Source: Flavobacterium sp. N2038 (GTDB lineage: Bacteria; Bacteroidota; Bacteroidia; Flavobacteriales; Flavobacteriaceae). Taken from it: a stretch of DNA of 64,000 nt. The DNA is taken from positions 3,968,001 to 4,032,000 of the forward strand of contig NZ_CP110001.1 in assembly GCF_025947185.1 (NCBI RefSeq), read 5' to 3'. A program made the translations under genes and the position numbers. Shown one piece after another: positions 1 through 64,000 of this stretch (its first letter is position 1; every line of letters begins with the position of its first letter). The notes beneath the pieces were generated by a model. The model was not told where the DNA came from. It saw nothing but the letters and a program-made list of their open reading frames with translations, and did no database searches.

Positions 1-246
1 TGTTATGGTGAAGATCTTTCTGCTGCTTCAAAAGTAACGCAGTTCGAATTGCACTGGTTGCTAAAAGCATATCAAAACACGAGCGACAAATCTAAGTTTT
101 TTAATGCCTTTTTTACAAAACTGGCAGGAACAAAAAAGCTACAGCAGCAAATAGAATCGGGCGTTTCAGAGAAAGTTATTCGCGATAGCTGGAAAAAAGA
201 TCTGGACGCTTTTAATACCATGCGAAAAGCGTATCTGCTTTATTAA
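1..246 (+). CDS. namZ: NamZ-like exo-beta-N-acetylmuramidase (DUF1343), C-terminal 81 residues only
   Basis: The frame is open from the first base, so only the end of the protein is visible; its real start lies left of the window. The last residues follow the pattern at the end of the DUF1343 family: a Q-F-E-L-x-W-L-x-x-A-Y stretch, then LAGT, an 'I-E-x-G' helix, 'W-x-x-D-L-x-x-F' and a terminal 'MRKAYLLY'. NamZ removes MurNAc from the non-reducing ends of peptidoglycan fragments outside the cytoplasm. The next gene is murQ, which degrades MurNAc-6-P, and namZ and murQ also share a recycling operon in Bacillus subtilis. The family call rests on my memory of the C-terminal pattern and on context; the catalytic part is not in the window. 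Confidence 0.72.
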   Translation, partial: CYGEDLSAASKVTQFELHWLLKAYQNTSDKSKFFNAFFTKLAGTKKLQQQIESGVSEKVIRDSWKKDLDAFNTMRKAYLLY

Positions 247-378
247 ACCAATCTTTTTAACCTCATTTTAATCTTATCTAATTTTCTGTTTTTATATAAA
301 ACGGTAGTTTATAATACAAAATATCAAAAGCATTCAATCAAAAAATATTGGTTTTAAAAATCCACAAAAAAAAGAAAA

Positions 379-1200
379 ATGAATAATAAAAATCCTGAAA
401 CTGAACAAGAGTCTTTATACAAAGACCTGGATCAAATGAGTGTTAAAGAGTTACTCATCAACATTAATACAGAAGACAAAAAAGTGCCGGATATTATCGA
501 ACAGCAGATTCCGAAAATAGAAAAACTGGTAAAAGCAATTGTAAAAAAAATGCAATTGGGCGGCCGGTTATTTTATATTGGAGCCGGAACTTCGGGACGT
601 ATCGGGATTTTGGATGCTTCAGAATGTCCACCAACTTTTGGTGTTCCGCATGATATGATTATTGGGATTATTGCCGGCGGCGACACCGCTATCAGAAAAG
701 CGGTTGAAAATGCTGAAGATGATACCGAACAAGCATGGAAAGATTTAGCTAAATTTGAGATTTCGAGTCTGGATTTTATTATTGGAATTGCGGCTTCAGG
801 AAATACCCCTTATGTTTTGGGTGCTCTTAAAAAAGCTAAAGAATATAATATCAAAACAGGAAGTATTTCCTGCATCAGTAATGGACTTATTGCTCAGGAA
901 GCAGATCATCCGATTGAGCTCATTGTTGGCCCGGAATTCCTGACCGGAAGTACAAGAATGAAAGCCGGAACAGCTCAAAAACTGACTTTGAACATGATTT
1001 CGACTTCGGTAATGATTAAACTCGGAAAGGTGAAAGGAAACAAAATGGTAGACATGCAATTGTCTAACGAAAAACTGGTAAAACGCGGCATCAAAATGAT
1101 TATGGAAGAACTTGGAATCGAATATGAAATAGCCGAAGAATTACTGCAAAAACATAAAAGTGTACGCGCCGTGTTGTTAGACCACAACAGCAAAAAATAA
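379..1200 (+). CDS. murQ: N-acetylmuramic acid 6-phosphate etherase MurQ
   Basis: A cytosolic 273-aa enzyme that cleaves the lactyl ether of MurNAc-6-P to give GlcNAc-6-P and D-lactate, the committed step of MurNAc salvage. The SIS-domain signature is clear: a GAGTSGRIG loop at about residues 68-76, then DASECPPTFG, with Glu82 at the place of the catalytic Glu of the E. coli enzyme. A second conserved acid is Glu113 in AEDD. The STRMKAGTAQK motif near residue 192 is the other family signature. Length is normal for MurQ, slightly short at the C-terminus. It lies 132 bp after the NamZ-like gene and 23 bp before an SSS symporter, so it probably belongs to one salvage operon. Confidence 0.96.
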   Translation: MNNKNPETEQESLYKDLDQMSVKELLININTEDKKVPDIIEQQIPKIEKLVKAIVKKMQLGGRLFYIGAGTSGRIGILDASECPPTFGVPHDMIIGIIAGGDTAIRKAVENAEDDTEQAWKDLAKFEISSLDFIIGIAASGNTPYVLGALKKAKEYNIKTGSISCISNGLIAQEADHPIELIVGPEFLTGSTRMKAGTAQKLTLNMISTSVMIKLGKVKGNKMVDMQLSNEKLVKRGIKMIMEELGIEYEIAEELLQKHKSVRAVLLDHNSKK

Positions 1201-1223
1201 ATTAATTTCTAAATCTCAGCCAA

Positions 1224-2729
1224 ATGTCATCAACCACAATTCTAATTTTCATATTTGTATATTTTGGTCTTCTGCTTTTAATTTCTAATGTAATTAGCAA
1301 AAAAGGACAAGACAATGATTCTTTCTTTAAAGCAAATAAAAATTCTAAATGGTATTTAGTTGCTTTTGGTATGATTGGAACTGCACTTTCCGGGGTGACC
1401 TTTATTTCGGTACCGGGTGAAGTAGGTTCGCCAAACGGAGAACAATTCAAATATTTTCAGTTTGTTTTAGGAAATGCAATTGGATTTATCATCATTGCAA
1501 AAGTCCTGCTTCCACTCTATTACAGAATGAATCTAACCTCGATATATAGTTATATAGAACAACGAATGGGAGTTAAAAGTTATAAAACTGCCGCTTCTAT
1601 ATTTTTAGTAAGCAGAACCGTAAGTTCAGCATTTAGATTGTATTTGGTTGTGATTGTTTTACAACGTTACGTTTTCAATGATTTTAATATTCCGTTTCCG
1701 GTGACGGTGCTTTTAGCTCTTATGCTGATTTTTCTATACACTTTCAGAAGTGGTTTAAAAACAATCATTATTACAGACACTTTACAAACGTTCTTTTTAG
1801 TAAGTTCTGTTTTTATCACTATTTATTTTGTTTGTGACAGTTTAAATTTAACTGTTCTTGAGTCGGTTTCAACCATTCAGAAAAGCAACTATTCTAAAAT
1901 ATTTTTCTTTGATGATTTCTTTACCAGCAAATATCATTTTGTAAAACAAATTTTAGGAGGAATGTTTGTTACTATTGCAATGGTTGGACTGGATCAGGAT
2001 TTAATGCAAAAAAATCTGAGTTGTAAAAACATTGGCGAAGCTCAAAAAAACATGTTCACTTTTACGGGAATTTTTGTGGTAATCAATATCATATTTTTAA
2101 GTTTAGGAGCATTATTGTATATCTATGCCGAAAAAAACGGTGTATCAATTCCTCTGGATACAGCAACAAATAAACCAAGAACCGACTTGCTTTTTCCCGA
2201 AATTGCCTTAAATCATTTGTCAATTGTCCCTGCATTTGTTTTTCTTTTAGGAATTATTGCAGCTACTTTTGCCACTACAGATTCCGCTTTAACCGCTTTA
2301 ACAACCTCTTTTTGCGTAGATTTTCTTGGAATGGATAAATCTGAAAATCTGGACAACAAAAGTAATGTAACCAAAAGACACTGGGTACATTTTGGATTTT
2401 CAATCTTACTTTTTGTAGTCATTATTATTCTTAATTCATTTAATGATGCTTCTGTAGTAGCTTTAATTTTTAGAGCAGCATCCTATACTTACGGTCCATT
2501 GTTAGGATTATATGCTTTTGGATTGTTGCAAAAATCACGATTAGTAAACGATAATCTGATTCCGTTAATCTGTATTATTTCTCCAATACTAACTTACTTT
2601 TTAAGTGAACATTCCGCACAATTGTTTGGCTATACCTTTGATAATGAATTAATCATCATAAACGGATTGTTTACCTATATCGGAATATATTTTACCAGTA
2701 AACGTTCCAGCGAAAGAATCTCTTTTTAA
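1224..2729 (+). CDS. Sodium:solute symporter (SSS family), probable amino-sugar/MurNAc importer
   Basis: A 501-aa polytopic inner-membrane protein with about 13 hydrophobic segments from the N-terminus onward. It has the typical SSS start (one helix, then an F-F-x-A-x-[KR] segment followed by GMIGTALSGVTFISVPG), a DQDLMQKNLSCK loop after the middle helices, and TFATTDSALTALTTSF near residue 350, which matches the sodium-site helix of the family. It sits between murQ and the NagZ-type lipoprotein with gaps of 23 and 19 bp. In Tannerella forsythia an SSS carrier (MurT) next to murQ imports MurNAc, so MurNAc or a related sugar is the best guess here. The substrate is inferred from neighbours and is not readable from the protein. 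Confidence 0.82.
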   Translation: MSSTTILIFIFVYFGLLLLISNVISKKGQDNDSFFKANKNSKWYLVAFGMIGTALSGVTFISVPGEVGSPNGEQFKYFQFVLGNAIGFIIIAKVLLPLYYRMNLTSIYSYIEQRMGVKSYKTAASIFLVSRTVSSAFRLYLVVIVLQRYVFNDFNIPFPVTVLLALMLIFLYTFRSGLKTIIITDTLQTFFLVSSVFITIYFVCDSLNLTVLESVSTIQKSNYSKIFFFDDFFTSKYHFVKQILGGMFVTIAMVGLDQDLMQKNLSCKNIGEAQKNMFTFTGIFVVINIIFLSLGALLYIYAEKNGVSIPLDTATNKPRTDLLFPEIALNHLSIVPAFVFLLGIIAATFATTDSALTALTTSFCVDFLGMDKSENLDNKSNVTKRHWVHFGFSILLFVVIIILNSFNDASVVALIFRAASYTYGPLLGLYAFGLLQKSRLVNDNLIPLICIISPILTYFLSEHSAQLFGYTFDNELIIINGLFTYIGIYFTSKRSSERISF

Positions 2730-2748
2730 TTGCCCAAAATACCATTTC

Positions 2749-5748
2749 ATGAAAAATGCCATTATTAAAATAGGTTTATTTGCTGCTATGCTTTTTTTTA
2801 TCATCAATTGTGGTGTTTCTAAAAAAAGCAAACCAACAGTTGTAAAAAATCAACCTGTTTCTACAGAGAACAAAGAAGTATATACGCCAAAAAACAAATC
2901 CGAAAAGAAACCTTTTGTCAAAAATTCTGATGCCGAAAATCGTTGGACAGACAGTATTTACAGCATAATGACACTGGATGAAAAACTGGGGCAGTTATTT
3001 TTTGTTTCAGCATATTCCAATAAAGATTCCGTACATGTCAATAAAATAAAAGATTTAGTTGCCAACTATAAAGTAGGTGGTGTAATATTTTTTCAGGGCG
3101 GACCGGTTCGTCAGGCGAAATTAACCAACGAATATCAGGCAAAAGCCAAAATCCCGTTGTTTATTGGGCTTGATGCCGAATGGGGATTGAGTATGCGTTT
3201 AGATTCTACTTATGCCTATCCCTGGAACATGACTTTGGGAGCGATTCAAAACTTAGATTTAATTGAAAAAGTAGGACGAAATATGGGTAGCGAATGTAAA
3301 AGAATGGGAATCCATTTCAACTTTGCTCCTGTTCTGGATATCAATACCAATCCTCTGAATCCTATTATTGGCAATCGTTCTTTTGGCGAAAGCAAAACAA
3401 ATGTTGCCAACAGAGCCACTGCAATAATGAAAGGAATTCAGAGTCAGGGCATTTTATGTACCGGAAAACACTTTCCCGGGCATGGAGAAACCTCAGCAGA
3501 TTCACACAAAACACTTCCTACGGTTTCTTCGACCAAAGAACATATTGACGAAGTGGAGTTGTATCCCTACAAACAGCTTTTTGATGAAGGTTTAGCTTCT
3601 GTTATGGTCGCACACCTAAATATTCCGAGTTTAGAATCCCGCGAAAACATACCTTCTTCTGCTTCTTATAACATTGTAACAGAACTGCTTCAAAAACAAT
3701 TGGGTTTTGACGGACTGATTTTTACGGATGGTTTAGGAATGAAAGGCGCCAGTAATTTTAAAGGTGTTGGTGATCTTGAGTTAGCCGTTTTACAAGCTGG
3801 AAATGATATTTTCCTTTGTCCGGACGATGTTCCGCTTGCATTAGAAAAACTAAAAACTTTTTATACAAACGGAGAAATTACAGAAGAACGCCTCGCACAT
3901 TCCGTTAAAAAAATTCTGCATTATAAATTTAAAGCTGGTTTGAATAAATACAAAGCAGTCGATCTGAAAAATTTACAACAAGATTTAACGAGCCCGGATA
4001 AAGACGCACTTCAATACACTTTATTTGAAAATGCTGTTACCGTTTTAAAAAATGAAAAAGAGATTCTTCCGATCAAAAATCTGAATCAGAAAATTGCTTA
4101 TGTAAAGTTGGGAGAAGATGTAAATAGTGATTTTATCACCACTCTAAAAAAGTACACCAATATTACAGAAGTTTCAAATACCAATATCGATTCATTAAAC
4201 ACCGAATTAAAGAAATATGACTTGGTGATCGTGAGTTATCACAAGGTAAATAAGGCATGGGAAAAACAGGATTTTAATTCAACCGAATTGTTTTTTCTCA
4301 ACAAAATAGCCGAAAACAACAAGGTAATTCTTGACGTTTTTACCAAACCATATTCATTGCTTCCAATTCAAAATTTTGATGCTATTGAAGGATTGGTCGT
4401 ATCGTATCAAAATACTCCTATTTCTCAGATTGTTTCTGCTGAAATTCTATTTGGAGCAAAAGATGCTAAAGGAAAACTACCTGTTTCTATCAATGATAAT
4501 TTTAAAGTAAATGACGGTTTAATTACGGAAAAAGTAGATCGTTTAGGTTTTGAAACACCGGAAAATGTAGGAATGAATTCTGCTATTCTTTCTAAAATAG
4601 ATGCCATTGCCCAAAAAGCAATCGACGGAAAAATGGCACCGGGAATGCAGGTTTTAATAGCCAGAAAAGGAAATGTTGTTTTTCAGAAATCATATGGATA
4701 TCATACTTATAATAATGATGTAAAAGTTTCAAATACTGATTTGTATGATGTTGCTTCGATTTCAAAAATGATTTCTACGCTCCCTAATGTGATGCAATTG
4801 TATGATAAAAACAAAGTCACGCTGGACACAAAACTGGGAACGATGCTGCCGCTTTTTGCAAAATCGAATAAAAAAGACATATCGTTTAAGGATTTACTAA
4901 ATCATTACGCAGGATTAATTGCGTGGAGTCCGTTCTATAAAGCAACAATTGATGCCAAAGGTTTTCCGCTAGAAAAATATTATCGAAAAATTCAAGAGAA
5001 AAATTTTACTACCAAAGTAGCCGATAGTCTTTTTATTCGAAATGATTATCATGATACAATAATGAAATTTATCGCCAACTCGCCAGTTTCTATTAAAAAA
5101 GAATACAAATACAGTGATTTTACTTTTATTATTTTAAAAGAATATCTGGAAAGAATTACGCATCAAAAATTGGAGGATTTAAGTCAGGAAAACTTTTTCA
5201 ATTCTATTGGAATGAATTATACCACCTATAATCCATTATTGAAATTTGACCGAAATGTTATTGCTCCAACAGAAATTGACACCTATTTCAGACATCAGCT
5301 TATTCAGGGGTATGTGCACGATATGGCCGCTGCCATGGAAGGCGGAGTTGCTGGTCATGCCGGAATTTTTTCGAATGCCATGGATGTTGCTAAAATGATG
5401 CAGCTTTTTCTGCAAAAAGGAAGTTACGGTGGAGAACGCTATTTTTCGGAAGCTACATTTGACACCTTTAATACCTGTTTTTACTGCGCTCAGGGTGTTG
5501 AACGTGGTTTAGGTTTTGACAAAAGATTAGGAAAAGATGGTCCAACTTGCCAATGTGCTTCAGCTTCGAGTTTTGGTCATACCGGTTTTACTGGAAATAT
5601 GGCCTGGGTTGATCCGGCAAATGAAACCGTTTATGTTTTTTTATCCAACAGAACTTATCCGGAAGTTGGTGAAGAAGGAAACAAACTGGCAAAAGAAAAA
5701 ATTCGGGAAGACATTCAGAAGATTATTTATGAGTCTATCATCAAATAA
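2749..5748 (+). CDS. Lipoprotein fusion: GH3 beta-N-acetylglucosaminidase (NagZ type) + beta-lactamase-fold (AmiE-like) domain
   Basis: A 999-aa protein starting with a lipoprotein leader (lipobox FIINC), so probably anchored in the periplasm or outer membrane. Residues ~60-390 are a GH3 domain with KHFPGHG at 240-246 and DSH at 251-253, the His/Asp pair specific for NagZ enzymes, and Asp327 in FTDGLGM as the expected nucleophile. A GH3 C-terminal domain follows. Residues ~610-995 are a class C beta-lactamase/esterase domain (PF00144 type) with S670-I-S-K673 as the SxxK site, a YSD at the YxN position, and HTG at the KTG position near residue 945. In B. subtilis the separate proteins NagZ and AmiE (also beta-lactamase fold) remove GlcNAc and the peptide from MurNAc. 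Here both activities appear to be fused. The amidase role is inferred. Confidence 0.9.
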   Translation: MKNAIIKIGLFAAMLFFIINCGVSKKSKPTVVKNQPVSTENKEVYTPKNKSEKKPFVKNSDAENRWTDSIYSIMTLDEKLGQLFFVSAYSNKDSVHVNKIKDLVANYKVGGVIFFQGGPVRQAKLTNEYQAKAKIPLFIGLDAEWGLSMRLDSTYAYPWNMTLGAIQNLDLIEKVGRNMGSECKRMGIHFNFAPVLDINTNPLNPIIGNRSFGESKTNVANRATAIMKGIQSQGILCTGKHFPGHGETSADSHKTLPTVSSTKEHIDEVELYPYKQLFDEGLASVMVAHLNIPSLESRENIPSSASYNIVTELLQKQLGFDGLIFTDGLGMKGASNFKGVGDLELAVLQAGNDIFLCPDDVPLALEKLKTFYTNGEITEERLAHSVKKILHYKFKAGLNKYKAVDLKNLQQDLTSPDKDALQYTLFENAVTVLKNEKEILPIKNLNQKIAYVKLGEDVNSDFITTLKKYTNITEVSNTNIDSLNTELKKYDLVIVSYHKVNKAWEKQDFNSTELFFLNKIAENNKVILDVFTKPYSLLPIQNFDAIEGLVVSYQNTPISQIVSAEILFGAKDAKGKLPVSINDNFKVNDGLITEKVDRLGFETPENVGMNSAILSKIDAIAQKAIDGKMAPGMQVLIARKGNVVFQKSYGYHTYNNDVKVSNTDLYDVASISKMISTLPNVMQLYDKNKVTLDTKLGTMLPLFAKSNKKDISFKDLLNHYAGLIAWSPFYKATIDAKGFPLEKYYRKIQEKNFTTKVADSLFIRNDYHDTIMKFIANSPVSIKKEYKYSDFTFIILKEYLERITHQKLEDLSQENFFNSIGMNYTTYNPLLKFDRNVIAPTEIDTYFRHQLIQGYVHDMAAAMEGGVAGHAGIFSNAMDVAKMMQLFLQKGSYGGERYFSEATFDTFNTCFYCAQGVERGLGFDKRLGKDGPTCQCASASSFGHTGFTGNMAWVDPANETVYVFLSNRTYPEVGEEGNKLAKEKIREDIQKIIYESIIK

Positions 5749-5779
5749 TGTTTGAAAAACGCAATAATCTAACACATAG

Positions 5780-5795
5780 TCCCGACGCTTCGGGA
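5780..5795. repeat. Small GC-rich hairpin after the GH3 fusion gene
   Basis: A perfect 6-bp stem, TCCCGA and TCGGGA, around CGCT, 32 bp after the stop codon. The run of T after it is weak, so it may be a poor terminator or, more likely, part of the repeat-rich spacer that follows. Confidence 0.5.
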
Positions 5796-5852
5796 TAGAT
5801 TTTATACATGCAAAAGAATACAAAAAGAAATCCATTTCTTTCACATAACCAG

Positions 5853-6097
5853 TCCCGATCCCGCAATGTCATTAAGGTAAGCTTTTAGAAAATAAAATTA
5901 TTGCAAATCAAATCCGTGTTTATCCGTGTTTTTACGAAGTAAATCTGTTTTATGCGCGTCAAAATTAAACACTGATTTTACTGATTCGCTAAAGCGAAAA
6001 CGCTGATAAAAACTGATTTTTCTAATTACTTTCTTAATTAAACTGTTAAGTAATTTTATAAATTTCCTCTTAACTTAATGACATTGAACTATCGGGA
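5853..6097. repeat. Imperfect inverted repeat filling the spacer between the GH3 fusion and the DeoR gene
   Basis: The arms at 5853-5880 and 6070-6097 are reverse complements apart from a few bases; both carry TCCCGAT and AATGTCATTAAG. Inside lie an 'ATCCGTGTTTATCCGTGT' stretch (near 5908) like the element at 21381-21516, and a TTCGCT/AGCGAA hairpin at 5985-5998. The 445-bp gap 5749-6193 holds no convincing gene. It looks like two nested dispersed intergenic repeats of the kind scattered through Flavobacterium genomes. Confidence 0.65.
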
Positions 6098-6193
6098 GCG
6101 TGAAAAAATATTTAACACATAGATTTAATTTGGAAATCAACACGGAATCTATGCGTTAAAACTAATTACATCCAACGCGTTAAAATTCAATTT

Positions 6194-6943
6194 TTAAAAC
6201 ATTTTTGCACCGCTATCAACAAACTTTTTGATTTTGGGACTTTTAGGATTTAGCTCTGTTACGATAGCATCTATTTTGTCAAGACCACAAACTTTATGCG
6301 GCATAGTACCATTTATTTTGTCTGAAGTGGCCAGAACAATTATTTTGTCTGAAGCGCTGATCATTTCTTTTTTAATAACCGAAACTTCATACCCCATTTC
6401 TGTAAGCCCCTGATTTACATCTAAACTACTAACACCCAAAAAGCAAACATCGGCCTTAATTTTAGACAATACCTGAACTACATCGATACCAATTGTGACC
6501 ATCGCTTTTTTTTGCAGTTTTCCGCCAATAAAAATCAACTCGATGTTGGGGTGCTGAGACAGTTGCATAGCGATTGGTAAACTATAAGTATATATTGTAG
6601 CAGTAAAATCTATTGGAATGAGTTTACAAAAAGACAAATTTGTAGTACCTCCACTCATTATAATCACCTGTCCTTCACTAAGAAACGACAGTGCTTTTTT
6701 ACCCACTGCCATTTTTTTATCCTCATTGATAATGGTAATATCAAATACATTTTTAGACTTATCTTTTACCAGAAAAGCGCCGCCGTATACTTTATCAATC
6801 AGTCCTTTGTTATGTAATTCGTTAAAATCCCGGCGTATAGTATCTTCAGAAATGTTTAGTTCCAAAGCCAAATCAATAGTATTGATTTTTTCTACAGTAT
6901 TAAATTTACCCAGTATAAATTGATGTCTCTCTTTTTTTAGCAT
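6194..6943 (-). CDS. DeoR/GlpR-family transcriptional regulator
   Basis: A 249-aa protein with an N-terminal winged HTH (ILGKFNTVEKINTIDLALEL, then SEDTIRRDFNEL and the GLIDKVYGGAFL wing) and a DeoR C-terminal sugar-phosphate sensor domain (VIIMSGGTTN near 90, KADVCFLGVSSLD near 165, ATSDKINGTMPHKV near 205). It is transcribed away from the susC/susD pair, with 220 bp between the start codons. Members of this family usually sense a phosphorylated sugar and repress nearby catabolic genes. Here the likely ligand is an amino-sugar phosphate made by the salvage enzymes, and the likely targets are susCD and perhaps the operon to the left. The ligand is inferred. Confidence 0.9.
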   Translation of the reverse strand: MLKKERHQFILGKFNTVEKINTIDLALELNISEDTIRRDFNELHNKGLIDKVYGGAFLVKDKSKNVFDITIINEDKKMAVGKKALSFLSEGQVIIMSGGTTNLSFCKLIPIDFTATIYTYSLPIAMQLSQHPNIELIFIGGKLQKKAMVTIGIDVVQVLSKIKADVCFLGVSSLDVNQGLTEMGYEVSVIKKEMISASDKIIVLATSDKINGTMPHKVCGLDKIDAIVTELNPKSPKIKKFVDSGAKMF

Positions 6944-6969
6944 TTTAATTTTTTAATAAATTTAAAATT

Positions 6970-7071
6970 AACGCATTACGAAAATCAATATCAAAAATAC
7001 ATTTTTTCAGAAATCGACTTGCGTATCAAATATAAATAAAAAAAATATAAATCAATGCGTTATTATGCATT
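6970..7071. promoter_or_regulatory. Probable DeoR operator region between the regulator and susC
   Basis: AACGCATT at 6970-6977 and its reverse complement AATGCGTT at 7054-7061 stand inverted in the divergent spacer. The right site is extended into an AATGC...GCATT half-palindrome at 7054-7071. The left site is 26 bp from the regulator start codon and the right one about 100 bp before susC, as expected for autoregulation plus control of susC. Binding is inferred. Confidence 0.45.
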
Positions 7072-7163
7072 TTATTATAATTCAAACAAATAAGTTGCAT
7101 AAACTGGCATTATTTAAAAATAATTCCTATTTTTAGAATCTCTAACCAATCAAATATTTTAAA

Positions 7164-10100
7164 ATGAAAAAACTGTTATTTATTTTATTTGGAATTATTT
7201 TATTTGCGCAGCCCATTTTTGCCCAGACAAAAACCGTAACCGGAACAATTAAAAGTGAAACAGACGGACTTTCTCTGCCAGGAGTATCTGTTCTGATCGA
7301 AGGATCATCTAAAAGTACCGTAACCGATTTAGATGGAAAATTTAGTATCGCGGTAGACGAAAATGAAACACTTGTTTTTAGTTTCGTTGGATTTACTACT
7401 AAAAAAGTTAAAATTTCTTCTGGTACTTCTGTAGTTAATCTTAGAATGGCTGAAGAACTCAATACACTTTCTGAGGTTGTAGTACTAGGATCAACCGTTC
7501 GTGCCACTCGTAAAGAGCTTGGTAATGCGGTTACAAGTCTAAAAGCAGAGGATTTAGTAAAAGCCCAGCCAGTTGGCCTTACCAGTGCTTTGCAAGGAAA
7601 AATCGCAGGCGCACAGGTTTCTCAAAACTCAGGTGATCCGGCAGGAGGTTTCAGTATTAAACTTAGAGGAACTTCTTCTATTTTAGGATCTTCAGACCCT
7701 TTATATGTAATTGATGGTGTAATTTTAAATAATGCCACGACCAATGTAACCAACTTAAATGTAACGACAGGAAATTCTAATATGCAGATTGGTCAGAACA
7801 GATCTTCAGACATTAACCCTAACGACATTCAAAGTATCGAAGTATTAAACGGTGGTGCAGCTGCCGCCATATATGGATCGAGAGCTGCCAATGGTGTAGT
7901 TTTAATTACAACTAAAAAAGGTGTTGCCGGCGAAACAAGATACACGTTCGCAACCAGCGTAACCTCAAACCATATCAGAAAAAAAATAGACATGAATATG
8001 TCTGACAAACAATTTGTAAACAGTTCGCCTGCTTTATTCCCGATTCAGGGAAATCCGGCGAGTCCAACTACAGTAAATGTTTTGGGAAGAAATCTTGAAA
8101 CAAGAACTATAGACGTAAAACGATACGATTATCAGGATGATATTTTCACTACCGGAGTTGGTACAGATACTTACTTCTCTTTACAAGGTGGAGATGACAA
8201 AACAAAATATTTTGGATCACTTGGTTACTTATCCAATGAAGGAATCATAAAAAACACTGATTTTAAAAGAATTGGTGCTAAATTAAGGCTAAAACATGAA
8301 TTCAATGCCAAATTATCTGCAACTGTAGGATTGAATTATGTAAACTCAAGTTCAAACGAAAAGCCAGATGGAAACGTTTTCTGGAGCCCTATAAACTCTA
8401 TAAATATTACCAACAATACTTACGACATTAATCAAAGAGATATAAATGGTAACTTATTAGCCGTTGATCCAAACAGGGTAAATCCGCTTTCTATTATAGA
8501 AACCTTTAAAATCAAGCAAAATACAGATCGTATCATATCAGATCTTCAACTGAACTATGTGCCTTTTAAAAACTTCAATGCCGATTTAATTTTTGGTATT
8601 GATAATTACAACCAACGAGGAAATGTGTACATCCCAAGATATCCTTACACGGTAAATCCTGCGTATTACAACGATGGTTATGTATCTGAAGCGACAAACA
8701 GAGTGGTACAATTCAATAACGATCTGAACTTAAGATATCTTTGGAATATTGATCAAAATTGGAAATCTACCACTTATGGAGGTTACAACGTTCAAACCTA
8801 TCGTGATGATTTTGGAGCTATTGAAGGCCGAAACTTAAAACCGTTTATTGAAACTATTAACGCTTTTAATACTTTAATTCCGGGTTCACCAAGTGCAAGC
8901 CAGTCCAAATACAATTTATGGGGTTTTTATCTTCAGGAAACTGTTGGATTTAGAGACCGATTATACATGACTTTGGCCATCAGACAAGATGCTTCGACTA
9001 TTTTCTCCAGCGATAACAGATCTCAATTTTATCCAAAAGCGAGTTTAAGTTATGTTCTTTCTGATGAAAAATTCATGGCAGGAATTCATGATGTTGTAAG
9101 CTCAGTAAGATTAAGAGGATCTTGGGGGAAATCTGGAAGTTTAACTGCTATTAAACCTTATGCACGTTTTACAAACTATTCTACAGGAACACTTTTAGGA
9201 AATAGTACCTTTACTATGGAAGGACTTAAACAAGGAAACTTAGATTTAAGACCAGAACAAAGTGTTACGTATGAAATTGGTGGAGATTTTGGTTTCATCA
9301 AAGACCGTTTAAACTTATCGTTTAGTTATTACAATGCCGATATAGATGATTTGTTGTTACCAGTTCAGCTGGCAGCGTCTGAAGGTGCTACGAATACCAT
9401 TAAAAATGTTGGACAAATGAACAACAAAGGATACGAAATCAATCTGAAATATGACCTTATCAAAAAAGAAAATGTACATCTTGATGTTTTTGTAAACTAT
9501 AGCAGCAACCGAAATAAAGTAACAGGTTTACCGCAAAAACGCTTTAAATTAGACAGTAACTTAGCCGGTGCACCCGTTTTTGTCGAAATGGACAAACCAA
9601 TCGGAATTTTCTACGGCACTTATTTTGCCCGAAATGCTGATGGAAGTTTATTGCTAACACCTACCGGATATCCGCAAACTGAAAAAGGTGATGTAAATAC
9701 AGGAACTCCGCAAAGAGATGCTTCCGGACAACCTACCGGAACTATTCTGAACAAAGAAATCGGAAATCCAAATCCGGATTATATCATCGCATTTGGCGCT
9801 AATATGAATTACAAAAAATTCGGCTTATCTGTATTATTTGACGGCGTTCAGGGTGTGGATGTTTTTGATGCCGATTACAGAACCAGACAAGGTGTAGGTT
9901 CAGGAACTTTAGTAACAAAAGAACTTAACGGAGAATTACCACGTGGTTACATCTGGTCGGTTTATAATGTAGAAGAATTTAGAGTTGTTGATGGAAGCTA
10001 CTTAAAACTAAGAGAAGTTTCTTTAAACTATTCTTTTGGAAAATTAAATAATTTCTTTGATGATTTAACCATTACAGCAAGTGGAAGAAACCTTATTTCA

Positions 10101-10226
10101 TGGGATAACTTCACTAGTTTTGATCCGGAAACCAATTCAGGCGGACAATCTTCTGTTGCGAAATATAATTTTGGAACGGTGCCAATTCCTAGCTCATACA
10201 CTTTAGCTGTAAAAGTTCAATTTTAA
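7164..10226 (+). CDS. SusC/RagA-type TonB-dependent outer-membrane transporter
   Basis: A 1020-aa outer-membrane protein. The signal peptide ends near 'IFAQ' (residue ~21). A carboxypeptidase-regulatory-like domain follows (TVTGTIKSETDGLSLPGVSV, then VTDLDGKFSI), then the plug with LYVIDGVILN, the SIEVLNGGAAAAIYGSRAAN signature and GVVLITTKKG, and a long beta-barrel ending in an aromatic residue ('AVKVQF'). It lies 15 bp upstream of a SusD-like lipoprotein, its usual partner. In this setting, between peptidoglycan enzymes, it most likely imports cell-wall-derived oligosaccharides or muropeptides across the outer membrane. The family is certain and the substrate is inferred from the neighbours only. 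Confidence 0.95.
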   Translation: MKKLLFILFGIILFAQPIFAQTKTVTGTIKSETDGLSLPGVSVLIEGSSKSTVTDLDGKFSIAVDENETLVFSFVGFTTKKVKISSGTSVVNLRMAEELNTLSEVVVLGSTVRATRKELGNAVTSLKAEDLVKAQPVGLTSALQGKIAGAQVSQNSGDPAGGFSIKLRGTSSILGSSDPLYVIDGVILNNATTNVTNLNVTTGNSNMQIGQNRSSDINPNDIQSIEVLNGGAAAAIYGSRAANGVVLITTKKGVAGETRYTFATSVTSNHIRKKIDMNMSDKQFVNSSPALFPIQGNPASPTTVNVLGRNLETRTIDVKRYDYQDDIFTTGVGTDTYFSLQGGDDKTKYFGSLGYLSNEGIIKNTDFKRIGAKLRLKHEFNAKLSATVGLNYVNSSSNEKPDGNVFWSPINSINITNNTYDINQRDINGNLLAVDPNRVNPLSIIETFKIKQNTDRIISDLQLNYVPFKNFNADLIFGIDNYNQRGNVYIPRYPYTVNPAYYNDGYVSEATNRVVQFNNDLNLRYLWNIDQNWKSTTYGGYNVQTYRDDFGAIEGRNLKPFIETINAFNTLIPGSPSASQSKYNLWGFYLQETVGFRDRLYMTLAIRQDASTIFSSDNRSQFYPKASLSYVLSDEKFMAGIHDVVSSVRLRGSWGKSGSLTAIKPYARFTNYSTGTLLGNSTFTMEGLKQGNLDLRPEQSVTYEIGGDFGFIKDRLNLSFSYYNADIDDLLLPVQLAASEGATNTIKNVGQMNNKGYEINLKYDLIKKENVHLDVFVNYSSNRNKVTGLPQKRFKLDSNLAGAPVFVEMDKPIGIFYGTYFARNADGSLLLTPTGYPQTEKGDVNTGTPQRDASGQPTGTILNKEIGNPNPDYIIAFGANMNYKKFGLSVLFDGVQGVDVFDADYRTRQGVGSGTLVTKELNGELPRGYIWSVYNVEEFRVVDGSYLKLREVSLNYSFGKLNNFFDDLTITASGRNLISWDNFTSFDPETNSGGQSSVAKYNFGTVPIPSSYTLAVKVQF

Positions 10227-10241
10227 TCTAATAAAAACATT

Positions 10242-11519
10242 ATGAAAAAGATATTCATCCCTATAGTAGCCCTTTCATTACTTTTTATCAGTTGTAATGA
10301 AGATTATTTAGACCCGACCAAACCCTCTCAGGAGTTAGTTTTTGGAACCAGAGACGGAATTATTGGTGCGGCAAACGGTTTACAACAACTTTGGACCATA
10401 GACAGAACAAGTCCGGTTTATAATACCATTACCGGAAATGGTTTCACAACAAAAGAATTGCGATTACTAAACGCAGGAAACGTTGACGAAGGTGAACTTT
10501 CTGTTGGTGGCGAAGTTCTTTCAACAAAAAACAACGTTGTAAATAATTTATGGTCACAATGCCTTGTGATTAAGTCAGAATCTCAAAAAGTAATTGATCA
10601 TGTTGATGTTTTAACCACAGAAAATGAGAAAGCAAGTGTTTTGGTTCATGCCTCTATTTTCAAAGCAATGGCCATCACTACTCTTGTGCAGTATTTTCAG
10701 GCTGTCCCTTTAAAAACAGCAAAAAACGCCACTTTTGACACCAGAGCTGATGTACTAAGCGAAGCTATTAAAATTCTGAAAGCGACAGAACCTTTATTGG
10801 ATAAAGCAACAGGATTTTCAGGCTTAGTAGCCGGTATTAACTACAAAAATACTGTTTATGCACTTTTAGCCAGAACCTATTTAATGGCGGGAGATTATGA
10901 TAATGCTATCACCTATGCCGGAATGGTAGATCTTTCTGCAAAATCAGTATTTGGTTTTGATCAGATAAGTGCAAACCCGATTGCCTATATTTCGATCACG
11001 ACAAACAATGTTTTTCAGCCTGTTGATCTGACTTTAGGATTACCGGCAGATTTAGCACCTATAAGTTCTGACGGAAGGCTGAATTTTTACATCAAACCAG
11101 GCTCTAACCCTACAACTGCAACCGGTTTTTTTGATTCAAATTTAAAACCAATACCATTATACTTACCAGGCGAAATGATATTGATTAAAGCAGAAGGATA
11201 TGCGCGAAAAGACAATTTACCTCAGGCCATTATAGAATTAAACAAAGTGCTGACTAAAACTGCCGCAGGAGATACCTATGGAATTGGAGCTAATCTTGCT
11301 CCTTATGCCGGAGCGGTTACAAAAGCAGCTATTTTGACTGAAATTTACCGAAACCGTTGTATCGAAATGTACATGTCGAGTTTGAAACTGGAAGACAGCA
11401 GAAGATTTGAGCGTCCTGGTGCAGGTACAGCCGGAGCCGAAAGAAACCGTAACTGGTATCCTTACCCGGATTCTGAAAGAAACAACAATACAAACACTCC
11501 ACCAGATCCGGCAATATAA
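10242..11519 (+). CDS. SusD/RagB-like outer-membrane lipoprotein
   Basis: A 425-aa lipoprotein (leader ending FISC, Cys19) that follows susC by 15 bp. SusD proteins are alpha-helical TPR-like lids that sit on the SusC barrel outside the cell and capture the glycan. Helical repeats with LLARTYLMAGDYDNAITYA near residues 207-225 and the conserved C-terminal IYRNRCIEMYMSSLKLEDSR stretch near 365-384 support this. It is somewhat shorter than classical SusD (about 500-550 aa) and belongs to the compact SusD branch. A strong terminator follows at once, so susCD form a two-gene unit. Confidence 0.9.
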   Translation: MKKIFIPIVALSLLFISCNEDYLDPTKPSQELVFGTRDGIIGAANGLQQLWTIDRTSPVYNTITGNGFTTKELRLLNAGNVDEGELSVGGEVLSTKNNVVNNLWSQCLVIKSESQKVIDHVDVLTTENEKASVLVHASIFKAMAITTLVQYFQAVPLKTAKNATFDTRADVLSEAIKILKATEPLLDKATGFSGLVAGINYKNTVYALLARTYLMAGDYDNAITYAGMVDLSAKSVFGFDQISANPIAYISITTNNVFQPVDLTLGLPADLAPISSDGRLNFYIKPGSNPTTATGFFDSNLKPIPLYLPGEMILIKAEGYARKDNLPQAIIELNKVLTKTAAGDTYGIGANLAPYAGAVTKAAILTEIYRNRCIEMYMSSLKLEDSRRFERPGAGTAGAERNRNWYPYPDSERNNNTNTPPDPAI

Positions 11520-11526
11520 ATGAATA

Positions 11527-11557
11527 AAAATGGGGACTAATTTTATGTCCCCATTTT
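11527..11557 (+). terminator. Rho-independent terminator after susD
   Basis: A perfect 11-bp stem, AAAATGGGGAC and GTCCCCATTTT, with a 9-base loop, starting 8 bp after the susD stop. The A/T edges let it work in both directions. Confidence 0.9.
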
Positions 11558-11606
11558 ATTAAATACATAGTATTTGAATTAAGAAAAATTCATAAATCTA
11601 CCTTTC

Positions 11607-12812
11607 ATGAACAAGAATATTAGCGCACTTTATCAAATTGCGCAAAAAGAAACCCGAAAAATTATTGGTTTAATGTCTGGCACATCATTAGACGGGCTTG
11701 ATATTGCTTTATGCGAGATTTCGGGATCCGGAGAAAATACTGCCGTAAAACTTATTCAGTTTGAGACCATTGATTATTCGGAAGAAATTAAAATTGAAAT
11801 TCGTAAAGTATTTGCCAAAAAAGAAATTGATTTCCAACATTTGGTTGTCCTTAACGAATGGATTGGTCTACTGCATGCTGAAATGATCAATACCAGTTTA
11901 AAAAAATGGAATATCACTTCTGATTCAGTCGATTTAATAGCATCGCATGGACAAACGGTTTTACATGCTCCAAAATTTTTGCATCAGCTGGAAAAATTTC
12001 CAAATGCTACTTTGCAAATTGGTGATGGTGATCACATTGCTATTAAAACCGGAATTATAACATTGTCAGATTTCAGGCAAAAGCATATAGCTGCCGGCGG
12101 CGAAGGAGCTCCATTGGCTGTTTATGGGGATTATTTTCTATTCGGAAAAAAAGGAGAAAACCGAATTATGCTTAACATGGGCGGTATTGCCAATTTTACT
12201 TTTTTACCTGCTTCATTAAACGCCAATGAAACGTTTGTAACCGATACAGGAACCGGAAATACTTTAATTGATCTTTTTGTAAAGCATTATTTTCCCGAAA
12301 AAAGCTATGACAAAGATGCCGAAATTGCCAAACAAGGAACAGTAAATCAGGTTTTATTGCACAATTTAAAAGACAATTCCTTTTTCCAGCAGGAGTTTCC
12401 AAAAACCATCGGACCGGAACTATTTGGTGCTGAATATGTAAAAGACGCCTTGAAAAAAAGTGCAATCGAAACCATCTCTGCTCCGGATTTATTAGCAACA
12501 CTCTCCCGTTTTACTGCCGAAACAATTGCAGAAGCTATTCAATATGCCGTAAAAAATACCTCAACCCCTATTCAGGATTTTAAAATCTATATGTCTGGCG
12601 GAGGAACAAATAATCCTTTAATCGTAAGCTGGCTGAAAGAATTATTGCCTTGCCAATTTTATAAAAGCGATGATTTAGGAATTTCAAGCGATGCCAAAGA
12701 AGCGGTTTTATTTGCCATTTTAGCCAACGAAACAGTAGCCGGAGGAAACTTTGATTTTGGATCACAAAAAATCCCATCCATTACAATGGGAAAAATCTCC
12801 ATGCCAGATTAA
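11607..12812 (+). CDS. anmK: Anhydro-N-acetylmuramic acid kinase AnmK
   Basis: A 401-aa cytosolic kinase of the ASKHA fold that hydrolyses the 1,6-anhydro ring and phosphorylates anhydroMurNAc to MurNAc-6-P, the substrate of MurQ. Signatures are GLMSGTSLDGLDIAL (residues ~23-37) at the phosphate-binding end, DLIASHGQTVLHAP near 113, GDGDHIAIKTG followed by SDFRQKHIAAGGEGAPL, NMGGIANFT near 190, VTDTGTGNTLID near 211 and YMSGGGTNNPL near 330. Length is about 30 residues above the E. coli enzyme because of a longer N-terminus. It starts a new transcript after the susD terminator. With murQ in the same island it closes the anhydroMurNAc branch of recycling. Confidence 0.95.
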   Translation: MNKNISALYQIAQKETRKIIGLMSGTSLDGLDIALCEISGSGENTAVKLIQFETIDYSEEIKIEIRKVFAKKEIDFQHLVVLNEWIGLLHAEMINTSLKKWNITSDSVDLIASHGQTVLHAPKFLHQLEKFPNATLQIGDGDHIAIKTGIITLSDFRQKHIAAGGEGAPLAVYGDYFLFGKKGENRIMLNMGGIANFTFLPASLNANETFVTDTGTGNTLIDLFVKHYFPEKSYDKDAEIAKQGTVNQVLLHNLKDNSFFQQEFPKTIGPELFGAEYVKDALKKSAIETISAPDLLATLSRFTAETIAEAIQYAVKNTSTPIQDFKIYMSGGGTNNPLIVSWLKELLPCQFYKSDDLGISSDAKEAVLFAILANETVAGGNFDFGSQKIPSITMGKISMPD

Positions 12813-12858
12813 AACAAATTACTAACAAACCAAATCTAATTACAAAACCAACCCAAAA

Positions 12859-14130
12859 ATGAAAGATCGTATAATTTCAGTCGATGTATTAAGAGGACTT
12901 ACTGTCTTATTAATGACTTTAGTAAACAATCCCGGAAGCTGGAGCTATGTCTATCCGATATTAGATCACGCAAAATGGAATGGCTGCACTCTGGCCGATT
13001 TAGTATTTCCGTTCTTCATCTTCATCGTCGGAATTGCAGTTCCTTTAGCAATGCCCGTTAAAAAAGACAATACTGAAAACGTCACTAAAATTATCACCCG
13101 ATCATTGCGTATTTTTTGCTTAGGGCTCTTTTTAAGCTATTTCTATTCGATTCATTTTATGGGTTTACAACCCGGAATTCTTCTTTTATGCATTCGTTTA
13201 TTTTTTACCTTTTTAGTTGGTTATGCCTTAATTGGTGATTTCAAACCCAAAACAAAAACCATATTAGCAGTTACCATTTTTATAATTCTAATTGGCTTAG
13301 CATACAGCGGACATGAAAATTTTGCCAAAATAAGATTACTCGGTGTTTTACAACGCATTGGTATTGTTTACTTTTTTGTTTCGATTATCTATCTAAAAAC
13401 CAATATAAAAACGCAAGCCATATTAGCAGCTAGCATCTTATTGGGATATTGGGCAATAATGACACTAATTCCTGTTCCTGATGTAGGGCATCCAAATCTC
13501 GAAGTGGGAACCAATTTTGCCTCTTGGCTTGACAGTGTTTTACTCGAAAACCATATGTATATCGAAACTAAAACCTGGGATCCTGAAGGTTTATTAAGCA
13601 CATTACCCGTAATAGGAAACGGTTTGATAGGTTTGCTAATTGGTCAATTACTGATTCAGCCAATGCCAAAAATAAAAATTAATAAAATAATGACTGGTAT
13701 AAGCTTCGTATTAATACTTCTCGGTTTAGTATGGTCTTTAGTCTTCCCTATAAATAAATCAATATGGACCAGCTCTTATGTTTTATTTACAGCAGGCTTG
13801 GCTCTATTATTGCTTTCGATAATATATTATATAATTGATGTTTTAGGATACAAAAAATGGACAACCTTCCTATTAACCTGGGGAGTAAACCCGATGATTG
13901 TATTCTTTGTTTCCGGGATTTTACCGCGAGCCCTGACAATGATTAAAATTCAGGATCCTGAAAATATTTCAGATACAATCAACGTTAGAGATTATGCCTA
14001 CCATTTTTGGATTAGTCCGCTTTTTGAAAATCAGCTGCTTTCATCCCTAACTTATTCTATAATTTACATCCTATTATGGAGTGGTGTGTTATGGTATTTT
14101 TACAAAAAGAAAATGATTTTTAAAGTCTAA
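12859..14130 (+). CDS. NagX-like membrane acyltransferase (DUF5009 / HGSNAT family)
   Basis: A 423-aa inner-membrane protein with about 10-11 hydrophobic helices. The N-terminus reads RIISVDVLRGLTVLLM, followed by NNPGSWSYVYPILDHAKWNG and a DLVFPFFIFIVGIA helix, the signature shared with human heparan-alpha-glucosaminide N-acetyltransferase (HGSNAT) and bacterial NagX. HGSNAT passes an acetyl group from cytosolic acetyl-CoA to a terminal glucosamine on the other side of the membrane. The gene lies 46 bp after anmK and before a periplasmic GHL10 glycosidase, so N-acetylation of a wall-derived amino sugar in the periplasm is plausible. The reaction has not been shown for this branch, so I keep the family name only. 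Confidence 0.82.
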   Translation: MKDRIISVDVLRGLTVLLMTLVNNPGSWSYVYPILDHAKWNGCTLADLVFPFFIFIVGIAVPLAMPVKKDNTENVTKIITRSLRIFCLGLFLSYFYSIHFMGLQPGILLLCIRLFFTFLVGYALIGDFKPKTKTILAVTIFIILIGLAYSGHENFAKIRLLGVLQRIGIVYFFVSIIYLKTNIKTQAILAASILLGYWAIMTLIPVPDVGHPNLEVGTNFASWLDSVLLENHMYIETKTWDPEGLLSTLPVIGNGLIGLLIGQLLIQPMPKIKINKIMTGISFVLILLGLVWSLVFPINKSIWTSSYVLFTAGLALLLLSIIYYIIDVLGYKKWTTFLLTWGVNPMIVFFVSGILPRALTMIKIQDPENISDTINVRDYAYHFWISPLFENQLLSSLTYSIIYILLWSGVLWYFYKKKMIFKV

Positions 14131-14224
14131 TTTCTTAAGAAAAACCATAATTAATATTGCAAAATTTAAATTTCTTATAATCATCTAAAAAAACTATTTT
14201 TGGTTTCTGTTAAAAAACGTTGAA

Positions 14225-15796
14225 ATGCATAAAAGTCAGTATCTAATATTCTCCATCATATTTATTCTTTTCTTTCCTGTGATTATTAATGCGCAGGAAA
14301 ATACAATGCACCCAAAAAATGAATTTAGAGGTGTCTGGATTGCCACCGTTGTAAATATCGACTGGCCAAAAACAAGCGTTGATAATGTAGAAAAAGAAAA
14401 AGCTGATTATCTGGAAATTTTAGAAACTTATAAAAAATTAAATTACAATGCCGTAATCGTTCAGGTTAGAAGTGTTGGAGATGCCATTTATCCTTCTGAA
14501 TTGGCACCCTGGTCACGTTTTTTAACCGGAAAAGAAGGTTTAGCACCAAACCCATATTACGATACATTAGCCTGGATGATCGAGCAGGCACATGCCAAAG
14601 GTTTTGAGTTTCATGCCTGGCTGAATCCTTATCGCGCTACTTTTGATTTGAATAAAAATATTTTAAGTCCGGGACACGATCTTTTTAAACATCCCGAATG
14701 GATGATTGAATATGGAGGAAAATATTATTATGACCCTGCTTTACCAGAAGTTCAGGAACATTTAACAAAAGTCGTAAAAGAAGTAGTAGATAAATATGAC
14801 ATCGATGCCATTCATTTTGATGATTATTTCTATCCGTACACTGTTCCGGGGAAAGTTTTTAACGATACCGCTTCATACAAAAAATACGGAGCCGGATTAA
14901 GCCTTTCAGACTGGCGCCGTGCCAATGTGAGCAATTTTGTACACACCATTTCAACCACTATAAAAGCAAGTAAACCGTGGGTTCAGTTCGGAATTAGTCC
15001 TTTTGGAGTTTGGCGTAATAAATCAGTCGATCCAAGAGGTTCTGAAACACAATCAACATCAAATTATGACGATTTATATGCTGATCCGGTTTTATGGATG
15101 GATCAAAAATGGATCGATTATATTTTACCTCAACTCTATTGGAGCATGAATAATCCTCGTGCTTCTTACTCAAAATTAGTAAAATGGTGGTCTGAAAACT
15201 CAAACAACACAGCCATTTATATCGGACATGCATCTTACAAAATCAGAGGTGATGGTGACAAAAGCTGGAACTTCATGAATGAAATTCCAAGTCAGATTGA
15301 TTTTGCAAGAAGTTTCAAAAACGTTTCCGGAAGTGCTTATTTCAGCTCAAAATGGTTCATGGGTAAAAATTTAGATGTAGTTCGTCATTTAGAAGAAAAC
15401 CAATACAAATACCCGGCGCTTCCTGCGGCAGTTCCAAATTTAAAACATGTTATTATTGATACTCCTCAAGTACTTGAATATACCAAAGACAGTATAAAAT
15501 ACACCTTTACAATCAAAAGTCCTCTGAATACAAATGTTCGCTATATGGTGATTTACGGAGGTGAGCATGTTTCAAAAATCAACATTAACGACGCTACAAA
15601 AATTGTGGATAAAGTAACCGTAAAAGAAATTGACGGAAAAATCACTTTCTCAGTTGCAGGAGGAAAACTTAACCTATTTAAAGCTTGTGCAGTAACATTT
15701 ATTGATTACTATGCAAACGAAAGTACACCAACAGCAATAGATCTAAAAAAACCATTCAAAAACTATATACCAGCCCAACCAAATGAAAATAGATAA
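14225..15796 (+). CDS. GHL10-family glycoside hydrolase (DUF187, DigH/YngK-like), secreted
   Basis: A 523-aa protein with a cleavable signal peptide (hydrophobic to 'IINAQ', residue ~24), so periplasmic or outer-membrane-facing. The GHL10 TIM barrel spans residues ~35-380: EFRGVWIATVVNIDWPKT at the start, IVQVRSVGDAIYPSELAPWS, EFHAWLNPYRA near 138-148 and DIDAIHFDDYFYPY with Asp199/Asp200, the conserved acidic pair. A C-terminal Ig-like domain follows from ~400. E. coli DigH of this family cuts denuded (peptide-free) glycan strands of peptidoglycan, which fits this neighbourhood. The last 14 bases overlap the AmpG-like gene, suggesting coupled translation. Confidence 0.87.
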   Translation: MHKSQYLIFSIIFILFFPVIINAQENTMHPKNEFRGVWIATVVNIDWPKTSVDNVEKEKADYLEILETYKKLNYNAVIVQVRSVGDAIYPSELAPWSRFLTGKEGLAPNPYYDTLAWMIEQAHAKGFEFHAWLNPYRATFDLNKNILSPGHDLFKHPEWMIEYGGKYYYDPALPEVQEHLTKVVKEVVDKYDIDAIHFDDYFYPYTVPGKVFNDTASYKKYGAGLSLSDWRRANVSNFVHTISTTIKASKPWVQFGISPFGVWRNKSVDPRGSETQSTSNYDDLYADPVLWMDQKWIDYILPQLYWSMNNPRASYSKLVKWWSENSNNTAIYIGHASYKIRGDGDKSWNFMNEIPSQIDFARSFKNVSGSAYFSSKWFMGKNLDVVRHLEENQYKYPALPAAVPNLKHVIIDTPQVLEYTKDSIKYTFTIKSPLNTNVRYMVIYGGEHVSKININDATKIVDKVTVKEIDGKITFSVAGGKLNLFKACAVTFIDYYANESTPTAIDLKKPFKNYIPAQPNENR

Positions 15797-17105
15797 TAAA
15801 CCTTGGTTTTGGATTCCGTTTCTAAACTTTGCATCTGGATTGCCGTATGCCATAATTATATCGGTTTCGGTAATTATGTACAAAAATCTGGGAATTTCAA
15901 ATGAGGATATTGGTATTTATACCAGTTTATTATATCTCCCTTGGGTAGTAAAACCGCTATGGAGTCCGCTTATTGAAATAATCGGAACCAAAAGAAAATG
16001 GTTTTTATCCATGCAGCTAATTATTTCTATAGCCTTTCTGTTAGTTGGATTCACCATTCCAACAAGTGGCTTTTTTATGATGTCTTTGGCTATATTTTGG
16101 GTAGCTGCTTTTGCTTCAGCTTCAAATGATATTGCCACTGATGGTTTCTATTTATTGGTTTTACCAGAAGACCAACAATCTTTCTTTATTGGTATCAGAA
16201 GTACTTTCTACCGACTTTCTATGCTTGCCGGAAACGGATTAGTGGTACTTTTTGCCGGATATTTAGAACACAAATATGGTGACAACACTAAAGCCTGGTC
16301 TTATACTATGATTTTTGTTGGTTTATTGATGACTTTCATTACAGCTTACAATTTTATTTTTACGCCAAAGAATGAGGTTAATGTCGTAAAAAGCAAAGAA
16401 GAAACAGCTCACCAGAACTTCGGAACTATATTTATCAGTTTCTTCAAGAAAAAACAAATCGGATTAATTCTGGCTTTTATTTTGGTTTTTCGATTAGGAG
16501 AATCACAATTACTAAAAATGTTAAGTCCTTTTTTACTTGATAAAAGAGAATTAGGAGGAATGGGATTAGATACAGAAGCCGTTGGAATCATTTATGGAAC
16601 ATTAGGTATTCTAGCTTTAACAATTGGCGGTATTTTAGGCGGAATTGCAATTTCTAAACATGGACTAACCAAATGGATGCTTCCAATGTTTTTAGCAATG
16701 CATCTCCCAATACTTGGTTTTATTGGCTTAGCTCATTTTCAGCCACAGGAATTATTCCATCTTCATATAAATTTATATTTTTTTGAAATAAATTCTCCAT
16801 TAAATCTTTATACTTGTATTACAGTTGTTTTAGAACAGTTTGGATATGGTTTTGGATTTACCGGTTTCATGATGTATTTAATTCATGTTGCCGAAGGCGA
16901 ATCAAAAACAGCGCATTATGCACTTGCAACTGGTTTTATGGCATTAGGAATGATGCTTCCGGGAATGTTAAGTGGTTTTATACAACAATATTTAGGCTAT
17001 CAAAACTTCTTTGTTTGGGTTTTGATTGCCACAATTCCTGGTCTTATTTTATCACGTTTTTTAACTTTCCCGAAAGATTTTGGGAAAAAATCAGAAGAAG
17101 TTTAA
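15783..17105 (+). CDS. AmpG-like MFS muropeptide/sugar permease
   Basis: A 440-aa MFS carrier with 12 predicted helices. It resembles AmpG in the first helix (NFASGLPYAIIISVSVIMY), in 'IGIYTSLLYLPWVVKPLWSP' leading to the cytosolic loop, and in ASASNDIATDGFYLLVLP at helix 4-5, the segment that in AmpG reads S-A-x-x-D-I-x-x-D. AmpG brings GlcNAc-anhydroMurNAc peptides into the cytosol, where NagZ and AnmK act; both are in this island. The start overlaps the GHL10 gene by 14 bp. Transport of intact disaccharide or of a released sugar cannot be told apart from the sequence. Confidence 0.85.
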   Translation: MKIDNKPWFWIPFLNFASGLPYAIIISVSVIMYKNLGISNEDIGIYTSLLYLPWVVKPLWSPLIEIIGTKRKWFLSMQLIISIAFLLVGFTIPTSGFFMMSLAIFWVAAFASASNDIATDGFYLLVLPEDQQSFFIGIRSTFYRLSMLAGNGLVVLFAGYLEHKYGDNTKAWSYTMIFVGLLMTFITAYNFIFTPKNEVNVVKSKEETAHQNFGTIFISFFKKKQIGLILAFILVFRLGESQLLKMLSPFLLDKRELGGMGLDTEAVGIIYGTLGILALTIGGILGGIAISKHGLTKWMLPMFLAMHLPILGFIGLAHFQPQELFHLHINLYFFEINSPLNLYTCITVVLEQFGYGFGFTGFMMYLIHVAEGESKTAHYALATGFMALGMMLPGMLSGFIQQYLGYQNFFVWVLIATIPGLILSRFLTFPKDFGKKSEEV

Positions 17106-17127
17106 ACCCCAAATCAAACTTTTACCT

Positions 17128-17469
17128 ATGGAAATCAATGAAAATTTGCAAGCCGAACGCAACTTGAAAGGAGCTGAATTCGAAAAAAGCGGAAATCCTG
17201 AAAAAGCAATTGAATTATATGAGGAAAATGTCAAGGAAGGCTTTAAAGGAAATCATCCTTACGATAGATTGGCAACAATCTACAAAAACCAAAATGACAT
17301 TGAGAATGAAATTCGTGTTTTAGAAAAAGCCATTATTGTCTATGAAGAAATTACGCTTGTAGACAGAATTGAAGGTCTGCCAAAACTTTTCCGTTTCAAA
17401 AACCGATTAGAAAAAGCACTTGAGACCAAAAAACAATTAGCTAAGCAGAAAAAGGCAAAATTAAAATAA
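17128..17469 (+). CDS. Small TPR protein
   Basis: A 113-aa hydrophilic protein with about two tetratricopeptide repeats (LKGAEFEKSGNPEKAIELYE, then HPYDRLATIYKNQND) and a basic C-terminal tail (KKQLAKQKKAKLK). I prefer the ATG at 17128 over an upstream one at 17080, because the earlier codons overlap the AmpG-like gene and encode an unrelated basic stretch. It has no signal peptide, so it is cytosolic. It sits 22 bp behind the AmpG-like gene and is probably cotranscribed. No catalytic role is visible; TPRs of this size usually mediate protein contacts. Confidence 0.75.
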   Translation: MEINENLQAERNLKGAEFEKSGNPEKAIELYEENVKEGFKGNHPYDRLATIYKNQNDIENEIRVLEKAIIVYEEITLVDRIEGLPKLFRFKNRLEKALETKKQLAKQKKAKLK

Positions 17470-17495
17470 GTGAATTAAAAGAAGCTTAATTTTCT

Positions 17496-17557
17496 TTAAC
17501 CATTAAGAGATTAAGTTATTTAAGCCAAGCTTTATGAACTTCATATCTTAATGGTAA
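17496..17557. repeat. Inverted repeat before the GNAT gene
   Basis: Arms at 17496-17515 and 17539-17557 are imperfect reverse complements, both built on CCATTAAGA/TCTTAATGG. It belongs to the same sort of A/T-rich intergenic repeat as the one at 5853-6097 and may act as an attenuator before the GNAT-GH3 pair. Confidence 0.5.
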
Positions 17558-17567
17558 AAAAGTAGAA

Positions 17568-18017
17568 ATGAGTAATTTAAAACGTACAAATTCAGACGAT
17601 ATTGACTTTATAAATCTGGTTGCTTTATTAGATAAAGATCTGGCAATTAGAGACGGGGAAGATCATGCTTTTTACAATCAGTTCAATAAAACTGATAAAA
17701 TAAAACATACGATCGTTTATTATGAAAATGGTATTCCAGTTGGCTGCGGCGCTTTTCGAGAAAAAGAAAGTGGTACAACTGAAATCAAACGAATGTATGT
17801 TCATCCTGATTTTCGCAATAAAGGAATTGCATCAAAAGTTCTGGCCGAATTAGAAATCTGGGCCAAAGAAGTGGGTTATACTTATACTATTTTGGAAACC
17901 GGCAAAAACCAGCCCGAGGCCATCAACTTATATCAAAAATTAAATTATACTATCATTCCAAATTATCCGCCTTACGAGGAAATGGACAATAGTGTCTGTA
18001 TGAAAAAGACTTTATAA
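17568..18017 (+). CDS. GNAT-family N-acetyltransferase
   Basis: A 149-aa cytosolic protein with a complete GNAT fold. The acetyl-CoA-binding motif A is EIKRMYVHPDFRNKGIASKV (residues ~72-91, with the R-N-K-G-I-A turn), followed by LAELEIWAKEVGYTYTILET and the motif-B line PEAINLYQKLNYTII. It ends 2 bp before a GH3 gene, so the two are almost certainly one unit. The acceptor could be a small molecule, perhaps a deacetylated amino sugar given the location, but nothing in the sequence fixes it. Confidence 0.88.
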   Translation: MSNLKRTNSDDIDFINLVALLDKDLAIRDGEDHAFYNQFNKTDKIKHTIVYYENGIPVGCGAFREKESGTTEIKRMYVHPDFRNKGIASKVLAELEIWAKEVGYTYTILETGKNQPEAINLYQKLNYTIIPNYPPYEEMDNSVCMKKTL

Positions 18018-18019
18018 TA

Positions 18020-19633
18020 ATGAAAACCACAGCCGAAGCATTAAGACAAAGGATAGGGCAATTTTTCTTCCCAGCCGTTTTTATTAACGATACCGAAGAA
18101 AATATTCAGGAAACTGAACGCCTTATTAAAGAACATAATATTGGCGGACTAACCTTTTTTCATAGTCGCGCCAGTGCTGCAACCAATTACGAAAGCAAGA
18201 AAAAAGTTATTTTTAATGATGACAGCTACGAAAAAATCAAAGCGCTGATTGTTCGTTATCAAAAAGCAGCTTCCACCCCTCTTTTAATCAGTATTGACGC
18301 AGAATGGGGTTTAGCCATGCGTATTGAAAAAACACCACAATATCCGTATGCAATTACACTTGGAGCTTTACCTGAAAACAAATCTGATTTAGTTTTTGAA
18401 GTTGGAAAACAAATCGGTTTAGATTTAAAAGCAGCCGGAATTCAGTATAATTTATCGCCTTTGGCAGATATCAACAATAATCCAAATAATCCGGTTATTG
18501 GTTATCGTTCTTTTGGCGAAAACAAAGAAAAAGTAGCCGATTATTCAATTCAATATTTAAAAGGAATGTCGGAAGTTGGCGTTTTAGGCTGTCTGAAACA
18601 TTTTCCCGGACACGGAAATACTAATGTTGATTCGCATTTAGGATTGCCGGTTTTAAAAGAAACTCTTGAAGAATTATTAGAAAACGAATTATATCCTTTT
18701 ATAAAAGGAATAGAAAACAATGTCGATTCTATTATGATCGGACACTTGGCTGTTCCAAGTTTAAACGATGGGAAAGATACCTCAGCAACTTTATCAAAAG
18801 CAGTTATTCAGGATCTATTGCGTGATAAATTAGGTTACGACGGATTGGTAATTTCTGACGCATTAAATATGCACAGTGTTTCTAAATTGTATGATACTAA
18901 AGGTCAACTGGAATGGGAAGCTTTCAATGCAGGAAATGATGTTTTATGCTTTGCCGAAAATGTTCCCGAAGGAATCGAAGCCATCTTTAAAAATGCTTCG
19001 CCAGACCGTATTTTCGAAAGCTATAACCGAATTATGAAAGCTAAAGAAAAAGCTGGATTATTTTCGAATGAAACTTTTACTTCAGGCGAATTAAATTTTG
19101 AAAATGCTTCTAAATTAAACCTTGAAATCGCACAAAATTGCATCACAAAAATCATTGATAACGGAATTTCAGATTTAGCTTTTGAAGCTCAGAAAAACAA
19201 CAATCTAGCCAAGCTGAGCTTATATAAAAATACCAAAAATACATTTTTTAAAACTTTAAGGGCTGAATTACCTTCACCGGAATTTACTTTTGAAAATTTA
19301 GAAGTTTCGGATATTTCATCCATTAAAAAAGAATTAGAAAATTTTGAAACCATTATTATTTCATTATTTGTTCCAAAGGCAAAACCAATGAACAATTTCG
19401 AAATGGATAATGAAGTTTTAGAGTTGCTTTCAAGTTTACTTCAAACCAAAAAATGCATTGTTTACGTTTTCGGAAATCCGTATGTTTTACCAATTATTCC
19501 AAATCTTAAAAAGGCTTCAGGATTAGTTCAGGCATATCAGGATTTTGAAGAATTTCAGAAATCGGCAGGAATTCAATTTTTAGAAAAAAATAGTTTTAAC
19601 GGAGTTTTACCAGTAAATATTGATATTCAATAA
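18020..19633 (+). CDS. Cytosolic GH3 beta-N-acetylglucosaminidase (NagZ type)
   Basis: A 537-aa protein without signal peptide, so cytosolic, unlike the lipoprotein GH3 at 2749. It has ISIDAEWGLAMRI near 93, LKHFPGHG with His194 and His198, the NagZ-specific Asp204-Ser-His206 of the catalytic dyad, MIGHLAVPSLN near 240 and Asp280 in VISDALNM as the probable nucleophile. Residues ~370-537 form a GH3 C-terminal domain that short proteobacterial NagZ (about 340 aa) lacks. It should release GlcNAc from GlcNAc-(anhydro)MurNAc products brought in by the AmpG-like carrier. The 2-bp gap to the GNAT gene suggests translational coupling. The spacer after it opens the peroxiredoxin promoter. Confidence 0.92.
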   Translation: MKTTAEALRQRIGQFFFPAVFINDTEENIQETERLIKEHNIGGLTFFHSRASAATNYESKKKVIFNDDSYEKIKALIVRYQKAASTPLLISIDAEWGLAMRIEKTPQYPYAITLGALPENKSDLVFEVGKQIGLDLKAAGIQYNLSPLADINNNPNNPVIGYRSFGENKEKVADYSIQYLKGMSEVGVLGCLKHFPGHGNTNVDSHLGLPVLKETLEELLENELYPFIKGIENNVDSIMIGHLAVPSLNDGKDTSATLSKAVIQDLLRDKLGYDGLVISDALNMHSVSKLYDTKGQLEWEAFNAGNDVLCFAENVPEGIEAIFKNASPDRIFESYNRIMKAKEKAGLFSNETFTSGELNFENASKLNLEIAQNCITKIIDNGISDLAFEAQKNNNLAKLSLYKNTKNTFFKTLRAELPSPEFTFENLEVSDISSIKKELENFETIIISLFVPKAKPMNNFEMDNEVLELLSSLLQTKKCIVYVFGNPYVLPIIPNLKKASGLVQAYQDFEEFQKSAGIQFLEKNSFNGVLPVNIDIQ

Positions 19634-19691
19634 GTTAAAAAGTTAAATAGCCAAAATTTATCAACTTATAAATTTTTATAATCACATCTTA

Positions 19692-19723
19692 TTGTAAGTA
19701 CCTGTACTTATGCCCTACTTTTG
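19692..19723 (+). promoter_or_regulatory. Bacteroidota-type promoter for the peroxiredoxin gene
   Basis: A TTG at 19692-19694 and a perfect -7 box TACTTTTG at 19716-19723, spaced by 21 bp, fit the Bacteroidota consensus (TTTG, 17-23 bp, TAnnTTTG). The start codon is 33 bp further on. The -7 variant is the same as before tpx. Confidence 0.7.
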
Positions 19724-19756
19724 CATCAAATAAATTTTTAACGTAAAACGAATATT

Positions 19757-20395
19757 ATGTCTTTAGTAGGAAAAAAATTCCCAAGTATTGCAGTAGATGC
19801 TATCTCAGAAATGGGTGACAATTTAAAAATCAACATTTTTGAAGAAGCGGTAAACAACAATAAAAAAGTACTTTTATTTTGGTACCCAAAAGATTTTACT
19901 TTTGTATGTCCAACTGAATTACACGCCTTTCAAGCTGCATTACCAGAATTCGAAAAAAGAAATACTATCGTAATTGGTGCTTCTTGCGATACTAATGAAG
20001 TTCACTTTGCTTGGTTAAACACACCAAAAAACAATGGTGGAATTGAAGGCGTAACTTACCCAATCTTAGCGGATACAAACCGTAACTTATCTAACATTTT
20101 AGGAATTTTAGATATTGATTCTACAGAATACAGCGAAGAAACGGATTCAGTTATCATCGAAGGTTCAAATGTAACTTTCAGAGCTACGTACCTAATTGAC
20201 GAAACTGGAAAAATCTTCCACGAAAGTGTAAACGATATGCCATTAGGACGTAACGTAAACGAATATTTAAGAATGGTTGACGCTTACACGCACATCCAGA
20301 CTAAAGGTGAAGTTTGTCCTGCAAACTGGGAAGCTGGTAAAGAAGCAATGTCTGCTGACAGACTAAGTACTGCTGAATACTTAAGCGCTAACTAA
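19757..20395 (+). CDS. 2-Cys peroxiredoxin (AhpC/Prx1 group)
   Basis: A 212-aa cytosolic peroxidase. The peroxidatic cysteine is Cys51 in FTFVCPTELHAFQ and the resolving cysteine is Cys187 in GEVCPANW, so it is a typical 2-Cys enzyme that reduces H2O2 and alkyl hydroperoxides. The thioredoxin gene at 20624 offers a likely electron donor. A perfect Bacteroidota promoter lies just upstream. Its stop codon overlaps the left arm of the inverted repeat that fills the next spacer. No AhpF-like reductase is present in the window. Confidence 0.94.
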   Translation: MSLVGKKFPSIAVDAISEMGDNLKINIFEEAVNNNKKVLLFWYPKDFTFVCPTELHAFQAALPEFEKRNTIVIGASCDTNEVHFAWLNTPKNNGGIEGVTYPILADTNRNLSNILGILDIDSTEYSEETDSVIIEGSNVTFRATYLIDETGKIFHESVNDMPLGRNVNEYLRMVDAYTHIQTKGEVCPANWEAGKEAMSADRLSTAEYLSAN

Positions 20396-20611
20396 GCTGC
20401 TAAGATACTAAGGTTCTAAGTTGCTAAGTTTTTTAACTTAACTTTTGAATCTTACATACAATTCTACAATAAAAGTCAAGAGATTCTAAGATTAAACTTA
20501 GATCTTAGAATCTCAACGACTTAAAAAAACCTATCAAATAAATCCACACAAAGTTATTCGGTTCGAGAGCAAAAGCTTAGCATCTTAGAACCTTAGCAAC
20601 TTAGTGTCTTA
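20394..20611. repeat. Nested inverted repeat built from CTAAG units at about 8-bp period
   Basis: The left arm (20394-20428) has CTAAG four times at 8-bp spacing, and the right arm (~20574-20611) is its near reverse complement with CTTAG units. Inside is a second, perfect 13-bp inverted repeat (20480-20492 with 20502-20514). The whole peroxiredoxin-thioredoxin spacer of 228 bp is made of this element and contains no gene. Confidence 0.75.
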
Positions 20612-20623
20612 AAAATAAAAATT

Positions 20624-20932
20624 ATGTTAATCGACTTAAACGAAGATACGTTAGCAGATTTAGTTGCTAAAAACGAAAAAGTAGTAGTACAATATTCAGC
20701 TTCATGGTGTGGAAATTGCCGTATTATGAAACCAAAATTCAAAAAATTAGCCACAGAAAATGAAGCTATCACTTTTGTTTTGGTTGATGCAGAAAATTCT
20801 CCTGAATCAAGAAAACTTGCTAATGTGAGCAACTTGCCAACATTCGCAACTTTTGTAAACGGACAATTAGTTGGCGAAACACAAACTAACAAACAAGAAG
20901 TTTTAATCGACTTGGTAAACGCTATTGCGTAA
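20624..20932 (+). CDS. Thioredoxin-family protein, CGNC active site
   Basis: A compact 102-aa thioredoxin fold with the redox pair Cys29-Gly-Asn-Cys32 after YSASW, then KPKFKKLATE, and a cis-Pro loop in NLPTFATFVNG near residue 77. CGNC differs from the usual CGPC of thioredoxin. There is no signal peptide, so it is cytosolic. It stands between the 2-Cys peroxiredoxin and a small conserved protein, and probably reduces one or both peroxidases of this cluster (Prx at 19757, Tpx at 21635). Electron-donor specificity is inferred from position. Confidence 0.92.
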   Translation: MLIDLNEDTLADLVAKNEKVVVQYSASWCGNCRIMKPKFKKLATENEAITFVLVDAENSPESRKLANVSNLPTFATFVNGQLVGETQTNKQEVLIDLVNAIA

Positions 20933-20943
20933 TTAGATTATGA

Positions 20944-21034
20944 GACTTGCTTAGATTTTTAGACTACTTAGATATTTCTAAAAATTTGAAAAAGTCTAAA
21001 ATGTCTAAGTAGTCTAACAATCTAAAAATCTAGA
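20944..21034. repeat. Inverted repeat of TCTAA/TTAGA units between thioredoxin and the next gene
   Basis: The left arm carries TAGATTTTTAGA-CTACTTAGA and the right arm, ending at the next start codon, carries its reverse complement with one extra 7-8-bp unit. It is the same class as 20394-20611 with a different core word, and it fills almost the whole 104-bp spacer. Confidence 0.65.
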
Positions 21035-21036
21035 AA

Positions 21037-21294
21037 ATGAAATTACCAGTAATAAAGCATTTAACACAGTTTATCGAAGAAAACGATCAGGATTATATCA
21101 TAGAAACGATCGAAGTTTTGGAAGCCATGACTGAAATCTCTTCTCTTAAAGATGAAGAATTAGACGTAATCGGCGAATTGATTTCAAATATGTACGGTGC
21201 ACTTGAAGTACAAAAATTGGTAGCACAGGGAACAGATAAAAAAGAAGCTCTTAATACGTTTATGAAGCGTGTTTTAGGCTCTATCGATAAATAA
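21037..21294 (+). CDS. Small conserved acidic protein (probably DUF6952)
   Basis: An 85-aa acidic, alpha-helical protein without membrane segment or signal. The opening MKLPVIKHLTQFIEENDQDY and the ELISNMYGALEVQKLVAQGT stretch match, from memory, a family found in flavobacteria beside thioredoxin and peroxiredoxin genes (I believe DUF6952). The two genes before it are exactly these. No catalytic residue pattern stands out and there is no cysteine, so it is not itself a redox enzyme. Its function is unknown. The terminator at 21338 closes the transcript. Confidence 0.7.
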   Translation: MKLPVIKHLTQFIEENDQDYIIETIEVLEAMTEISSLKDEELDVIGELISNMYGALEVQKLVAQGTDKKEALNTFMKRVLGSIDK

Positions 21295-21337
21295 ATCGAC
21301 CTCTTTTTCAAATAAAAAACAAAAAAACATGACTGAG

Positions 21338-21370
21338 AAAGCGTTTCTATTTTAGGGACGCTTTTTTTTT
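21338..21370 (+). terminator. Rho-independent terminator
   Basis: Stem AAAGCGT/ACGCTTT with a 13-base loop followed by a long run of T, 44 bp after the small conserved gene. Confidence 0.85.
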
Positions 21371-21380
21371 ATTGTTACAG

Positions 21381-21516
21381 ATGGTACGCGGATGACACGG
21401 ATTCACTTCGTGAAGTCGCGGATCTAAACGGATTTTTTCATTTTATTATTTTGTAAAAAAAAATCCGTGTAGATCCGCGTTTTTGCGTAAGCAAATCCGT
21501 GTCATCCGTGTGCCAT
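21381..21516. repeat. Dispersed intergenic inverted repeat with 'CGGATGACACGGATT' arms
   Basis: The outer 20 bases (21381-21400 and ~21497-21516) are reverse complements at 18 of 20 positions, and the match continues inward through CGCGGATCTA/TAGATCCGCG and AATCCGT words to a T-rich centre. A small TTCACTTCGTGAAG hairpin is inside. A shorter relative lies near 5908. It has no coding potential and looks like a mobile or REP-like intergenic element. Confidence 0.7.
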
Positions 21517-21600
21517 TCGTCGTAAACCAAGATAAAAACTCACCTTCTTAATCTCTCCTTAAACCCATAACAAATACTTTTAGATTCAAATATTAATCCT

Positions 21601-21608
21601 TACTTTTG
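21601..21608 (+). promoter_or_regulatory. -7 box of the tpx promoter
   Basis: TACTTTTG, a perfect TAnnTTTG box, stands 26 bp before the tpx start codon. It is the same octamer as in the peroxiredoxin promoter at 19716. The -33 element is weaker (TTTTAG near 21578). Confidence 0.6.
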
Positions 21609-21634
21609 AGCCTCATTAATTTTAATCAAAAATC

Positions 21635-22132
21635 ATGGCATCTATCACATTAGGAGGAAATCCAGTACATACATCAGGCGAATTACCAGCAGTTGGATCA
21701 CAATTAGCTGATTTTAAATTAATTCAAAACGACTTATCAGTTGCTTCATTAAGTAATTTTGCTGGTAAAAAACTAGTTTTAAACATTTTTCCAAGTGTTG
21801 ACACAGGAACTTGTGCTACATCTGTCAGAACTTTTAATGCAAATGCAAGCGGACTAGAAAACACGACTGTTTTATGTATTTCCAGAGATTTGCCTTTTGC
21901 TCAAAAACGTTTTTGTGGTGCTGAAGGATTAGAAAACGTGGTAAACTTATCAGATTTTCAGACTGGTGCTTTTGGAAAAGCAAACGGTTTAGAAATTGTA
22001 GACGGACCATTAGCTGGTTTACATTCAAGAGCAATCATTGTAGTCGATGCAAACGGAAAAATCACTCATACAGAACAAGTTGCAGAAATTGCAAACGAAC
22101 CAAATTACGAAGCAGCTTTAGCAGCACTATAA
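21635..22132 (+). CDS. tpx: Thiol peroxidase Tpx
   Basis: A 165-aa atypical 2-Cys peroxiredoxin. The Tpx signature VDTGTCATSVRTFN carries the peroxidatic Cys60, and Cys94 in FAQKRFCGAEG is at the place of the resolving cysteine of E. coli Tpx. The conserved Tpx start ITLGGNPVHTSGELPAVG is also present. In E. coli Tpx lies in the periplasm, but here there is no signal peptide, so it should be cytosolic. It has its own promoter (21601) and is followed closely (9 bp) by a diacylglycerol kinase gene. Confidence 0.95.
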   Translation: MASITLGGNPVHTSGELPAVGSQLADFKLIQNDLSVASLSNFAGKKLVLNIFPSVDTGTCATSVRTFNANASGLENTTVLCISRDLPFAQKRFCGAEGLENVVNLSDFQTGAFGKANGLEIVDGPLAGLHSRAIIVVDANGKITHTEQVAEIANEPNYEAALAAL

Positions 22133-22141
22133 TACCCTTAC

Positions 22142-22516
22142 ATGGAATTTCAAAAAGACAATACATTTGTTACAGGCCGTTTAAAAAGCATGACTTATGC
22201 TTTTAACGGTGCTGTAAAACTGATTACAACAGAACATAGCATCATGGTTCAATTTTCATTGGGCATCCTGATGACTATTGCCGGGTTTTATTTTCACATC
22301 TCACAAACCGAATGGCTTTGTCAAACATTAGCTATAGGTTTAGTTTTAAGTATTGAAGGATTAAACACAGCGGTTGAAAAGATTGCTGACTTTATCCATC
22401 CGGATTACAGTAAACGAATCGGATTTATTAAAGATATTGCTGCCGGAGCGGTATTTTTTGCCGCAATGACTGCAATAGCAATTGGCTTAATTATCTATCT
22501 CCCAAAATTTATATAG
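22142..22516 (+). CDS. dgkA: Diacylglycerol/undecaprenol kinase family protein (DgkA)
   Basis: A 124-aa integral membrane protein with three hydrophobic helices. The family motif is clear: EGLNTAVEKIADFI (residues ~75-88) followed by RIGFIKDIAAGAVFFAA, where E. coli DgkA has E-x-x-N-T-A-x-E and K-D-x-x-A-A. It phosphorylates a lipid alcohol at the inner membrane using ATP. In Gram-positive bacteria the relatives act on undecaprenol. Which lipid is used here is not readable. It is 9 bp after tpx and 15 bp before ftsK. Confidence 0.9.
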   Translation: MEFQKDNTFVTGRLKSMTYAFNGAVKLITTEHSIMVQFSLGILMTIAGFYFHISQTEWLCQTLAIGLVLSIEGLNTAVEKIADFIHPDYSKRIGFIKDIAAGAVFFAAMTAIAIGLIIYLPKFI

Positions 22517-22531
22517 GCAAGAAACGCAAGA

Positions 22532-24982
22532 ATGGCAAAAAGTAAAAAAGAAACTGTAGACAAAAAAACCGAATCAAAAATTGAGAGCGTTAGGTCCTTC
22601 ACATTATCCAGACAACAAAAATTTGTTTTAGGATGCCTTTTAGTCCTCTTTTCGATTGCATTATTAGTTGCATTTATTTCGTTTTATGTTAACGGGCAAT
22701 GGCAAACAGACCAAAGTGCCGTAAGTCAGCTTGATGATCGTACTGAAGTAGTACAAAACTGGCTTGGTAAATTTGGTGCTTTCCTTGCTGATCTCATTGT
22801 TTACAGAGGTTTCGGAATTGCTTCTTTTATTTTTGTCCGTTTATTTTTCTTAACCGGATTATTCCTTGCATTAGAACTTTCGACCAAAAAATTAAAAAAC
22901 ACCTGGTTTTGGGATTTATTTGCCATAATAATTGTTTCTGTTCTGTTTGGTTTTTTCGCTACCTCAGCACCCGAACTAGGAGGAACAATTGGTTACGAAC
23001 TAAATCTTTTTCTTCAGGACTATATTGGAAAAACAGGAACATTATTAACCCTGCTTTTTGGACTAATCGTTTACCTCATCTTCAAAATTAAACTGTCTCC
23101 TGAAAAAATTCAGTCTTATTTTGACTCAACAAAGAAAGAGTTCAAATCCGAATTAAATTCCATCAAACCCACTCCGCAACAACCGGAAAGTGCTTATAAT
23201 CTGGAAGAGTTTGCTATTGAAGAAGATCCTGAAGTAGATAACATTCATTTAAAAACAGTAGATTCTCAATTCGAAATCAACAAAGAGGCTTTAAAACCAA
23301 CCATTTCACATTCATCAGAAATTGATTTGAATCCGGTTTTAAAACCCGTACAAATGAATGTAAATCCAGTTGTAGAAACTGCTGCAGTTCATACAGAAGA
23401 ATTTGTTATTGAAAAAGCTGAAGAAGAAGATATTATTGAAGAAAATCTGGCTTCAAGATTAGTTGCTGATTTTGGTTTATTTGACCCAACTTTAGATTTA
23501 TCGAATTATAAATTCCCAACCATCGATTTATTAAAAGAATATTCGACTGGTGGAATTACCATTAATCAGGAAGAATTAGAAGAAAATAAAAACAAGATTG
23601 TAGATACACTTCGTAACTACAAAATTGAAATTGCACAGATTAAAGCGACCGTTGGCCCATCTGTAACTTTATATGAAATTGTTCCGGAAGCCGGAATCAG
23701 AATTTCTAAAATTAAGAGCTTAGAGGATGATATCGCCCTGTCTTTATCTGCCTTAGGAATTCGTATTATTGCACCAATTCCAGGAAAAGGAACTATCGGT
23801 ATTGAGGTTCCGAACAAAAACCCAACTATGGTTTCGATGAAAAGCGTTATTGGATCAGCTAAATTTCAGGAAGCTGAAATGGAACTTCCAATTGCCCTTG
23901 GAAAAACCATATCCAATGAGACTTTTGTTGTCGATTTAGCCAAAATGCCACACTTATTGATGGCCGGGGCAACTGGACAAGGAAAATCGGTTGGATTAAA
24001 TGCTGTTTTGACTTCACTTTTATACAAAAAACATCCTGCCGAAGTAAAATTCGTTTTAGTAGACCCTAAAAAAGTAGAGCTTACACTTTTTAATAAAATC
24101 GAAAGACATTACTTAGCAAAACTTCCAGATACGGAAGATGCAATTATTACCGATAATGCAAAAGTGGTTAACACGTTAAACTCACTCTGTGTTGAAATGG
24201 ACAATCGTTATTCTTTATTAAAAGATGCGATGGTTCGTAACATAAAAGAATACAATGATAAATTTAAAGCAAGAAAATTAAATCCGGAAGCTGGTCACCG
24301 ATTTTTACCTTACATCGTTTTGGTTGTCGATGAGTTCGCCGATTTGATTATGACTGCCGGAAAAGAAGTTGAAATTCCTATTGCCCGTCTGGCTCAGTTG
24401 GCCCGTGCAATTGGTATACATTTAATTATTGCCACTCAAAGACCTTCTGTAAACGTTATTACAGGTTTAATCAAAGCCAATTTCCCTGCTAGAATCGCGT
24501 TTAGAGTAACTTCAAAAATTGACTCGAGAACTATTCTTGACACACAAGGTGCAGACCAATTAATTGGTCGGGGAGATTTATTATATACAAACGGAAACGA
24601 TGTAACACGTGTTCAGTGTGCCTTTATTGACACCCCTGAAGTAGAAAAAATTACAGATTTTATTGGTGGACAAAAAGCGTATGCCACAGCTTATTTACTT
24701 CCTGAGTTCGTTGGAGAAGAAACTGGCATCAATCTTGATATGGATATTTCCGAAAGAGACACCTTATTTAGAGAAGCTGCTGAAATAATTGTCAATGCGC
24801 AGCAAGGCTCTGCTTCATTATTGCAAAGAAAATTAAAACTAGGTTATAACAGAGCCGGCCGATTGATAGATCAATTGGAAGCAGCCGGAATTGTTGGTCC
24901 ATTTGAAGGCAGTAAAGCAAGAAGCGTGAACATTTTAGACTTAAGTGCTCTTGATCAGTTTTTTAATAATGAACAAAATTAA
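22532..24982 (+). CDS. ftsK: DNA translocase FtsK/SpoIIIE
   Basis: An 816-aa septal DNA pump that moves chromosome ends and helps dimer resolution at division. The N-terminus holds about four membrane helices (residues ~30-190), then a short acidic linker (~195-310), shorter than in E. coli. The motor has Walker A GATGQGKS (Lys485, Ser486) and Walker B LVVDE (Asp600-Glu601), plus IATQRPSVNVITGLIKANFP. The C-terminal gamma winged helix (LLQRKLKLGYNRAGRLIDQL) reads the polar DNA motif. The lolA-like gene begins at or near its stop codon. The dgkA-ftsK-lolA-lptF/G-ribB order is, from memory, common in flavobacteria. Confidence 0.97.
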   Translation: MAKSKKETVDKKTESKIESVRSFTLSRQQKFVLGCLLVLFSIALLVAFISFYVNGQWQTDQSAVSQLDDRTEVVQNWLGKFGAFLADLIVYRGFGIASFIFVRLFFLTGLFLALELSTKKLKNTWFWDLFAIIIVSVLFGFFATSAPELGGTIGYELNLFLQDYIGKTGTLLTLLFGLIVYLIFKIKLSPEKIQSYFDSTKKEFKSELNSIKPTPQQPESAYNLEEFAIEEDPEVDNIHLKTVDSQFEINKEALKPTISHSSEIDLNPVLKPVQMNVNPVVETAAVHTEEFVIEKAEEEDIIEENLASRLVADFGLFDPTLDLSNYKFPTIDLLKEYSTGGITINQEELEENKNKIVDTLRNYKIEIAQIKATVGPSVTLYEIVPEAGIRISKIKSLEDDIALSLSALGIRIIAPIPGKGTIGIEVPNKNPTMVSMKSVIGSAKFQEAEMELPIALGKTISNETFVVDLAKMPHLLMAGATGQGKSVGLNAVLTSLLYKKHPAEVKFVLVDPKKVELTLFNKIERHYLAKLPDTEDAIITDNAKVVNTLNSLCVEMDNRYSLLKDAMVRNIKEYNDKFKARKLNPEAGHRFLPYIVLVVDEFADLIMTAGKEVEIPIARLAQLARAIGIHLIIATQRPSVNVITGLIKANFPARIAFRVTSKIDSRTILDTQGADQLIGRGDLLYTNGNDVTRVQCAFIDTPEVEKITDFIGGQKAYATAYLLPEFVGEETGINLDMDISERDTLFREAAEIIVNAQQGSASLLQRKLKLGYNRAGRLIDQLEAAGIVGPFEGSKARSVNILDLSALDQFFNNEQN

Positions 24983-24989
24983 CCCCATC

Positions 24990-25682
24990 ATGAAAAAGAA
25001 AATTCAGGAAATCAGCAACAATTCTATCACTAACAGGACTAAAAAGTATTTTCAAATGGCAATTATAATGCTTTTGAGCTTCACTTCTATTCAGGCACAG
25101 GATAAAAAAGCCAAAGATTTATTGAACGAAGTTACTTCCAAAATAAAAAGTTACGACAACATTGTAATTGATTTTAAATACTCTTTGAATAACGCCAAAG
25201 AAAATATTAATCAGGACAGTAAAGGAAATGTAACTATGAAAGGAAATCAATATGTATTGAATTTTATGGGCGTTACAAAAATATTTGACGGTCAAAAAAC
25301 ATACACTATTAATCCAGAAGACGAAGAAGTTACTGTTTCTAAAGTAAATGAAAAAGATGATAATGCTATCACACCTTCAAAGATGCTTACATTCTTTAAT
25401 TCTGGCTATAAATACAATATGGATATCGTTCAGAATGTAAAAGGAAGAAAAATTCAGTACATCAAACTAGTCCCTACGAGTGGAAAAGATCAAAGAAAAG
25501 AAATTCTTTTAGGTATTGACGTTCAGACTAAACACATCTATAATTTGATTGAAACTGGAAAAAACGGAACAAAAACAACTTTAACCGTTAATTCTTTTAA
25601 AACCAATCAGCCTTTATCAAAAAATCAATTTACCTTTGTTGCTAGCAAATACCCAAAATATTACATCAACAAACTAGACTAA
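24990..25682 (+). CDS. LolA-like periplasmic lipoprotein carrier
   Basis: About 230 aa with an N-terminal export signal ending in IQAQ, so periplasmic. It has the LolA pattern DLLNEVTSKIKSYDNIVIDF, a GNVTMKGNQYVLNF strand and KIFDGQKTYTINPEDEEVTV, the half-open beta-barrel that shields lipoprotein acyl chains on the way to LolB or the outer membrane. I chose the ATG at 24990, just after the ftsK stop; an ATG at 24969 inside ftsK is also possible and would lengthen an already long n-region. Downstream stands an LptF/LptG permease, 8 bp away. The exact start is uncertain, the family is not. Confidence 0.85.
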   Translation: MKKKIQEISNNSITNRTKKYFQMAIIMLLSFTSIQAQDKKAKDLLNEVTSKIKSYDNIVIDFKYSLNNAKENINQDSKGNVTMKGNQYVLNFMGVTKIFDGQKTYTINPEDEEVTVSKVNEKDDNAITPSKMLTFFNSGYKYNMDIVQNVKGRKIQYIKLVPTSGKDQRKEILLGIDVQTKHIYNLIETGKNGTKTTLTVNSFKTNQPLSKNQFTFVASKYPKYYINKLD

Positions 25683-25690
25683 TTACAAGG

Positions 25691-27145
25691 TTGAAAATTT
25701 TAGACAAATACTTACTAAAAACATTTCTGATTACATTTACTACGGTATTTGTAATCCTTTTTTTTATATTCATTCTACAAACAGTCTGGCTCTTTATCTC
25801 TGAACTTGCAGGTAAAGATCTGGATTTGATATTGATTGTAAAATTCCTGTTGTTCTCAATGCCCCGAATTATTCCGTTAGTTTTACCACTTTCGGTTTTA
25901 CTGGCTTCGATTATGACATTTGGAAATCTAGCTGAGAATTATGAATTTGCAGCGATGAAATCTTCCGGAATATCGCTTCAAAGAGCCATGCGTATTCTGA
26001 TTGTTTTTATATGTGTACTAAGTATTGTGGCCTTTTGGTTTGCCAACAATGTAATTCCGTATGCAGAATACAAATTCGTTAACTTCCGAAAAAATATCGC
26101 TCAGGCAAAACCAGCAATGGCAATTGCAGAGGGTCAATTTAACGATGTGGGAACTTACAATATTAAAGTAAATAAAAAGTCTGGTGAAAACGGAAACATC
26201 TTAACTGGTGTTACGATTCATGAGAAATCAAATAATATTGGAGAAAACAAAACCGTTATTAAAGCGAAAGACGGTAAACTTATAAGCAATGAAAAATCCA
26301 GTATCTTAAAACTGGTTTTGAATGATGGTTATTACTATCAGGATGTTACACCAAAAAAATATGAGGATCGCGCCAAACTTCCGTTTGTAAAAGCCGCCTT
26401 CAAAAAACAGATTATCAATATTGATCTTTCTGAATTGAATAAAGTTGACGAAGACAAAGAAAGCATAAATAGCACAAACGGTATGCTAAATGTTAACGAA
26501 TTACGATACACTTTAGATTCTTTAAATAAAAATCTAAACAACGAAATTTTATCTTTTTCAGAAAACATAAATCAGCGAGTTGGAATTAAAACCTCTCCAA
26601 TCGAATTAAAAACAGACAAAAAGAAAAAACCTTTACCTGGTAATCTTTTATCATTGTACACCAACAAGCAAAAGGCAGACATTTTAAGAATGGCCGGCAG
26701 CAATGTGACCAGCAATGTATATTCGATTGAAACGACTCAGAAAGACTTAAAAGACAAACAAAGAGAAATCAATAAACATTTAAGCGCATTATACGAAAAG
26801 TTTGTGATCGCTTTCGCCTGTTTCTTAATGTTCTTTATTGGCGCTCCCCTAGGCGCAATTATTCGCAAAGGCGGACTAGGTTTACCAATTGTGTTTGCCG
26901 TTTTAATTTTTATTACTTTTCATTTCATCAATACTTTTGGAAAAAGATTATCGCAAGAAGGCGGAATGACTCCGTTTATGGGATCATGGATGTCTTCTTT
27001 TATTTTGTCTCCACTAGCAATATTACTAACCTATCGTGCAACAAATGATAACGGGTTAATAAACTTTGATGCCATTACAACACCTATTTCGCAATTATTT
27101 CAAAAAATTTCTGAGCGGTTTTTTCCAGCTCAAAAGCAACAATAA
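25691..27145 (+). CDS. LptF/LptG-family (YjgP/YjgQ) permease
   Basis: A 484-aa inner-membrane subunit of the LPS exporter type. Three hydrophobic helices at the N-terminus (residues ~10-125) and three at the C-terminus (~370-460) flank a long periplasmic beta-jellyroll, the standard layout. MPRIIPLVLPLSVLLASIMT and the FFIGAPLGAIIRKGGLGLP helix are characteristic. Translation starts with TTG at 25691, preceded by a GGA-like AAGG; no ATG fits the family start. The periplasmic part has a lysine-rich insert around residues 260-320. The partner permease and the LptB ATPase are not in the window. Confidence 0.9.
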   Translation: MKILDKYLLKTFLITFTTVFVILFFIFILQTVWLFISELAGKDLDLILIVKFLLFSMPRIIPLVLPLSVLLASIMTFGNLAENYEFAAMKSSGISLQRAMRILIVFICVLSIVAFWFANNVIPYAEYKFVNFRKNIAQAKPAMAIAEGQFNDVGTYNIKVNKKSGENGNILTGVTIHEKSNNIGENKTVIKAKDGKLISNEKSSILKLVLNDGYYYQDVTPKKYEDRAKLPFVKAAFKKQIINIDLSELNKVDEDKESINSTNGMLNVNELRYTLDSLNKNLNNEILSFSENINQRVGIKTSPIELKTDKKKKPLPGNLLSLYTNKQKADILRMAGSNVTSNVYSIETTQKDLKDKQREINKHLSALYEKFVIAFACFLMFFIGAPLGAIIRKGGLGLPIVFAVLIFITFHFINTFGKRLSQEGGMTPFMGSWMSSFILSPLAILLTYRATNDNGLINFDAITTPISQLFQKISERFFPAQKQQ

Positions 27146-27147
27146 TT

Positions 27148-28281
27148 ATGTCAACAACAAAAATACAACTGAATACCATTGAAGAAGCTATAGAAGATAT
27201 TCGTCAAGGTAAAGTAATCATTGTAGTCGATGATGAAGATCGTGAAAATGAGGGTGATTTTTTAGCTGCAGCTGAAAAAGTAACTCCGGAAATGATCAAT
27301 TTTATGGCCACACACGGGCGTGGTTTAATCTGCACTCCTCTTACCGAAAGCCGTTGCAAAGAACTTGATTTACGCGCTATGGTAACCAACAACACAGATC
27401 ATATGGAAACTGCTTTTACTGTTTCTATAGATTTAAAAGGTAACGGAGTTACTACAGGAATATCTGCAGCAGATCGTTCTAAAACAGTTGAAGCTTTAGT
27501 AGATCCTAATACAAAACCTCATGATTTAGCACGTCCCGGACATATTTTTCCACTGATTGCAAAACAAGGAGGCGTGTTAAGAAGAACCGGACATACAGAA
27601 GCTGCAATTGATTTTGCCCGATTAGCAGGATTTAAGCCTGCCGGAGTAATTTGTGAAATCTTAAATGAAGATGGAACAATGTCTCGTTTACCGGAACTTA
27701 TTAAAGTTGCTAAGAAATTTGACTTAAAATTAGTTTCAATTGAAGATTTGGTTGCCTACAGAATGCAGCACGATAGTTTAATTGTAAAAAAAGAAGATTT
27801 TGATATCGAAACTCGTTTTGGAACTTTTAGACTAAGAGCTTACGAGCAAACAACAAATAAGCAAATTCATATTGCTCTAACTAAAGGAACATGGAATTTA
27901 GGAGAGCCTATTTTAACCCGAATTCATTCTTCGCAGGTTAACAATGATTTGCTAGGCACATTGACTAATAATGCTGAACAGCAATTAGACGATATGTTTA
28001 AAGTAATTAATGAAAACGGAAAAGGCGCTGTTATCTTTATTAATCAGGATATGACGGCTGTAAACCTTTTAAACAGAATTTCTGAGCTTAAAACTTTACA
28101 AGCTAAAGGAACTTTAAAAGCTCCAAAAGTTATTATTGACAGCAAAGATTACGGAATTGGAGCTCAGATTCTTCATGACATTGATATTTCTAAAATTAGA
28201 CTGGTTTCAAACACCGAACAAACAAAACGTGTTGGAATGATCGGATATGGCCTTGAAATCACTGAATACGTTAGTTACTAA
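27148..28281 (+). CDS. ribB: 3,4-dihydroxy-2-butanone-4-phosphate synthase with a degenerate GTP cyclohydrolase II-like domain
   Basis: A 377-aa protein. Residues 1-205 are a complete Rib[55 protein letters not shown] and [11 protein letters not shown]. It converts ribulose-5-P to the four-carbon riboflavin precursor. Residues ~210-375 resemble GTP cyclohydrolase II ([15 protein letters not shown], then [10 protein letters not shown]), but the zinc-binding cysteines that RibA has in E-C-x-T-G-D-x-F-G-S-x-R-C-x-C are absent. The second domain is therefore probably not a working cyclohydrolase, and a separate RibA should exist elsewhere. Lies 2 bp after the permease gene. Confidence 0.92.
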
Positions 28282-28284
28282 TTT

Positions 28285-28683
28285 ATGGGAACATTAGAAG
28301 AAAGAATTCAGAAATCTGAAACACGTATTTTTAAAGCCGTTTTTCCTAGCACAACTAATCATTATGACACTTTATTTGGAGGAACAGCTTTGCAATTGAT
28401 GGACGAAGTATCGTTTATTTGTGCTACTCGTTTCAGCCGAAAAAAGGTAGTAACCATTTCGACAGGTCAAATTGATTTTAGAAAATCGATTCCTGCCGGA
28501 ACTTTAATCGAATTAGTGGCAAAAGTGGTAAGCGTTGGAAGAACAAGCTGCAAAATTCATGTAGATATTTTCATGGAACAAATGTATTCAGAGCTTCGGG
28601 AATCAGTAGTTTCAGGAACTTTTTCGTTTGTAGCCGTTGATGAAAACAAAAAATCTGTGCCAATTTTAGACCATTTGGAATAA
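28285..28683 (+). CDS. Acyl-CoA thioesterase, hotdog fold (YciA/BACH type)
   Basis: A 132-aa single hotdog domain. The segment [20 protein letters not shown] with [12 protein letters not shown] matches the YciA/BFIT/BACH signature, in which N-H-x-x-T-x-F-G-G precedes the long hotdog helix and the Asp of L-M-D is catalytic. [20 protein letters not shown] is the following strand pair. It hydrolyses acyl-CoA thioesters in the cytosol; the chain length is unknown. It follows ribB by 3 bp and is the last gene of the run that began with dgkA. Confidence 0.9.
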
Positions 28684-28782
28684 AATCTCAAAAAAACCTT
28701 TTTCGGAAACACTGATAATTAAATACTTAAAAATTAATTTAAAAAAGTTTCCGAAAAAATTTTTATAATTGGAAAAGCGCAC

Positions 28783-28790
28783 TATATTTG
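28783..28790 (+). promoter_or_regulatory. -7 box of the first tRNA-Ser gene
   Basis: TATATTTG, a perfect TAnnTTTG box, 32 bp before the tRNA. Confidence 0.7.
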
Positions 28791-28822
28791 CACTCGCAAT
28801 CACAAAATGATAGCAACATACT

Positions 28823-28907
28823 GGAGAAATGGCAGAGCGGTCGAATGCGGCAGTCTTGAAAACTGTTGACTGTAACAGGTCCGGGGGTTCGAATCCCTCT
28901 TTCTCCG
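28823..28907 (+). tRNA. tRNA-Ser(TGA), first copy
   Basis: An 85-nt class II tRNA. The acceptor stem is GGAGAAA with TTTCTCC, anticodon loop CTTGAAA gives TGA, there is a long variable arm, and the T-loop is GTTCGAAT. The 3' CCA is not encoded. It is flanked by its own -7 box and terminator. Confidence 0.97.
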
Positions 28908-28917
28908 CAGAACCTTG

Positions 28918-28943
28918 AAACCCTCAACTAACGTTGAGGGTTT
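28918..28943 (+). terminator. Terminator of the first tRNA-Ser gene
   Basis: Stem AAACCCTCAAC/GTTGAGGGTTT with a 4-base loop, followed by a T-run. Confidence 0.9.
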
Positions 28944-29013
28944 TCTTTTTTTTATCATATTATTTTCTTTGTAAAATAATTTCAAAAAAGCTTTCATAAT
29001 CAAAAAAACACCT

Positions 29014-29021
29014 TATATTTG
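29014..29021 (+). promoter_or_regulatory. -7 box of the second tRNA-Ser gene
   Basis: TATATTTG, identical to the box of the first copy, 32 bp before the tRNA. Confidence 0.7.
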
Positions 29022-29053
29022 CACTCGCAATCAGAAAACGATAGCGACATACT

Positions 29054-29138
29054 GGAGAAATGGCAGAGCGGTCGAATGCGGCAGTCTTGAAAACTGTTGA
29101 CTGTAACAGGTCCGGGGGTTCGAATCCCTCTTTCTCCG
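29054..29138 (+). tRNA. tRNA-Ser(TGA), second copy
   Basis: Identical over all 85 nt to the copy at 28823, with the same anticodon TGA and no encoded CCA. The unit with promoter and terminator repeats at a distance of 231 bp, which points to a tandem duplication. Confidence 0.97.
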
Positions 29139-29146
29139 CTAAACAC

Positions 29147-29174
29147 AAAACCCTCAACAAATGTTGAGGGTTTT
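29147..29174 (+). terminator. Terminator of the second tRNA-Ser gene
   Basis: Stem AAAACCCTCAAC/GTTGAGGGTTTT with a 4-base loop and a T-run. It may also end the converging exporter transcript. Confidence 0.88.
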
Positions 29175-29206
29175 CTTTTTTATTTATATCCCGGTTTATC
29201 TTTTTA

Positions 29207-30610
29207 TTAAGCAGGCTTTAAATTATCACCATCTTTAAAATGCAGCCTTCTAAAAACCAATCCTGATAAAATCGTCAGAAATCCTACCACCAAAAATGTA
29301 TACCTGAAAGCATTATGAATTTCGTCATGAATGAGTTTTACATCGCCCTGAAAAATTTTTAGAACAAGCAAGCCAAAAGCTATTCCAAAGCCAATAGCCA
29401 ACTGCTGATTTACCGAAATTAGCGAATTACCACTACTGGTATGATATTGCCTTAAATCGGCTATAGAAATCGAATTCATCGAAGTAAATTGTATAGAGTT
29501 AAAAAAGCCTAATATTGCGATTATAGGAACATACCAATAAATAGAAGTATGAATAGAAGGTATCGCCAAACAGCAGATCAAAATACCAATTATAAAAGTA
29601 TTCACCATTAAAGTTTTGCGGTATCCAAACTTGTTCAGAATACCAATCACTGCTGATTTACCAAACATTGCCGTCAGAGCCATTGGAGCCACAATCCATC
29701 CCGAAACAACAGCAGATTGCCCATAAGCAATCTGAATCATCATTGGGAGCAATAACGGAATAGCACTAATACCTAAACGTGTAGCCATATTACCCACAAT
29801 ACCCACCCTAAATGTTCTCACCTGAAATAGATTTAAAGGAAAAATAGGATTATTATCTCTTGATGCATATCGATAATACAGATACAACATTAAAAAACCT
29901 GACATTAGCACCACTAAAACCGGTGAAACCCGTACCGTATTTCCAAACAGCTCCAAAGAAATAGACAATAAAAGTGAGGCTGCAGCAAATATGAAAAAGC
30001 CTTTTAAATCAAAATCAATTATTTTAGATTTATAATTAGGCATATATTTTAGACTCAAAAGAACTCCGATCAAACCAAACGGAATATTTATCAGAAAAAT
30101 CCAATGCCAGGACAAATAATCAACCATATAACCCCCTACCAACGGACCTAAAACCGGACCTATTAAAGCAGGAATAATAGCAAAATTCATCGCTTTAAGT
30201 ATTTCGTTTTTCGGAAATGTTTTTATGAGCGCCAATTTTCCAACCGGCGTCATCAAACTTCCTCCCACACCCTGAACAATTCGAGCTAAAACTAAATGCA
30301 TTAAATTTTGAGAAAGCGCACAAAATAAAGACCCCACACTAAATAATACTAAGGCAAAAATAAGGACATTTTTTGTTCCAAATTTATCCGATAAAAAACC
30401 GCTCACCGGCATAAATAACGCCAAAGTTAAAACATAACTAATAATCGCATTTTGCATATCGAGCGGAGATTCGCCCAAATCTTTTGCAATAGAAGGCAGC
30501 GAAGTATTCAGAATTGTCGAATCCAGCATCTGCATAAAAATAGAAGTCGCTAAAATAATAGGTAATACCTTTTTTATTCCTTTCTTGTTTTGCTCTGTGG
30601 TTACTGTCAT
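29207..30610 (-). CDS. MFS drug exporter, DHA2 (EmrB/QacA) type
   Basis: A 467-aa inner-membrane carrier with about 14 hydrophobic helices, the DHA2 count. Helix 1 carries [20 protein letters not shown], the D-x-T-I-V/L-N-x-A-L-P signature of this group. [13 protein letters not shown] is the MFS motif A and [20 protein letters not shown] is motif B/C. Proton-driven export of hydrophobic compounds is expected. No membrane-fusion partner (EmrA-like) gene is adjacent. The first codons and upstream DNA are copied at 31949-32011, on the far side of the XRE and RadC genes. Confidence 0.92.
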
Positions 30611-30642
30611 CAGATTTACTTTTAGGCTTAGATATCTTTATT
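30580..30642. repeat. 63-bp direct repeat, copy A (5' end of the exporter gene)
   Basis: Covers the first ten codons of the exporter and about 30 bp upstream. It aligns without gaps to 31949-32011 with only a handful of mismatches. The two copies are 1.37 kb apart in the same orientation. Confidence 0.85.
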
Positions 30643-30868
30643 GACTATTCTATTCGGGAACTATTTAACATATAACCTCTTATTATTCCCTAAAAATTAA
30701 AGATACAAAAAAAGCCTCGACAACAGAAAGCTTTTATTCTTTGACCTATTTATTACAAAACTTTATTGATTTTAATTATGGAGTTACTTATAAAAGAATG
30801 ATCCGTCGTTAAAAATGACAAGATTATAATAATAAAACAGACATATTTTCGCCCTAAATATTAAATTT

Positions 30869-31099
30869 TCACAAATCTTTGAAAAAATCTCCCAGCGTAA
30901 TTTTATGAATATCCAAAACTTTAATCAAAGTCTTCAAAGTCATATTCTTGCCTGATTCTATACGCCAGTATTGAACTCTGTTTAAATCATTTTCAAAAGC
31001 AAAAGTTTCATAACTCGTATAACCTTTCGACAACCTGATTTCTTTCAGTTTTTTAGAAATCTGATTAATTTTCAAATCTATATTATCTAAATTTTCCAT
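30869..31099 (-). CDS. Small XRE-type helix-turn-helix regulator
   Basis: A 76-aa DNA-binding protein, one HTH domain only: ISKKLKEIRLSKGYTSYETF, then VQYWRIESGKNMTLKTLIKV and LDIHKITLGDFF. I use the ATG at 31099; an in-frame start at 31153 would add 18 residues that overlap the divergent promoter. It is transcribed away from the RadC-like gene. Such XRE/RadC pairs are frequent in accessory regions of Bacteroidota. Two TACCGCAT words upstream are candidate binding sites. Confidence 0.8.
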   Translation of the reverse strand: MENLDNIDLKINQISKKLKEIRLSKGYTSYETFAFENDLNRVQYWRIESGKNMTLKTLIKVLDIHKITLGDFFKDL

Positions 31100-31120
31100 A
31101 GAACGGAAAATTCCAAAAAA

Positions 31121-31142
31121 TACCGCATATAATTTACCGCAT
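31121..31142. promoter_or_regulatory. Possible operator of the XRE regulator
   Basis: TACCGCAT occurs at 31121-31128 and 31135-31142, a 14-bp step, between the XRE start codon and the rightward promoter of the RadC gene. Binding is inferred. Confidence 0.35.
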
Positions 31143-31158
31143 TTATTATACAATTTAC

Positions 31159-31166
31159 TATCTTTG
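31159..31166 (+). promoter_or_regulatory. -7 box before the RadC-like gene
   Basis: TATCTTTG, a perfect TAnnTTTG box, 81 bp before the RadC-like start codon. Confidence 0.55.
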
Positions 31167-31247
31167 CGAAGATTTTTCTTATAAAAAACAAGCTTTTCTG
31201 TGACATTTGATATTTAGATTTCCACAATTAATAAAAAAATCAGCTTT

Positions 31248-31718
31248 ATGAAAACCTTAAAAGACAGACAAGATTGGAAAGTCGCATCAGAAATCGAATT
31301 GATTTACAAAATCAAAGTAAAAGCCTCACAGCGGCCTCATATTACCTCTTCTAGCGCTGCATACAAAGTAGCAATGGAAGCTTGGAATATGAATAAAATA
31401 GATTTTTTTGAGCAGTTTAAGATTCTTCTTCTCAATCAGTCTAATAAAGTATTGGGTGTTTATGAAGTGGCTTCCGGTGGAATATCCGGGACTTCTGTAG
31501 ATCTTAGATTATTATTTGCCGCAGCGCTCAAAGCAAATGCTTCAGCCCTTATCATGATTCACAATCATCCTTCCGGCAAAACACTACCTTCTGCAGCCGA
31601 TAAAATAATTACAATAAAAGCCAGACAAGCTGGTAATATTTTAAACATCGATGTAATAGATCATTTGATTATTACATCAGAAAGTTATTACTCTTTTGCC
31701 GATAGAGGCGATTTATGA
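31248..31718 (+). CDS. RadC-like JAB/MPN-domain protein
   Basis: A 156-aa protein with the RadC metal-binding motif HNHPSGKTLPSAAD (residues ~104-117: His-x-His, then Ser and Asp) of the JAMM fold, and a DVIDHLIITSESYYSFAD ending typical of the family. Chromosomal RadC is about 230 aa with an N-terminal helix-hairpin-helix part, which is missing here. Such short forms are usual on plasmids, integrative elements and phage islands of Bacteroidota. The biochemical role of RadC is unsettled. It lies opposite the XRE gene and next to the phage-type repressor region. Confidence 0.88.
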   Translation: MKTLKDRQDWKVASEIELIYKIKVKASQRPHITSSSAAYKVAMEAWNMNKIDFFEQFKILLLNQSNKVLGVYEVASGGISGTSVDLRLLFAAALKANASALIMIHNHPSGKTLPSAADKIITIKARQAGNILNIDVIDHLIITSESYYSFADRGDL

Positions 31719-31802
31719 GTGATCCTGATTATTTTCAATTTAGTCTTTTATTTCTTTAATAAAAAGTACCTAAAAATACTTTATTACTTTTAGAACTAGT
31801 AA

Positions 31803-31852
31803 AAAATAGTGGTCCTTAGAAAGTCATTCTATATCTCTTCAACCACTATTTT
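31803..31852 (+). terminator. Inverted repeat after the RadC-like gene
   Basis: Arms AAAATAGTGGT and ACCACTATTTT with a 28-base loop, 85 bp after the stop codon. It is a plausible bidirectional terminator; the large loop makes it weaker than the others here. Confidence 0.5.
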
Positions 31853-31886
31853 ATATCAAATTTTGTAATATTCTGGCGTTTTTATC

Positions 31887-31979
31887 TTATTTCTTAGCCC
31901 TTAGAAAAGCTTTGTAGTCGTTAAAATCTTTGTCTTCTTTATCGATTGCTTTCTTGTTTTGCTCTGTAGTTAGCGTCAT
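31887..31979 (-). pseudogene. 30-codon remnant that starts like the DHA2 exporter
   Basis: Reading leftward from 31979, the frame gives MTLTTEQNKKAIDKED and stops after 30 codons, while the exporter at 30610 begins [16 protein letters not shown]. After ten codons the similarity ends and the rest is short and charged. The upstream bases are also copied (repeat at 31949-32011). It is best read as a decayed 5' fragment left by a duplication; a functional micropeptide is less likely. Confidence 0.6.
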
Positions 31980-32011
31980 AACATTTACTTTTAGGCTTAA
32001 ATATCTTTATT
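31949..32011. repeat. 63-bp direct repeat, copy B
   Basis: Copy of 30580-30642 without gaps and in the same orientation. Together the two copies bracket the XRE-RadC segment. Confidence 0.85.
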
Positions 32012-32130
32012 AAATACTCAAAACTAGTTCCATATTACAATTACTCATTCTTCTAAACCAAAACTAAAAGAATATACTTTTACAAGAAAAAACTAATTCT
32101 TTTACACAGCATCGTTCAATCACAAAACCT

Positions 32131-32814
32131 TTACATCATCGTATTAATACGAATACTGGCTTTTATAAGTGCCAGAGCAGATATTTTTGAAATATGAATA
32201 TCTTTTGGCTGATGATGCGAATTCTGACTGACCAATTTTACATATTCCTGCCCTTGCTCCGATTTTTGAACATATTTTACAGTGATATATTCTTCCCAAT
32301 CATTTAGCTTCACACTTAAAAGATACATTTCACCAAAAAAGATATTTTCAAATTCTGTTTCCTTATACAGAATAATATCTCCAGATTTTAACAATGGATA
32401 CATACTGTCTCCTGTCACAGATATTGCCCCATCACATTTTGGCAAGTTCGGAATTTTTATGGTATCCAGAATTCTCTGCGGTTCTCCACTGCTAAACAAT
32501 TCTCTCAACCCCGCAACAGCTTCCAAATCATACAATGGTATTTCCTGACTAGCATGTAGCGAATCGACTGTTTTTCTATCATTATCCATTATTACTAAGC
32601 TTGTATTTTCTTCTTTAATCATTGATCCATTTCCCGTTAATAGCCACTCCGAATTTAAGTCTGGATAGTAGTGTAATATTTTACACGCTTTATCTGTCCC
32701 CATATTACTACTATTATCCAAAAACTTATTAGAAAATCCTAAATCATTACAGAACTTATACTTAGTAATCCCTTTGTAATCAAGGTATTCCCGAACCCTT
32801 TCCGTTGATCCCAT
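32131..32814 (-). CDS. Phage-type repressor with LexA/S24 self-cleavage domain
   Basis: A 227-aa protein. Residues ~1-65 form an HTH domain (RVREYLDYKGITKYKFCNDL; later DKACKILHYYPDLNSEWLLT). Residues ~90-225 are an S24 peptidase domain with a possible scissile Ala101-Gly102 in LEAVAGL, the nucleophile Ser137 in VTGDSMYP, and Lys180 in VKYV. These three elements match LexA and CI-like repressors that cut themselves when RecA is activated by DNA damage. It is transcribed away from the phage-like gene set to the right, across a repeated operator. It most likely keeps that set silent and releases it under the SOS response. Inducibility is inferred from the motifs. Confidence 0.9.
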   Translation of the reverse strand: MGSTERVREYLDYKGITKYKFCNDLGFSNKFLDNSSNMGTDKACKILHYYPDLNSEWLLTGNGSMIKEENTSLVIMDNDRKTVDSLHASQEIPLYDLEAVAGLRELFSSGEPQRILDTIKIPNLPKCDGAISVTGDSMYPLLKSGDIILYKETEFENIFFGEMYLLSVKLNDWEEYITVKYVQKSEQGQEYVKLVSQNSHHQPKDIHISKISALALIKASIRINTMM

Positions 32815-32820
32815 AAAAAG

Positions 32821-32875
32821 ATGTATTATTTTACGTTAAAAATTTGTTTTAATGTATTATTTTACATTATATTTG
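32821..32875 (+). promoter_or_regulatory. Rightward promoter overlapped by two repressor operators
   Basis: TTTG at 32843-32846 and the perfect -7 box TATATTTG at 32868-32875 are 21 bp apart. Two 18-bp sites that differ at one base, ATGTATTATTTTACGTTA (32821-32838) and ATGTATTATTTTACATTA (32852-32869), are palindromic at their ends (AATGTA/TACATT in the second). Site 2 lies between the promoter elements and touches the -7 box; site 1 abuts the repressor start codon. This is a classic repressed divergent control region. Confidence 0.75.
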
Positions 32876-33037
32876 CAAAGTAAAGAAAAATAAAATTGAA
32901 AAACAATAGGTTAAACCAGAAAATATTGAAAAAAGACAAATTAAACCAATCCGAAATAAAACACAAATAATTGATATACAACAATATCATAAAGCATAAA
33001 CTTAAAAAGAAAAATACTACCCTAAAATATAAAAAGA

Positions 33038-33121
33038 ATGGAAAATACTACGAGTTTAAAAATAGTCATTCATAAAAAATCTGAAAACAGGAAATATCAT
33101 CAAAACTTTAATCCGCATTAA
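33038..33121 (+). CDS. Possible 27-aa leader peptide
   Basis: An ATG-started frame of 27 codons (begins MENTTSLKIV) that ends 1 bp before the start of the next small gene. This tight spacing suggests translational coupling. The duplicated block has a 13-codon frame in the same place (35238). No family is recognised, so it may also be chance. Confidence 0.3.
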   Translation: MENTTSLKIVIHKKSENRKYHQNFNPH

Positions 33122-33122
33122 A

Positions 33123-33260
33123 ATGGGAACAAATCAAATCAAAGAAAAAATTCGGGAACTGGAAAACTGGCTGATTGAAAATCCAAACAGTCCGGAGAGA
33201 AACTTAATAGAATCTGATGTTAAAAAATTACGAACCTTAATAGATAAAAATCATGAGTAA
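33123..33260 (+). CDS. Small early protein, 45 aa, family 1 copy A
   Basis: A 45-aa charged helical protein (contains ELENWLIENPNSPERNLIES and VKKLRTLI). It is not recognised as a named family. The gene is supported by a paralogue at 35276 that shares the LE-[NS]-WLI-x-NPNS-x-ER-[NS]-LIE pattern and the KKLRT helix, and by an 8-bp overlap of its end with the next start (ATGAGTAA). It is among the first genes behind the operator-controlled promoter, so it is likely a phage early gene. Confidence 0.7.
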   Translation: MGTNQIKEKIRELENWLIENPNSPERNLIESDVKKLRTLIDKNHE

Positions 33261-33531
33261 AAATCAAATCGAAGCAAGAATTTCACAATTGTATCTGGCA
33301 CTTCAATATTGTTCTGAAAGATCAAAAACTTTTACGCCCGGAGAAAGAATCTGCATTAACCAGGAACGTTTTCAATGGATGCATATTCTGGAAGATGAAA
33401 CCGCATCACCACGTCCGGTTTCGCAAATCATTGAAAACAAATTAAAAGAAGTCTGGAGACTTGCTGATCACTATAATTTTAAACCTTATTATGGTGATCC
33501 TTTTAAAGAGGAAATCTTATTGTATATCTAA
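33253..33531 (+). CDS. Small early protein, 92 aa, family 2 copy A
   Basis: A 92-aa soluble protein of unknown function (QLYLALQYCSERSKTFTPGE, then ERICINQERF, later RPVSQIIENKLKEVWRLADH and FKPYYGDPFKEEILL). The start overlaps the previous gene by 8 bp. A damaged copy with a stop codon and a frameshift lies at 35409-35709, which shows that this frame is the real one. There is no membrane segment or catalytic motif. By position it belongs to the phage-like early operon. Confidence 0.75.
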   Translation: MSKNQIEARISQLYLALQYCSERSKTFTPGERICINQERFQWMHILEDETASPRPVSQIIENKLKEVWRLADHYNFKPYYGDPFKEEILLYI

Positions 33532-33559
33532 AACTATTATAATCTAAAAGCCAATTACT

Positions 33560-34276
33560 ATGAACACGCCATTAACAAACTCAATCAACCCAACTATGGA
33601 TTTGTCGCAATTTTCTGCCCAGCAATTAAAAGAAGCTTTAAACCGAATTGAAAATAAAAAAAATGAAGAAAGAGATGCTTACAAAAAACTGGTCGCCGAA
33701 ACGATTCCGAAAGCACTTTCGAGATTACATGAAACTTCAGAAATGATGAGAAATGCTAAAACAGAAACTTTTCAATTGTTTGAAACTATTCTGGATTTAA
33801 AAAATCAGGTTTATGGTTTTAAAGAAAAACAGATGTCACATACTTTTTCTAATGATAAAGAGGAAATCACGATTGGATATCGCATTAATGAGGGCTGGGA
33901 CGATACTGTAACTATTGGAATCGAAAAAGTACAAAACTATATTTCTTCTCTTTCTACGAGTAGAGAAACAGCAGCACTGGTTAAAATCGTTTTTAATCTA
34001 CTAAAAAAAGATGCTAAAGGAAATTTAAAAGGTTCGCGCGTTCTGGAACTTCAGAAATTAACAAAAGAGTTTAATAATGAGGAATTTACAGATGGTGTAG
34101 AAATTATTGCTTCTTCTTTTAAACCTATCCGCTCAAGCTGGTTTATTGAGGCAAACAAAATTGACGAAAATGGTGTAAGAACCAATATTCCATTGTCTAT
34201 GTCCTCTGTAGATTTTTTGCAAGGATATGCCTTTAATTTCTTTAATCAGCAAAACGAACAAAGTCATGCAGCCTAG
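33560..34276 (+). CDS. DUF3164-like protein of Mu-like phages
   Basis: A 238-aa soluble protein. The central part agrees, from memory, with DUF3164 proteins of Mu-like phages: a coiled region with kinase-like 'KKLVAETIPKALSRLHE', a beta stretch EITIGYRINEGWDDTVTIGI, then LKKDAKGNLKGSRVLELQKL and a late FKPIRSSWFIEA. The function of the family is unknown, but it is a marker of Mu-like early regions, where it follows the repressor and transposition genes. No transposase A or B gene is present here. Its last 11 bases overlap the next small gene. Unlike its neighbours, it has no copy in the duplicated block. Confidence 0.6.
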   Translation: MNTPLTNSINPTMDLSQFSAQQLKEALNRIENKKNEERDAYKKLVAETIPKALSRLHETSEMMRNAKTETFQLFETILDLKNQVYGFKEKQMSHTFSNDKEEITIGYRINEGWDDTVTIGIEKVQNYISSLSTSRETAALVKIVFNLLKKDAKGNLKGSRVLELQKLTKEFNNEEFTDGVEIIASSFKPIRSSWFIEANKIDENGVRTNIPLSMSSVDFLQGYAFNFFNQQNEQSHAA

Positions 34277-34454
34277 TAACGACATCTACACATCGGCACT
34301 TTTAGTAATTTTATTAATCGCAACCAATCTGAAACCTATTCTTATGTTTCATGAATGGCTAAATTTTAAAATAAACACAACGTACAAACAATATAGAAAC
34401 GAACTCAAAAACAAAGTTAAAAACAGATCACAAAATTCTTTTTTAAACAATTAA
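34266..34454 (+). CDS. Small single-span membrane protein, family 3 copy A
   Basis: A 62-aa protein with one hydrophobic helix (SALLVILLIATNLKPILM, residues ~9-26) and a basic C-terminal half. I use the ATG at 34266, which overlaps the DUF3164-like gene by 11 bp; an in-frame ATG at 34227 lies further inside that gene. A paralogue at 35746 keeps the pattern LL-x-A-TNLKPIL, then EW-[IL]-NFKIN-[ST]-T and QY-[KR]-NE. Function unknown; perhaps an antiholin-like or membrane-bound early protein. Confidence 0.65.
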   Translation: MQPSNDIYTSALLVILLIATNLKPILMFHEWLNFKINTTYKQYRNELKNKVKNRSQNSFLNN

Positions 34455-34516
34455 CTTCATCCAAATACCACAAATTACTACACTTCATTCTTTTCACCAT
34501 TTTAATCATTTTATCT

Positions 34517-34756
34517 ATGTCAATCTCAAGCCAAAGAAGTCTCGGAATTCAAAAAAACAAATTACTTAGATATAAACTTATAAAAGATTTATATCAAAAA
34601 CACAAAACGGAAGATATTCCAACTACGGTCGTTTGGCGTAAATATATCTATCCTGTTTATCCTATCTCAAGAACTACACTTTACGAAATCCTGTGTACTC
34701 CTATTACAATCGAATTGAAAAAAATCGAGGAATTGAGCCAAAAAATGGCTTCATAA
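34517..34756 (+). CDS. Small basic HTH-like protein, family 4 copy A
   Basis: A 79-aa basic protein: RSLGIQKNKLLRYKLIKDLY, then a segment TTVVWRKYIYPVYPISRTTL ending in YEIL that could be a helix-turn-helix. The copy at 36378 is about 85% identical, so selection has kept both. It may be a DNA-binding regulator of the phage-like genes. The HTH reading is a visual judgement, not a domain match. Confidence 0.65.
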   Translation: MSISSQRSLGIQKNKLLRYKLIKDLYQKHKTEDIPTTVVWRKYIYPVYPISRTTLYEILCTPITIELKKIEELSQKMAS

Positions 34757-35237
34757 TTGCATCCAATAAATTAGCTGAAATTGCTTTTCTGTACAAGTCT
34801 GTAAAAACTTCGAACATTGGTGTTCACACACCTTGCATTGACTTTTTTAAAGCAAATAAAGCCCACATCTTTGCTCTCTCAACTAGATTCATTTATAAAA
34901 AACTGAATCAAGAATCATCTAAATTGATTTAAAAATTATAGTATTAAAAATACGTTCTTTTGACATTTTAATCAAATAAAAAGCCTGTAACAATTTATTT
35001 TACAGGCTTTTTATTCTAAACAAAATTCGTTTTTTGATCTTAAAATATTTTTTAAACGTACTGCCTCTTTTTAGCTTTGTCTTTATAAAAGCTTCTCTTT
35101 AACATCTTTCAAAGTGAATCAAGAAAGTTTCATTTTTTCTGATTTCACGATTTGTAACAACTTCTCCATTTGTAAAAATTAATACAATCCATTTACAAAA
35201 AACAACATTCTAATTTCCTAAATCCATAAACTCATTT
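34757..35237 (+). other. Non-coding stretch between the two copies of the early-gene block
   Basis: No gene is supported here. It contains a GGTGT/ACACC hairpin (34819-34832) followed by CTTGCATTGACTTTTTT, a pattern that recurs behind the paralogue at 36749, and the terminator at 34978. An open frame at 34693-34932 overlaps the previous gene in another frame and has no support. Confidence 0.5.
34978..35012 (+). terminator. Strong terminator after the first early-gene block
   Basis: Stem AAAAAGCCTGTAA/TTACAGGCTTTTT with a short A/T loop and flanking T. Confidence 0.88.
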
Positions 35238-35279
35238 ATGGAAAAAAGTCTCTCCATCTTAAATCCTAAATTAAAATGA
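35238..35279 (+). CDS. Possible 13-aa leader peptide before the second block
   Basis: ATG at 35238, 13 codons (MEKSLSILNPKLK), with its TGA overlapping the next ATG as ATGA. It sits where the 27-codon frame lies in the first block. Very short; coupling is the only support. Confidence 0.25.
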   Translation: MEKSLSILNPKLK

Positions 35280-35416
35280 CTATTTCTCAAATCATTGAAA
35301 AAATACAGGAACTAGAATCCTGGCTGATTAAAAATCCTAACAGCGCTGAAAGAAGCCTAATTGAATATGATCTGAAAAAATTACGAACTATTCTACAACT
35401 GCGAAAACATGAATAA
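35276..35416 (+). CDS. Small early protein, 46 aa, family 1 copy B
   Basis: Paralogue of 33123 with the conserved pattern IQELESWLIKNPNSAERSLI and LKKLRT. The frame is intact over its full length, although the gene behind it is broken. Its end overlaps the start of the broken gene at 35409, as in the first block. Function unknown. Confidence 0.65.
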   Translation: MTISQIIEKIQELESWLIKNPNSAERSLIEYDLKKLRTILQLRKHE

Positions 35417-35709
35417 ACACTAAATTAAGAAACGTATTGTACAACTTTATGTTGCACTTCAGTTTTGCTCAGAAAAAATTAAAACGTTTACTGCCGGAGA
35501 ACGAATCTGCATTAATCAGGAACGCTTTTTTGGATAATCCAGAAGCTGAACTGCGCCCTGTTTCATTAGATCTTGAAAATAAAATAAAGCATGTCTCCCG
35601 ACTTGTAGTGAAATATCGTTTTACGCCCTATTATGAAGATCCTTTTATGGAAGAAAAATTGACTTCTGTTGCAAAAAGTGAATTACAATTAGATCAAAAG
35701 ACCAATTAA
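35409..35709 (+). pseudogene. Decayed copy B of the 92-aa early gene
   Basis: Read from the ATG at 35409, codon 5 is a stop (TAA). The frame then continues as QLYVALQFCSEKIKTFTAGE and ERICINQERFF, almost the same as the intact gene at 33253, until another stop. The remaining similarity (DNPEAELRPVSLDLENKIKH, then FTPYYEDPFMEEKL) is in a different frame. So the gene carries one nonsense codon and one frameshift. An open frame from 35437 exists, but its first third is the wrong frame compared with the paralogue. Confidence 0.8.
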
Positions 35710-35745
35710 AGCTTTTCAAAATAACCCAAAAAACACTATAAATCA

Positions 35746-35913
35746 ATGTTACCAAACCATGACCTTTACGCTTCTCTCCTTTTAGGGGCCCTTTTAATTG
35801 CAACAAACTTAAAACCGATATTGGATTTTCGCGAATGGATCAATTTCAAAATAAATTCGACTTTTAGGCAATACAAAAATGAGCGTAAAAAAAAGAACGA
35901 TCAAAGATTGTAA
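35746..35913 (+). CDS. Small single-span membrane protein, family 3 copy B
   Basis: A 55-aa paralogue of 34266: one hydrophobic helix (LYASLLLGALLIATNLKPIL) and a basic tail with WINFKINSTFRQYKNER. The ATG is preceded by a short spacer after the pseudogene. It is intact, so this copy may still be made. It is closed by the terminator at 35943. Confidence 0.6.
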   Translation: MLPNHDLYASLLLGALLIATNLKPILDFREWINFKINSTFRQYKNERKKKNDQRL

Positions 35914-35942
35914 ATTGAATTTCACATAACTATTACTCATTG

Positions 35943-35980
35943 AAATTCATATCAAACAAAAAATAGTTTGATATGAATTT
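35943..35980 (+). terminator. Terminator with a 15-bp perfect stem
   Basis: AAATTCATATCAAAC and GTTTGATATGAATTT with an 8-base loop, followed by TTTT. Confidence 0.9.
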
Positions 35981-36028
35981 TTTCCCACTCAGAACCCGAC
36001 AGTTTTTAAAACTGTAGCAAATAAAAAA

Positions 36029-36377
36029 GGTCCCTGTTTTCTTAACTTATTTTAAGAAAATCAGGAACCGAAAAGCGGGCGCTTTCTGCCCTAATCAAAT
36101 AACTCAAAACCATTCTTTTTCCCAGGATGTTCCAAGTTTATAACTCAGGAACAAAATTGTCGTGCGGACTCTGCTGACTTAAATTATTAAGTTCTTATGC
36201 AAGAATGACTTCAGGACGAAGCTCCAGACGATTTTCGGCATTAGGAGAGTGGCCATTGATATATTAGGATCAAATGGTTTTGGTTATCTGTAATGCATTT
36301 AAAATTATTCTTAAGCCTCAAATGGCTGTACTTCTTTAATCTAAAAACAATTCTTTCAATCATTTTACTCTTTCATT
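36029..36377 (+). other. Structured, GC-richer non-coding region; possible small RNA
   Basis: Begins with a long hairpin (36029-36069; GGTCCCTGTTTTCTTAA pairs with TTAAGAAAATCAGGAACC except for a couple of bases), followed by a GCGGGC...GCCC stem. The section to about 36260 is richer in G and C than its surroundings and has stops in all frames. It has no counterpart in the first block. Either an RNA gene or the remains of a replaced segment. Confidence 0.35.
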
Positions 36378-36623
36378 ATGGCAATATCTAATAACAGAAG
36401 TCTCGGAATTCAAAAAAATAAACTTTTACGCTATAAGCTTATCAAAGAATTGTATCAAAAACACAAAACCGAAGATATTCCTACTACTGTAGTTTGGCGT
36501 AAATATATCTGTCCAGTCTACCCTATTTCTCGTACCACTTTGTACGAGATTCTTTGTACTCCGATAACTTCTGAACTCAAAAAAATAGAAGAACTGATTT
36601 CGAATCAAACTAAGACTTTATAG
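36378..36623 (+). CDS. Small basic HTH-like protein, family 4 copy B
   Basis: An 81-aa near twin of 34517; differences are at the N-terminus (AISNN for SISSQ), at a Tyr-to-Cys change in WRKYICPVYP and at the C-terminus. Such high conservation between copies, while family 2 has decayed, suggests the protein is used. It is the last gene before the lysis cassette, so a role as late-gene regulator is conceivable. Inference only. Confidence 0.65.
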   Translation: MAISNNRSLGIQKNKLLRYKLIKELYQKHKTEDIPTTVVWRKYICPVYPISRTTLYEILCTPITSELKKIEELISNQTKTL

Positions 36624-36932
36624 AACAGTAAAATCATATTGTCTACTGCTATTTTATCTGAATCGCTTTGCAAAGATGTGTCTTTTTTTGCTGTAAAAAA
36701 GGCCCTTGTTCGTTGACTGAACAACTCTGTAAAGTACCAGAATACAAGTGTTTAAACACCTTTCATTCGTTTTTTTTACCGCTTTTTTAGACCAATCTTT
36801 GTACCCACTAAAGGAAACAACTACAGCGATTACAACAGAAAGTTCAGGCCACATTTCTTCAAAAACACACTCTCCAAAAGCTGTTTCTCCCAAAAACAAA
36901 ATTCAATCCTAACACCAATTTTATAACATTAA
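36624..36932 (+). other. Non-coding spacer before the lysis cassette
   Basis: Contains the palindrome GTGTTTAAACAC (36749-36760) followed by CTTTCATTCGTTTTTTTT, like the element at 34819. A leftward open frame over 36654-36899 has no recognisable product and no counterpart, so I do not annotate it. No clear TAnnTTTG box is seen. Confidence 0.45.
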
Positions 36933-37220
36933 ATGGAACAGTTTCTATACCCCACTCTTACCGCATTTTTTGCCGCATTTATTACCTGGTTCTTCTCTAT
37001 GAGAAAATCATTGGCTCAGGACAGAGCCGCCGAACTTGACAACGCCGTGAGCGCCGTAAAATATTACCGTGACTTACTCGATGACCTTACCGCCCGACTA
37101 ACCACTGCAACTGACACCATTAAAAAAATGGAAATACAACATAGAGAGCTCATGCTCATAAACCAACAATTAGTAGATGAACTACAAAAATTTAAACAAC
37201 TAAACGGAAAACAACAATGA
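36933..37220 (+). CDS. Holin-like small membrane protein
   Basis: A 95-aa protein with one N-terminal hydrophobic helix (FLYPTLTAFFAAFITWFF, residues ~4-21) and a long charged coiled coil (~25-95). It overlaps the endolysin gene by 4 bp (ATGA), the usual arrangement in lysis cassettes, and is followed by an endolysin and a spanin-like gene. Holins or pinholins open the inner membrane at lysis time. The sequence does not belong to a holin family I know, so the call depends mostly on position and topology; an antiholin or tail-assembly role is possible. Confidence 0.6.
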   Translation: MEQFLYPTLTAFFAAFITWFFSMRKSLAQDRAAELDNAVSAVKYYRDLLDDLTARLTTATDTIKKMEIQHRELMLINQQLVDELQKFKQLNGKQQ

Positions 37221-37669
37221 CATTATCCCAGAAAACCTTAGAAACTGCAATTGCTCAGGTTGGCGTTGAAGAAATGCCACGAAACAGCAATGCCGGTCCT
37301 GAAGTCGAGATTTATTTAAGAAGTGTCGGACTCGCAAAAGGATATCCATGGTGCATGGCTTTTGTTTACTGGTGTACTCAAAAAGCGGCATTACAATTAG
37401 GAGTCAAAAATCCTTTAAAGAAAACAGGCGGCGTATTAGACCAATACAACTCAAGTAAAACCTTAATAAAAAAAGAACCTCAGCCTGGCGATGTCTTTAT
37501 TCTAGATTTTAAAAACGGAACTGGCCATGCCGGAATTGTCGATAAAGTTGCAGGAAGTCTTATCTACACCATTGAAGGCAATACAAACGACATGGGAGGT
37601 CGCGAAGGCTATAAAGTAGCCAGAAGAAAAAGAGAAATTAAAAGCATTAAAGGCTTTTTAAGACTCTAA
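37217..37669 (+). CDS. CHAP-domain endolysin (TIGR02594-type)
   Basis: A 150-aa single-domain peptidoglycan hydrolase of the NlpC/P60-CHAP fold. The catalytic cysteine is probably Cys46 in GYPWCMAFVYWC, the histidine is His104 in GTGHAGIV, and EGNTND follows as in this family. It should cut peptide bonds or the MurNAc-L-Ala amide. There is no signal peptide, so it needs the holin to reach the wall, which fits its place between holin-like and spanin-like genes. The small size and lack of a binding domain are typical for phage lysins of Gram-negative hosts. Confidence 0.87.
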   Translation: MTLSQKTLETAIAQVGVEEMPRNSNAGPEVEIYLRSVGLAKGYPWCMAFVYWCTQKAALQLGVKNPLKKTGGVLDQYNSSKTLIKKEPQPGDVFILDFKNGTGHAGIVDKVAGSLIYTIEGNTNDMGGREGYKVARRKREIKSIKGFLRL

Positions 37670-37700
37670 AATATACTTAATAAACAAATTGCAATTTATC

Positions 37701-38189
37701 ATGAATAATTTAAAACGTCTTGTTTTTTTGTTTTTTTCAGCCTTAGTTCTGGTTTCGTGCAAAAGCCCGAAGCCGGTTCTAAGCGAAGAAAAAAACAAAA
37801 CTATTACTATCAAAGAAACGGTACACGATACTGTTTTTAAAATTCAGAAAGACAGCAGTTCTTTCAAAGCATTACTCGAATGTCAAAACGGAAAAGTAGT
37901 TGTTAAGAATGTTACTCAAGCCGAACCAGGGCGTACATTAAAAAGCCCAAAGGTTCGTCTTGACAACAACAAACTTAACGTAGACTGCGAACTCAAAGAA
38001 CAGGAACTCTACGCCCGCTGGAAATCGCAACAGGTAAAAGAAACGGAAGTAAAAACCATCAACACCACAAAATTTGAAAACTATTTGACTTTTTGGCAAA
38101 AGGTACAGATTTGGTTGGGGAGAATTTTTCTTTTGGTGTTGGTTTACTATGTCTTAAGATTTATCAGGAGATTTTATCATTTATTTTAA
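37701..38189 (+). CDS. Unimolecular-spanin-like lipoprotein
   Basis: A 162-aa protein with a lipoprotein leader (lipobox LVSC, Cys20) and a single hydrophobic helix at the very C-terminus (IWLGRIFLLVLVYYVL, residues ~138-153) followed by basic residues. An acylated N-terminus for the outer membrane and a C-terminal inner-membrane anchor is exactly the topology of u-spanins such as phage T1 gp11, which fuse the two membranes at the last step of lysis. The middle is beta/coil-rich and charged. The start is the ATG at 37701; one four codons earlier is also open. The order holin-endolysin-spanin supports the call. Confidence 0.75.
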   Translation: MNNLKRLVFLFFSALVLVSCKSPKPVLSEEKNKTITIKETVHDTVFKIQKDSSSFKALLECQNGKVVVKNVTQAEPGRTLKSPKVRLDNNKLNVDCELKEQELYARWKSQQVKETEVKTINTTKFENYLTFWQKVQIWLGRIFLLVLVYYVLRFIRRFYHLF

Positions 38190-38322
38190 CAAGTGTATCT
38201 CTATATAAATTGGTCGGATTTTTGATTATTGTTTTTAAATTAGCTTTCATTAGCTTTTGTAATTAATTACAGCGTTTAGTAACCCAAATCATCCAGTCCA
38301 ACTTAATAATACCACACTTATC

Positions 38323-39468
38323 ATGAAAAATCTATGCTGTCTTTTCTTTTCACTATTCTCTTTATGCATCTCTGCTCAACAAAAAAATAATCAAGAGATA
38401 AAAATTTTTCTTGAAGATGCAGAAACAGGAAAAAATATTGATGACGCAAAAGTAACTCTTGAAGGTTTTGAAATTCCTCCAATCATTGGTCTGTATGACA
38501 AGAAAGATAAGTTTTATTATTTTGATAAAATACCTGCTGGGTATAATACAATCATGTCTTATCACAAAAAATATAATGAGAAGGGGTATCAAAACTTAGA
38601 GGGATTGCCGGGAGAGTTGAAGTTGAGGCTTTATGATCCTTTGAATGTTTCTTATAGCTTCGAGTCATATATCTACAAAAACAATTATGTAGAAGATCCT
38701 TATAAGATTAGCATATTGAAAGAAGATTTGTTAGAATATAATACTCAAAAAGATTTTATAAATCAAACGATCAAAGATTTACAACTAGCTGTAGAATTAG
38801 TAAATCCTTATTGGGAAATGAACAAAATTGAAAATAATTCATATGGCATTTCTCAAAAAGAAGGATATCCAGCATTAAATCTTAAAGAAAATCAAAAAGT
38901 AGAAGGAGATTATTTATTTCCATTAGCGGGAGGAGTAAGTTCTTTTTTTCCTGATAGATCTTATTCAAATACATCCAGAGATATATGTTTCATTTTAAGA
39001 AAAACAGATGGCTCAAAATTTAAAAGATATAACGATCCGATAATAAAAATACTAAAGCAATACAAATTTGAAGTCTATTCCATAGTATTAAACAAGAAAA
39101 ATAGAACAGAATTAAATACCAAATTTAAAATCAGAGATCGTGAGAATAAAAAATTCAATCTAAAAAATAAAATAGATTCATCTAAAGTATTCTTTTATGA
39201 TAATAATTTTCGAAACGAAAAAAAATCATTTGCACTGTTTAATTTTTTCAAAAAACAGTATTACTTACCATTTGATGAGCCAAATAAATCCACACAATTA
39301 CCATCTTTCATTTTAATATCAAATAAAAAAAATGAAACCTATAATCTTTTCCCTGAGATAGGAAAAGAAAACCCAATCACACATAAAATACCTTTCCCTG
39401 ATGAAGCTCTTGGACTCGGTATATTAGACATATATGAATATTACTCAAAAGTACATTTAAAAACATGA
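38323..39468 (+). CDS. Secreted protein with a transthyretin-like N-terminal domain, function unknown
   Basis: A 381-aa protein with a signal peptide (ends near CISAQ). Residues ~25-110 look like a prealbumin/carboxypeptidase-regulatory Ig-like domain: KIFLEDAETGKNIDDAKVTL, FYYFDKIPAGYNTIM and GELKLRLYDPLN. The rest is lysine/asparagine-rich with no recognised domain. It overlaps the start of the S8-protease gene by 4 bp, so both are made together. It is the only protein of this stretch, apart from lipoproteins, with a Sec signal. A partner, inhibitor or immunity factor for the protease is possible but unproven. Confidence 0.65.
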   Translation: MKNLCCLFFSLFSLCISAQQKNNQEIKIFLEDAETGKNIDDAKVTLEGFEIPPIIGLYDKKDKFYYFDKIPAGYNTIMSYHKKYNEKGYQNLEGLPGELKLRLYDPLNVSYSFESYIYKNNYVEDPYKISILKEDLLEYNTQKDFINQTIKDLQLAVELVNPYWEMNKIENNSYGISQKEGYPALNLKENQKVEGDYLFPLAGGVSSFFPDRSYSNTSRDICFILRKTDGSKFKRYNDPIIKILKQYKFEVYSIVLNKKNRTELNTKFKIRDRENKKFNLKNKIDSSKVFFYDNNFRNEKKSFALFNFFKKQYYLPFDEPNKSTQLPSFILISNKKNETYNLFPEIGKENPITHKIPFPDEALGLGILDIYEYYSKVHLKT

Positions 39469-42389
39469 GAAATTGGCATCACAAAATAATAAAATTAGAT
39501 CAGGCAAGGCAATTATTATCCAATAGTAATAGATTAGGCTCTTCTGATCTTTATATAGGGGTTATCGAAGGACAAATTGAATTTCGTCCTGTAAATAATC
39601 CTTCTCCGTTAACCATTAACTATAAACCAGCACACCCTAGTTTTTCAGACATTTCTAATAGCAGAAAAGTTTTTTTTAGAGATAAAGAAGGTAATCAGTT
39701 TACCCAAAATATTAGTTCTTTTTCTCCAAGTATGCACACTAATTGTGTTACAGGAATAATTTCAGGAAATGAAGATGTCAACAATCTCATTGATGGTATT
39801 TCTCCTAACATTCGAGTTATCAATTCTAATAATTTTGAAAATGGTTTATTCTTAGCATTAATAAATCCATTTTCTAATGGTAATATTAAATCTGCTTTTT
39901 TTCAATCTGCTTTTGACAACAGTTTTCTAAATAATGGAGCCTCTGATGTTAACAATTTATATTCAAGTCAAAGCGCCAGTATTATCAATTGTAGTTTTAA
40001 TATACAATTAACATCATCTAAAGTTGATTTTATACTTAAAGAATTATTTGCTTATGGCAGAGACGGAAGAGGTACCTTGGTTGTGGTATCTGCTGGCAAT
40101 GGAGATTCTTCAACCGGTTCTGGTCTTGAGATTAATGATACTGCAGGTTCTTCAGGGTTTAGAACGACTGTTTATAGTAATAAATCATTAATAGTTGCCG
40201 CATCAAAAGTACTATTAGATAGCTATCCATTATCTTCATATACAGGAACAAAACCTGTTTTTGATGAAAGAAAAGCGAACTATTCTAATTATGGAAAAAG
40301 AATTGATCTTTGTGCCCCAAGCGGTCCTGATAGTACTCCATCAAAAGACGATATAAATATTTACAGCACTACAATGCTAAATTGTGGAAATGTTGGAACC
40401 GATGATCAATTATTTTTTCCAAGAATAAATGCCGTAAGCAGTAGTACTAAACTAATTCTTGAAAACGTAAGAGGAATTTTTAAAGGCCAATCAATTGAAT
40501 TAGGTACACGAAACAGCTATTTTCATGAATTGAGATATATTGCAAGAGTAGACAAAATTTCTGGTACAAATAATATCGAAGTTACTCTTGATGCTGCAAT
40601 TAAATTTACCAAAGATTTTAACAAGGACGGTGTACAATTTACTTTAGTTGGCACTACGGCTAGAATAGTAGCTCTTAAAAAAGTCGCAACAAAACATATT
40701 GAATCGAACGGACAACCTTCTAATTATCAATTAAATCTAAAAAACCTAAACGGAATTAATCTTAAAGCAGGGGCTCCTCAAAAAGTTTATATTTATCCGG
40801 AAAATTCTGAACTATCCGGAATTGAAACAGAGATAATTTCAATTGCCAATCCTGATAATAATCGCATTGAGGTTAGAAATAACTTGAGTACACTACCCAA
40901 CGATCCAAACATTCCACTAATTTTAGTTCCTGATCAAATTAAAGCTTCATTAACATGCATTAAAGCTGGAGCTCCTAGTAGTCAACCAGATCAGTCTCCT
41001 TATTATTTAGCACCTACAGTAAATGACTTAACAGGTTTCTTCGTTGGTCAAGAGGTTTTACTTTCCGGAGGAGGAAAAGAGCGAATTGCCTTTATTTCAC
41101 AAATTACAGGAAGAGGAATAGAAATGTCCCATTCTCCAAGTATTATCGGCGATACTTTTACTATGACTTCATTAGCATATGGAGACTTTACTTCCAGATT
41201 CACAGGAACGTCTGCTGCTACTCCAATTGTTTCCGGTCTAGCAGGACTTGTTCTTTCTGCTAATAATGATTTAAACGCTGCTGAAATAAAACATATATTA
41301 AAAGAAACTACCGATAAAATTACAGGAGTATCTCATTACAGCATGGTTAATAATGACACAAAATACAACTATGGTTATACTACAAATGATGATTATGGTA
41401 CTGGCAGAGTAAATGCTGAAGCTGCTATTCAATTGGCAATAGACTGGCATACTAGCACAACTATTCAGAAACCTAAAATGGAAATAGCTGATCGATTAAA
41501 TGGCCTTGTTTTAGAAAGTGTTTTAGAAACTGAGCCAGTAGATAGTCCCGATATATGGATAAAATCATTAGCAGACAATACCCTTCAAGAACCTTCACCA
41601 ACACAACTTTTCAACAACCCTAACACTTCTGTGGATCAAAAGATTTACATAAAAGTACGTAATAGTGGCAACAGAGCTAGTTTTAAGGAATGTGATTTAA
41701 GAGTTTATATTGCATTTACTGATGATGAAAATCCTGCTTTCCCATTTCCTTCTAAATGGTATGATCAAGCAGATGTAAAGTTATTAGCCGTAAAAGAAAT
41801 ACCAATTATTCAAGGTGGAAGTTCTACAATTGTAGGGATTGAATGGAAAGATATAGCGTCAAAATGGAATACGTGGAATAATTTGGATATAGCTACCACT
41901 AAAAGAAAAAATGCATATCTACTAGCACATATTGCTCCTTTTGATGGTAATTCTAATGAAGTACGAAATACTAATATTCGATTCAATAAACAACTCAGTT
42001 GCAGGCCAATCATAGTCAGTCATAATAGTATAACTGATGGATCTGCATTTCTACCTGGAAAAAAACTAGATCTTACAGTAGGCACGCAAACAATTCAAAG
42101 AGATTTCTATTTATTAATGGAAAATGTACTAACTACCAATTTAAGTAATTTTAGAATAAGAGCTCGTACAACAAGAAACAATAGTAATAAAACTGTTGAA
42201 GAAGTCTTTTTTGAACGAACAGGAAACACATGGGCCTTAGCTCCTTTGGCTACTAACAACTGGATTACTTTTGCTCAACCAATTGAAACTCCAGGAAATC
42301 ATCCCGAATATACAAATATCAAATTCCCACATACCATTAATGTGGACAATACAACATTAGAAGTCAAATTAGAAATCGTAAATATTTAA
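39465..42389 (+). CDS. Leaderless S8 (subtilisin)-type protease with inserted repeats and a C-terminal CARDB-like region
   Basis: A 974-aa protein without signal peptide. Subtilisin landmarks: His91 in MHTNCVTGII, the oxyanion Asn212 in VVVSAGNGDSS and the nucleophile Ser583 in FTGTSAATPIVSGLAGLV. Where the catalytic Asp is expected (VIDTG in the family) the sequence reads IGVIEGQIE with Glu35, so the triad is altered. Between Asn212 and Ser583 lies an insert (~300-575) of about three beta-rich repeats, each with a G-[IF]-F-x-G-Q or similar turn. Residues ~690-860 resemble CARDB (adhesion-type) domains. Its place behind the lysis cassette, the lack of a leader and the 4-bp overlap with the previous gene suggest cargo of a lysis-released particle. 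Activity is uncertain. Confidence 0.8.
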   Translation: MRNWHHKIIKLDQARQLLSNSNRLGSSDLYIGVIEGQIEFRPVNNPSPLTINYKPAHPSFSDISNSRKVFFRDKEGNQFTQNISSFSPSMHTNCVTGIISGNEDVNNLIDGISPNIRVINSNNFENGLFLALINPFSNGNIKSAFFQSAFDNSFLNNGASDVNNLYSSQSASIINCSFNIQLTSSKVDFILKELFAYGRDGRGTLVVVSAGNGDSSTGSGLEINDTAGSSGFRTTVYSNKSLIVAASKVLLDSYPLSSYTGTKPVFDERKANYSNYGKRIDLCAPSGPDSTPSKDDINIYSTTMLNCGNVGTDDQLFFPRINAVSSSTKLILENVRGIFKGQSIELGTRNSYFHELRYIARVDKISGTNNIEVTLDAAIKFTKDFNKDGVQFTLVGTTARIVALKKVATKHIESNGQPSNYQLNLKNLNGINLKAGAPQKVYIYPENSELSGIETEIISIANPDNNRIEVRNNLSTLPNDPNIPLILVPDQIKASLTCIKAGAPSSQPDQSPYYLAPTVNDLTGFFVGQEVLLSGGGKERIAFISQITGRGIEMSHSPSIIGDTFTMTSLAYGDFTSRFTGTSAATPIVSGLAGLVLSANNDLNAAEIKHILKETTDKITGVSHYSMVNNDTKYNYGYTTNDDYGTGRVNAEAAIQLAIDWHTSTTIQKPKMEIADRLNGLVLESVLETEPVDSPDIWIKSLADNTLQEPSPTQLFNNPNTSVDQKIYIKVRNSGNRASFKECDLRVYIAFTDDENPAFPFPSKWYDQADVKLLAVKEIPIIQGGSSTIVGIEWKDIASKWNTWNNLDIATTKRKNAYLLAHIAPFDGNSNEVRNTNIRFNKQLSCRPIIVSHNSITDGSAFLPGKKLDLTVGTQTIQRDFYLLMENVLTTNLSNFRIRARTTRNNSNKTVEEVFFERTGNTWALAPLATNNWITFAQPIETPGNHPEYTNIKFPHTINVDNTTLEVKLEIVNI

Positions 42390-42393
42390 TACC

Positions 42394-45300
42394 ATGCCAA
42401 TCGAACCATTTGATTTTACATATAGCTTAACTTCTCAATCAGAAGAAAATGAAGTTTTAAATACTTTAGGAAAAGGTCGAATAAAAGAATTTGAACCCAA
42501 ATCTTACTTTTTTACAGAATCTACTATCGCTGCACAGTCTACCGCTGAAGGTGCTTATGGACCAGATTTTGTAAGTACTAATACAAAATTTAATATTACC
42601 ACCCAATTTGAACTGGCTAACAAAAAAGCTTATGCCGTTACAAGCGGGCAAGTATTAATCGTCCCTCAATCTGGTGATGAAAATGAATCTAAAGTAAACG
42701 TTTTCATCAAGCCTCTAAAAAATGTTGATGTTGGGGTTCAGATTAAATACTACGTTTACAGAGGGCTAAAAAAAGAGTTATTTATTAATTCAAACAATAA
42801 CATTTTACCCAAAAGCAGTGCCAATACCCTTTTTATGGCTAAAGTATGGACAGACCTTGTTAATTTCAACGAACTAAAAGAACCACTACCTGAAATTTCT
42901 GCAAGTCTATTTGGATATAATACAACAGAAACAGATACAAATAGTTTAGATGCCAAATTTTTCAATACTTATGATGTAACAAGTACAGATGAAAATAAAG
43001 CATACAATCTTCCAATAATTGAGGCAGGACAATATTTTGGTGAGTTCCAGGATAACAAAGGTGGATTCGAAATTGTTTTAAATGACGGATTCTATTACCA
43101 GGAAAAATCAGATACCGGTTTTCAATTTGACCTCAAATATGCTAGAGCCGAAAAAGCAGTTTTAGATCTTGCTGAAATTGCAAGCGATCCAAATATTTCT
43201 GAAAAAATTTATAGAGAAAATGTTCAAAAATTTCTAGATCCTGCAGCCTTTTATGGGGCTCATATTACCGAAAAAGAAAAAGGTAAAGTGAAATTTGTAG
43301 ATGATTCAACAGAGTATTCTTCTAGAGTAGATATTTTTAATCATGTAATAAATAAATTCTACAATAAACATAAATGCTACATTTATATTCAAGGTAATAC
43401 AGGAAGGTCTTTCAATTTTGATGAATCATTAGGAGCAGATCCCATAAAAATTGGTATATCAGAAATTTTAGCAGTTGGTTCATATAAGACTAATGACTGG
43501 CCAATTATTATTAACGAGTTTGAGCAAACTCATTCATCGGATGAAAATGAAAATAAGAAAAAAAATAATAATTTATCTTTTCAGTTAAAATTTAAAACTG
43601 CAGAGAAAAACGTAACACTATATAATACGCATGGCAATTGTAGTAATACACTAATACAAGGAAAATTTTTAGGCAATAAAGCTCTAATTGATGATAATTA
43701 TAGAGATACACAAGAATATACGAATAATGTAAATTTCAGATTAATTAACAACTATAGTTTAAGCGACAACCCATTAGTAACAAAAAACATAGCAACATTT
43801 ATTTATATTAATCATGAAGAAAAAGAGGTTGAGTATTTTAATAATTTTTTTGGGCCTGTAAAGATTGATCACTTAAGGAAAACAAACCAATCTTCACAGT
43901 ACATTACAAGAAAATCTTCAAACACAAAAATAAAAATAAAAAATAGTTACATAGATGGTAAAAGTATTGCTAGTAATGTTAACTTCACTACAATTCCATA
44001 CTCAAATTCTTCAAATCAAACTCCAAATGAAGATAAATTCAAAATATATATATCAAAAAAAATAGATTCTGAAAATTCCAAAGAGCCAACCTTTAAAAGG
44101 ACTACATCATTAGATATTACAGACAGAACCATAAAAACTTCTGATGATTACTCATTATTCGAATATGGAGATAAAAATTATAAAATTTGGAAAGGTCAAG
44201 TAGATAATAATGGCGAAACTATTAAAACCTTACAACTTATAAATTTCGAAGAAGAAGGTAATGTTACCAACTTTATGCATTTGGGGTTAATGAATGACGA
44301 TTATAATAAAGTTGTTTATAACAGTTTAACATCTACAACTACAAATCATATTCCGGAGTCTTATTCAAATTTCTATTTTCATTTAGAAATGCCTGTTTCA
44401 AGCGTACAAGACGGTCTTGTCAAAAAATACATTTTAGGAGTGAAAGCTGAAAAATACCTCGGTCTTGTAAGTGAGATAATTTATCCTTCACCTGAAAATA
44501 CTGTTTATGTATATACAGTAGATGGTCATTATTTTTTCACAAAAGAGTTCGCTGAAAAATTCACTTATACTGAAGAATTCTCTAGTTCTAGAGTAAATTT
44601 TAAACCTAAATATGATAAAATTCAAGGAAGTGGTTTCGATTGGATGAGATTGACTTCAGAATTTACACCTCCATTTGAACCATCTGAATATGGTTATGAA
44701 GATTCTATTTTAGGTGGATATGGCTTTATCAACAAAACAGATGCTTATCAAAATTTAAAAAGAGAATATACTACAATTACAACAAAACAAAATAATCTTT
44801 ATTTTGTACCATATCTAAATACAATTGCTGGAACCCCCGAAAATATATCTGATAATTTTTCTTACATAACTTCTTTGACTGCGACAGTAGACATACAAGA
44901 AAAACTTACTAACCTAGAACTTGATTATGACCATGATTTGTTCGAAATTTCAACAAATTTACCTATAGATTTATCTCCTGGAAAAAAAGAATTTGATATT
45001 GAAATTATTTGCAAAAAAGAATTTCAGACTGATAAAAGCATTAAATTTATTGCATTCTCACAATTGAATGGAGAATTACCTATGTCTAAACTAGCAGGAG
45101 TTATAAAAGTTTTAAAAAATAGTAAGGAAAATCAAAAAAAAATAAAAATTGTACTAATAAACCTTAAAACAGATGTTGCTGGCTATGGATATCCTGAAAC
45201 AGGAGAAATAGAAGATATTGAAAAAATTAATTTAAAAAAAATATTATTTCAAGCAAAGATTGCTGCAGATATAGAATCTTACACAAGTATTGATAAAAAT

Positions 45301-45825
45301 AATAAGGTCACACATGAGTTGGATTTAACAAATGATTCTAAATTTAAAAGTTCTAATTCTACAAGTGGCGGTTATGTAAAATCAAATGGTACAGCAATAT
45401 CCATCGTAAATTCAAACGGAGGAATTAATGATGAAAAACAAGATTACTTAAAAAAACTTATTGATGAAAAATATAAAAACCATTTCAAAGTTTATGCTTT
45501 CGGTATCCCTTGTAATGATGCCGGAGGAAACGTCCAAGAAATAGGAAAACATTCTGTGTGTTTATATTTCAATAGAACTCCTGTAGCTTTAGCACATGAA
45601 GTTTGTCATGGTTTAGGATTATTTCACACACATATAGATGGAAGCGTCACAGATGAAAGGCAAAAATATGTATATCCATACTCTGGTGACGAAGCAACTG
45701 AAGATGCTAAAAAAAGAGGAACTGACAATATTATGTGTTATAACCAACCTATAAGTAAATCAACATGGCAATGGCAATGGAAAATTATGCATGACAACAT
45801 TAAAAATTATATCTATGAAGACTAA
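42394..45825 (+). CDS. Leaderless 1143-aa protein with a C-terminal metzincin-type zinc protease domain
   Basis: The last ~200 residues carry the zinc motif HEVCHGLGLFH (His1068, Glu1069, His1072, His1078) and Met1114 in NIMCYN as the Met-turn, the metzincin arrangement H-E-x-x-H-x-x-G-x-x-H. About 1000 residues before it are not recognised; they are beta-rich, with VNVFIKPLKNVDVGVQIKYY near 110 and many Lys/Asn/Ser. There is no signal peptide or membrane helix. The second half of the gene is markedly richer in A/T than the flanking structural genes, which suggests separate acquisition. A lipoprotein gene overlaps its 3' end by 11 bp. A protease effector or toxin carried by a particle is the likeliest role; this is inference. 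Confidence 0.82.
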   Translation: MPIEPFDFTYSLTSQSEENEVLNTLGKGRIKEFEPKSYFFTESTIAAQSTAEGAYGPDFVSTNTKFNITTQFELANKKAYAVTSGQVLIVPQSGDENESKVNVFIKPLKNVDVGVQIKYYVYRGLKKELFINSNNNILPKSSANTLFMAKVWTDLVNFNELKEPLPEISASLFGYNTTETDTNSLDAKFFNTYDVTSTDENKAYNLPIIEAGQYFGEFQDNKGGFEIVLNDGFYYQEKSDTGFQFDLKYARAEKAVLDLAEIASDPNISEKIYRENVQKFLDPAAFYGAHITEKEKGKVKFVDDSTEYSSRVDIFNHVINKFYNKHKCYIYIQGNTGRSFNFDESLGADPIKIGISEILAVGSYKTNDWPIIINEFEQTHSSDENENKKKNNNLSFQLKFKTAEKNVTLYNTHGNCSNTLIQGKFLGNKALIDDNYRDTQEYTNNVNFRLINNYSLSDNPLVTKNIATFIYINHEEKEVEYFNNFFGPVKIDHLRKTNQSSQYITRKSSNTKIKIKNSYIDGKSIASNVNFTTIPYSNSSNQTPNEDKFKIYISKKIDSENSKEPTFKRTTSLDITDRTIKTSDDYSLFEYGDKNYKIWKGQVDNNGETIKTLQLINFEEEGNVTNFMHLGLMNDDYNKVVYNSLTSTTTNHIPESYSNFYFHLEMPVSSVQDGLVKKYILGVKAEKYLGLVSEIIYPSPENTVYVYTVDGHYFFTKEFAEKFTYTEEFSSSRVNFKPKYDKIQGSGFDWMRLTSEFTPPFEPSEYGYEDSILGGYGFINKTDAYQNLKREYTTITTKQNNLYFVPYLNTIAGTPENISDNFSYITSLTATVDIQEKLTNLELDYDHDLFEISTNLPIDLSPGKKEFDIEIICKKEFQTDKSIKFIAFSQLNGELPMSKLAGVIKVLKNSKENQKKIKIVLINLKTDVAGYGYPETGEIEDIEKINLKKILFQAKIAADIESYTSIDKNNKVTHELDLTNDSKFKSSNSTSGGYVKSNGTAISIVNSNGGINDEKQDYLKKLIDEKYKNHFKVYAFGIPCNDAGGNVQEIGKHSVCLYFNRTPVALAHEVCHGLGLFHTHIDGSVTDERQKYVYPYSGDEATEDAKKRGTDNIMCYNQPISKSTWQWQWKIMHDNIKNYIYED

Positions 45826-46432
45826 AATGATTGTGATTTTTTTTGCTTTCTTAAGCTGCAATGAAAGTAAAAAAGAAAATATAAGTGCTCCTATAAACAA
45901 TACAATAATTATGAAAAAAATAAATACAGATTATCTAAATAAAATAAATGAAACTAATTTAATAAATGAAAAAATTCAATTTGTAGAAAATGACACTAAT
46001 GTTGTTTTGATTGACTATGGAGATCATTATTTTGAAAGTAAGAGAAGATTTGACGAATCAATCATTAACTATATTATTTACAATAAGAAAAATAATCAAA
46101 TGATTTCGTCAGGGACTTATTTTTATAATTCCCCAATAGACATATATAGAAAATACAATGAAAAAGGGGAAGTTATACAAGAAACAGATAACAATAAAGA
46201 TTTTCCTTTTTCTATTTCCGATTTAATAGAAAAAATTAAGATTACACATAAAATAAATCTCAATGATGGGAAAATAGATAGAACCGTTAATCGTGGCATT
46301 GACGAAAAAACTGGCAGACCAACTTATTCTATACAGTTTGATATAAACAAAGATGAAGGTCATTTAAATTATATTACAATTGATGGTAAAACTGGTGAAA
46401 TTCTATCAGAAGGAAGAAAGCAAATTTTGTAA
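45815..46432 (+). CDS. Small lipoprotein with PepSY-like C-terminus, possible immunity protein
   Basis: A 205-aa lipoprotein (MKTKMIVIFFAFLSC, Cys15). I start it at 45815; an ATG eight codons earlier lies inside the protease frame and would spoil the leader. Residues ~130-205 have the rhythm of PepSY domains (SIQFDINKDEGHLNYITID, then GKTGEILSEG), a fold that inhibits or chaperones metalloproteases. It overlaps the metzincin gene by 11 bp and is closed by a strong terminator. An outer-membrane or periplasmic inhibitor protecting the producer from the protease is a reasonable but untested idea. Confidence 0.68.
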   Translation: MKTKMIVIFFAFLSCNESKKENISAPINNTIIMKKINTDYLNKINETNLINEKIQFVENDTNVVLIDYGDHYFESKRRFDESIINYIIYNKKNNQMISSGTYFYNSPIDIYRKYNEKGEVIQETDNNKDFPFSISDLIEKIKITHKINLNDGKIDRTVNRGIDEKTGRPTYSIQFDINKDEGHLNYITIDGKTGEILSEGRKQIL

Positions 46433-46436
46433 TTTC

Positions 46437-46462
46437 AAAAGCGGTATTAAACTACCGCTTTT
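46437..46462 (+). terminator. Terminator after the protease/lipoprotein genes
   Basis: Perfect 10-bp stem AAAAGCGGTA/TACCGCTTTT with a 6-base loop, 4 bp after the stop codon. Confidence 0.92.
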
Positions 46463-47122
46463 AAATGTAGTTTAAAATCAAAAAAAATGTTTTCTATCTG
46501 AATAGATTGTTTTTTTGTCTTCTCATAATCTAGATTTTCTGGCATAATAATGTAGTATGTTTAGCTATATTATAAAACTTCGCATAGAAGAAAGGCCGTA
46601 ACAATTATTGGCAATGTTATTTCTGATGAATCGGAGAGCATAATGACAGCTAACTAATAAATAAATAACAAATTCATCACTTTCTCAATTAATTGATGCT
46701 AAGTTTTTTAAATAAATTTCCACAACTTATTATTTTCTAATCAGAATCCTACGAACTCTTCATTTCTAAATTAAAAAAGTATTAAAAACAAATACTGATT
46801 TTACAAATCTTCCCAACCACTTTACACACCTGTAAAGCACACGAACAACTATTTTTTTTCCACTCAAAAATCACGCAAATTTGCTGAAACAAATCAACAT
46901 TTCAGCAGATAAGTGAGCTTCTTTATAACTAAAAGTTCGGCTTTTTAAGGTTTTAAAAAACCTTGTATTTCACAATTTCATAAAACAGGTCAGTTACAAA
47001 AACTGACAAATTCATTTCAAAATCAATACTGTTTATCAGTTTTTGATCAAGCATTTTTTTGCCTAATGCTTTCCAAATTACAAACAAGAATTAAATAAAT
47101 AATTTAATTAAACAATAAAAAA
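46463..47122 (+). promoter_or_regulatory. Long non-coding leader before the giant genes
   Basis: 660 bp without a supported gene. It contains two hairpins, AAGGTTTT/AAAACCTT (46947-46964) and GTCAGTT/AACTGAC (46989-47007), and a related TTTATCAGTTTTTGAT word near 47033. No perfect TAnnTTTG box was found close to the gene. Because a strong terminator precedes it, the giant genes should have their own promoter here, perhaps under a dedicated activator. Confidence 0.4.
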
Positions 47123-50100
47123 ATGCCAACACCGACCACGCAAAAGTATTACCCTTCCTTGTCGACTGTAGTAAGTCTGGATGATTTTCCAGATGCTTTA
47201 GGCTTCATTAAAGATGGGATTCAACAAATATTTGACAAAGTATATATTAAAGATTTCCAGGCTAGCATTAGTCCGAGAGGAGAATCTGGTTTCTACGGCT
47301 TGTCTATTGTTTCCAAAGAACGATTACAGTTTCAAATACCAGGAACAGAAATGTTCTTAATTCTTAATCCGGACAATACCGATTCATCTATTTCATCTTT
47401 TCCCGTTACTGTAGAATATCAGTGGCTAATTTTATCTTACTTGAGAAGTTTCAATCTTCAAAATTTCTCTTATTCTCCGAGAGAATTCTTTGAACTTGGA
47501 TTGCAAATTTTGAACACTTCTGAAGAAGAAGTGGTAACCTTAATCATTAACAATTTTGTTTCTCCAAAAAGTGACAACTTAACAAAAGTTGAGCAGTTTG
47601 TCAATGACATTAATTCTAAATTTGGATTAACGATTCCCGTTCCTACTTCAGATAACAAACCTAGAGAATTGGTTTTAGCAATTAAAAATCAATTCACTGA
47701 TGAGGCTTCAATTGCAGCATTTTTGCTGTATCTTTTAGATGAATCAAGTGTTTCAAATTCTATTTCGAATGTAAAAAACTTCTTTAAGAACTTGATTCCT
47801 GATGATATTGACAGCTACATCAAAAATATCATTACTCCAAAAGCCCGAGTAACATTAGAATTAAGTGCTGCTATCGAGTTTCCAAATTCTTATTTGAAAC
47901 CTGTAACTAAAGAAGGTAATCCTTACACTGACCCTTCAAATCCTAATCCTAAATCACAATTTAGATTTGCACAAGCTTTATTACAAGCTGATACTCAAGA
48001 AGGAATTGGCTATCAGTTTGAACTAGGAGGATCTCTAGGCCCTTCTAAATATGCAATGATTGGTAACACCGGAATGATTCTGGAGTTAGACACTTTAAAA
48101 CTCGATTTAAGCAAAAAAACAAATATTCCGGAAGCTACTGCAGATGGCAGACCAAATGACTTCGTGGGAGTTTATGCACGTGCGGTATCTGTTACTTTAC
48201 CTTCAAAATGGTTTCATGATTATGAAAAAGAAGGACAAGGAAGCACAAGCACAACATTAAGAATTGGCGCATCTGATTTACTAATTGGAACAGGTGGAAT
48301 TTCTGGAGATATTTACCTGGAAACAGTTCCTGTGCCTACTGGTGTTTTTAGTTATTTCGGCGATAAATTCGATTTTCAGTATCCTCTTTCCATGTTACAA
48401 AGAAACGAAGAAACGGATGTTGTTGAAATCACACAAATTGCCGATTACAATGAATTGCTTGCTTATTTACAAGAATTTAGTGCTACGAGCAGCCTGCCTT
48501 ATCCTTTCAGTTATCCTTTAACATTAACCACTAAATCTACATTAGTATCTTCAGAAGTTAGCCCTTCTACTATTTATACTTTTAAGAATGCTAAAGAATA
48601 CCAAGCCTTTTTATCAAAACTTGCACCAGATAATACACTTTGGAAGAGAATTGGTAATCCTAATCGTGGGTTTGAAATTGGTTTCAACAAATTTGATATT
48701 TCTTTCAAACAAAACAAAGTTATTGGCTCTAATATCAAGGGACAATTAATTATCAATAAATTAAAAAATCCTGACGGAAGTTCTTTTCATGCAACATTGG
48801 AAGGACACTTATACGACGACGGTGACTTTAACCTAACTGCTTCTTTTGACAAAGCAAGTGAACCAAAAGCCAATTTATTTGGTCTGGTGAATTTCGATTT
48901 CCACAGTTTTGAACTTGGAAAACAAGATGATGATTATTATGTAGGAACTTCTTGTTATGTGTCTTTCCCTCAAGGAACATTAATGAACAGATTGGCTAAA
49001 GGTCAAGGTTTTGATGTTGAAAAACTTCGTATTTACAGCGATGGAAACATTGAAGTAGAAGGTGGTTCTATTCCAATTCCGATTAATTTATCTGTGAATC
49101 TTGGACCGGTTCAAATGGCGGTAAGCAACATCAACTTTGGTTCAACACAAATTAATGGACATAAATATAATTTCTGGGGATTTGATGGTGCCATCAGTGT
49201 CAATCCACTTGGATTAGATGCTCGTGGTGAGGGTATTAAATACTATTACAGCACCGAAGAAGGATTCAAAGATTCTTTCATCAGAATCCAGACTATCGAA
49301 GTTGATTTAATGATTCCCGGAACAGCTTCAGAAGAATCTGCTATGGCTATCATTCATGGTATGATTTCGTTACCCCAGCCAGGAGTTTCTCCTGAGTTCA
49401 TGGGTGAGGTTTCATTAAAGTTACCAAAAGCAAAAATTACAGGAAGCGTAGGAATGCGTTTTGCGCCTAAATACCCTGCGTTCTTAGTTGATGCAGGTAT
49501 TGAATTGCCTACAGGTATTCCGCTTGGATTTCTTTCAATCACAGGTTTCAGAGGTTTATTAGGATTTAGATATGTGGCTACCAAAAAAGCGGCTGGATTA
49601 ACAACTGAAAATTCTTGGTACGAATTCTATAAACATCCAAAAGCCGGAATCAATATTAGAAAATTCAGCGGACCACCAGATTCTATGCAATATGACTCGC
49701 CGTTTTCTATTGGAGCTGGTGCAACATTTGAATCAACAGGCGGAACTATTTTAAATATGCGAGCCATGTTGTTGCTTTCACTTCCTACTCTATTTTATAT
49801 CGAAGCAGGATTAAATGTTCTTGGCGATAGATTAGGTCCTATTGAAAAAGATCAAAGTACTCCCCCATTCTTTGCAATGGTTGCCTTTGGAGATAATTCG
49901 CTTGAACTGGCAGCCGGAGCAGATTTTCAAATGCCTAAAGATGGTGGACAGATTATTCAGTTGCATGCTTTATTAGAAGCTGGATTTTTCTTCAAAAATC
50001 AGAAACCTTGGTACATTAATCTTGGTTCTAAAAAAGATCCTATTACGGCTAGAATCTTGACTTTATTTACAGCCAAAGCATTTATTATGCTGTCGGCCCA

Positions 50101-53100
50101 AGGAATTGAAGCTGGAGCACGATTAGACTTTAAACTGGAGAAAAGCTTCGGACCTGCAAAAGTAAAATTATGGGCTTATCTGGAAATGGGTGGAAAAATC
50201 TCATTCAAACGTCCTCAAATGGGCGGTTATATTAGTGCCGGTGGAGGAATTCAGATTAAAATCTGGATCATTAATGTTGAAATTGTTTTAGACACCATAT
50301 TCTCTGTAGAATCGTTTAAACCGTTCTTGATTTATGCAAAATTAGAATTAAGTGTACGTGTTAAACTTGGGTTCGTAAGGGTTCGTAAAAACTTCTTGAT
50401 TGAACTTCAATGGGATATTAACAGAATTGTTGACCGTACGCCTTACAGTCCGCTTCCTAAAGGCACATATGGAGACGTTAATGACAATAGAACTGCCGAT
50501 TCTGTCAAAGGAGTACACATGCTTACCAATGAAGCTTTCTTGCTTGATTATTTTGATCAAATGCCTAGCACAACAGCTATTAATAAAGTGATTCCGTTAG
50601 ATACTTTCATCGATATTAAAATGACGAAGGGAGTATTGCCTGACACTAGTCTTTCTAAAATAATTGGTGGATACACGGCAGATGCAAAAAATTATACTGA
50701 TTTAATGCCGCCTGAAGCAACATCAAAAGCAGGTAGAAAACTTCGTCAGGTAAAACACCAATATTCAATTGAATCGATTGAATTACTTTCTGCAAATGGA
50801 AACTCCTGGGAGGCTTATCATCCTTTTAAAGCGGTTGTGGATTCAACATCCCGAGACCTTGTAAAAGATTTGCCTTGGGCACAATGGCAAAAAGTAATCG
50901 ATCAGTACGATAGCATTCGTGTATTGGCAACTAATCCATTTTCATACTTAAGTGCAGGAGAACCAGGCTGGCATGTTCCGGAACAATTCGGAATCACTCC
51001 TTCTAAATTATTCTGTGTCTCTGATAGTATTGAAGCAGAATATGTCAACTTTAAAAATAAAAAAATAGGAAAACGTTATTATGTACCTACTCAATATGAA
51101 GCAGATAGAATCAATGGTCTCTTCTTTAAACTCGTTGGTGAAACTCCTGAAATCGTGGATGGCAAGCTTTCTGGCGGAGATTTTATGAGCATTTCTGGAG
51201 AAAGCAACCCTTTTGGTTTTAGAAGATCACTATCCTTCAAAAATTATGATAAACTGGAAATCATTTTCCCTGAGTCTGCTATCGAACCGACTTTAAAACT
51301 TACAACTCAAGCCAAAACAGTACATATTACTGCCTATACTTCAGTTTTTGATAAAGGGGCTAAGTTGTCTAAATATAAAGAAGTTAAAATATGTAAGGCT
51401 AAAAATTCGCCAGCTTTATATGAGATCGCTTACACTAAAGCTGAACTGAGATCACCAATAACCTTATTTGATGAAAACGGCGATGTTTTATTGAAAAAGA
51501 AAATTGATAGAATTGTCATCAGCCCTGTGGCTGCAAATGCAGATGCTATTTTAGATGTTAGAAATAAAATTGCGGCGTTATTTAATGATACGTACGCTTC
51601 TGCTGATGGAGAATTTATTGTATCAGAACCAAGCAATATAACCGAATACAATCGTTTAATAACGTTATTGGCTGAATTAAAAGCTGAAGCAGGTAACGAT
51701 AATCCAACTGGAACTTCTGAACCATTGACATTTACTCGTTTTTATGGATATAACGGAAGATCTCTTTTTGCCTTTGATAAAGTTTTCAAATACAATGACA
51801 CTTACTTAATTTCATTTCATCCAACACCAAAAACTACTGTTATCGCTCAAATTGATGCAAAAGGAAATCTGTTGAGAGAGCGTTTATTGAATGGTTTGGT
51901 AACATCGATGCAAGTCGTAAATAATAATTTATTGCTTACTCAAGCTCTAGATGCAACGCAATGCAAAGGAATTGGAGAAGCGGTTGTTGATGACACTTTT
52001 ATAGTAGGCTGCGTAGCTCCTGCTGCCACAACTGCCATTATTGAACTTGATTCTGAATTAAACAGAAACTCCGGAATGCAGTATATGAATACGTATTCTG
52101 AAAGTTTCAACAAACTTATTTCATTACCAAATAATGAATTGCTTTGGATTAATACTTTAGAAGACGGAACTCAAATTAACTGGGTTAACGGCATCGATCG
52201 TTCTCTAGTTCGTCGTGTAAAAGTAGGCGAAGTCGCAATCAAAGTTCTTCAGCATAACAGCACGGATTTCAGTTTGATTTCTAAAAACAAAAAAGTCATT
52301 CGTTTCAGCATCAATCTTAGCACTAGAACAATTACAATAACAGATACAAAACTAGTTTCAGAATCCTCAATTGTTGAAATTACAGATGCAGTAATTGCAA
52401 ACGACAAAGTCTTGCTTACGGTTAAATTGATAAACGGAAAATTCGGATTGGCTCAAATTAACGGAACTGCTATTACAGTTGTGAAAAACGATGCAATTTT
52501 TGATTCTGCGATATATTTATCGAACAACACTTTGGCAGACAATTCTGTTATCGTCTATAATGAAAAATACCTGTTTGTGTTTAATATTTCATTAAACCTT
52601 GTAAGATTAATCGAAAGAGGAAGTTCATCAGATAAAGCATCTATTATTAACATTCAAAATGAGCCTTCGACGAATGAAATTCTAATGCTTTCTTCGAAAC
52701 AAAATGAAAAAGGAGTTTATTTCTCTTTATTTAATGATCAATTTGATAACTGTTCTTTATATCCAAAAGAAACTGTCTCGGTTGTTTCGTCTGCATCTGC
52801 TTTAACAGATTCGACTGCGACTCATACAGACTTAGGCAGCACCGTTAAATTGGAATATACAAGAGGTACAAAATCTTCAAATTTATTGACAATCAACGCT
52901 CTTATTTGTTCTGCTGGAGGAGATTCTGATGATGATAATGAAGTAAACTACTCTACTTCTATTCAAGAAATTGGATGGTTAACCAGGGAAAGTGCGGTGC
53001 ACAATCTAACTATTCCAGGTTCTGATGCTGTAATCGCAGATAATAAAGCAATGGAAGCAGCGATTCAAAATACAGTTCAACCAATTTGGAGGCCAAATTC

Positions 53101-54430
53101 AACTTATTGCTTAAAATTTACTTTAGCAGATAGAGTAGATGATGGAGCGCCAGTTAAATTCGATTACTATTATGGTTTCAAAACATTAGGTCCTGTAGGG
53201 CACTACCCTGTTCCAGATCCTGTGGTTCCTCCTGGACAAACACTTGTAAAAAATGAATTGACCGATTTATCAAAATCGCCATTAACTTCATTAAGACAGT
53301 ATTTAGATTACAACCGTTCTTACCCAAATGCCGATGGAAGTTTATTATTATCTAAACCTTCATTCTACGGAAATGAGCAATGTAAGATAACAATGTTCTT
53401 CAAAAATCCTTATGTGTATCATATGCTTAAAGAATGGGATGTGTATGACAGCAGAGTAAAAATTGATGGTGCTTTAAATCTTATTATTAAAGATCCTTTG
53501 AATGATGTTCTTATTCCATATCCGTTGCCAACAGAAAAAACAACATATCCTAAAGCAGAAAAAGGCAATACAGAATGGGTTGACGATAACGATCCTAGAA
53601 TTCCTCTAAACATTCAAATGTTGCAAAACATGATTAAAGGAAGTACTGGCAAAATAAGATGTGACATTACAATTGGAGATGCTTTAAAACCGAAATCGTA
53701 TGGATATGAGGTCAAATTAACCGATTTAAAACCTTCGAAATTATATACAGTATTAGCTAAAAACTATTTCGATAAAAATCAAAACAATCAAATCGAAGAT
53801 TCAGAAAATGTATTGGTACATCAATTTGGTTTCCAAACCTCTCGATACAGAGATTTTGCAGAACAAGTAAACAGTTATAAGCTTGACCAAGCCGAATCAA
53901 GAAAAGCTTTATTTGATGTTCCGTTAAGGTTAAGCGAAGATCAGATTACATCTTTAAACAATGTTGTTTTGGGACTTGACGATACTCTAAGTAATTCATT
54001 AGCATTAAAATATCAGCACTTATTTGATCGCGCTATCGAAGGAATTTTAAAAATGTCTCCTCTCGATCCAGCTCAATCTACAGAAGTTAATCGAATTATC
54101 AATACCAATACTGGTGAAGTGGTAGCGCTTTTAGTTCGCAATCCGGAGCCATTTAATATTCCTAAAATTCCATTAGAAGAAATTAAAAATACAATTTCAG
54201 TAGTTGACGATGCTGGTGCAGCAAAAGCAAACTATAAAGCACTTCATTCTAAAGACTATGCGCAGGTTTTAATTATGAATGACAGTAAAAAAATTACTGA
54301 TGAAAATTTAAATATCAAGTTCGAATACAGAATGTGGAATAATAACGGGTCTGTTGCCCAGTATTCAACGCCATTAACAGTTCGTGCTGCTGAGCCGGTA
54401 ACTTTAACTATTGAAAATATAAATCTTTAA
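47123..54430 (+). CDS. Giant 2435-aa protein, beta-rich, with a probable beta-propeller
   Basis: Leaderless and without clear membrane helices. Residues ~1-330 are mixed. From ~330 to 1130 there is a long stretch of alternating amphipathic strands with GLY-rich turns (e.g. GISGDIYLETVPVPTG, SITGFRGLLGFRYVATKK, GGYISAGGGIQIKIWI), similar in feel to DUF6603-type proteins, though I cannot confirm this. About 1530-1930 looks like repeated beta-propeller blades (SLFAFDKVFKYNDTYLISFH and similar). A later part has KNYFDKNQNNQIEDSENVLV followed by FGFQTSRYRDFAEQ. It is followed after 12 bp by the vWA giant. I know no function; as a leaderless giant next to a fibre gene it may be a structural shell or arm of a particle. 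Confidence 0.7.
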   Translation: MPTPTTQKYYPSLSTVVSLDDFPDALGFIKDGIQQIFDKVYIKDFQASISPRGESGFYGLSIVSKERLQFQIPGTEMFLILNPDNTDSSISSFPVTVEYQWLILSYLRSFNLQNFSYSPREFFELGLQILNTSEEEVVTLIINNFVSPKSDNLTKVEQFVNDINSKFGLTIPVPTSDNKPRELVLAIKNQFTDEASIAAFLLYLLDESSVSNSISNVKNFFKNLIPDDIDSYIKNIITPKARVTLELSAAIEFPNSYLKPVTKEGNPYTDPSNPNPKSQFRFAQALLQADTQEGIGYQFELGGSLGPSKYAMIGNTGMILELDTLKLDLSKKTNIPEATADGRPNDFVGVYARAVSVTLPSKWFHDYEKEGQGSTSTTLRIGASDLLIGTGGISGDIYLETVPVPTGVFSYFGDKFDFQYPLSMLQRNEETDVVEITQIADYNELLAYLQEFSATSSLPYPFSYPLTLTTKSTLVSSEVSPSTIYTFKNAKEYQAFLSKLAPDNTLWKRIGNPNRGFEIGFNKFDISFKQNKVIGSNIKGQLIINKLKNPDGSSFHATLEGHLYDDGDFNLTASFDKASEPKANLFGLVNFDFHSFELGKQDDDYYVGTSCYVSFPQGTLMNRLAKGQGFDVEKLRIYSDGNIEVEGGSIPIPINLSVNLGPVQMAVSNINFGSTQINGHKYNFWGFDGAISVNPLGLDARGEGIKYYYSTEEGFKDSFIRIQTIEVDLMIPGTASEESAMAIIHGMISLPQPGVSPEFMGEVSLKLPKAKITGSVGMRFAPKYPAFLVDAGIELPTGIPLGFLSITGFRGLLGFRYVATKKAAGLTTENSWYEFYKHPKAGINIRKFSGPPDSMQYDSPFSIGAGATFESTGGTILNMRAMLLLSLPTLFYIEAGLNVLGDRLGPIEKDQSTPPFFAMVAFGDNSLELAAGADFQMPKDGGQIIQLHALLEAGFFFKNQKPWYINLGSKKDPITARILTLFTAKAFIMLSAQGIEAGARLDFKLEKSFGPAKVKLWAYLEMGGKISFKRPQMGGYISAGGGIQIKIWIINVEIVLDTIFSVESFKPFLIYAKLELSVRVKLGFVRVRKNFLIELQWDINRIVDRTPYSPLPKGTYGDVNDNRTADSVKGVHMLTNEAFLLDYFDQMPSTTAINKVIPLDTFIDIKMTKGVLPDTSLSKIIGGYTADAKNYTDLMPPEATSKAGRKLRQVKHQYSIESIELLSANGNSWEAYHPFKAVVDSTSRDLVKDLPWAQWQKVIDQYDSIRVLATNPFSYLSAGEPGWHVPEQFGITPSKLFCVSDSIEAEYVNFKNKKIGKRYYVPTQYEADRINGLFFKLVGETPEIVDGKLSGGDFMSISGESNPFGFRRSLSFKNYDKLEIIFPESAIEPTLKLTTQAKTVHITAYTSVFDKGAKLSKYKEVKICKAKNSPALYEIAYTKAELRSPITLFDENGDVLLKKKIDRIVISPVAANADAILDVRNKIAALFNDTYASADGEFIVSEPSNITEYNRLITLLAELKAEAGNDNPTGTSEPLTFTRFYGYNGRSLFAFDKVFKYNDTYLISFHPTPKTTVIAQIDAKGNLLRERLLNGLVTSMQVVNNNLLLTQALDATQCKGIGEAVVDDTFIVGCVAPAATTAIIELDSELNRNSGMQYMNTYSESFNKLISLPNNELLWINTLEDGTQINWVNGIDRSLVRRVKVGEVAIKVLQHNSTDFSLISKNKKVIRFSINLSTRTITITDTKLVSESSIVEITDAVIANDKVLLTVKLINGKFGLAQINGTAITVVKNDAIFDSAIYLSNNTLADNSVIVYNEKYLFVFNISLNLVRLIERGSSSDKASIINIQNEPSTNEILMLSSKQNEKGVYFSLFNDQFDNCSLYPKETVSVVSSASALTDSTATHTDLGSTVKLEYTRGTKSSNLLTINALICSAGGDSDDDNEVNYSTSIQEIGWLTRESAVHNLTIPGSDAVIADNKAMEAAIQNTVQPIWRPNSTYCLKFTLADRVDDGAPVKFDYYYGFKTLGPVGHYPVPDPVVPPGQTLVKNELTDLSKSPLTSLRQYLDYNRSYPNADGSLLLSKPSFYGNEQCKITMFFKNPYVYHMLKEWDVYDSRVKIDGALNLIIKDPLNDVLIPYPLPTEKTTYPKAEKGNTEWVDDNDPRIPLNIQMLQNMIKGSTGKIRCDITIGDALKPKSYGYEVKLTDLKPSKLYTVLAKNYFDKNQNNQIEDSENVLVHQFGFQTSRYRDFAEQVNSYKLDQAESRKALFDVPLRLSEDQITSLNNVVLGLDDTLSNSLALKYQHLFDRAIEGILKMSPLDPAQSTEVNRIINTNTGEVVALLVRNPEPFNIPKIPLEEIKNTISVVDDAGAAKANYKALHSKDYAQVLIMNDSKKITDENLNIKFEYRMWNNNGSVAQYSTPLTVRAAEPVTLTIENINL

Positions 54431-54442
54431 AAAACAATAAAA

Positions 54443-57400
54443 ATGAGTTCTATAAATCTTCAAGAAAGCCAATCCTCAGGTTGCGAAACGTATATCGCTA
54501 TCGTTGTCGATGAGTCGGGGTCGATAAATGGCAATGAAGCGCAGCAAATACGAGATGGGCTGACTTCATTTATCAATTCTCAAGCTCAAAGCAAAATTAC
54601 ACTTTCGTTAATCGGAATGTCTGGTAGCGACAACAACTCAAGATCAGAGCATGTTATTCAAAAAAGAATTTCGGGAAATACTTCGAGTTTTTTAAGTTGG
54701 ATTAATGGTTTTGGTTCAAGATCGGCCAATCCTCAATCTGATCACTGGGCTTCTGGTTTAGAAGTTGTAAACAATTTGACTGTAATTCCAGACGTTGTCG
54801 TGGTTGTTACAGATGGTTTGCAGGTCAATGATACCAATTTACTTAAAAATTTATATCAAAATCTGGATGATAAATCACATATTTTTGTTTACGGTGTTAC
54901 AAGCACCGTAAACAATGCTACCGAGTTGGTAACACCGATTACTAACTTTTTAGGAAAAACGCCTGTACTAAAAAACAGCGGTCTTTCCATGCTAAATACA
55001 GACTATATCAGGGTTCCTGATTTTAGCACTTTAGGAGCTGAATTAAATCAGTTGAGCAATGATCTATCTGGTGCACAAATTGGGTGTTTGCCGAATGTGA
55101 GTATCATTCAAAATAAATTGGTTTATCCTGTTCTAAAAAAAGGTCTTGCTGTACACGAAAGCGCTGGAACTTTGGTTCTAAGAAATAAAAGTCGTGTTCC
55201 TCTTACTCTTCCTGCGGGAATACGAATCCATAATGCAAGTAATCTTGGCGGATTGGTTTTTAGACTTGAAGAAACTGTTGTCATTCCTGGTTTGGCGAGC
55301 GTAGAAGCAAAAATAAGAATTGACGGAACGCCTTCTGCAATGGAAAGCCACAATGCCTTAATTGTTCTACCGGGCGTTTACAATCCAAGCAATTTTAAAA
55401 TCAGTTTTACCGTAACCAAAGAGGTTTATATTGTTGATCTTAATTCAGGCAAAACTGCTTTGCAATCTACAAGTTTGCAGATCGCAGCAGCAGGTTCTAA
55501 GGGACTTGATAGTACAAAAGGAATTCATCTTCGTTGGCTTTTGGCTGGAGAATTGGGAGCAAACCACCTTCCGAAAGGGGATTTATATACAGGCGGTACT
55601 ACTAATTTTAATAAACCTGATGATTTCGTAAAATTATATCGAGCACCTTATACTAAAGTTGTCCATAAATTGGATTTAACGAAAAAACCTCAAACTGTTG
55701 ATCGTAATAAAGCATTATGGGTTTATAAAACTCCTGCTCTGCAAAGATCAATCTATGTTTATTTCAAAAACAAAGCAAAGTATCTTTTAACATATGCTAG
55801 CATTAATCCGATGACAGATCCATCTGGTTTTATTGAAGCTTATGGAAATGAGATTATTGAGATTGAGAATAAAAGCGAATTATTTTTTGCTGCCGAACTT
55901 AAATTTAATGCCGTAGAGAGCGCTAGCATTGTTAAATTAGAAACATTATCTGTTGCTGAAAATAGCATTGCTGCATCAAAAAGAGTTACAAATCGTAAAA
56001 ACTACTCTTCGTCACAGGCTAATTCGATTCGTGTTCTAGCCGAAAATGGAAGAAGTCTTCGTTTTAAAGCAAATAAATGTTTGTTAAGAGAAATCCATTT
56101 TGAATTTTATAGAGATTTTATCCAAAATGCAAATACAAATGGCAATTGGGATTTAAAAGGAAAATTCGCTTTAACTCTTACTGATAATAAAGCATTTGAA
56201 CAATTAGAACCAAAGCTAAATGCTGTTCATGGAAAATGGTTAAAGTTTAATGATGGAGAATATGTAAACGTAAAAAACTATAAAGACAAATGGAAACGTA
56301 CAACAGCTGAAGGAGATAAAAACATCAAACAAGTTGTTAATAGTTACATCGATCTAAGTCTTGATGGTACAAATCCGACAGCATTAGAAACTGTTAAATT
56401 TAAAGACAGTGTTCCGACCAACGAACCTGTACCAGGAGAAGAAGCAAAATTTGAAGAAAATACAACCGAAATATCCAATCTGGATTTATTGAATATAGCA
56501 GCAAACGATTTTCATATTGCCAGAATGTTAGGTTTAGGATGCATTGATATTGATGAAACAGTTCTTTCCGGCGAATATATCTATCTAACAGAGTACGTTA
56601 CATTTAAGAATTTAGAAGGCGGTACAACTCCAAAAGAAGTACAGCATCTTTCTATGAGTATTCCAACTTCTGTAAATACAGAACGTTTGCCTCTTCCTGT
56701 GCAATTAAGTAAATATTTACCAGGCCTTAACGCAGGTTCTGATGAAGATGAGCAATCAGCAAAAATTACAGATCCTAACGGATATAGTTTTGATGGCAAG
56801 AAAAGATATGTGAGTCTGTTTATGAATGACATCGCAGATTACAGTGTAAATACTGCTTTCTTTGATTCTACTGACGAATTTGACGGAAGCTCTTTTACAT
56901 TCCCAATCTATGCCGGAGTTGATTACAAGTTTAAAGGTGAAGCAAATTGGCAAAAACCAGAATTAGCTTGTGATACAGCCTATTCTAATGTTACTAAAGA
57001 CTTAGGCACTGGTTCTTTTGAGCCTTCTCCGATCATTATACCTGAGTCTGGAAAATCATTTTTAAATGTTCGTCAGGAAAAAACAGGTTTACAAACGTAT
57101 GTATATCAAGGTTATGGTATTAATATTTTCTCGAGGGCAACCTCTGGAAGACAATTAGAAATTACTTCTGAAATTAAGCCAAATAATACGCTTTTGCCTC
57201 CATCTGGAATTAATTCTTTACTGATTACAGAAGAAAACCCGTTGATGTTTACTTCAATTAGTGAACAGATTAAGCTGAAAACACTTTTAGATAATGAGTC
57301 AATAACTGATAAGACTTACATCCGACTTCTTTTTGAATATTATTCTGCTCAGGAATTGTTAAGTTATAGCATTCCAGATGGAATGACTAAAGAAGATGCT

Positions 57401-60277
57401 TTACTTTCTGATAAGATTTATCCAGATAATGAAGAGCTGTTTGCTGATTATTTTAAACTTTATTTCAGAGATAGTCTTCCTCAAATTGAACATGCAAAAA
57501 TTGCAAGCATTACAGATAGTTCATCAAATGAACTTACCTCAATTATTAGAATTAACGAATACAAAATTCTAAGCAGTGGCGAAGACATTAAAATCAGCTT
57601 AAACAATTCTAATAAAAATAGATTTATCGGAGGTATTTTAACAGTTGGTGATGAAAACTATATCATTCAGAATATTAATGTTGTTACTACAGCAGGAAAA
57701 TTTGGATATGCAGATGTCGAAGTACTTAAAAAAGAAGTAGGTCAAAGCCTTTCTGACGGTAATGCAACAATTGATTCTGAACAGATCAAGCAAATCAAAA
57801 AACCAGTTAACGAATTATGTTCATTAGTTGAAAATATGCTAACGCCTGCAAACTGGCGCCAGCCAAGTCCGATTGGTTTTCAGGTTCAAGTGCCGCAAGC
57901 CTTAAAAACTGTAAATAGAGAGATTGTTTCGCAAAAAGACAGTCAAGGAAATGACACTTTGCAGGTAGAAAAAACTCGAGGAATTTGGAATGATAAAGTA
58001 GAAATTAAAAAAGTTCTGGAGCAAGCTTTTAAGGTAGATTCGAAAGGAGCATATGTATTGGATAAAGATGAGAATCCGATTCCACTTCCAAAAGAAGAGA
58101 AAAAACATTTTGGTTTATATCAGCTTACTTTCAAAGGATTAAAATTAGCTCAGCATCCACAATTCAATAATGGTAATCAACATTCTGTTGAATGGATGAA
58201 CGGTACTGTTCGTTTATTTACTAAAAGCTGTTTTGAAGGGGCTAACCCTATTCCGGTAAAATCGAGAAAAGAATTTAAAGTTATACGTGTAGACAATATC
58301 GGAACAGACCAGGATTTAGTATTAACTATCAATGATCCTAATTTTAAAATTAAAAAAGACGGAACCCAAGAAATGGATCCGACTTACGATCACATTCTTT
58401 TTCAAGAAAATGTACAACAGAAAGTAAATTATTATCCAAGTTATAAAGTATATCTTTTTGCTGATTCTTCAAACGGAATTACAAAAGAAAGCATTCAGCC
58501 AAGAGAAGGAGAAAATACGCATTATTCAATTTTTGGAATTAGCAGCCATTCAAATGCTTATAACTATGATTCTAAAATTAGTGCGCCAACTCCAATGTAT
58601 GCGGTTAGAATTGAAAAACCTGCAAAACCCGAGGATGTAAAAGGAGCTTTATATGCCACAAGACCTGATTTTTTCAACAGATCAACATACACGTTCACAA
58701 CGACATATACGCACAAACCTTACGGAATGCTACATTACAGGGCAAATGACCAGGCTTTGTTAGATGCTTTGTATAAAACGGAAACAATTGCTGCAATTCG
58801 TGAAGAACTTAGTAAACTTGGCGGAAATAATGAAACTTTTTTCTCCAAGAGATGGGAAAATTTCTTAGATCTTGAAAGCTTAATAAAAACGAATAATGTT
58901 TTAAATCCGACTGATTTACTTGGGCCTGAAGATCAACCAGATGTATTGCCTCCAAGACAACCTTTGTATTATAAAGAGTTTCCTCTTGATGGTGATCCAT
59001 TACTTAGATATCGTTTCCCTGCTCCAGATAGCGAACTTTTTATTGATTCTATTAATGAATTTATTGAATGGCACAATACGTCACATCCTACAACAAAGGC
59101 TCCAAAAATTACTGTTCTTAACACTTTAAATGATATCATAATTTCGACAAAACATGGAATTGAAAGAAATCTATTAGCAATACATTTTATAGAACAAGTT
59201 ATTCACGCCACTTTTGTGCCACTTACTGAAGTTCCTGTTATTTACGAATATATTAAGGATAACGATTATGTACCCGTTAATAAAAAGCAAACCATTAAGG
59301 ATAAGAATGGAAATATTTTAAAATATCCGCATCCTGATTTAGATATTGCACCGATGATGAAAATCACAGATGCAGCGCTATTCAAAACGCAGTTTACAGA
59401 TTTTAATCTAGACGGAAATTCTCAAAACATTTATTTCTACGGTGTTCGCGAAATGGATATTAAAATGAATTTCAGTGAGTTCAGTACTTTCTTGGGACCT
59501 GTGAAACTAGTTCCTTCTAGCCCACCGCAAACACCAGAGATTAAGAGAATTATGCCTGTTTTAGAAAATCAGGTTTTAGGAATCAAGCCTTCTATTCAAA
59601 TCGAATTAAATGCTTACAAGCCAGAATATAACATTAGAAAAATTAATATCTATCGTGCAAAAAACATGCTGGATGCACAATCAATTAGAACGATGACTCC
59701 TGTCAAAGAAATTTTGATTAATGAGGATACTTTATCTACTGATTTTAATAGTGTTTGGACGGTTTACGATGAATTTGAAGATTTAGAAAACGTTCCTTTT
59801 GGTGATGGCCTTTTTTATAGAATTACGGTTTCAAGAGAAATCGAATACGCTGATCCGAGTTCGACAGATGAAAATAAGATTATCAATATTGATTATACAC
59901 CATCTCAGCCATCAAAAATTACAGCTACAATAATTGCTGATAATGTTGCTCCAGAATCCCCAGTATTATCTGCTACTGGTATTCCAACCGGAGAAAATGA
60001 ATCTGTTTTGAAACCAGTTGTATTTAGTTGGGAAAAAACAGTTCATAATGGTAAGTATCATTTGTATAAAATGAATAATCAAGGAAACTGGGATAAAATT
60101 CAAGAGAAAATTTCTAATGAAAACACAGTGATGTTGGCTTTACTGGAAACCAAATTAGAAACCGACGAATTAACTATTAAAAATGGTGATGATGAAAGAA
60201 TCTACCATCATTTCAAAGTGCTTGCCGAAAACTCTTCGGGCATGTACAGTAGTGAAGAAAAAATTCTAACCCTATAA
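54443..60277 (+). CDS. Giant 1944-aa protein with N-terminal vWA domain and C-terminal Ig/FN3-like domains
   Basis: Residues ~15-200 are a von Willebrand A domain with the metal-binding MIDAS motif Asp23-x-Ser25-x-Ser27 (VVDESGSING) and Asp124 in VVVVTDGLQ. The central ~1400 residues are not recognised. The last ~250 residues contain two FN3/Ig-like modules (KINIYRAKNMLDAQ; ESPVLSATGIPTGENESVLK with FKVLAENSSGMYSSEE). There is no signal peptide. It stands 12 bp after the 2435-aa gene, and composition and codon use look alike, so the two are probably made as a pair. vWA domains usually bind other proteins through a metal ion, so adhesion or assembly is likely. The precise role is unknown. Confidence 0.75.
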   Translation: MSSINLQESQSSGCETYIAIVVDESGSINGNEAQQIRDGLTSFINSQAQSKITLSLIGMSGSDNNSRSEHVIQKRISGNTSSFLSWINGFGSRSANPQSDHWASGLEVVNNLTVIPDVVVVVTDGLQVNDTNLLKNLYQNLDDKSHIFVYGVTSTVNNATELVTPITNFLGKTPVLKNSGLSMLNTDYIRVPDFSTLGAELNQLSNDLSGAQIGCLPNVSIIQNKLVYPVLKKGLAVHESAGTLVLRNKSRVPLTLPAGIRIHNASNLGGLVFRLEETVVIPGLASVEAKIRIDGTPSAMESHNALIVLPGVYNPSNFKISFTVTKEVYIVDLNSGKTALQSTSLQIAAAGSKGLDSTKGIHLRWLLAGELGANHLPKGDLYTGGTTNFNKPDDFVKLYRAPYTKVVHKLDLTKKPQTVDRNKALWVYKTPALQRSIYVYFKNKAKYLLTYASINPMTDPSGFIEAYGNEIIEIENKSELFFAAELKFNAVESASIVKLETLSVAENSIAASKRVTNRKNYSSSQANSIRVLAENGRSLRFKANKCLLREIHFEFYRDFIQNANTNGNWDLKGKFALTLTDNKAFEQLEPKLNAVHGKWLKFNDGEYVNVKNYKDKWKRTTAEGDKNIKQVVNSYIDLSLDGTNPTALETVKFKDSVPTNEPVPGEEAKFEENTTEISNLDLLNIAANDFHIARMLGLGCIDIDETVLSGEYIYLTEYVTFKNLEGGTTPKEVQHLSMSIPTSVNTERLPLPVQLSKYLPGLNAGSDEDEQSAKITDPNGYSFDGKKRYVSLFMNDIADYSVNTAFFDSTDEFDGSSFTFPIYAGVDYKFKGEANWQKPELACDTAYSNVTKDLGTGSFEPSPIIIPESGKSFLNVRQEKTGLQTYVYQGYGINIFSRATSGRQLEITSEIKPNNTLLPPSGINSLLITEENPLMFTSISEQIKLKTLLDNESITDKTYIRLLFEYYSAQELLSYSIPDGMTKEDALLSDKIYPDNEELFADYFKLYFRDSLPQIEHAKIASITDSSSNELTSIIRINEYKILSSGEDIKISLNNSNKNRFIGGILTVGDENYIIQNINVVTTAGKFGYADVEVLKKEVGQSLSDGNATIDSEQIKQIKKPVNELCSLVENMLTPANWRQPSPIGFQVQVPQALKTVNREIVSQKDSQGNDTLQVEKTRGIWNDKVEIKKVLEQAFKVDSKGAYVLDKDENPIPLPKEEKKHFGLYQLTFKGLKLAQHPQFNNGNQHSVEWMNGTVRLFTKSCFEGANPIPVKSRKEFKVIRVDNIGTDQDLVLTINDPNFKIKKDGTQEMDPTYDHILFQENVQQKVNYYPSYKVYLFADSSNGITKESIQPREGENTHYSIFGISSHSNAYNYDSKISAPTPMYAVRIEKPAKPEDVKGALYATRPDFFNRSTYTFTTTYTHKPYGMLHYRANDQALLDALYKTETIAAIREELSKLGGNNETFFSKRWENFLDLESLIKTNNVLNPTDLLGPEDQPDVLPPRQPLYYKEFPLDGDPLLRYRFPAPDSELFIDSINEFIEWHNTSHPTTKAPKITVLNTLNDIIISTKHGIERNLLAIHFIEQVIHATFVPLTEVPVIYEYIKDNDYVPVNKKQTIKDKNGNILKYPHPDLDIAPMMKITDAALFKTQFTDFNLDGNSQNIYFYGVREMDIKMNFSEFSTFLGPVKLVPSSPPQTPEIKRIMPVLENQVLGIKPSIQIELNAYKPEYNIRKINIYRAKNMLDAQSIRTMTPVKEILINEDTLSTDFNSVWTVYDEFEDLENVPFGDGLFYRITVSREIEYADPSSTDENKIINIDYTPSQPSKITATIIADNVAPESPVLSATGIPTGENESVLKPVVFSWEKTVHNGKYHLYKMNNQGNWDKIQEKISNENTVMLALLETKLETDELTIKNGDDERIYHHFKVLAENSSGMYSSEEKILTL

Positions 60278-60287
60278 ATTCAAAAAT

Positions 60288-60317
60288 GAATCCCAACGAA
60301 ATTGTTTGTTGGGATTC
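60288..60317 (+). terminator. Hairpin after the vWA gene
   Basis: Perfect 10-bp stem GAATCCCAAC/GTTGGGATTC with a 10-base loop. The bases after it are A-rich rather than T-rich, so it may reduce rather than stop transcription into the fibre gene. Confidence 0.65.
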
Positions 60318-60372
60318 AAAATCAAGCTAATCAAAAATAATATTTACAGAAAGAAAATAAATTTCAAACAAC

Positions 60373-62628
60373 ATGGCAACAGACAGAACTAACATTGGCT
60401 ACAAATTCGAAAAAGGAGATATTCCGTCGCAGGAAGACTTCCAAGAGGTGTTTAAAAGTTTCGTTCATATTGACGAAGACAAAGCCGATTTTCAAATGGT
60501 CGAAGCAGGAACCGATAATCAGCATTATGTAACTCCTGCCCTTTTGTATACAGGTTTAAAGAATATTGGCATCATTACTGGAAATAACTATATGCCACGT
60601 AAAGAGCATTTTGACTCATTTGTTGGCGATACCATTACTTTGCAATATGCACCAGTTAATTACAGTGTTAAAGTTTTTAAAAACGGACAATTATTACTGG
60701 AGAAAGAAGGTCAAGGAAATGATGGAGATTATATTATCAATTACGAAATGGCCAAAATCACTTTTTCGGGAAATATTGACAATAGAAACATCGAAGTCGA
60801 TTATTGGTATAAAAATTTAGCTCCAAATCCAAATCCAGGAGGCGGTTCTGGAGAACCAATTGACTTTACAAGCTTTCTGCATACTTCAGGAAATGAAACC
60901 AAAAACGGAATCTTAACTTTCAACAACACTACTCCTACCTCAACTAGCGGAATTGTATTAACAAATAGCGGTGCCGATGCTGGCGCAAAAGTATTGGATG
61001 TAACAGTTAGCGGAGCCGGAAGTGGTATTGCTGTTCAAAATACAGCAACAGGAACTGGTATTAAAGTATCTAACACTGGATCTGGAGCGGGTTTACAAGT
61101 AAATTCTTCTTCAACAGCAACAGGAGATCCTTTGCAAATATCGAAAGATAATGTTGTAAAAGCTAAAATTGATAATGATGGAATTGTAACAGCTAAAAAA
61201 TTTGTTAGCGAAAATGGAACAGATACTAAATTTGTTAAAGGAGATGGCTCTCTTGATCCTAAAACATATGCTGAAGACAATAATGTAATTCATACCACAG
61301 GAAATGAATCTAAAGATGGAGCATTAAATTTAACGCACAATACCTCTGTAGATGATGTTCTAACCATCACTAAAAACAATAGTGCTAACTGCTTAAAATT
61401 AGTTCAAAACTCTAATTCTAGCGCTACTACTTCTACTTTTGATACTACTACTTCCAATGTAAACAGAAAAGCGATCAGTATTAAAAAAGAAGGACAAGAA
61501 AAAGCCTTTATTACACACGATGGAAACGTAACAGGAACTTCCTTTACAACCTTAAACGAAAAAGCCGATATTACCAACGGATTTTTAACCTTAGCCGCTT
61601 CCGATTCTCCAACTGCAACAGCAGGTCATGCAAAATTATATGCCAAAACAGCTGGCACTACTGATTTGTATGTGATGGGTAGTGATGGGGTTGAGAAGAA
61701 GATTGGTGATAACAACGCATCTACTGGAGCATTATTAACGACAACAGACCAATCTTTTACTGGTATCAAATCTGTTACAAATACTGGCAACACACAAACA
61801 AACGGATTATCTATTACCAATGATGGCGGTGGCGGAAGCTATTCTGTATCATTAACAAATAACGGTGATGGAATTGGTCTAATGTCAAATAATACATCTA
61901 CAGGTTTTGGTATTTACTCTCGTCAATCTGGAGAGGGTGGACGAGGAATCTATGCTGGCAACTCTACCGATTATGGTTTTGGTCTATTTTGTCATAATAC
62001 AGGAAATGGAACTGGACTATTTGCTCATAATGAATTTGGTTCAGGAAATGCTATATCAGTTGTCAATGGCGGTAGTGGTGTGGGGATTTCTTCTTTTACA
62101 TCTTATGATGGACACTGTATTGTAGCCAATGCCGGATCTAGCGCTACAGGTCTTTTATATGTTGGAAAAAACAGTGGAACCGATACTTTTACAGTAGATA
62201 AAACTGGTGATGTGAGAGCAAATCGTTTTATAAAAGCTGATGGTACAAGTTCTGAATATTTGATGGCAGATGGCTCTGTTACTACGTCCACACCCCAAGC
62301 GTTACCTTATAAAGTTTATACAGCTATTGTCTCTCAAACAGCCGGTGGAATCCCGACAGCTATAGTATTAGAGAATACTTTAGGCGGAACAGTAACCTGG
62401 TCTAAAAATCAAGTTGGATTCTTCTATATGAATTCAACAGGTCTTTTTACACTTGATAAGACAGTAGTTTTATCTTCTAATGGTCTTAATTATGAAGACA
62501 CTTCCAATTATCATATCACTTGGGATAATGACAGTACTGATACCATACGTTTATACACTTCTACAGACATTGAACCGAAAGATGATTTATTAAGAAAATC
62601 ACTTATAGAAATAAGAGTATATAATTAA
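60373..62628 (+). CDS. Phage tail-fibre-like protein
   Basis: A 751-aa leaderless protein. The N-terminus (NIGYKFEKGDIPSQEDFQEV, then FVHIDEDKADFQMVEAGTDN and YVTPALLYTGLKNIG) has the pattern of the attachment end of flavobacterial tail-fibre proteins. A beta domain (~75-150) and a Pro/Gly hinge (NPNPGGGSGEP) follow. The shaft has many short repeats of the type [ST]-G-x-G-[IL]-x-V-x-N (e.g. GAGSGIAVQNTATGTGIKVS, and again ~470-590), as in trimeric beta-helices. The C-terminal ~100 residues (YKVYTAIVSQTAGGIPTAIV and on) form a compact tip that may bind the target. It would give host specificity to a particle. Confidence 0.78.
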   Translation: MATDRTNIGYKFEKGDIPSQEDFQEVFKSFVHIDEDKADFQMVEAGTDNQHYVTPALLYTGLKNIGIITGNNYMPRKEHFDSFVGDTITLQYAPVNYSVKVFKNGQLLLEKEGQGNDGDYIINYEMAKITFSGNIDNRNIEVDYWYKNLAPNPNPGGGSGEPIDFTSFLHTSGNETKNGILTFNNTTPTSTSGIVLTNSGADAGAKVLDVTVSGAGSGIAVQNTATGTGIKVSNTGSGAGLQVNSSSTATGDPLQISKDNVVKAKIDNDGIVTAKKFVSENGTDTKFVKGDGSLDPKTYAEDNNVIHTTGNESKDGALNLTHNTSVDDVLTITKNNSANCLKLVQNSNSSATTSTFDTTTSNVNRKAISIKKEGQEKAFITHDGNVTGTSFTTLNEKADITNGFLTLAASDSPTATAGHAKLYAKTAGTTDLYVMGSDGVEKKIGDNNASTGALLTTTDQSFTGIKSVTNTGNTQTNGLSITNDGGGGSYSVSLTNNGDGIGLMSNNTSTGFGIYSRQSGEGGRGIYAGNSTDYGFGLFCHNTGNGTGLFAHNEFGSGNAISVVNGGSGVGISSFTSYDGHCIVANAGSSATGLLYVGKNSGTDTFTVDKTGDVRANRFIKADGTSSEYLMADGSVTTSTPQALPYKVYTAIVSQTAGGIPTAIVLENTLGGTVTWSKNQVGFFYMNSTGLFTLDKTVVLSSNGLNYEDTSNYHITWDNDSTDTIRLYTSTDIEPKDDLLRKSLIEIRVYN

Positions 62629-62985
62629 GTCAATATAGACATGAAATAATTATTCCTAACAATAGACCAACCAATCTATATCCTACTCGATAACAAGACT
62701 GAGTGCATTAAATAATGTAAATATGCTTAATTCAGATTTGTCAGCGACCGTTTCGGTTGCAAATTATTATAAAATGTTCAATAAAAAATAGAACTGATAA
62801 ATGGGGAAGAATATTAATCTTCCCATTTATTATAATGAAATCAGAATACAACTATTATGTGATGGTTATTAATCATCTTTTTAAATAGTAATCAAGTCAA
62901 TTTAGGACTTACCTAAAAATGAACCAAAAAAGGATTGAATAAGAACAATACTAAAATAAATTCAAAAACAGATTAAAATAATAAA
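62629..62985 (+). other. Spacer after the fibre gene, with a terminator
   Basis: 357 bp. A hairpin at 62797-62830 (ATAAATGGGGAAGA with TCTTCCCATTTAT, one bulged G) is a good terminator. A 22-codon frame at 62723-62791 has no support. Nothing else is seen. Confidence 0.6.
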
Positions 62986-63237
62986 ATGGAAAATATAGAA
63001 ATAAAAACAATTAACCCAGAACAATTGAAGAAATTGCAAGATTTTAATGTCTTTATGGATAAAGCCAGAACATCACTGGGAGAATTGTCTATTCAATTTG
63101 AATTTCAAAAAGCTGATATTTTAAGCCAAATTGCCGTTCAGCAGCAAAACTTCAATGAACTAGAAAAAGCAATTAAAGATGAGCACGGAGATATTCGCGT
63201 GAACATTGAAACCGGCGAAATTGTAAAGCAAGAATAA
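62986..63237 (+). CDS. Small coiled-coil protein of phage-tail neighbourhoods
   Basis: An 83-aa soluble helical protein: KTINPEQLKKLQDFNVFMDK, a Q/E-rich helix with IQFEFQKADILSQIAVQQQN and an end HGDIRVNIETGEIV. From memory, small proteins of this look occur near tail genes in Bacteroidota phages, possibly as chaperones or tape-measure-associated factors. No named family is assigned. It has its own spacer on both sides, with hairpins at 62797 and 63273. Confidence 0.6.
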   Translation: MENIEIKTINPEQLKKLQDFNVFMDKARTSLGELSIQFEFQKADILSQIAVQQQNFNELEKAIKDEHGDIRVNIETGEIVKQE

Positions 63238-63272
63238 GAATAATTCTTGGTAACAATTTTTAAAATAGTTAT

Positions 63273-63315
63273 TTAGGAACCACAAATTTATCAACCTTTT
63301 TGGCGTGGTTCCTAA
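63273..63315 (+). terminator. Hairpin in the spacer after the coiled-coil gene
   Basis: TTAGGAACCAC pairs with GTGGTTCCTAA over a 21-base T-rich loop. The rest of the 307-bp gap 63238-63544 shows no gene. Confidence 0.55.
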
Positions 63316-63544
63316 TTAACTTTAATACTTCCCTATCACAATCTTTGTGTACTTACTTTTAGACAATCTGCTTAATTTAATTGTTGCTTTTTTATAAATT
63401 CAATTTACAGCAAGGAAATAAATTATAAAAATTACTTCAAAAAAGCTCATAAAAATTGGCTTTTTAATCTCATTAAACTTAGTAGTTGCTTAAAGCAATC
63501 CTTCTCTAAGTTGAGACAAATCATAAATCAATTATAAACAAAGT

Positions 63545-64000
63545 ATGGAATATTACAATATAGCCAAGTCATTGACTGCGGCAAAAAATGATTGCGCTGC
63601 CGGAGTCATGGGTACTTCCGTCGAGCTTACTGCAAATGCAAATCAGTTTGTATCGACCATAAGTGTCGAAGATGCCAATGCAAAAGCAGATGCATGGCTC
63701 GCAGCAAACGTACAAGCTTATGCAAATAACGCTGGTTCCTGCAGGGCTACTGCCTGGAGAGGAATAAATCCTTCTTGTGTAGTCGAACCCATAACTGAAC
63801 TATCTCCTTTTAACTACATGGTTATTAGATACAAATGGGCATTAGGAGCAGGACAAGATTTTGACACTTATACCGGAATTATTAATTCAGGAACTTCCTT
63901 GGATAATAAATGGATGGGATGGGGTCACGGATTTAATAACGAAATTCCAGAAAATGCCTCGGCTGCCAATGCTTACATTATGTGGGCGGGAGATAACAGA
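63545..64000 (+). CDS. DUF5977-like repeat protein, 5' part only
   Basis: The frame is open from the ATG at 63545 to the end of the window (152 residues). The first ~65 residues (YYNIAKSLTAAKNDCAAGVM, then VELTANANQFVSTISVEDAN and AKADAWLAANVQAYANNAGS) follow the pattern of DUF5977: a Cys-Gly turn, ISxxDA-x-AKA, then a second Cys. A second domain starts near residue 85 and contains FNYMVIRYKWALGAGQDFDT and a WGHGFNNEIPENAS stretch. No signal peptide is present. It is probably a further surface or fibre-type protein of the same locus; the C-terminus lies outside the window. Confidence 0.7.
   Translation, partial: MEYYNIAKSLTAAKNDCAAGVMGTSVELTANANQFVSTISVEDANAKADAWLAANVQAYANNAGSCRATAWRGINPSCVVEPITELSPFNYMVIRYKWALGAGQDFDTYTGIINSGTSLDNKWMGWGHGFNNEIPENASAANAYIMWAGDNR

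Follow-up and report, generated by a model that had tools for sequence, protein, structure and literature searches.

How could two giant proteins without an export signal leave a Flavobacterium cell, and what might they do outside it? The question is raised by a locus in Flavobacterium sp. N2038, in a stretch of 64,000 nucleotides (the window). The locus starts at position 32131 and continues past the end of the window to about 72.7-76.4 kb, which is 8.7-12.4 kb further to the right. Its core consists of two adjoining leaderless giants, here called BIG1 and BIG2, with a fiber protein behind them and a slot for exchangeable effectors in front. The gene coordinates of a first-pass annotation were confirmed, and its overall interpretation was partly supported by the results described below.

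The giant proteins and the right-hand end of the locus

The following features were assigned to this part of the locus:

47123..54430, + strand, BIG1, 2435 aa, distantly similar to DUF6603
54443..60277, + strand, BIG2, 1944 aa, with an N-terminal VWA domain (3e-5) and a conserved core of FnIII-like domains
60373..62628, + strand, fiber protein with a conserved anchor of ~63 residues (profile match of 1e-12 to the c21 fiber of loci without the lysis genes)
62986..63237, + strand, f14, a conserved protein of 83 aa (12/25 loci)
63545..64342 (past the window end), + strand, DUF5977 protein (match 2e-20)

Of 398 Flavobacterium genomes, about 40 contain the BIG2 core, which was also identified in other Bacteroidota. 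Flavobacterium johnsoniae CI04 is one strain with a BIG2 locus. BIG1 adjoins BIG2 in all 25 Flavobacterium loci that were compared, and both proteins were detected in 69 of 74 named loci. The annotations that the giants bear at present are of the type "hypothetical protein" or "VWA domain-containing protein". Neither giant was found in 50,697 phage records. The N-terminal binding-type domain of BIG2 is exchangeable and is a VWA, Invasin_D3 or Big_1 domain depending on the member.

Export signals were assessed from the hydropathy of the first 40 residues, with a limit of 1.9. No signal-like stretch was recorded in 25 BIG1 proteins, 25 BIG2 proteins and 25 members of the family of the effector gene at 42394 (maxima 1.83, 1.82 and 1.49, respectively), nor in 19 fiber proteins; among the named loci, one of 70 BIG1 and one of 73 BIG2 proteins exceed the limit. 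The earlier reading of leaderless large proteins was confirmed in this way, with the correction that the products of 38323-39468 and 45791-46432 have hydrophobic export-type N-termini.

In a structure model of BIG1 (pLDDT 72, pTM 0.39), residues 640-1100 are predicted to form a large amphipathic antiparallel beta sheet or barrel. BIG1 of the window has no match to DUF6603 (PF20248) over the curated cut-off, while 3 of the 16 members of the BIG1 alignment do match (best 4e-9), and a comparison with the DUF6603 profile gave an E-value of 0.005 at a probability of only 7%. A search of 5.39 million papers retrieved no mention of DUF6603. Operons with this domain in other Bacteroidota likewise contain rows of large proteins, but their other genes have no convincing match to BIG2 or to the effector families F0 and C16 described below (best E 0.048), and no lysis cassette was noticed in their gene lists, which were read by eye.

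To the right of the DUF5977 protein, which the first reading had already recognized, a second DUF5977/Hint-like protein, fiber modules and DUF285 repeats extend to about 72.7 kb. They are followed, up to about 76.4 kb, by two Tail_Collar proteins, whose family was seen in 2 of the 25 loci, and by a Peripla_BP_6 protein without a leader, found in no locus but this one, all of which may or may not be part of the locus.

A phage-type switch with a conserved operator pair

The left end of the locus resembles the control region of a phage, and the operator-covered promoter described in the first reading was confirmed there:

32131..32814, - strand, S24/LexA-type repressor (Pfam PF00717, 3e-12) with an Ala-Gly cleavage site and Ser and Lys motifs
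32821..32876, + strand, a pair of operator-like direct repeats together with a promoter of flavobacterial type, TTG-N21-TATATTTG, read from the sequence
33123..34276, + strand, early genes for two small proteins and a DUF3164 protein (PF11363, 1e-8; phrog_846, 1e-28)
34517..34756, + strand, f5 copy 1, a small protein, HTH-like by eye, with a relative in phage fF4
35276..36623, + strand, a second, diverged set of small early genes (from ORFs and families), the last of which is f5 copy 2 (36378-36623)

The self-cleavage motifs of the repressor, AVAGL, GDSM and TVKYV, are identical in 23 of 23 homologs. The operator-like repeats (32821-32838 and 32852-32869) share the core TGTATTATTTTACRTTA, and the second is located inside the promoter. 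In all 22 loci examined, the promoter and the two repeats, the latter slightly altered, were recovered at unchanged offsets.

Relatives of the repressor, the DUF3164 protein, f5 and the spanin occur in the same order in fF4, a Mu-like transposable phage of Flavobacterium columnare (MN850656), which is described as inducible by mitomycin C in a single experiment (PMC7761591). The best member of the repressor family matches the fF4 repressor with 5e-21, the DUF3164 proteins are 42% identical, and the best member of the f5 family matches the fF4 gene at 7740-7979 with 8e-6. No named family was matched by f5, which is a candidate late regulator. Unlike fF4, which is annotated with a transposase, terminase and capsid, the locus has none of these among the genes scanned, and no tail; it encodes giants and effectors instead. 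Portal and integrase genes were likewise absent from the genes scanned in the locus, including those beyond the window, which agrees with the earlier report of no capsid, terminase or portal. A complete Mu-like prophage was rejected because the scanned genes of the locus include no DDE transposase, terminase or capsid.

Lysis genes and a common late-promoter-like element

Between the early genes and the effectors lies a lysis cassette, preceded by an element of ~120 nt that is also found elsewhere in the locus:

34785..34887, + strand, early copy of the late-promoter-like element (nhmmer 2.5e-19)
36699..36835, + strand, late-promoter-like element before the lysis genes, with the dyad CTGAACAACTCTGTAAAG at 36717-36734
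36933..37220, + strand, holin-like small protein, assigned by position, with one N-terminal hydrophobic segment (hydropathy) and a coiled coil by eye
37217..37669, + strand, leaderless CHAP endolysin (PF05257, 1e-12; endolysin PHROG, 6e-17)
37689..38189, + strand, unimolecular spanin with a lipobox N-terminus and a C-terminal TM segment by eye (phrog_3198, Rz-like spanin, 8e-4)
46820..46837, + strand, dyad upstream of BIG1, CTTTACACACCTGTAAAG, in a degenerate copy of the element (exact dyad pattern; nhmmer 0.035)

In the holin/endolysin/spanin cassette proposed previously, the endolysin and the spanin stand, but the "holin" is a small protein with one TM segment that has no match to a holin family in Pfam or PHROG. 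The spanin matches positions 25542-25913 of fF4 with 4e-14 (7e-27 for the best family member). The endolysin is unrelated to any fF4 gene and matched 64 phage records, none of which is from Flavobacterium; the lysis set is therefore of mixed origin.

Of 36 Flavobacterium loci, 28 have this trio of genes ahead of the giants. Since the remaining 8, which are diverged, contain the giants and lack the trio, lysis is no inherent property of the core; an Amidase_2-type gene was located downstream in only 3 of these 8. The BIG2 tree includes 20 of the 28 lysis loci, and these form one clade, separated from the 8 loci without the trio by a branch of length 1.07 with an SH-aLRT support of 100, and the tree fits a single acquisition of the lysis half.

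All 28 lysis loci have the promoter-like element ahead of their lysis genes (13 of these by construction). At an E-value of 0.01, 15 of 17 loci also have it upstream of BIG1, with the present genome as one of the two misses. It was identified in none of the 8 loci without the trio. The exact dyad pattern occurs only twice in the genome of 4.67 Mb, before the lysis genes and before BIG1. The presence of the element at both sites argues for joint late expression of the lysis genes and the giants. Together, the position of the trio, the common element and the leaderless giants lend weight to the earlier suggestion of another type of giant protein complex that is released by lysis.

Three genome pairs gave dN/dS values of 0 to 0.17 for the control and lysis genes and of 0.08-0.21 for the giants, with several dS values above 1.5. 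These values indicate purifying selection on the control and lysis genes.

The effector slot and its toxin-like relatives

The following genes lie in front of the giants:

38323..39468, + strand, exported protein of 381 aa, with a hydrophobic N-terminus in 3/3 family members
39465..42389, + strand, leaderless effector with a subtilase fold (PF00082, 2e-19)
42394..45825, + strand, F0 protein with the family N-terminus and a C-terminal zincin motif, HExxHxxGxxH, read in the sequence
45791..46432, + strand, lipoprotein with a lipobox-like start by eye (PepSY, PF03413, 0.0027, below the cut-off)

Of the two leaderless proteases named in the first-pass annotation, the subtilase was confirmed, and the second depends on the motif, here HEVCHGLGLFH, and on a sub-threshold match to Reprolysin_4 (E 0.036). 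In the subtilase, the usual Asp motif is replaced by VIEGQ, and the activity of the protein is therefore unsure. Of the 25 loci, 5 have a subtilase effector at this place, as does G065. The F0 family is present in 24 of 25 loci and comprises 49 proteins, including that of the window. The exported protein at 38323-39468 may be a candidate immunity protein for the protease pair, and the lipoprotein at 45791-46432 may also serve in immunity.

That the slot is exchangeable and of a toxin/immunity-like type had been overlooked. In relatives, it contains polymorphic-toxin-like proteins with a conserved N-terminus, a swapped C-terminus and a small gene beside them. Among 22 pairs of C16 proteins with N-termini that are at least 50% identical, 12, which stem from only three groups of loci, have no match between their C-termini (in one example, 92% identity is followed by none), and orphan C-terminal cassettes also occur. 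One match to EndoU (0.0017) was clearly below the cut-off, and one small gene matched SUKH-1 just below its cut-off (3e-5); the other immunity-like genes scanned, and thereby most partner genes, matched no immunity family. The window carries a protease variant of the slot, with protease-like proteins for which a toxin role is putative.

Profiles of BIG1, BIG2 and C16 had no match in PDB up to an E-value of 0.1, and F0 had a single weak hit, to an unrelated protein (0.017). Assembly is not accounted for by any structural match. No NCBIfam match was obtained for C16 or F0, and a weak one for c28 (0.006).

Comparison with known secretion and toxin systems

The Type 10 secretion system of Yersinia entomophaga, as described in PMC10847048, releases a Tc toxin by means of a holin/endolysin/spanin cluster outside a phage. 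The present locus similarly has a lysis cluster beside genes for giant proteins without a classical export route, from which release by lysis would follow; it contains an endolysin, a spanin and the holin-like one-TM protein without a family match, and, with no capsid, terminase, portal or integrase among the genes scanned, it is situated outside a phage genome. Unlike the Yersinia system, its control region consists of an S24 repressor and Mu-like phage genes. A Tc toxin complex was rejected, with no TcA, TcB or TcC homolog in profile comparisons with PDB or in Pfam.

Polymorphic toxins such as TANFOR of the Bacteroidetes, as presented in PMC7073777, also combine a constant N-terminus, an exchangeable C-terminus and an adjacent immunity-like gene. 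The proteins studied here differ in that they have no leader and are linked with a lysis cassette and a pair of giants.

R-type tailocins and extracellular contractile injection systems are released by lysis and bear fibers. The first-pass annotation offered the non-tube half of such a particle as one option, which found no support: a scan of the genes as far as the right end of the locus identified no sheath, tube, baseplate or AAA+ gene. The sheath family PF04984 has no match in the genome, while the same search was positive in 3 of 14 control genomes; the tube family PF06841 has none in the genome and none in the control genomes. The sole gp25 match belongs to a T6SS-like cluster at a distance of about 0.5 Mb, and no contractile part was seen among the inspected gene families that are shared between the 25 loci.

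Discussion

With its partly phage-derived switch and lysis genes before giants, exchangeable toxin-like proteins and fibers, the locus looks like a self-sacrificing bacterial weapon built of little-known parts. With moderate confidence, we favor an antibacterial toxin complex of several leaderless proteins, which is induced by DNA damage and leaves the cell by programmed lysis, analogous to a Tc toxin combined with Type 10 secretion, with other proteins. The early promoter would be held shut by the self-cleaving S24 repressor, a relative of that of a Mu-like flavobacterial phage. DNA damage would lead to cleavage of the repressor in an SOS-type induction and to the production of the early phage-type proteins, after which a late activator, perhaps the HTH-like f5, would switch on two late elements, that of the lysis genes and that of the giants. 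The cytoplasm would fill with effectors, both giants and fibers, which may assemble into particles, until the cell is burst by the holin-like protein, the endolysin and the spanin. The fibers and the N-terminal domain of BIG2 might then bind a target cell, the amphipathic beta-sheet part of BIG1 might act on or in its envelope, and an effector would be delivered and could kill it, with kin protected by exported or cytoplasmic immunity proteins.

More tentatively, BIG1 and BIG2 may make up the shell-and-translocation portion of a Bacteroidota-wide class of toxin particles unrelated to phage tails or Tc toxins, in which the beta region of BIG1 would open a path through the outer membrane of the target and polymorphic effectors would be loaded from the slot. 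One Flavobacterium lineage would then have captured a Mu-like switch and spanin plus an endolysin for release, and other lineages would use other control and release genes (two-component genes upstream, an amidase downstream).

The locus could alternatively encode a lysis-released public-goods or adhesion complex, with which a few cells free proteases, adhesins and fibers that break down polymers or prey or adhere to them, rather than killing rivals. The protease-like effectors of the window, the variable binding-type domain of BIG2 and the mention of DUF5977 in a paper on fibrillar adhesins (PMC8286594) are in line with this, but the C-terminal swapping in relatives, with small neighboring genes, SUKH-1 and EndoU matches and orphan cassettes, is the pattern of polymorphic toxins, and the lipoprotein and exported partners next to the proteases fit immunity; we consider this explanation unlikely.

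An altruistic device against phages or predators, in which an attacked cell lyses itself with the giants as sensors, appears improbable. It would account for the self-cleaving repressor, the lysis genes and the phage-derived control region, and one PADLOC subtilase model matches (7e-6), but there was no further PADLOC match among the seven proteins scanned, and suicide does not need giant genes of six to seven kilobases, fibers and immunity-like genes. Very improbable, too, is a degenerate prophage with cargo genes: the similarity of the control and spanin genes to fF4 and the missing transposase, terminase and capsid would be expected, but the gene order is kept in 28 loci, the operator pair is conserved, the dN/dS values given above speak against decay, and the giants are absent from the phage records. 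A part of a tailocin or contractile injection system with its tube and sheath encoded elsewhere has only a very slight chance of being correct. The locus recalls such systems in its fibers, Tail_Collar proteins and lysis cassette, but the genome-wide sheath search and the inspected families shared between the loci gave no tail part, and the only gp25 match is distant.

The control logic of the favored toxin complex, with a self-cleaving repressor and a common late element, makes the system directly testable with mitomycin C. If this reading is true, the locus would be a further example of giant cytoplasmic proteins for whose release a phage lysis cassette was captured, here with another set of proteins, and would define a possible class of weapons in the Bacteroidota, whose effectors with constant N-termini and variable C-termini would be a source of new toxin/immunity pairs.

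Extent of the locus

The source genome of Flavobacterium sp. N2038 (G000) is a single contig of 4.67 Mb, in which the window lies at 3,968,001-4,032,000, and the genus Flavobacterium is supported by the named relatives. The parts that define the borders of the locus, in window coordinates, are:

32131-32814, divergent: S24 repressor, left start of the locus
beyond the window, up to ~72.7 kb, rightward: DUF5977 proteins, fibre modules and DUF285-repeat proteins
~72.7 to ~76.4 kb: two Tail_Collar proteins and a leaderless Peripla_BP_6 protein
right of ~76.4 kb: large PKD/SprB-like adhesin (named by eye), resembling host sequence

The right border is unsure, since the Tail_Collar family was found in only 2 of 25 clustered loci and the Peripla_BP gene in the source locus only. 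Two adjacent tRNA-Ser(TGA) genes (28823-28908 and 29054-29139) are located ~3 kb left of the locus. One DUF5977 protein (L001:1354-2226, right of the window) ends in a Hint/intein-like domain, for which the PT-HINT match (0.0036) is below cut-off.

The first-pass annotation had proposed that the locus could be the non-tube half of a tailocin or extracellular contractile injection system. This proposal was not borne out: no integrase, terminase, portal, capsid, sheath or tube gene was identified among the locus genes scanned, sheath had no match anywhere in the source genome, and the single gp25 match was located in a separate T6SS-like cluster. That cluster (G000:C1:3,483,000-3,496,000; L229) contains two small Hcp-like genes, a VgrG-like gene and gp25, all except gp25 named by eye.

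Distribution and phylogeny of the giant proteins

We searched 398 Flavobacterium genomes for BIG2 (the 1944-aa giant) at E 1e-3, and 58 matched, ~40 of them by the core in our count and the remainder by the VWA domain only. We compared 25 loci (23 with up to ~54 kb around BIG2, G009 with 60 kb, and the source locus); upstream stretches of 12 further loci gave 37 loci for HMM scans, 36 of which have upstream sequence. By clustering, BIG2, there by selection, and BIG1 (the 2435-aa giant) are present in 25/25 loci, F0 (the family of the 42394..45825 protein) in 24, the remaining locus being cut by a contig end, and the CHAP endolysin and spanin in 16. By HMMs, holin-like, CHAP and spanin genes precede F0 in 28 of these 36. 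The eight loci without this trio are diverged (G258, G410, G294, G140, G296, G152, G284, G009); an Amidase_2-type gene follows the giants in three of them (HMM; Pfam check on one), and histidine-kinase and response-regulator-like genes (named by eye) are located upstream in three.

In the BIG2 tree, the 20 lysis-linked rows, none of them from a named relative, are split from all remaining rows by a branch of length 1.07 (SH-aLRT 100), which fits a single capture of the lysis half without proving it. Named relatives are from Chryseobacterium, Kordia, Mesonia, Salegentibacter, Kaistella, Epilithonimonas, Microscilla and others; in the 74 loci of the best 80 of 179 confirmed relatives, both giants occur in 69, with flanks mostly too short for lysis genes to show. 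In G121 (L066:12205 onward), the half with the repressor, DUF3164 and f5 (a small early protein) is inverted and sits at the opposite end of the locus.

Control and lysis genes

The motifs AVAGL, GDSM and TVKYV, which correspond to the cleavage site and the Ser-Lys pair in repressors that cleave themselves, are kept in 23/23 repressor homologues, which makes SOS induction of the locus likely. DUF3164 and the spanin of the source locus match fF4, a Mu-like Flavobacterium columnare phage (MN850656). Taking the best member per family, matches to fF4 were obtained for the repressor (5e-21), DUF3164 (3e-58), f5 (8e-6) and the spanin (7e-27), in the same gene order. For the transposase, terminase and capsid genes of fF4, no counterpart was found at the locus. 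As described in PMC7761591, fF4 is a transposable phage that was mitomycin-C inducible in one experiment. The endolysin has no such relative in fF4: it had 64 matches among phage records, all below 60% identity and none from Flavobacterium phages. The early gene block shows a partial, diverged duplication (33123-34454 and 35276-36623), and the first copy likewise ends in f5 and a late-element copy.

Two operator repeats occur at fixed offsets in 22/22 loci examined, one of them within a flavobacterial-type promoter. A second, unforeseen element emerged from the consensus of upstream regions. Scanned with an HMM built from 13 lysis-side copies, this late element precedes the lysis genes in 28/28 lysis loci, 13 by construction and 12 of the others assigned to the lysis gene by position, to the kilobase; in three loci with an intervening gene, it precedes the spanin. 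It also lies 139-325 nt upstream of BIG1 in 15/17 lysis-clade loci, and the HMM found it in none of the eight trio-less loci and not in fF4. The presence of AATCTTTG near its 3' end, resembling the flavobacterial -7 box, together with the absence of the full promoter pattern (present in 0/15 and 0/17 upstream regions), suggests an activator-dependent late promoter. In the source genome the BIG1-side copy is degenerate (E 0.035), but its dyad CTNNACANNNYTGTAAAG has only two exact occurrences in the 4.67 Mb, one upstream of the lysis genes (36717) and one upstream of BIG1 (46820); this search is supportive and not independent, because the pattern was written after both copies had been seen.

Effector slot

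The genes between the spanin and BIG1 are exchanged among loci: the source locus encodes a subtilase, a long F0 and a lipoprotein, and other loci have F0 with C16 and a small gene, F0 with c62 and c63, or F0 with c28 and exported proteins in one to five copies. G000 and G272 have 90% of BIG2 in common versus only 35% of F0. Among 21 C16 proteins, 22 pairs share 50% identity or more across 400 or more N-terminal residues. The last 150 residues have no match in 12 of these pairs, which fall into three groups (four loci mutually, 6; G134 versus five, 5; G009 versus G121, 1); one of the other ten is 74% identical over the entire stretch, and the remaining nine give weak or short matches. In one locus (L188:9829-17176), orphan C-terminal pieces and immunity-like genes are arrayed, separated by IS200-type transposase-family-like genes. 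The EndoU match in relatives is clearly below cut-off, and the SUKH-1 match just below. Most slot partner genes had no family match. All 16 partners of families c18, c34 and f41 have hydrophobic N-termini, which would fit a role in protection from effectors that act on the envelope.

Giant proteins and fibres

DUF6603 matched 3/16 BIG1 homologues, and the best profile comparison of BIG1, to DUF6603 operon proteins, gave E 0.005 over 296 columns at a probability of only 7%. The genes of true DUF6603 proteins (16/395 Bacteroidota genomes; L215-L228) are lined up with others for large proteins. Behind the row in L219 come two genes that by eye are periplasmic-binding-like and Tail_Collar-like, which resembles the right end of the source locus. 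The AlphaFold model of BIG1 residues 1-1200 has a mean pLDDT of 72 and a pTM of 0.39. Residues 640-1100 are modelled with 22 strands of at least 7 residues (mean 12), the faces of which differ by 3.48 Kyte-Doolittle units, as compared to 1.31 +/- 0.20 in shuffles and to 2.36 and 1.66 in the two halves of BIG2. Membrane barrels, ushers, LptD and ApoB came up as structural neighbours, and the region may be a barrel, a lipid-binding sheet or a hydrophobic shell.

The BIG2 core was modelled with FnIII-like domains (pLDDT 84), and its N-terminus is exchangeable (VWA in 8/16, Invasin_D3 and Big_1 in 3/16, DUF285 in 1/16). A fibre anchor of 63 columns is common to the locus fibre and the c21 fibre (1e-12), the latter present in 5/8 trio-less loci. 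A second anchor, NHNRIKVADLE, starts 48 proteins, in 17/17 lysis-clade loci and 0/8 others; these proteins are a set of exchangeable fibres.

Proposed mechanism and classification

Cleavage of the repressor would allow expression of the early genes. Late activation would follow, acting on two copies of a single element, after which the products would build up and the cell would lyse; the fibres and BIG2 would then bind the target, BIG1 would act on its envelope and the effector would enter. The first half of this scheme rests on conserved sequence, and the second is suggested by the layout and by analogy with the Tc toxin, which is described in PMC10847048 as released by a type 10 secretion system. 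Holin excepted, the locus has the anatomy that defines such a system. It does not qualify as a Tc toxin or as a tailocin. We place the locus with the lysis-released toxin complexes, an already known kind, and the particle itself stands a fair chance of being of a new type.
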